The position numbers and the translations under genes are program-made. DNA of 18,188 nt from Anaerolineales bacterium (GTDB lineage: Bacteria > Chloroflexota > Anaerolineae > Promineifilales > Promineifilaceae), in the NCBI GenBank assembly GCA_020432595.1, contig JAGQGA010000033.1, forward strand, positions 1 through 18,188, read 5' to 3'. Below the pieces are notes generated by a model, which searched no databases, was not told where the DNA came from, and saw nothing but the letters and a program-made list of their open reading frames with translations. Every line of letters begins with the position of its first letter. Within the stretch, counting starts at the first letter, position 1. Below, piece by piece: positions 1 through 18,188 of this stretch.

Positions 1-2
1 AC

Positions 3-725
3 ATCTATGACAACAACACGATGTTGTCTAGCGGAACTCAAATCTCACTTGGGGATGCCAACGGCCAGACACTTACCAACTTGGGCAACGGCATGGCACC
101 GTTTTGGCTAGACAACAGCACCTTTGGCTTTATTTACCTTGACCCCGTTTCGTCTGACAGCCGCCGCCGCAATATTGTGCTTGCCACCCTCGACGACCCA
201 ACCCTGCAAACACTTGTCGCTGCTGAAGCATTTACCAGCACCCTGCCCGACCGCCGCCCTGCCTCCCAAATTCACCTGCGCTATGTCCTACCCCACCCCA
301 CCAACCCCGACCTGCTCCTAGTCGTCGGCTTTGATGCCATAACCAGTGAAGGACACGTCTGGTCATATCGGCAGTCCACAGCGGACATTCAACCGCTCAC
401 TTCGCTCGGTGTTGATTTTGGCTATTCAATCAGCATGTCACCAAACGGCCGTTGGCTGCTGCTGCAAGGTGTCGAACGGCAAGGTCGTTCTGTCGGACAG
501 ACAATATCGTTGTATAATCTGGAAACAGGCGAAACGCGCCGCCACGTTATGGCCTTCCCACAGCTTGCCCCCGCCTTCACCTATGATTGGACATCTGATG
601 GGGAATGGTTGGCCTATGTGGTAAATGGGCAGATGATGGGATTAACGGCCGTTAACCACAACTACACCCAAATCATCCCCGCCCCCAGCCACGACTGCGC
701 CGCCATCGCCTGGGTCAACCAATAA
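3..725 (+). CDS. Beta-propeller (TolB/WD40-like) protein, C-terminal part
   Basis: The reading frame is open from the left edge (it begins IYDNNT before the first internal Met at 21), so the gene starts outside the window and only about the last 240 codons are seen. The protein has repeated propeller-blade signatures: SMSPNGRWLLL near residue 140 and DWTSDGEWLAYV near residue 195 (counted from the internal Met), each an 'SPDGxxLa' type strand followed by a strand carrying LYNLETGE-like sequence. This is the pattern of TolB-like or WD40-like beta-propellers, which usually act as extracytoplasmic or scaffold domains. No catalytic motif, membrane segment or signal peptide lies in the visible part. 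The stop TAA at 723-725 is followed at once by a hairpin repeat. One AACGGCCGTT palindrome encodes the NGR of the SPNGRW blade and another encodes TAV near the end. What precedes the propeller, and therefore the real function, cannot be told. Confidence 0.75.
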   Translation: MYDNNTMLSSGTQISLGDANGQTLTNLGNGMAPFWLDNSTFGFIYLDPVSSDSRRRNIVLATLDDPTLQTLVAAEAFTSTLPDRRPASQIHLRYVLPHPTNPDLLLVVGFDAITSEGHVWSYRQSTADIQPLTSLGVDFGYSISMSPNGRWLLLQGVERQGRSVGQTISLYNLETGETRRHVMAFPQLAPAFTYDWTSDGEWLAYVVNGQMMGLTAVNHNYTQIIPAPSHDCAAIAWVNQ

Positions 726-728
726 ATT

Positions 729-751
729 GTAGGGGCGTATTGCATACGCCC
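729..751 (+). repeat. Palindromic intergenic repeat, copy 1
   Basis: A 23-base unit: GTAG, then stem GGGCGTAT, loop TGC, stem ATACGCCC. The eight-base stem is perfect. It sits four bases after the stop codon of the propeller gene. Exact copies occur at 15176-15198 (same strand) and 15419-15441 (reverse strand). It could serve as a weak terminator for the propeller gene, but no T-run follows. Confidence 0.85.
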
Positions 752-769
752 TTGCTCACAACAACATCC

Positions 770-1573
770 ATGAGCAAACAACAAGTCCAACAACAATTCG
801 GTGCCAACGCCGCCGCCTACGCCACCAGCGAAGTCCATGCCAAGGGAGCCAGCCTCGCTCGGCTAGTCGAATTGGTGCAGCCCCAGGCAAATTGGCAGGT
901 GCTGGACATTGCCACGGCGGCCGGCCACACCGCCTTTGTCTTCGCCCCCCACGTTGCCCACGTCATCGCCAGCGACCTTACCCCCGAAATGCTCACCGTT
1001 GCCGCCAACCTGGCGCAAGAGCGCACCATCCACAATGTCAGCTTCCGCGAAGCCGATGCCGAAGCACTGCCCTTTGACAACGCCAGCTTTGACCTTGTCA
1101 CCTGCCGTATTGCTCCCCACCACTTCCCCAACATCCCCCAATTTTTGGCCGAAGCGGCGCGGGTGCTGCGCCCTGGCGGCACGCTGGCCGTGGTGGACAA
1201 CGTGGTGCCGGGCAGCAAGCTCCACGGCAAAAAAGGGCGGCTGTTGCGCGAGGCGGGCGACTACGTCAACGCCTTTGAAAAGCTGCGCGACCCCAGCCAC
1301 CACCGCTGCCTCAGCCTGGACGAATGGGAAGAGGGGTTCCGCAAAGCAGGGTTCACCCTACACCACAGCGAAACGGCGTTCAAAGCGATGACATTTGGCC
1401 CCTGGGCCGACCGGATGCAGGTGTCGCCAGAAAACAAAACCCGCCTCAAAGCGATGCTGGTGCAAGCACCAACGGCCGTTTCAGAGTTCTTGACACCCCA
1501 ATTTAGCGAAGATAGAATCACTTTTCGCTTAACCGAAGCAATTCTTGTAGGAAAATTAGGGGTTGGAGATTAG
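770..1573 (+). CDS. Class I SAM-dependent methyltransferase (UbiE/MenG-like)
   Basis: A 267-residue protein with a Rossmann-type SAM-binding fold. Motif I is VLDIATAAGHTA (residues 44-55), the acidic residue at the end of beta-2 is in ASDLTPEML (D69), DAEALPF (96-102) matches the adenine-contacting motif, and VLRPGGTLAVVD (132-143) is the usual post-motif. These are typical of the Methyltransf_11 family, which methylates small molecules such as quinones, sterols or cofactors; the substrate cannot be read from sequence. IAPHHF at 114-119 replaces the more common ALHHF. ATG at 770 is preferred: an in-frame TTG at 740 lies inside the preceding repeat and would add ten low-information residues. 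No clear Shine-Dalgarno is seen. The last codons (KLGVGD, stop) fall inside a repeated GGAGATT tract, so the C terminus may have been set by repeat insertion. Co-directional with miaB 57 bases downstream. Confidence 0.88.
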   Translation: MSKQQVQQQFGANAAAYATSEVHAKGASLARLVELVQPQANWQVLDIATAAGHTAFVFAPHVAHVIASDLTPEMLTVAANLAQERTIHNVSFREADAEALPFDNASFDLVTCRIAPHHFPNIPQFLAEAARVLRPGGTLAVVDNVVPGSKLHGKKGRLLREAGDYVNAFEKLRDPSHHRCLSLDEWEEGFRKAGFTLHHSETAFKAMTFGPWADRMQVSPENKTRLKAMLVQAPTAVSEFLTPQFSEDRITFRLTEAILVGKLGVGD

Positions 1574-1624
1574 AGATTGTCGCTTCGCTAGTGACAATCT
1601 CCAATCCCCAATCTCCAATCTCCA
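1559..1624. repeat. Hairpin made of GGAGATT/CCAATCTC repeat units
   Basis: A perfect nine-base inverted repeat, GAGATTGTC (1573-1581) and GACAATCTC (1593-1601), encloses an 11-base loop. It is flanked by GGGGTTGGAGATT on the left and by near-tandem units CCAATCCCC, AATCTCC, AATCTCC on the right. The element starts inside the last codons of the methyltransferase and ends six bases before the miaB ATG, so it fills the whole spacer. It may act as a transcription-attenuating hairpin or be a dispersed repeat. Confidence 0.7.
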
Positions 1625-1630
1625 TCATCT

Positions 1631-3022
1631 ATGAACAAAAAATACCACTTCTGGATTACCGGCTGCCAAATGAACTACGCCGATGCCCGCCGGGTCGCCA
1701 CCGAATTAGAAAAACTGGGGTATCAATTCACCCCCGAAGCCCAAGACGCAGACGTGATTGTGCTGGAAACCTGCACCGTGCGCCAGCAGTCCGAAGACAA
1801 AGCCTACGGAATGCTCCACACCCTGCGCCCACTGAAAAAAGAAAAACCCGACACCACCATCGCCGTCATGGGGTGCGTCGTCGGCGTGCGCGGCAACGAA
1901 ACACTGGAAAAACAATTCCCCTTTGTGGACGTATTTATGGAGCCTTCGACCAACGGCCTGCCGCTCATCTCCCACCTGACGCAGGACGACGTAGCGCAGC
2001 TTGAGCAAGAGGCGGCTACCACCCGCCACGCTTGGCAAGATGGCGAAATCATTTTGCCCGACCACGAACGGGGTCAGCTTGTTTCCGCCCCCGTCTCCAT
2101 CGTCTACGGCTGTTCCCACGCCTGTACCTTCTGCATCATCCCGCAAAAGCGGGGCAAGGAGCTATCGCGCCCCGTTGGCGAAATCGTGGCCGAGGTGCGT
2201 TCGCTGGTGGCGCAGGGAGTTAAGGAAGTGGTGTTGCTGGGGCAAATTGTGGATCGCTATGGCTACGATATCGGCGATGGTCCTGATTTGGCCGACCTGC
2301 TGCGGGTGGTCAACGATGTGGATGGATTGGAGCGGATTCGCTTCCTCACCAGCCACCCCAACTACATGACCGACCGCATTCTGCACGCCGTGGCCGCGCT
2401 GCCCAAGGTGATGCCCCAAATCGAAATTCCCATTCAGGCGGGCAACAACGAAGTGCTGGAAAACATGAAGCGGGGCTACACCAAGGAGCAATACCACGCC
2501 CTTATCCACCGCGTACGCGACATCATTCCCGATGCCGCCATCCACTGCGACATCATCGTCGGCTTCCCCGGCGAAACCGAGGCGCAGTTTCAAGAAACTT
2601 ATGACGTTTTGGCCGAACTCAAGCTAGATAAAATTCACCTAGCCCGCTACAGCCCGCGCCCCGGGACGGTTAGTGCCCGCCGCATGGCTGATGACGTGCC
2701 GGATGAAGAAAAGCGCCGCCGCTTTCACCTAATTGAGGCGTTGCAAAAGGACATTTCCGAAGAAAAGATGCGCCAATATATGGGGCAAACGGTAGAAGTG
2801 CTGGTGGAAGGAGAACAGCGCGGCCGCTGGCGCAGCCGCAACCCGCAAAACAAGCTGGTCTTTTTTGACGACCCACGTGACTTGAAGGGGCAAATTGTGC
2901 AGGTGAAAATTAATCACACGGGCGTATGGAGCATGTCGGGGACGGTGGTTGGTGATACAAATGGGAAAGAAATGGCAGAAACGGCCGTTTTTCACGACAC
3001 CATTCCCCTCACCGTCATCTAA
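1631..3022 (+). CDS. miaB: MiaB-type tRNA methylthiotransferase (radical SAM)
   Basis: A 463-residue protein with the three-part architecture of the methylthiotransferase family. The N-terminal UPF0004 domain has the three cysteines that hold the auxiliary 4Fe-4S cluster: C12 in TGCQMN, C48 in ETCTV and C82 in MGCVVG. The radical-SAM domain has C161-x3-C165-x2-C168 (YGCSHACTFCIIP). A C-terminal TRAM domain (about 385-452) includes NKLVFFDD and KINHTGVWSMSGTVVG. The family adds a methylthio group at C2 of i6A37 in tRNAs reading UNN codons, or acts on t6A (MtaB) or ribosomal S12 (RimO). GCQMN and the overall spacing favour MiaB. QIVDRYGYD replaces the usual QNVNxYG and PIQAGN replaces PVQSGS, so it is a divergent member. 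No Shine-Dalgarno precedes the ATG at 1631, which abuts a repeat. Its TAA overlaps the stop of the convergent PDZ gene. Confidence 0.88.
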   Translation: MNKKYHFWITGCQMNYADARRVATELEKLGYQFTPEAQDADVIVLETCTVRQQSEDKAYGMLHTLRPLKKEKPDTTIAVMGCVVGVRGNETLEKQFPFVDVFMEPSTNGLPLISHLTQDDVAQLEQEAATTRHAWQDGEIILPDHERGQLVSAPVSIVYGCSHACTFCIIPQKRGKELSRPVGEIVAEVRSLVAQGVKEVVLLGQIVDRYGYDIGDGPDLADLLRVVNDVDGLERIRFLTSHPNYMTDRILHAVAALPKVMPQIEIPIQAGNNEVLENMKRGYTKEQYHALIHRVRDIIPDAAIHCDIIVGFPGETEAQFQETYDVLAELKLDKIHLARYSPRPGTVSARRMADDVPDEEKRRRFHLIEALQKDISEEKMRQYMGQTVEVLVEGEQRGRWRSRNPQNKLVFFDDPRDLKGQIVQVKINHTGVWSMSGTVVGDTNGKEMAETAVFHDTIPLTVI

Positions 3023-3765
3023 TTCCCAGCCATCTCAATCCCAATAAAACCACGCGACGGGTCATCGGGGTGGGGGCCAAGCGTCACGGGAATGGTAAGC
3101 GTATCGGGGCCACGGCGCACGGTAAGCTGAACGGCCGTTCCCACTTCACGCCCCGCAATCACCGCCACCAACTCCTCATTGCTCAAAATGGCATGGCCGT
3201 CAACGGCCGTTACCACATCCCCCGCCTGCAGCCCTGCGGCTTCACCAGCACTGCCGGGCAGCACAATGGCAATTACCGGCGGGGCAGGACGCGGCGTAAA
3301 CGTCGGCAAAATATCAGGGGCAATCGTGGCATTCGGGTTAGGTCGCGGGCTGTTGATCGAACGCACCTCCACTCCCAAACGGCGGCTGCCCGGCTCTAAC
3401 GTTAGCGGCAGTTGCACCAGTGAATCTCCCTGGCGCAAGGTCAAAATTACCGTGCCGCTGCCGCTGTATGTTTCCATATAGCGCACCAAATCATCAGGCA
3501 CATCCAGAGGAAAAGCATCAACACCCACCAGCAGCGATTCGGGCTGTAGGTTGGCTCGGCCGGCCGGACTGTCTGGCTCAACGCTGGTTACAATAATCCC
3601 TTGGGCACGGCTAACCAGTTCGTTCACCGCTGGCGCCGTTGCTTCGCTTGTGCCGGTGACAACGCGGCGATAGAGATACATCGCTGCCCCCACGCTGCTG
3701 ATGCACAGTAGGGCTACAAATAAAATGCCGAGAATAATAACCAGATGACGTTGACGATCAGACAT
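3019..3765 (-). CDS. Membrane-anchored double-PDZ protein
   Basis: A 248-residue protein. After a short basic N terminus (MSDRQRH) there is one membrane segment (about 8-30, LVIILGILFVALLCISSVGA), then a PDZ-like domain (about 55-132, GIIVTSVEPDSPAGRANL), a Pro/Asn-rich linker (138-162) and a second PDZ domain (about 163-245, with GSAGEAAGLQAGDVVTAVDG). The topology implies both PDZ domains lie outside the membrane. PDZ domains of this kind bind protein C termini or position substrates for proteases; no protease domain is present, so it is probably an adaptor or sensor. ATG at 3765 was chosen because an upstream in-frame GTG at 3807 lies inside a hairpin repeat and adds a meaningless stretch. 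It is the last gene after moxR and the DUF58 gene on this strand. Its TAG (3021-3019) overlaps the TAA of miaB. Confidence 0.82.
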   Translation of the reverse strand: MSDRQRHLVIILGILFVALLCISSVGAAMYLYRRVVTGTSEATAPAVNELVSRAQGIIVTSVEPDSPAGRANLQPESLLVGVDAFPLDVPDDLVRYMETYSGSGTVILTLRQGDSLVQLPLTLEPGSRRLGVEVRSINSPRPNPNATIAPDILPTFTPRPAPPVIAIVLPGSAGEAAGLQAGDVVTAVDGHAILSNEELVAVIAGREVGTAVQLTVRRGPDTLTIPVTLGPHPDDPSRGFIGIEMAGN

Positions 3766-3775
3766 TGCACTATAT

Positions 3776-3832
3776 GCAAGTAACAAGTGGCAGGTAACAA
3801 GTCTCACTTGCCACTTGCCACTTGTTACTTGC
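3776..3832. repeat. 17-base perfect inverted repeat of ACTTGCC-type units
   Basis: GCAAGTAACAAGTGGCA (3776-3792) is the exact reverse complement of 3816-3832, giving a 17-bp stem. The 23-base interior carries further copies of the same heptad-like unit (GGTAACAAGT, CACTTGCC). It fills most of the 72-base spacer between the DUF58 gene and the PDZ gene start. It may reduce read-through to the PDZ gene or be a dispersed repeat; there is no long T-run. Confidence 0.85.
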
Positions 3833-3837
3833 CTTTC

Positions 3838-5133
3838 TCAGGCGACTGTAAAATAACCAGCTTGGGTCTTACTTTGGCTCAAAACGGCCGTTATATCATC
3901 CCCATTCCGCACCAGATACACCGCCATGCCGCTGGCTTCCAGCAGCGTTGCCAACCCAATGCCAGAACGAGAACTGCCAAACGAGCCGGGGTCAACCAGC
4001 ACCGTCACCACACGCAGCCCACGCCGTGAAAGTTGACGAACGGCCGTTGCCCAATTATCCCGCGTTGTCGGTGTTACGACAATCAACGTCGTTCCGCGAG
4101 GAAATAAATGCGACTCGGCATGGAGCATATCGGTTAGTGGCACCTCACCCCGCGCCGAAAGCACCGACAGGGTTTCCAAAATGCGGTTAAGCTGCCGCTC
4201 ACCCCGGTCAGGCTGCACCACCTCGTTCGACTGCCCATACCCCAGCATCCCAACTGCCCGGTCACGCCGCAAAAAATACTGTGCCAGTGAGGCCGCAATT
4301 GAAACCGTGTACTCCTCCGTCGTCCCCGGCAGTGTAAACGAATCTCTTTGCATCCACGGCGGCAAATTTTCCTGCTGCCGCAACCGCTCCAGTACTTCCT
4401 TTGGAGCCACATGCTCATACACTGACATATCCGGCACAATCCAAATGTCAGCCAGCGGGTCTAGCTCGAACTCTTTCACAATCAGTCGGTCGCGGCGGGC
4501 ACTGCTGCGCCAATGAATACGGCTAAAGCTATCGCCTGGCGCGTAATCGCGCACGCCAGAGGCATTGGTGGTCACATAATGGGTGCGCCGCCGCAGCGCA
4601 TCGCCACCAGGCAGCAGCCCAATCGGCAAAGCAAACTGCTGAATATCAAAGGTAAGCGGGTAAATAATCACGTTAGTTGTAGCCGATAAATCCCGCTCCA
4701 TCGGAAACAATCCAAACGGGTCGCTGGTACTAATACGCAGCGGGCCAAGCTGGTACCGACCACGCTGACGGCAAATGGTCGTGATACGCCAGCTATAGCT
4801 TTTGCGCGGCCCCAGGTTGCTAACCACATGGCTGGAAAAATGACCGGGCAGCGTGGTATCGTCCTGCACGGCCAACCACAACTTGGGCACAATACTGGTA
4901 TTTCGCACCACAAACCGCTCATCCATCGGCCGGCCGACCTGGGTGCGCCGCTGCCGGGTAATGCGCGACAAATGCACCCAGTTGATGTTGGCCCATGCCC
5001 AGGCAAAGGAGATGATGAGCAGCAGCGCCAGCAGATAGGTGATCGTAAAGAGCAAATCGCGCCCAGTAATCAACCCACCCAGCAGGGCGGCGATCATCAT
5101 GAGAAAAACGGCCGTTCGGCGATGGCGCATCAT
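3838..5133 (-). CDS. DUF58 membrane protein (MoxR partner)
   Basis: A 431-residue protein. Two membrane segments occupy the N terminus (about 8-24 and 27-49), followed by a beta-rich region and the DUF58 signature GVRDYAPGD (193-201) with IHW (206-208) and the basic RSSARRD. The vWA-like part begins at IWIVPDMSVYE. The metal-site motif DxSxS is seen as D235-M-S237-V-Y239, so its last serine is missing. The family is known from moxR/DUF58/vWA operons, in which the MoxR ATPase and vWA-type partner are thought to work as a chaperone pair for metal insertion, envelope stress or assembly. The start ATG overlaps the moxR stop in TAATG (5135-5131), which points to translational coupling, and no separate Shine-Dalgarno is needed. 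Three AACGGCCGTT palindromes lie in the gene, each encoding TAV. Confidence 0.87.
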   Translation of the reverse strand: MMRHRRTAVFLMMIAALLGGLITGRDLLFTITYLLALLLIISFAWAWANINWVHLSRITRQRRTQVGRPMDERFVVRNTSIVPKLWLAVQDDTTLPGHFSSHVVSNLGPRKSYSWRITTICRQRGRYQLGPLRISTSDPFGLFPMERDLSATTNVIIYPLTFDIQQFALPIGLLPGGDALRRRTHYVTTNASGVRDYAPGDSFSRIHWRSSARRDRLIVKEFELDPLADIWIVPDMSVYEHVAPKEVLERLRQQENLPPWMQRDSFTLPGTTEEYTVSIAASLAQYFLRRDRAVGMLGYGQSNEVVQPDRGERQLNRILETLSVLSARGEVPLTDMLHAESHLFPRGTTLIVVTPTTRDNWATAVRQLSRRGLRVVTVLVDPGSFGSSRSGIGLATLLEASGMAVYLVRNGDDITAVLSQSKTQAGYFTVA

Positions 5134-6086
5134 TAGCGTGGCGAAACCTGTGCCCCAGGCACCGGCACCTGGTCTAAAATATCCTGCACAATCGCTTCCG
5201 GCTCAATATCCTTGATACGTGCGGCCGGCCCCACAATAATGCGATGCCCCAACGCTGCGCCAGCCAGAGCCTTAATGTCATCGGGCAGCACATAATCTCG
5301 CCCCGTCATCGCCGCCCGTGCTTGCCCCAGCCGGTAGAGTGCTAGTGCCCCGCGCGAGCTAGAACCCAAATAAACCTCTGGATGTTCCCGCGTTTGTCGC
5401 ACCAGATCCACAATATACTCCTTTACCAGCTTGTCCACATAAATTGCTTTCACCGCCTCCTGAGCCGCCAGCAATTCTTCCACAGAAATCACCTGGTCTA
5501 TGCGCTGCAAAGGATGTGCCTGATGCTGCCGCTCCAACACCTCAATCTCTTGCTCTTTGCTGGGATACCCCAGACTAATCCGCAGCATAAAGCGGTCTAA
5601 TTGCGCCTCTGGTAGGGGGAAGGTTCCTTCATACTCGATGGGGTTTTGCGTCGCCAGCACCATAAACGGGGGTTCCAGGGCATAAGTATGACCATCCACC
5701 GTGACCTGCCGTTCTTCCATCACTTCTAGCAGTGCCGACTGGGTTTTGGGGGTAGCCCGGTTAATCTCATCCACCAGCACAATTTGTGCCAAAATAGGGC
5801 CAGGACGAAACTCAAATTCGAGTGTTTTCTGGTTGAACACCGAAACCCCGGTGACATCGCTGGGCAACATATCGGGGGTGAATTGGATACGCTGGAACTT
5901 CCCGCCAACCGATTTGGCAAGCGATTTGGCAAGCATGGTTTTGCCAACCCCAGGCACATCTTCGATGAGCATGTGTCCCTGACAAAGCAGCCCCAGCACG
6001 GTTAACTGCACCGACTTGCGCTTGCCGACAATGACTTGCTCTACATTTTGTATCACACGGTTGGCAATTTCCTGGACATCAGCCAT
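5133..6086 (-). CDS. MoxR-family AAA+ ATPase
   Basis: A 317-residue AAA+ ATPase, complete for this family. Walker A is DVPGVGKT (43-50), Walker B is IVLVDEINR (102-110), sensor 1 is ATQNP (145-149), followed by [15 protein letters not shown], and the arginine-rich [10 protein letters not shown] (241-250) in the lid domain matches sensor 2. MoxR proteins hydrolyse ATP to remodel vWA-domain partners. ATG at 6086 was chosen over 6155 because AGGAG at 6096-6100 is well placed and the homologous N terminus ([22 protein letters not shown]) begins here; the upstream extension is untypical. It is first in a minus-strand operon with the DUF58 gene (one-base overlap) and probably the PDZ gene. Confidence 0.93.
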
Positions 6087-6095
6087 ACGATGTTT

Positions 6096-6100
6096 CTCCT
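6096..6100 (-). promoter_or_regulatory. Shine-Dalgarno of moxR
   Basis: AGGAG on the minus strand, within AGAGGAGAAA, nine bases before the ATG at 6086. It decides this start over the longer in-frame start at 6155. Confidence 0.75.
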
Positions 6101-6153
6101 CTAAATGTGGGGCGCGAACAAAAAGTACCGCCCTCATGGGTTTTGGGATGCTC

Positions 6154-6181
6154 ATTATGAGTATACCAATTTTGTCTACAA
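6154..6181 (-). promoter_or_regulatory. Possible moxR operon promoter
   Basis: On the minus strand TTGTAG (6181-6176), 16 bases, then CATAAT (6159-6154). The overlapping TGGTATACT, with TATACT at 6165-6160, also fits an extended -10 element. Either would give a leader of roughly 60-70 bases before the moxR ATG. The -35 match is poor, so this is tentative. Confidence 0.4.
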
Positions 6182-6392
6182 GTGGTAGTTTTTTGGTGAC
6201 ATTTCAGGGTCAGAAATCTGAGATTTATCCGATTCTCATGATGGGAAAACGGCCGTTTGCTAAGAAACCCAGTTGCCTGAAGCTAAGTGTATGACCGCAA
6301 CCCTGGTGTTGGAGGAGGTAAGAGAGAGGTGGCTATACGACAAAACCTTGTGGCCTTAATCAATAGCCAAACGCTGCGAAAGTGCCAATATC
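6182..6392. other. Spacer between moxR promoter and tRNA terminator
   Basis: About 210 bases without a convincing gene on either strand. It holds one AACGGCCGTT palindrome (6248-6257) and a purine-rich stretch GGAGGAGGTAAGAGAGAGG (6309-6327) that has no start codon at a useful distance. Nothing else recognised. Confidence 0.6.
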
Positions 6393-6427
6393 AAAACAAA
6401 AAAGCCAGGTTATAAAAACCTGGCTTT
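6393..6427 (-). terminator. Rho-independent terminator of the tRNA cluster
   Basis: An 11-bp perfect stem, AAAGCCAGGTT (6401-6411) and AACCTGGCTTT (6417-6427), with a five-base loop. Read on the minus strand, the stem ends in a T-rich tail TTTTTTGTTTTG. It lies 13 bases after the end of tRNA-Arg and so ends the tRNA transcript. On the plus strand the tail is only TTTGTCTT, so termination is mainly minus-strand. Confidence 0.9.
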
Positions 6428-6439
6428 GTCTTAAATGGT

Positions 6440-6516
6440 TGGTACGCCCTGAGAGAGTCGAACTCCCGACCTTCTGGTTCGTAGCCAGACGCTCTAATCC
6501 ACTGAGCTAAGGGCGC
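6440..6516 (-). tRNA. tRNA-Arg (anticodon ACG)
   Basis: Cloverleaf on the minus strand: acceptor GCGCCCT pairs with AGGGCGT (first pair G-U), anticodon stem TCTGG/CCAGA around loop CTACGAA, so the anticodon is ACG (read as ICG for CGU/CGC/CGA), and T loop TTCGACT. Discriminator A at 6443 and a genomically encoded CCA at 6442-6440. It has its own likely promoter at 6539-6567 and is followed by a terminator. Confidence 0.96.
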
Positions 6517-6538
6517 ATTTATTTAACATAACTCCGAT

Positions 6539-6567
6539 ATGATAGCGTATGTTGCCAATTTTGACAA
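6539..6567 (-). promoter_or_regulatory. Sigma-70-type promoter for tRNA-Arg
   Basis: TTGTCA (6567-6562), exactly 17 bases, TATCAT (6544-6539) on the minus strand: five of six matches in each hexamer. The predicted start would lie about 15 bases before the tRNA 5' end. The gene may also be reached by read-through from the upstream serine tRNAs. Confidence 0.65.
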
Positions 6568-6593
6568 GATTTTGCCACCAATCAAGAAAGAGG

Positions 6594-6684
6594 CGGGGAG
6601 GATGGGATTCGAACCCATGAACGACTTTTAACGGCCGTTAACCGCTTAGCAGGCGGCCCCAATCGACCACTCTGGCACCTCCCC
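6594..6684 (-). tRNA. tRNA-Ser (anticodon GCT)
   Basis: A 91-base class II tRNA on the minus strand. Acceptor GGGGAGG pairs with CCTCCCC; anticodon stem GCCGC/GCGGT encloses loop CTGCTAA, giving anticodon GCT (codons AGC/AGU); T arm ATGGG-TTCGAAT-CCCAT; discriminator G. CCA is not encoded. The 22-base variable region (6640-6619) folds as AACGGC paired with GTCGTT (one G-U) around an eight-base loop. The complete AACGGCCGTT palindrome (6630-6639), within TTAACGGCCGTTAA (6628-6641), forms the 5' side of that stem and part of its loop, so the repeated genomic palindrome sits inside a structural RNA. Confidence 0.95.
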
Positions 6685-6721
6685 TCATCTGTAGGGAGCG
6701 TTAATTGTTAATCCGGTAGAG

Positions 6722-6808
6722 CGGAGGGAGAGGGATTCGAACCCTCGGTGAGCTTGCACCCACTACGGTTTTCAAGACCGTCGCAATCGTCCACTCTGCC
6801 ATCCCTCC
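6722..6808 (-). tRNA. tRNA-Ser (anticodon TGA)
   Basis: An 87-base class II tRNA on the minus strand. Acceptor GGAGGGA pairs with TCCCTCC; anticodon stem ACGGT/ACCGT around loop CTTGAAA gives TGA (UCN codons); the long variable arm GTGGGTGCAAGCTCACC is typical of serine; T arm GAGGG-TTCGAAT-CCCTC; discriminator G; no encoded CCA. First gene of the tRNA cluster, 37 bases before tRNA-Ser(GCT). Confidence 0.95.
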
Positions 6809-6890
6809 CAAACCTAGAGGGTTTTGCTATACCTATTTGGTAACACAGTTTGCTTGTGAAACACAGCGGCTTCGGCAAACAACGGCTGGA

Positions 6891-6919
6891 AGTATAACAC
6901 GCCCACGGGGGGCTGTCAA
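6891..6919 (-). promoter_or_regulatory. Strong sigma-70-type promoter for the tRNA cluster
   Basis: TTGACA (6919-6914), exactly 17 bases, TATACT (6896-6891) on the minus strand: a full-consensus -35 and a five-of-six -10. The start site would be near 6884, leaving a leader of about 75 bases before tRNA-Ser(TGA), which RNase processing would remove. Confidence 0.85.
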
Positions 6920-7008
6920 AGTGGTTTGGGCAAAATTGGGGTGAAAAACGGCCGTTATTGCCACCCCACTTTTTGCCCAATTGCGTGGTGTAGAGGGAGA
7001 AGTGTGGT

Positions 7009-7030
7009 GGGGAAAACGGCCGTTTTCCCC
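7009..7030. terminator. 22-base perfect palindrome after the patatin gene
   Basis: The AACGGCCGTT core (7015-7024) is extended on both sides to arms GGGGAAAACGG and CCGTTTTCCCC, a perfect 22-base palindrome, with outer GTGTG/CACAC bases adding to the stem. It lies 19 bases after the stop codon of the large patatin gene. The centre has no loop, so in RNA the inner pairs must open. A terminator role is inferred from position only; there is no T-run. Confidence 0.45.
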
Positions 7031-7048
7031 ATCACACCCTCCACCCAT

Positions 7049-10000
7049 TCACTTCTTTTCCTTTTCCGGAACCGTTGTGGCTTCACGCAAATCACCTAGA
7101 AAGCCACTTAAATATTTATCAAATTTGTTCTTTTCCCCTAAATTCTTAACGGCTTCTTGTTTCTCTTTTAGCTTGTCATAGGCTCCTTCCAATTCTTTAT
7201 CATCAGTATTTAACTCCGATAGCTCTTTCTCTAACAAGTCTATAAGTTCTTTGGCCGAACTTGCTTTACTAAAGAGTTCGGCTAGTAGTTGTTCCGCTTT
7301 TACATTACCCATTTGCAGCAATCGCAGCATATCCAACACTTGTCGGCGTCTTGCCTTGTTTGCTTCCAGTTTTTTCTTCTTTTCCTCGATCTTGCGTTCA
7401 TAATAATTAACAAGATCCTGCCGTGTGCGCTCAATAGATAGCCAACCAATTTCACGATACGCCTCAAACTGCCGCTCGTTAAAGAAAAGGTCGGTGGTAG
7501 AAACGTGCGGGAACCCTTTTTCATACTGCTTACGATACTCTTTTAGGGATGATGGCTCCTTGCCCGTCATATTTGGCTTAAAATAAAGAAGATAACCTTT
7601 CATGGCAGGGTTGTATTCATCTCTTGGATATTGAATCACCCCCACCGCACAATGAAAAGCACTTTCACCGTTCTCATCAGGGCGAATGCCATCCACGTTG
7701 ATGTCTACATCAATGTTGAAGTCCGCTTTCACCTGCAACAAAACGTGGAACAGGTCGGTAAACTTATAACCATGATCGCGTGAGGCATCACCCACAATAA
7801 TAATTTGGCAGCGACGTTGGAAAAGGGGATACAGTGCGCCATTATCCCCTGTATGTCCCCCATCAGATAAATTGACCAAACCCTCCCTTTCACTGATCTG
7901 CCCGCGCATTTCATTCCACAAATATGGAATCCAATTGCTTCTCTTCTCAAAGCGTTCTGCCAATTGGCGATAGGTTTCTAAATTCAGGCCTTCATATTTC
8001 TTGGGGTTGGTCATCCACAAGCCCAGGCGGAAATTTAGTATCGTAGTGATAAAGGCTTGGGCAAAAAAGGTAACATAACCAACTGACGAAGAAGCGGCTG
8101 CCCCAGAAACAGCAATGGCTCGCGACAGTTTTGTGCGCCCATCACGATAATAGCGTGTTTTAACATAGCCCGTTACTTCTGAACCACAATAATACTTTGA
8201 GAAAAGGAAATGCTGTGATTTACGATCTTTAAAACGCAAATCTGCACTGTTTGTCAAATTAATGGCACCATTAATCAGATGGTATGGAGACGAAGAGCCA
8301 TCAGGGTTAATTTGCGCCAAACGCAAGCGTCCATCGTACCGCGCATCTTGTATTGGATCAGTTCCCAAATGAGTTGCTAAATAAGCATTCATCATTCGAT
8401 CACGATAAAAATAGTGGTGGGAAACATAATTAAAGTTAATAACCCGCCCTAAAATATAAAACCAGGCCAAAGCTAAAAATGCGAGATAGAAAAGACGAGC
8501 TGCTTGGCCCCCCTCAAGCTGAACAACATAAACAATGAAAGGCGGTAAGTATCGAACAAAAAGATAAACGAGAAAGCCACTTAATAGTGAAACTCCCGCA
8601 ATAAACGGCCCAACTTTTCTTGGTTCTACACAGTCCTGATCAGTGGATATTTTTGTCCGAACCAAACGGCAGACTAAAAATGTTACTACTATGCCTAGGA
8701 TTATCGCAACTGCACATAACGGTTTAGCGAGGAGGAAATCTCTGCCCAAAAGATTAAACAAGCAGTCAAAGGCGTAACCTAGAGCAAAGGCTACAATTCC
8801 AATGATCGAAATAGCACCAAGAGCAGTACGAATTGGTTTAGAATTTTGCCATTTTCTAACCAGTCCTACTTTTCCTACCCAGAGGACGTATATAACACTG
8901 CTAGTTGTAAGTAAAAGAATAATTAATCCCCAAAGAGGATCAAATAAAAAGCTGCTTGCGATTTGAGTTAAGTTGTCATCCAGCCTTGATTGAAAGAGGA
9001 AAATCAAGGAAAGATTAAACAAAATCACTAGAATGGACAGGACAATCACTTGAACGCGAAATGAAAAGCTCAAAAGTCTTTGTAGCAAGGTCGTCAGCTT
9101 GCTGTCGTCGCTTGCCTGGCTGCTTTTTTGTTCCTGCTTGGCCGTATAGTTCAAAAGCAAGTTCCCTAGCAATGTCAGCAAACCGGCCGTGGTGGGAAAG
9201 GTAAAACCAAACTCATCAAGCAATCTTGGACTCTGATCATCATAGAATTGGGGCAGAATCAAGATAGTTAGGGCAAGAATAATCAGCACGGCATACAGAT
9301 TAAGCCCTTGCAAGGAGGAAACTAATGCTCTGAAGCTCGCTTTGGACCAAACGTCTTTAGAAGACCGCCCGTAACGCAACGGGACAAGCCTAAAGATAAT
9401 TAGCCCAGCAGTGGCTCCAAGCGTTAAAAACAACGGCATCCAAATAGCGTAAATGTTGTCTCCCTCTTTTGGCAAGATCCATACTTTATAAGCTACGATG
9501 GCTAATGCCATGGCGATAAGCGAGACAATTAAGGACACCATCCGAATTTGTCGAATCTGAGTATACTCGGCTGTTAAATCCACATACTCGTTCTTGCTCT
9601 CTTCTGAGCTTAAGCTATTGCGGTGTTTAATCCACCAGATAAAGTACGAAAGAGAGAGAAGTTTATATTGTGGCTTTTCTTCCCCCGTAAATTCTGGGAT
9701 ATACAAGGCTTTATAAAAACGCAAGAGAACGATGTATGAGCCTACAATAGCCAAAATCACCCCAATGATGAAGAGATGTATAGGCGAAAATTCAAGCTGG
9801 TCTTTAAGAAAACGCTTTAGTTGCTGTAGAAACTGCCACCACTGCAAATCTGATCCATTTCCTGTCTCCTCTGGCTCAATCATCATGCTGCTACGGACAA
9901 GCTCAAAATAGCTTGCGCCTGTTTTTGCTTTTTGGGCAAAATACGTTATCCCTGAACGCTCAAGCAGAGGCAGGCCTAATGCTTCTCCATCAACGGTTGT

Positions 10001-11536
10001 CGTCTCTACGCCTCGCGCAGTGATCGTTAGCTCGCCTTGTTCATACAATGTCACATCAATGGGGGCTGTGGTTGGTTCTGAGGCTGCTGTCTCTTGAGTG
10101 GTCTGCTTATCTGCCGAGGGTTCTGCTACTGTTGGGGCAGCCGGAGTTGATTGAACAGAAACAAACGTTTTATCTTCCAAAATCGAGGGTGCTAATAAGG
10201 CTGTAATGCCATAGTGCAAAGTGGAAAGGGAGAAAATGGCAAGGAGAAACAGAATGAGTGTGTAAAGAAAGCTTGGCAGCGTGTTACCGATGAGACCAAT
10301 GGTGTCGGCTGTAGCGGTGCCAAGACGGGGAATGATAAAGTTGCCATAATTCCGCATATGCCGTAGCTGAATATTAGCCCCAATCTCTGTAGATGGAACA
10401 ATTTTCTCCCTTTTTTCCTCATCCTCCCAGTCAAAAACTTTTATATCTGGGTTGAAAGGAAAATTTTTCCAGTGTGGGCCAAATTCGCTTCGCTTGGAAG
10501 TTAACGAGGTGAGAGTAGCAGCCGCGTAGCCACCGCCTGAAATGCTGGAAAGATAATCCACCCACGGCAAAATACCCAACTTAGATAACCCCTGCGCCAG
10601 CCCCAAATTAAACGTGGCTGAACGAATCCCCCCACCTGAAAAAGCCAAACCGATTGGTGGTCGGTCTGTTATCTTTTCTTCTTTTCCATCACCATTTGAA
10701 GAAGCTCCCTGTTGGCTTACAGTTGCATTGCCTTTAACCCAGGCCAAATCTGCTGAAAGCATTTTCGATTGACAAGTCTGATTGAGTTTGTTGAGATTGT
10801 TTATCAATAAATCCGTAATACCGAGAAAGTTTTGTCTGGCACTTTGAGAAAGCTTGCTGTACCCTTGCTCATGTTTTCCTTCAATCTTAACCTTTTTTAA
10901 ATCCTTATTAATTTGTATCCATTTGTCAAACTTTTCCTTTGCATTTTGATCCTGCTTACTACATTCCAACAAATTACACAGAGCGTTAAGCAAATCACTG
11001 TTTTCCGTTAAAATCCTATTATCGCTCTCTTTAAGGGAAGTTTCTGGTTGTCTTAATGGAAGATATAACCAGTTAATACTTTCCTTCAAGCGTTGCATAT
11101 CCTCATCGTCATCTTGTGTATCCACCCACTCTTGAAAATTCGTTTCTTGCTGACCTTGTTGTTGGTGCCTAGGGGTATATTTCTCTTTTAATTTTGTAAT
11201 AAGAGTTTGAACTTCTGCATCTTCCCTGTCTGGATCATTTGTCAAGAGAGAGAGAGTAACAAGTGTTTCCCTCGCCATATTCCACTCCTCTAACTTGGTT
11301 TTAAACGTGACGCCTGGTGTCTGGCCATTCTCCTCATCTGGCAATTGGCATTGAAGAAACGTTTCCAACTCATTGCGCTGAATGTACAAGGAATCAATAA
11401 GGGCTACTTTTCGCCTTAGCACAATGAATTCATTTTCTTCGGCTTGAATGCTTTTTTTCTCACTTTGAGCTTTTTCACCATTAAAAGACTTTCTATAAAA
11501 GTCATCAGGAACGGATAAGCAAGAAGAAGTAAACAT
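7049..11536 (-). CDS. Giant membrane patatin-like phospholipase (split catalytic domain)
   Basis: A 1495-residue protein. Residues 1-285 are charged and helical with no recognised domain. The patatin fold begins at IGLAFSGGGIRSATFNLG (295-312), whose GGGIR is the oxyanion-hole motif, and the nucleophile is S333 in YLSSISGGGY, where the usual first Gly of GxSxG is Ser. A block of about twelve membrane segments follows (roughly 420-445, 586-606, 665-688, 697-718, 746-763, 780-797, 828-850, 865-887, 905-928, 938-957, 975-997, 1010-1032), with a Thr/Ala/Pro-rich linker at 462-495. The catalytic Asp comes only afterwards, D1225 in NLSDGGHTGDNG, so the Ser-Asp dyad is split by the membrane block. 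The C terminus (1375-1470) is a Lys/Glu-rich coiled coil. Patatins cleave acyl chains from lipids. AAGGA at 11545-11549 supports the start. GC is much lower than in neighbours and no AACGGCCGTT occurs. A role in lipid turnover or abortive defence is possible, not shown. Confidence 0.85.
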   Translation of the reverse strand: MFTSSCLSVPDDFYRKSFNGEKAQSEKKSIQAEENEFIVLRRKVALIDSLYIQRNELETFLQCQLPDEENGQTPGVTFKTKLEEWNMARETLVTLSLLTNDPDREDAEVQTLITKLKEKYTPRHQQQGQQETNFQEWVDTQDDDEDMQRLKESINWLYLPLRQPETSLKESDNRILTENSDLLNALCNLLECSKQDQNAKEKFDKWIQINKDLKKVKIEGKHEQGYSKLSQSARQNFLGITDLLINNLNKLNQTCQSKMLSADLAWVKGNATVSQQGASSNGDGKEEKITDRPPIGLAFSGGGIRSATFNLGLAQGLSKLGILPWVDYLSSISGGGYAAATLTSLTSKRSEFGPHWKNFPFNPDIKVFDWEDEEKREKIVPSTEIGANIQLRHMRNYGNFIIPRLGTATADTIGLIGNTLPSFLYTLILFLLAIFSLSTLHYGITALLAPSILEDKTFVSVQSTPAAPTVAEPSADKQTTQETAASEPTTAPIDVTLYEQGELTITARGVETTTVDGEALGLPLLERSGITYFAQKAKTGASYFELVRSSMMIEPEETGNGSDLQWWQFLQQLKRFLKDQLEFSPIHLFIIGVILAIVGSYIVLLRFYKALYIPEFTGEEKPQYKLLSLSYFIWWIKHRNSLSSEESKNEYVDLTAEYTQIRQIRMVSLIVSLIAMALAIVAYKVWILPKEGDNIYAIWMPLFLTLGATAGLIIFRLVPLRYGRSSKDVWSKASFRALVSSLQGLNLYAVLIILALTILILPQFYDDQSPRLLDEFGFTFPTTAGLLTLLGNLLLNYTAKQEQKSSQASDDSKLTTLLQRLLSFSFRVQVIVLSILVILFNLSLIFLFQSRLDDNLTQIASSFLFDPLWGLIILLLTTSSVIYVLWVGKVGLVRKWQNSKPIRTALGAISIIGIVAFALGYAFDCLFNLLGRDFLLAKPLCAVAIILGIVVTFLVCRLVRTKISTDQDCVEPRKVGPFIAGVSLLSGFLVYLFVRYLPPFIVYVVQLEGGQAARLFYLAFLALAWFYILGRVINFNYVSHHYFYRDRMMNAYLATHLGTDPIQDARYDGRLRLAQINPDGSSSPYHLINGAINLTNSADLRFKDRKSQHFLFSKYYCGSEVTGYVKTRYYRDGRTKLSRAIAVSGAAASSSVGYVTFFAQAFITTILNFRLGLWMTNPKKYEGLNLETYRQLAERFEKRSNWIPYLWNEMRGQISEREGLVNLSDGGHTGDNGALYPLFQRRCQIIIVGDASRDHGYKFTDLFHVLLQVKADFNIDVDINVDGIRPDENGESAFHCAVGVIQYPRDEYNPAMKGYLLYFKPNMTGKEPSSLKEYRKQYEKGFPHVSTTDLFFNERQFEAYREIGWLSIERTRQDLVNYYERKIEEKKKKLEANKARRRQVLDMLRLLQMGNVKAEQLLAELFSKASSAKELIDLLEKELSELNTDDKELEGAYDKLKEKQEAVKNLGEKNKFDKYLSGFLGDLREATTVPEKEKK

Positions 11537-11544
11537 GTAGATCT

Positions 11545-11549
11545 TCCTT
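11545..11549 (-). promoter_or_regulatory. Shine-Dalgarno of the patatin gene
   Basis: AAGGA within AATAAGGAAG on the minus strand, eight bases before the ATG at 11536. It fixes the start of the long charged N-terminal region. Confidence 0.7.
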
Positions 11550-11948
11550 ATTGGTATGAAGTTGAATTAATAAAATTTAGAAGACACTGCCTGAGAAACA
11601 GTGGCAACAAGAGGCTTTGAGCAAGCTTATTTACAATTTAAGGAAAAACAGCTAACAGGGCTTGATGACTGGATGAAGGATGATGCAACAGCTTGGCAAA
11701 TTTGACAGACCCTGATGCCAATTTAATCCTTTGGACTTATATTTTTCTCTAACACGCTGGAAACGGAATCGTTACGACTTTTGCTCAACTAAAATGAAAA
11801 CGGGTAACAACAACTACTTGAAGCATTTGTAGCGTCCATGATGCGCCTGCAAACGCTTCACCTATAACGTCCGTTCCGGCAAGCGCATGAATGTGGTTAA
11901 CGGCCGTTTTTAGCCCCACCCCACCCAAAACCCTGCTAAAATAGCCAA
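11550..11948. other. Gene-free AT-rich spacer with possible gene remnants
   Basis: About 400 bases with no convincing gene. On the plus strand a 34-codon frame opens at GTG 11601 and stops at 11705 (containing LTGLDDWMKDDATAWQI), and an overlapping frame then reads LTDPDANLILWTYIFL before a stop; the protein-like composition of both suggests a decayed gene, but neither is recognised. An 11-base imperfect inverted repeat (TGAAGCATTTG 11819-11829 with 11850-11860, one mismatch) forms a hairpin. AACGGCCGTT recurs at 11899-11908. TAAAAT at 11937-11942 lies seven bases before the next ATG and could be the -10 of a leaderless transcript, though no -35 is seen. Confidence 0.5.
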
Positions 11949-12341
11949 ATGATTTCACATCTACAAATGATCACCGTTTTTGTGAGCAACATGGAACGCG
12001 CAGTGCAGTTTTACACCGAAAAGCTGGGGTTTGTGGTCACTGGCACCTATCGTGACGAAGAAAACTATTTCACCTGGGTCGCGCCGGCCGATGCCGTTGC
12101 CTCGCCCCATCGCACCGCCATTGGGCTGTTTGCAACCACCCCCGACGACCCGCGCTTGGGCAGCAGCACCAGCGGCATGGTTTTTACCGCTGACGATATT
12201 GAAGCCACTTACCGCGAATTAAAGGCGCGGGGCGTACCGTTCACCCTTGATCTCATCCGCCACCCCTATGGCGACGGCGACGGCGACCAAGAAGCCCGCT
12301 TTATTGACCTCGACGGGAACGAATTCCTGCTGCATACATAA
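11949..12341 (+). CDS. VOC-superfamily (glyoxalase/bleomycin-resistance fold) protein
   Basis: A 130-residue protein, the normal length for a two-module VOC domain. Module 1 has MITVFVSNMERAVQFYTEKLGF (7-28), the typical beta strand and 'A..FY...LGF' helix; module 2 has GMVFTADDIEATYRELKARGVPF (76-98) and ends in RFIDLDGNEFLLH (117-129), where E125 is the usual C-terminal metal ligand. The normal first His ligand position is taken by a non-His residue (MIT), so metal use is uncertain. VOC members include lyases, dioxygenases and antibiotic-binding proteins; nothing points to one substrate. A GDGDGD run (108-113) is a local low-complexity insertion. It stands alone on the plus strand between the patatin gene and the convergent fadB-type gene, and there is no Shine-Dalgarno. 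Confidence 0.85.
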   Translation: MISHLQMITVFVSNMERAVQFYTEKLGFVVTGTYRDEENYFTWVAPADAVASPHRTAIGLFATTPDDPRLGSSTSGMVFTADDIEATYRELKARGVPFTLDLIRHPYGDGDGDQEARFIDLDGNEFLLHT

Positions 12342-12347
12342 AAAATG

Positions 12348-12429
12348 GGACGCAGATTCCACTGATTTTCCTGATGGGGAGCATGGCCGTGTAACGATCT
12401 TATCGGGAAAATCAGGTAAATCTGCGTCC
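12348..12429. repeat. Long imperfect inverted repeat between convergent genes
   Basis: GGACGCAGATT (12348-12358) pairs with AATCTGCGTCC (12419-12429), and GATTTTCC (12364-12371) with GGAAAATC (12406-12413); the bases between nearly match too, giving about 31 bp of imperfect stem around a 25-base centre. It fills the spacer between the VOC stop (12341) and the fadB-type stop (12442). The position fits a two-way transcription barrier; the sequence resembles a dispersed intergenic repeat. Confidence 0.8.
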
Positions 12430-12441
12430 TATTATTTTCAG

Positions 12442-14580
12442 CTACACAAATGGCTGGCCTGCTGCCGCCATGTCCAGCAGCATCTGCGGCGGCGCAAAGC
12501 GGGGGCCATAGGTTGCCGCCAGTTCCTGCGCCCGCGCCACAAACTTGTCCACCCCATAGGCATTGATAAATTGCAGCGTGCCGCCGTAAAACGGGGCAAA
12601 CCCCCAGCCAAAAATGCTGCCCAGATTGGCATCGGCCACCGAGCGCAGCACCCCTTCCTGCAAACAGCGCACCGTTTCAATGGATTGAATAAACAAAATC
12701 CGATCCATCATCTCCTGCTGGCTCAACTGAGGCTGGCCGTCCATAAAAATTTCCGCCAACTGCGGCCACAGCCGCTTCTCCACCCCGCCGTACTCATAAA
12801 ATCCGGCTCCGGCAGCGCGGCCAGGGCGACCCAGCTCCAGCATTTTGTCCAGCACGGCAAAGGCCGGATGGTCAACCGCCAGCTTGCCCACCTCATTCGT
12901 TCCCGCCAAATCCTTGATCGTTTGGTCGCGAACGTGGGCCGCCAGACTCAACGACACCTCATCCATCAGCGCCAGCGGGCCAACCGGCATCCCGGCCTGC
13001 ATTCCGGCCATTTCAATGGCCTGCGGGTGCTGCCCCTCGGCCAGCATCGCCATCCCCTCGTTGGTCCAGGTGCCAAACACGCGGGAGGTGTAGAAGCCCC
13101 GGCTATCGTTGACCACAATCGGCACTTTGCGAATGGCCTGCACATAGTCAAACGCCTTAGCCAGCGTTTCGTCGTCGGTTTGCTCACCGACGATGATTTC
13201 CACCAACTGCATTTTGTGGACGGGGGAGAAGAAGTGGAGGCCGATGAACTTTTCTGGGCGCACGCTGGCTTTGGCTAAACCGGTAATGGGCAAGGTGGAG
13301 GTGTTGGAGGCAAACACGCCGGCCGGATCCATCACCGCCTCAGCCATTTTCGTCACTTTGGCTTTGAGGTCGCGGTTTTCAAAGACGGCTTCGATGATAA
13401 GGTCACAGTCGCGCAGGTCGTCATAAACGGCCGTTTCCCGCACCCTCCCCAAAATTTCCGCCATCTGTTCCGGCGACATCCGCCCCTGCCGCACCCGCCG
13501 CTCCAGTATCGCCGCAATTTTTGCCTTGCCCGCCGCTGCCTGCTCCGGCGTGGCATCAGTCATTACCACCTCCATCCCCGCATACGCCGACACGTAGGCA
13601 ATCCCGTGCCCCATCATCCCGGCACCCAGCACCCCCACCTTTTTCGTTGTTTGTGGTGGAATGGCTGACGGCCGGCTGCCCCCCTTTTTAATCTGATTTA
13701 GCTGCGTCCAAAAGGCGGCAATCATATTCTTGCTCACCTGCCCCGTTGCCAGCTTGGTGAAATAGCGCGACTCAATGCGGCACGCCGTTTCAAAATCCAC
13801 CTGCGCCCCCTCCACCAAGGCCGACATGATGGCGTGGGGAGCCGGGTAGTTACCCCGCGTCTCTTTCCTCACTATCGCCGGAGCAATCGCCAGCAGTTGG
13901 GCAATGTGGGGCTGGCTGGGGCTTCCACCGGGGATTTTGTACCGTTTGTCGGCATCCCACGGTGCTTTGGCGTTGGGGTTAGCCCCAATCCACGCCCGCG
14001 CCTGCGCCATCATGTCGTCCATATCGCTGGCAACGGCGTGGATCATCCCCGCCTGCAGCGCTTGTTGGGGCGAATACTTTTTATTTTGGCTCAGCCATTC
14101 TAGGGCGTTTTGCAGCCCAATCAAACGGCCGGTTCGCACCACGCCCCCAGCACCGGGCAGCAACCCCAGCCCCACTTCGGGGAAACCCAGTTGAATCCGG
14201 TCACTATCCAGAGCGATGCGGTAATGGCAGGCCAGTGCCAGCTCAAAGCCGCCGCCCAACGCCGTCCCATTGATGGCCGCCACCACCGGCTTGCCCAGTG
14301 TTTCCAACCGCCGAAACAGTGCCTTGATCGCCTGTGAGCCGTCGAAATGCACTTGCGGATCGTCGGAGCCAAACATGGTGTCAATGTCGGCTCCGGCCAT
14401 AAACAGCTTTTTCCCAGAAGTGAGAATGGCCCCTGTGACGCTGCTGTCGCTTGCCAGCTTTCGCAATGTCTCTTCCAATGCGGCAAAAAAAATCTCGTTC
14501 AGCACGTTGGCCGAACGGCCGTTCATATCCATCGTCAGGGTCACAATCCCCTGCTCATCTTGTTCGTAAATGATAGCCAT
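12442..14580 (-). CDS. fadB: Enoyl-CoA hydratase / 3-hydroxyacyl-CoA dehydrogenase fusion
   Basis: A 712-residue bifunctional beta-oxidation enzyme of FadB/FadJ length. The N-terminal crotonase domain (about 1-190) has the oxyanion-hole GADID (63-67) and GTALGGGFE (105-113), with catalytic E113 and E135 (FPEVGLGLLPGAGG). The dehydrogenase part starts with the NAD-binding GVLGAGMMGHG (316-326), then SNTSTLPIT (425-433) and GLHFFSPVHKMQLVEI with catalytic H449 and E461, and ends with two helical C-terminal domains. It hydrates trans-2-enoyl-CoA and oxidises the L-3-hydroxyacyl-CoA with NAD. The partner thiolase lies upstream on the same strand, separated by a DinB-fold gene and repeats. ATG at 14580 has only a weak GAAAG before it. 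FadB and FadJ cannot be told apart here. Confidence 0.93.
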   Translation of the reverse strand: MAIIYEQDEQGIVTLTMDMNGRSANVLNEIFFAALEETLRKLASDSSVTGAILTSGKKLFMAGADIDTMFGSDDPQVHFDGSQAIKALFRRLETLGKPVVAAINGTALGGGFELALACHYRIALDSDRIQLGFPEVGLGLLPGAGGVVRTGRLIGLQNALEWLSQNKKYSPQQALQAGMIHAVASDMDDMMAQARAWIGANPNAKAPWDADKRYKIPGGSPSQPHIAQLLAIAPAIVRKETRGNYPAPHAIMSALVEGAQVDFETACRIESRYFTKLATGQVSKNMIAAFWTQLNQIKKGGSRPSAIPPQTTKKVGVLGAGMMGHGIAYVSAYAGMEVVMTDATPEQAAAGKAKIAAILERRVRQGRMSPEQMAEILGRVRETAVYDDLRDCDLIIEAVFENRDLKAKVTKMAEAVMDPAGVFASNTSTLPITGLAKASVRPEKFIGLHFFSPVHKMQLVEIIVGEQTDDETLAKAFDYVQAIRKVPIVVNDSRGFYTSRVFGTWTNEGMAMLAEGQHPQAIEMAGMQAGMPVGPLALMDEVSLSLAAHVRDQTIKDLAGTNEVGKLAVDHPAFAVLDKMLELGRPGRAAGAGFYEYGGVEKRLWPQLAEIFMDGQPQLSQQEMMDRILFIQSIETVRCLQEGVLRSVADANLGSIFGWGFAPFYGGTLQFINAYGVDKFVARAQELAATYGPRFAPPQMLLDMAAAGQPFV

Positions 14581-14592
14581 CTTTCACATGAA

Positions 14593-14626
14593 GTTGTAGG
14601 GTCGAGGCAGGCCTCGACCTTACAAC
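14593..14626. repeat. Perfect long-stem hairpin repeat (GTAGGGTCGAGGC type)
   Basis: A 34-base inverted repeat: 16-base arm GTTGTAGGGTCGAGGC (14593-14608), two-base centre AG, and the matching arm 14611-14626 with a single G-U type mismatch. It lies seven bases after the stop of the DinB-fold gene and 13 bases before the fadB-type start. It shares the TTGTAGGG lead and hairpin plan of the repeat at 729-751, but with a different stem. Confidence 0.85.
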
Positions 14627-14632
14627 ACGTTC

Positions 14633-15130
14633 TTACTTTTCGTTAAACGGGAACGATTCCAAATAATCCCAGGCCGACAGGTCGGAATGCTCAACGCCCA
14701 GTTGGGTAAGGAGCATCTTCATTTGGGTACGGTGTTCAATGCCGTGATAAAGGGCTTGCAGCACCACCGTCCAATTATAGAAGGTGAAGGGTTTGCCCCA
14801 CGGCGCAGTAATGGTGTGAGTCACTTCCGGGTCAACCTGGCTGGCAACCTCAATCAGCCGCTGCCCCGATAGCTGCGCCTTTGCCAGCAGTTCAGAAAAT
14901 GGCATGTTGTCCCAATCGAGGTCATCGCCCCAGGGAGCGGTCCCCGTTAGCCGTCTAAGATACCCGCCTTCAGAGCGTATAAAATGAACAAGTGTAGGGC
15001 GCATACGGCCAAAGGCACCGGCTACTTCAATTGTCAGTTGTTCTTCTGTCAACTGGCCGCAAAATTCAATCAACCGTGTGTTGGCCCACAGGTTGTATTC
15101 AAACATTTTGGTAATGGTATTAGTTTGCAT
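14633..15130 (-). CDS. DinB-fold (YfiT/DinB-like) putative metal-dependent protein
   Basis: A 165-residue protein, the usual DinB-superfamily length, forming a four-helix bundle. It opens with TKMFEYNLWANTRLIEF (7-23), the family's 'YNxWAN' helix 1. The three metal-binding histidines are H49 (LVHFIRSE), H129 and H133 (ALYHGIEHRTQM). Many family members are thiol-dependent S-transferases (bacillithiol or mycothiol) or have unknown function; DNA damage induction is known only for a few. No Shine-Dalgarno precedes ATG 15130; a TATTAT-like stretch touches the start. It lies between the thiolase and the fadB-type gene on the same strand, but each side is separated by hairpin repeats, so a link to fatty-acid oxidation is only positional. 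Confidence 0.85.
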   Translation of the reverse strand: MQTNTITKMFEYNLWANTRLIEFCGQLTEEQLTIEVAGAFGRMRPTLVHFIRSEGGYLRRLTGTAPWGDDLDWDNMPFSELLAKAQLSGQRLIEVASQVDPEVTHTITAPWGKPFTFYNWTVVLQALYHGIEHRTQMKMLLTQLGVEHSDLSAWDYLESFPFNEK

Positions 15131-15175
15131 AATAACGATAGAGGGTCATTAGAAATTCAGAAGGTAGCGGCCAAT

Positions 15176-15441
15176 GTAGGGGCGTATTGCATACGCCCTC
15201 TCCCATATGTGCCAACGACCCTATAAAATCCCAAAAAACCGTTATAGATTGTCATGAATTCGACAAAATTTGTAGCGAATCAATCCCAATTTTAGCTAGG
15301 GTCTTTAGCTTTTCGCCACGTCCACGTATTGCGTATTGCATAACTTCCCTCTAAATACGCAATAAAAAATGGTGGCGAAAACTTCATGACACTAACAATT
15401 TTAGGGTGTAAGGCAAGAGGGCGTATGCAATACGCCCCTAC
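15176..15441. repeat. 266-base structured element with 26-base terminal inverted repeats
   Basis: The ends (15176-15201 and 15416-15441) are perfect 26-base inverted repeats, each containing the GTAG/GGGCGTAT/TGC/ATACGCCC unit also seen at 729. Further matched pairs are nested inside: ACCCTATAAAAT (15218-15229) with ATTTTAGGGT (15398-15407, one base missing), TGTCATGAA (15250-15258) with 15383-15391, TTTTCGCCAC (15310-15319) with 15372-15381, and ATTGCGTATT (15328-15337) with 15354-15363. The left arm has about 50 extra bases (15259-15309). No ORF of note is inside. It fills the spacer after the thiolase stop. It may be a MITE-like element, nested repeats or a structured RNA. Confidence 0.75.
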
Positions 15442-15443
15442 TG

Positions 15444-16655
15444 TTAAATACGCTCAACAATGGTGGCGATGCCCATGCCGCCGCCCACGCAAAGGGTGAC
15501 AAGGCCGGTTTCGCAGTCGGTGCGCTCCATTTCATCTAGCAAAGTGCCGAGGAGCATAGCCCCGGTGGCACCGAGGGGGTGGCCCAGGGCGATGGCACCG
15601 CCGTTGACGTTGACATTTTCGGGAGAGTCTATGCCCATGTCGCGCATAAAGCGCATGACGACGCTGGCAAAGGCTTCGTTGACTTCCATCAGGTCAATGT
15701 CGTCAATGGTCATACCGGCCAGCTTGAGGGCTTTGCGCGTGGCGGGGGCGGGGCCGGTGAGCATGATGGTGGGGTCAGTGCCGACGAGAGCGGCGGCGCG
15801 AATGCGGGCGCGGGGTTTGAGGCCGAGTGCCTGACCGGTTTCCTGGTTGCCAATTAGCACCAACGCGGCTCCGTCTACGATGCCGGAGGAGTTGCCGGCC
15901 GTATGGACATGGTTGATTTTTTCGACGTGGGGATAACGCTGCTGCGCCACATAGTCGAACCCCATTTGGCCGGGCATTTCAAAGGCAGGGCGCAGGCTGC
16001 CTAGCCCTTCAAGGGTGGTGTCGGGGCGCAGGTAGCTGTCTTGTTGCAGGATGGTGAGGCCGTTCATGTCTTTGACGGGGATGACAGAGCGAGAAAAACG
16101 GCCGTTTTCCCGCGCATACGCCGCCCGCTGCTGCGAACGAAGAGCAAACCGATCCACATCATCCCGGCTAAACCCTTCCAGCGTGGCGATCAGATCCGCC
16201 CCAATCCCTTGCGGCACAAAGTAGGTTTCGTAGTTGGTTTGCGGATCCAGCGCCATCGGCCCACCATCTGACCCCAACGGCACCCGCGACATAGACTCCA
16301 CGCCACCAGCCACCACCAGATTCTCCCAGCCAGAGCGCACTTTCATCGCCGCCACGTTAACCGATTCCAGACCAGAGGCGCAGAAGCGGTTAAGCTGCAC
16401 GCCAGGCACGTCAATATCCCAGCCCGCTTTTTGCGCGGCAATTTTGGCGATGTCTGACCCCTGATCGCCAACGGGCGCGACGCAGCCCAACACCACGTCG
16501 TCTACTTGAGAGGTGTCGAGATCGGTGCGTTTGACTAACTCGTCCATCAGGGTCACGACCAAATCAATGGGTTTGACTTCATTTAACTCACTGCCCGCCT
16601 TGCCTCTGGCACGGGGGGTGCGGATCGCTTCGTAGACATAGGCTTCTTGTGTCAT
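15444..16655 (-). CDS. fadA: Acetyl-CoA acyltransferase (thiolase, FadA-like)
   Basis: A 403-residue thiolase of standard length. The nucleophilic cysteine is C92 in [15 protein letters not shown] is at 326-329, the catalytic His is H359 in [15 protein letters not shown], and the second cysteine C389 is in TLCVGGGMG. It performs CoA-dependent cleavage of 3-ketoacyl-CoA to acetyl-CoA and shortened acyl-CoA (or the reverse condensation). ATG at 16655 was chosen because AAGGA (16667-16663) precedes it by seven bases; an in-frame start at 16718 would add 21 untypical residues. With the fused hydratase/dehydrogenase downstream it completes beta-oxidation. Chain-length preference is not visible. 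One AACGGCCGTT encodes the NGR in ARENGRF. Confidence 0.93.
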
Positions 16656-16662
16656 GGGTTCA

Positions 16663-16667
16663 TCCTT
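16663..16667 (-). promoter_or_regulatory. Shine-Dalgarno of the thiolase gene
   Basis: AAGGA within GAAAAGGATG on the minus strand, seven bases before ATG 16655. It decides the start against the longer in-frame start at 16718. Confidence 0.7.
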
Positions 16668-16828
16668 TTCATGGCTTTGTATCAATTTGTCAAGGTTAGC
16701 ACAACTAAGCAAAAACATCTACCCATCGTTTTGTGCTGCAACCTTTTATGGCAACCTGCGTACAGGGACTAGAAAACGGAACAACACGCGGGTTGGTATC
16801 AACCTGCCTTTATATGAATCCTGGACAA

Positions 16829-16833
16829 AAGGA
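16829..16833 (+). promoter_or_regulatory. Shine-Dalgarno of the dynamin-like GTPase gene
   Basis: AAGGA within CAAAAGGAAAC, eight bases before ATG 16842. The divergent spacer 16656-16841 should hold promoters for both genes, but no strong -35/-10 pair was found. Confidence 0.7.
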
Positions 16834-16841
16834 AACTGAGC

Positions 16842-18188
16842 ATGACGCTTAAAGCAGATAAATATCAAGAACTTAAATCTTCTCTGGAAACACTCCCCCA
16901 CATTAGCCCGGCGCAGGTGGAAATGTGGGTTGACATGCAGCGCACCATTGATAACACCCGCGATTACCTGATTCGCGCCGTGCCGGACGCTCAATTCAAC
17001 ATTGACGAAGCACAAAAGATTCTCGGCCAGCGTACCTATACGCTGGTTTTCTTTGGCGGCACGGGTGTGGGCAAAAGCACGCTGATCAATGCGCTGTTGG
17101 GGCGCAATTTGCTGCCGACGGGGGCGGTAACGGCCGTTACTGGCACCATCGTCTACATTGAACAAGCTGACGAAGGCGAGGCCGAATCCCTCGTCCTCAC
17201 CTACTGGAGCCGCGACGAATTTGCCGAACGAGTCCGCCGCCTGTGCCAACTGGCACAAATTGACGGCTTCGACATCACCAACGACGGCGAACGCGAGCAG
17301 GCGGAAGACGACATCCACGCCGCCATTAAAGCCAGCGAAGGGATGGCAAAAACCGAGCGTGACGAATATCTGGAAATTTTGCTCGACTGCATCCACTCCT
17401 TTGAGAACAACAAAGAGCTTTACAAAGCGGGCACCCCGCCGCCGCAAAGCTTGGTGCTTGACAATGAAGAGTCGCTCAAGCATTTGCGTGAAGATGGCTT
17501 TAAGGGCAGCAATCAGCGGCAAATCCGGCTGATCAAGTCGGCCACTTTCCGCATCAAGCCCCGCACCGGGCAGCCTGACCTGCTCATGGGCGGCTATCTT
17601 CGTATCGTGGATGTGCCGGGTTTGGGCGCGGGGATGAAGCTGCATGAAACGATTACGCTGGAGGAAATGAAGCGCGAGGATGCGATGATCGTGCTGGTTT
17701 CCGACGCCGGCCGTCAACGTGTAGATGAGATGAAGGCATTAACGGCCGTTAACTGGATCAAAGAAAACCGGCTCTACGGCCTCACCGGCAGCGACCTCGA
17801 CGAAGCCGCCGCCAAAATCTTTGTCGTCGTCAACGGCGGCAATGTCCGCCAGGCGTTTGACCGACTCAACAGCGGCTTGCCCCAGGCCGAGCGCGAAGTC
17901 AAGGAAGTCACCCGCTACATCGCCCCCAACTATTGGGAACGGTACCGGGATCGCGGCGACAACCGCCCCTACTTCCTCGTCATGACCCCGTCCGCCCTCT
18001 ATGTTCAAGACCCGGAAAACGCGCCCGACGAATTCGCCAGCGAAACCGAGCGCATCATCAAGGCGTTTGCCGACCAGCTTGGGCAAATTGAGGCCAGCGA
18101 CCCGCTGCACCCCGACACCAAAGCTGCCCTCCTCGCCCTCAGCGAAGTGCCGCTGCTGCGCGAACGGCTGACTGAATTTATCAAAACC
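16842..18188 (+). CDS. Dynamin-like large GTPase, N-terminal part
   Basis: The frame is open for 449 codons to the right edge, so the C terminus is missing. A helical lead (1-65) with QRTIDNTRDYLIRAV precedes a GTPase domain: G1 P-loop FGGTGVGKSTLINALLG (71-87), a G2-like region LPTGAVTAVTGTIVYIE (about 92-108), and G3 VDVPG (256-260). Between G2 and G3 is a long charged insertion (about 110-230), as in dynamin-family GTPases and not in small GTPases. The G4 position reads VVVNGGN (328-334) instead of N/TKxD, so base recognition is atypical. Bacterial dynamins remodel or protect membranes, often in division, stress or phage defence. Start fixed by AAGGA at 16829. Divergent from the thiolase; no partner dynamin is visible. 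Two AACGGCCGTT palindromes occur, one in the G2 region. Loss of nucleotide specificity, or a non-dynamin P-loop family, remain alternatives. Confidence 0.8.
   Translation, partial: MTLKADKYQELKSSLETLPHISPAQVEMWVDMQRTIDNTRDYLIRAVPDAQFNIDEAQKILGQRTYTLVFFGGTGVGKSTLINALLGRNLLPTGAVTAVTGTIVYIEQADEGEAESLVLTYWSRDEFAERVRRLCQLAQIDGFDITNDGEREQAEDDIHAAIKASEGMAKTERDEYLEILLDCIHSFENNKELYKAGTPPPQSLVLDNEESLKHLREDGFKGSNQRQIRLIKSATFRIKPRTGQPDLLMGGYLRIVDVPGLGAGMKLHETITLEEMKREDAMIVLVSDAGRQRVDEMKALTAVNWIKENRLYGLTGSDLDEAAAKIFVVVNGGNVRQAFDRLNSGLPQAEREVKEVTRYIAPNYWERYRDRGDNRPYFLVMTPSALYVQDPENAPDEFASETERIIKAFADQLGQIEASDPLHPDTKAALLALSEVPLLRERLTEFIKT

Follow-up and report, generated by a model that had tools for sequence, protein, structure and literature searches.

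Background

Chi sites are short, overrepresented, lineage-specific sequences that are strand-biased and not palindromic, and DNA uptake sequences (DUS) are not palindromes either. HIP1 (GCGATCGC), the cyanobacterial motif built on a GATC/CGATCG core, belongs to the HIP sites, which are conserved at orthologous positions. In one account (PMC4390886), the HIPs of cyanobacteria are GC-rich palindromes present about 0.5-2.5 times per kb; deviations from HIP1 fall mainly on the outermost bases, alternate palindromes replace it sporadically in relatives, and in Calothrix PCC 7103 a methylase site abounds in one context and is depleted in the others. The DUS of Neisseriaceae form dialects on one core, in thousands of copies distributed consistently with phylogeny, according to PMC3630211, and their distribution is atypical on mobile elements, according to PMC7371117. 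No report of a HIP-like motif in Chloroflexota was found among the titles and abstracts listed from a mostly non-subscription literature (for two of the queries, 15 of 193 and 12 of 93 papers).

The sequence analysed here, referred to as the window, is a stretch of 18,188 nt from a family of Anaerolineae. The members of this motif-bearing family are uncultured Chloroflexota bacteria.

Results

The motif in the window

The window contains 19 exact copies of AACGGCCGTT, at the positions given in an earlier note, against a mean of 0.02 (largest value 1) in 200 dinucleotide shuffles. Only two of its 10-mers differ from the motif by one base. When ORFs of 150 aa or longer are considered, 14 sites fall in coding sequence and five lie outside ORFs, one of them in tRNA-Ser(GCT), which agrees with the spread over genes, spacers and a tRNA described previously. 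Site density is 2.07/kb outside ORFs versus 0.89/kb in coding sequence. The coding sites read Thr-Ala-Val (TAV) in 11 cases, Asn-Gly-Arg (NGR) in three and Arg-Pro (RP) in none. The individual features are the following.

444..453: AACGGCCGTT, coding, NGR
644..653: AACGGCCGTT, coding, TAV
1471..1480: AACGGCCGTT, TAV, within small-molecule-methyltransferase-like ORF 740-1573
2980..2989: AACGGCCGTT, TAV, close to the end of miaB-like ORF 1631-3022
3130..3139 and 3202..3211: AACGGCCGTT, both TAV, in ORF 3019-3807 (-)
3883..3892, 4039..4048 and 5107..5116: AACGGCCGTT, all TAV, in DUF58 ORF 3838-5133 (-)
6248..6257: AACGGCCGTT, spacer between AAA_3 (MoxR-type) ORF 5133-6155 and tRNA-Arg
6630..6639: AACGGCCGTT, variable-arm part of tRNA-Ser(GCT) 6592-6684 (-)
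6947..6956: AACGGCCGTT, inside a spacer hairpin
7015..7024: AACGGCCGTT, centre of a perfect 24-base palindrome, directly 3' of ORF 7049-11536 (-)
7049..11536 (-): ORF of 1495 aa without AACGGCCGTT; GC 0.425 versus 0.556 in the rest of the window
11899..11908: AACGGCCGTT, spacer
13426..13435: AACGGCCGTT, TAV, in fadB/fadJ-like ORF 12442-14580 (-)
14514..14523: AACGGCCGTT, NGR, in the same fadB/fadJ-like ORF
16097..16106: AACGGCCGTT, NGR, in acetyl-CoA acetyltransferase ORF 15444-16718 (-)
17129..17138: AACGGCCGTT, coding, TAV
17741..17750: AACGGCCGTT, coding, TAV

ORF 3019-3807 (-) weakly matches Do-type proteases over their end part, which we take to be the PDZ region. The 60-base fold around the palindrome at 7015..7024 has a free energy of -34.2 kcal/mol. 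The adjacent low-GC, site-poor ORF 7049-11536 (-), presumably coding for a patatin-like product, has no match in Pfam or NCBIfam and was probably acquired. Among 30 aligned family loci, the full 10-mer of the tRNA-Ser(GCT) site recurs in genome G253 only. Three tRNA calls contain the core, two of which seem false.

The earlier note considered the phase within genes to be strongly restricted. Its counts stand, but the lack of a third phase comes from the small sample, as 170 kb of loci from G003 (isolate CH7) contain 150 TAV, 34 NGR and 19 RP sites. Most coding copies of the 10-mer being in the TAV phase, a codon or peptide preference for Thr-Ala-Val might account for them, or the motif might be a dispersed mobile repeat. 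However, synonymous codons shuffled within the genes of the window yield 0.295 sites (maximum 2 in 200 runs) versus 14 observed, so that codon preference is no explanation for AACGGCCGTT, in line with the earlier judgement that coding preference is insufficient; in two other samples, 203 and 207 sites were observed versus 5.2 and 26. Furthermore, all three phases are occupied, noncoding copies exist and other dialects are carried by other peptides, while the bases flanking the motif in pooled loci display composition bias only. We give these two explanations practically no weight.

Distribution and dialects

AACGGCCGTT is present in 1,443-5,060 copies per genome in 18 of the 52 genomes of the family (0.35-0.83 per kb), whereas its reversed control ranges from 1 to 42; the genome-wide count suggested earlier, run on genomes of relatives, is therefore far above this control. 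A related palindrome, ACGGCCGT, reaches about 2 per kb in G270. Beyond the family, samples of 249 genomes of the class and 301 of the phylum are near background.

The core CGGCCG, singled out in the earlier note, is common to the family and constant through its dialects, while the flanks vary: they form AACGGCCGTT, ACGGCCGT, TCGGCCGA or GCGGCCGC, or are free. The window, G223 and G272 are nearest to each other in FadB, yet their dialects differ. At one fadB site (compared without the FadB of G201) the core is found in 12 of 17 genomes, with AA..TT flanks in four of five ten-mer genomes and in none of seven eight-mer genomes. The flanks follow the dyad: in 400 kb of G270, ACGGCCGT occurs 790 times and its one-sided variants 189 times. 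One-base deviations in the pooled loci fall on the outermost base in 404 cases versus 70, 11, 27 and 10 at the others; this set includes two non-Chloroflexota loci (L097, L099) and leaves out L006, L024, L027, L044, L045, L047 and L080. Loci L200, L287 and L288 consist of N only.

A shared core with lineage-specific flanks, in thousands of copies, resembles the DUS dialects as described in PMC3630211, and a DNA uptake sequence might be at work, as in Neisseriaceae. The ComEC-type domain PF03772 occurs in 47 of 52 family genomes, but 10 of 14 control genomes have it as well, and the motif is strictly palindromic. Moreover, in PMC3630211 DUS dialects fit phylogeny, whereas here dialects differ between close relatives, and DUS stand out as atypical on mobile elements in PMC7371117, whereas here contigs with phage genes, although picked by motif and with presumed hosts, are motif-rich. 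Uptake is, on balance, improbable.

Maintenance of the sites

Since 400 kb of G270 and the loci of eight relatives aligned in two short pieces, conservation was measured on shared loci. In five aligned relatives, the 8-mer is intact in 234 of 256 cases (91%) versus 1690 of 3115 (54%) for 8-mers of the same composition; these counts are pairwise and non-independent, and are equally compatible with selection and with faithful repair. Near-misses of the core are around background, so that no halo of decayed copies surrounds the motif. Together with the shuffling results and the dialects on one core, this conservation supports the earlier proposal of a motif that is maintained at DNA level, subject to what proteins tolerate. 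In the ACGGCCGT sample, however, density is 1.19 per kb in noncoding versus 2.08 in coding DNA, and in the free-flank sample 1.43 versus 4.36; these lower noncoding densities are not predicted by a purely DNA-level process alone.

The sites could also be functionless by-products of biased repair, in which mismatch or short-patch repair, depending on context, turns near-misses into the motif, as in Elhai's epiphenomenon reading. This would fit the occurrence both within and outside coding DNA and on contigs that bear virion genes, as well as the scarcity of ACNGCCGT near-misses, which are 2-4 times rarer in G270 (12, 7 and 9) than in G117 (31, 26 and 20). On the other hand, other neighbours of ACGGCCGT are not depleted in G270, near-misses of TCGGCCGA are not consistently depleted in its own host G117, and exact dyads of 8-10 bases with switching flanks demand an unusually specific repair step. 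We regard this explanation as unlikely, though it deserves consideration.

Contigs with virion genes

Genes for terminase, portal, head or tape-measure proteins are present on four contig pieces, which were picked by motif pairs, have presumed hosts and contain 22-44 copies of ACGGCCGT in 12.9-14.8 kb. The segregation role suggested in the earlier note is disfavoured, because the motif is also present in such contigs. Six stretches of viral contigs contain three closely spaced TCGGCCGA; the three that were counted have a GC content of 0.62-0.68 and are not clearly of the TCGGCCGA dialect. A search for relatives of a phage head protein, as a sample not picked by motif, returned the query alone.

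A nuclease or defence complex might spare motif-dense DNA in a Chi-like manner, with chromosomes and adapted phages accumulating the motif. Lineage specificity, a density of roughly 1 per kb that is host-like in the contigs with virion genes, and the low-GC gene devoid of sites are consistent with such self-marking. Known Chi sites, however, are a strand-biased signal, whereas a palindrome has no strand, and the viral contigs were selected by motif. This possibility appears decidedly unlikely.

Methyltransferases and candidate readers

Among the 37 enriched genomes, C5 (PF00145), N6/N4 (PF01555) and D12 (PF02086) methyltransferases were detected in 21, 27 and 29, respectively, and in the 52 family genomes none of the three is a universal reader. 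The tie to methylation drawn in the earlier note is hypothetical: each domain is absent from several strongly enriched genomes, G223 has none of them, and G292 only fragments and weak matches. Dialects with specified flanks are weakly associated with D12 (p 0.02) and N6/N4 (p 0.02) enzymes, and more weakly with C5 (p 0.09); none of these values is corrected for kinship or for the completeness of the bins.

The D12 subtype, presumably Dam-like or DpnM-like, does not track the dialect among 23 aligned proteins (30 loci tried). Four D12 enzymes were tested, and all are adenine methylases of the Dam family; GCGGCCGC contains no adenine. C5 proteins (60 PF00145 matches listed, 30 fetched), extracted from 25 of 29 loci tried, are diverse. 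One tested member of the group common to G090, G172, G290 and G291 is nearest to PDB 3lx6/3me5, not to HaeIII. G172 has a HaeIII-type (GGCC) system, made up of a close relative of the HaeIII methylase (PDB 1dct), whose target GGCC lies at the motif's centre, and a PF09556 nuclease; no other C5 protein among those extracted reaches 40% identity with this methylase. G172 is also the most extreme genome, with GGCC found almost only within CGGCCG (159 of 194).

Discussion

HIP1, named as the closest parallel in the earlier note, retains this place. As in the description of HIPs (PMC4390886), the family motif is a GC-rich palindrome of similar density, with outer-base deviations and alternates in relatives, and the GGCC contexts of G172 parallel those of Calothrix PCC 7103. 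Like HIPs, the motif is located in coding and noncoding DNA and is unexplained by codon use. Family sites, too, are conserved at orthologous positions, as seen at the fadB site and in the 8-mer alignment. The differences are a CGGCCG core in Chloroflexota instead of GATC/CGATCG in cyanobacteria, a single core that one family combines with five or more forms of flanks, and no universal matching methyltransferase among PF00145, PF01555 and PF02086, the HaeIII-type enzyme being found in G172 only among the C5 proteins extracted.

A HIP-type system, in which CGGCCG dyad sites with lineage-specific flanks are recognised by a reader and held at DNA level, is in our opinion the probable explanation. 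We infer a reader protein, a manner of site gain and a function. The putative reader, a homodimer or a methyltransferase-like enzyme with two-fold symmetry, would bind the core and the flanks. Long-resident DNA, chromosomal and phage, would gain sites up to about one per 0.5-3 kb, or one per 0.2-0.35 kb in the free-flank dialect, and each site would then be kept against mutation, within the tolerance of the encoded protein. Changes in the flank specificity of the reader would shift the dialect of a genome around the same core. As to the sub-mechanism, core methylation or repair directed by methylation, after Elhai's proposal for HIPs, ranks as the likeliest at somewhat under an even chance; otherwise, recognition of self DNA may be involved. 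Only tentatively can the motif be seen as a cell-wide self-mark, with a conserved CGGCCG reader whose switchable flank specificity differs between close relatives and would shift thousands of sites in chromosomes and phages, no conserved DNA methyltransferase being involved.

As a taxonomic fingerprint, the motif could be of use in recognising contigs and phages of the Anaerolineae family. With a second HIP-like system outside cyanobacteria, comparative genomics can seek the gene that changes with the dialect, and a core that is constant while its edges differ among close relatives provides a natural experiment on why some bacteria keep such signposts.

Abundance of the palindrome in the window

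The 10-mer palindrome AACGGCCGTT occurs 19 times in the 18,188 bases of the window, against a mean of 0.02 over 200 dinucleotide shuffles, which confirms the excess pointed out in the earlier note; only two 10-mers differ from it by one base. Fourteen copies are located within genes, 11 of them in the TAV phase and three in the NGR phase, and the remaining five within spacers or a tRNA-Ser. Codon preference, which the earlier note had considered insufficient, does not reproduce the motif, as 0.295 copies are obtained on average by shuffling synonymous codons within the window genes, compared to the 14 present. The phase restriction claimed in the same note holds for the window, but the absence of the third phase does not stand, since loci of the isolate CH7 use all three phases; there, 203 coding copies are found, compared to 5.2 after synonymous shuffling. 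The copies at 7015-7024 and 6947-6956 lie within strong spacer hairpins (60-base folds, -34.2 and -26.5 kcal/mol, respectively) and possibly double as terminators.

Distribution among genomes

GTDB species genomes were scanned for two AACGGCCGTT copies 58-62 bases apart, and at least 120 stretches were detected; among the matches listed, 114 of 120 belong to Anaerolineae or other Chloroflexota, according to record titles. Whole-genome counts in relatives bear out the excess: among 23 of the source genomes, 16 contain 1,443-5,060 copies, one contains 564 and six contain 5-186, while the reversed motif, counted in the same genomes as a control, ranges between 6 and 42. The six low-count genomes include all four lacking a Chloroflexota or Anaerolineae label. 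A Saprospiraceae genome (G017, locus L044) contains 186 copies against 6 for the control; as some lie about 60 bases from one another, they are possibly local repeats.

Of 249 genomes sampled evenly across the class, nine had more than 24 copies, all from one Anaerolineae family, and among 301 genomes sampled from the phylum the inner 8-mer ACGGCCGT exceeded 471 copies in two, both from the same family. Within its 52 genomes, AACGGCCGTT copies number at least 1,443 in 18, 361-877 in 11, 79-149 in five and 51 or fewer in 18.

Dialects of a common core

Typing of 2-20 kb samples from family genomes revealed that low AACGGCCGTT counts often conceal another form, or dialect, of the same core, CGGCCG. 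Nine genomes (G267, G253, G268-G271, G278, G279, G023) use ACGGCCGT, for the most part lacking the outer A/T, at 29-47 copies per 16-25 kb, and G273 uses it more weakly. Per 20 kb, there are 28 TCGGCCGA copies in G272 and 34 in G117, and G201 has 23 of GCGGCCGC. In G223, G289 (where flanks lean to A), G290, G291 and G172, the flanks of CGGCCG are mostly free, with 54-90 sites per 16-20 kb; the same applies to G292, with 48 sites in 9.9 kb. There are also degrees within the 10-mer class: the AA..TT form accounts for 19/19 ACGGCCGT sites in the window, 227/270 in CH7, 38/45 in DOLZORAL124, 43/104 in SJ142 and 25/63 in CH6, so that for several high-count genomes ACGGCCGT plus a preference in the outer bases is the better description.

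Whole-genome counts of CGGCCG and its reversal GCCGGC, performed on 56 genomes of the order, agree with the dialects derived from samples (21,019 vs 132 in G172, 13,814 vs 51 in G201, 21,032 vs 864 in G001, 25,568 vs 7,284 in G223). Four of the 56 lean in the opposite direction. G276, a 4.0 Mb genome where CGGCCG is rare (447 vs 7,315), is enriched in TGCCGGCA (14 in 15.9 kb), an alternate palindrome built around the core in reverse. No clear dialect was found in eleven further family genomes, where CGGCCG/GCCGGC ratios are 1.1-2.6.

Separately, GCCGGC is nearly missing from the 8.0 Mb of G201 and the 4.1 Mb of G172, far under the level suggested by their GC. CGCGCG and GCGCGC are several-fold over composition expectation in Anaerolineae outside the family (L295, L297, L299, L304, L305), perhaps as another lineage-specific palindrome.

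Maintenance at the DNA level

Coding copies, compared to those left by synonymous shuffling, are 207 vs 26 in ACGGCCGT samples, 53 vs 4 for TCGGCCGA, 20 vs 3 for GCGGCCGC and 209 vs 46 in free-flank samples. Noncoding DNA is denser in sites than coding DNA in the window (2.07 vs 0.89 per kb). The two densities are comparable in three sets of 10-mer loci (0.94-1.57 vs 0.87-1.40), and the noncoding one is lower in ACGGCCGT (1.19 vs 2.08) and free-flank samples (1.43 vs 4.36). In 400 kb of G270, ACGGCCGT occurs 790 times for an expected 9, and its core one-base neighbours stay close to or under the level predicted from composition; C>T at position 2 shows the highest excess (29 vs 14.5). Sites are spaced roughly at random, with coefficients of variation of 0.94-1.53 across five sets; G270 counts per 20 kb are overdispersed (variance/mean 2.16).

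Among five close relatives, aligned in pairs that are not independent of one another, 234 of 256 copies of the 8-mer are unchanged, vs 1,690 of 3,115 for 8-mers of the same composition. The corresponding values are 22/22 vs 154/279 for G022-G007, 24/26 vs 114/416 for G013-G016, 18/22 vs 116/400 for G001-G016 and 14/19 vs 74/362 for G013-G001; the full 10-mer is retained in 6/6, 6/9, 6/7 and 2/5, respectively. In one fadB column the core is found in 12 of 17 sequences, flanked by AA..TT in four of five ten-mer genomes (AA..TC in G016) and in none of seven eight-mer genomes. HIP1 sites, the highly iterated palindromes of cyanobacteria, were reportedly found to be conserved in a 2018 study arguing for selection.

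Mobile and acquired DNA

Searching viral contigs for closely spaced AACGGCCGTT pairs yielded 25 stretches, 12 with at least four copies and the others with two or three. Four pieces (L201, L208, L218, L225), selected by motif and with putative hosts, contain terminase, portal, head or tape-measure genes and 22-44 ACGGCCGT copies in 12.9-14.8 kb, and may be proviruses. In contrast, the motif is absent from a long low-GC ORF of the window:

7049-11536, minus strand: 1495-aa ORF, GC 0.425 (rest 0.556), zero motif copies

A motif-free gap of this length is expected 0.13 times in the window. Pfam and NCBIfam searches gave no match for the ORF, which looks patatin-like, with membrane segments; it was probably acquired. 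Sites in the lowest-GC decile of 4-kb bins are also scarce (3.5 vs 8.4 in G270, 3.9 vs 6.5 in G117, 4.8 vs 6.2 in G013), which is suggestive only, because a GC-rich motif is expected to drop with GC.

Methyltransferases

At the set thresholds, D12 (PF02086), N6/N4 (PF01555) and C5 (PF00145) methyltransferases were found in 29, 27 and 21 of the 37 enriched genomes, respectively; D12 is the sole family of the three in five, and all are missing from G223. In G292, the three families are represented just by fragments of C5 enzymes and a weak match to N6/N4. Testing of four D12 proteins placed them all among the Dam-family adenine methylases, enzymes unable to methylate GCGGCCGC. No matching methyltransferase common to the 37 genomes was found among the three families.

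G172, the genome densest in CGGCCG, encodes a full-length M.HaeIII relative (E 3.5e-125 to 1dct):

L123, 453-2478 (G172): HaeIII-type pair, methylase and adjoining PF09556 nuclease

GGCC falls within CGGCCG in 159 of 194 cases in G172 samples, vs 63 of 480 in samples from the non-enriched G274, G275 and G277. Two readings fit: the palindrome is fed by GGCC methylation, or all GGCC other than the protected palindrome was purged by a restriction system that came later. The pattern resembles Elhai's Calothrix PCC 7103 case (PMC4390886).

Relation to known systems and to kinship

The parallel with HIP1 drawn in the earlier note is upheld, as the HIP features tested are shared, leaving aside a universal matching methyltransferase, for which three enzyme families were covered. 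Core and phylum differ, and here one core is kept through several dialects, relative to HIP1 as described in PMC4390886. Unlike DNA uptake sequences, the present motif is strictly palindromic, and its dialects do not track kinship (compared with PMC3630211 and PMC7371117); the comparison also drew on PMC6560206 and PMC8093824.

The nearest FadB relatives of the window are found in G223 (76% identity, free flanks), G272 (75%, TCGGCCGA) and G201 (65%, GCGGCCGC), and a FastTree phylogeny of 17 FadB proteins, from the window and 16 genomes, unites the window, G223 and G272 (support 1.0). These three are close in FadB and unlike in dialect, which indicates either a switch of dialect between near relatives or a determinant that moves.
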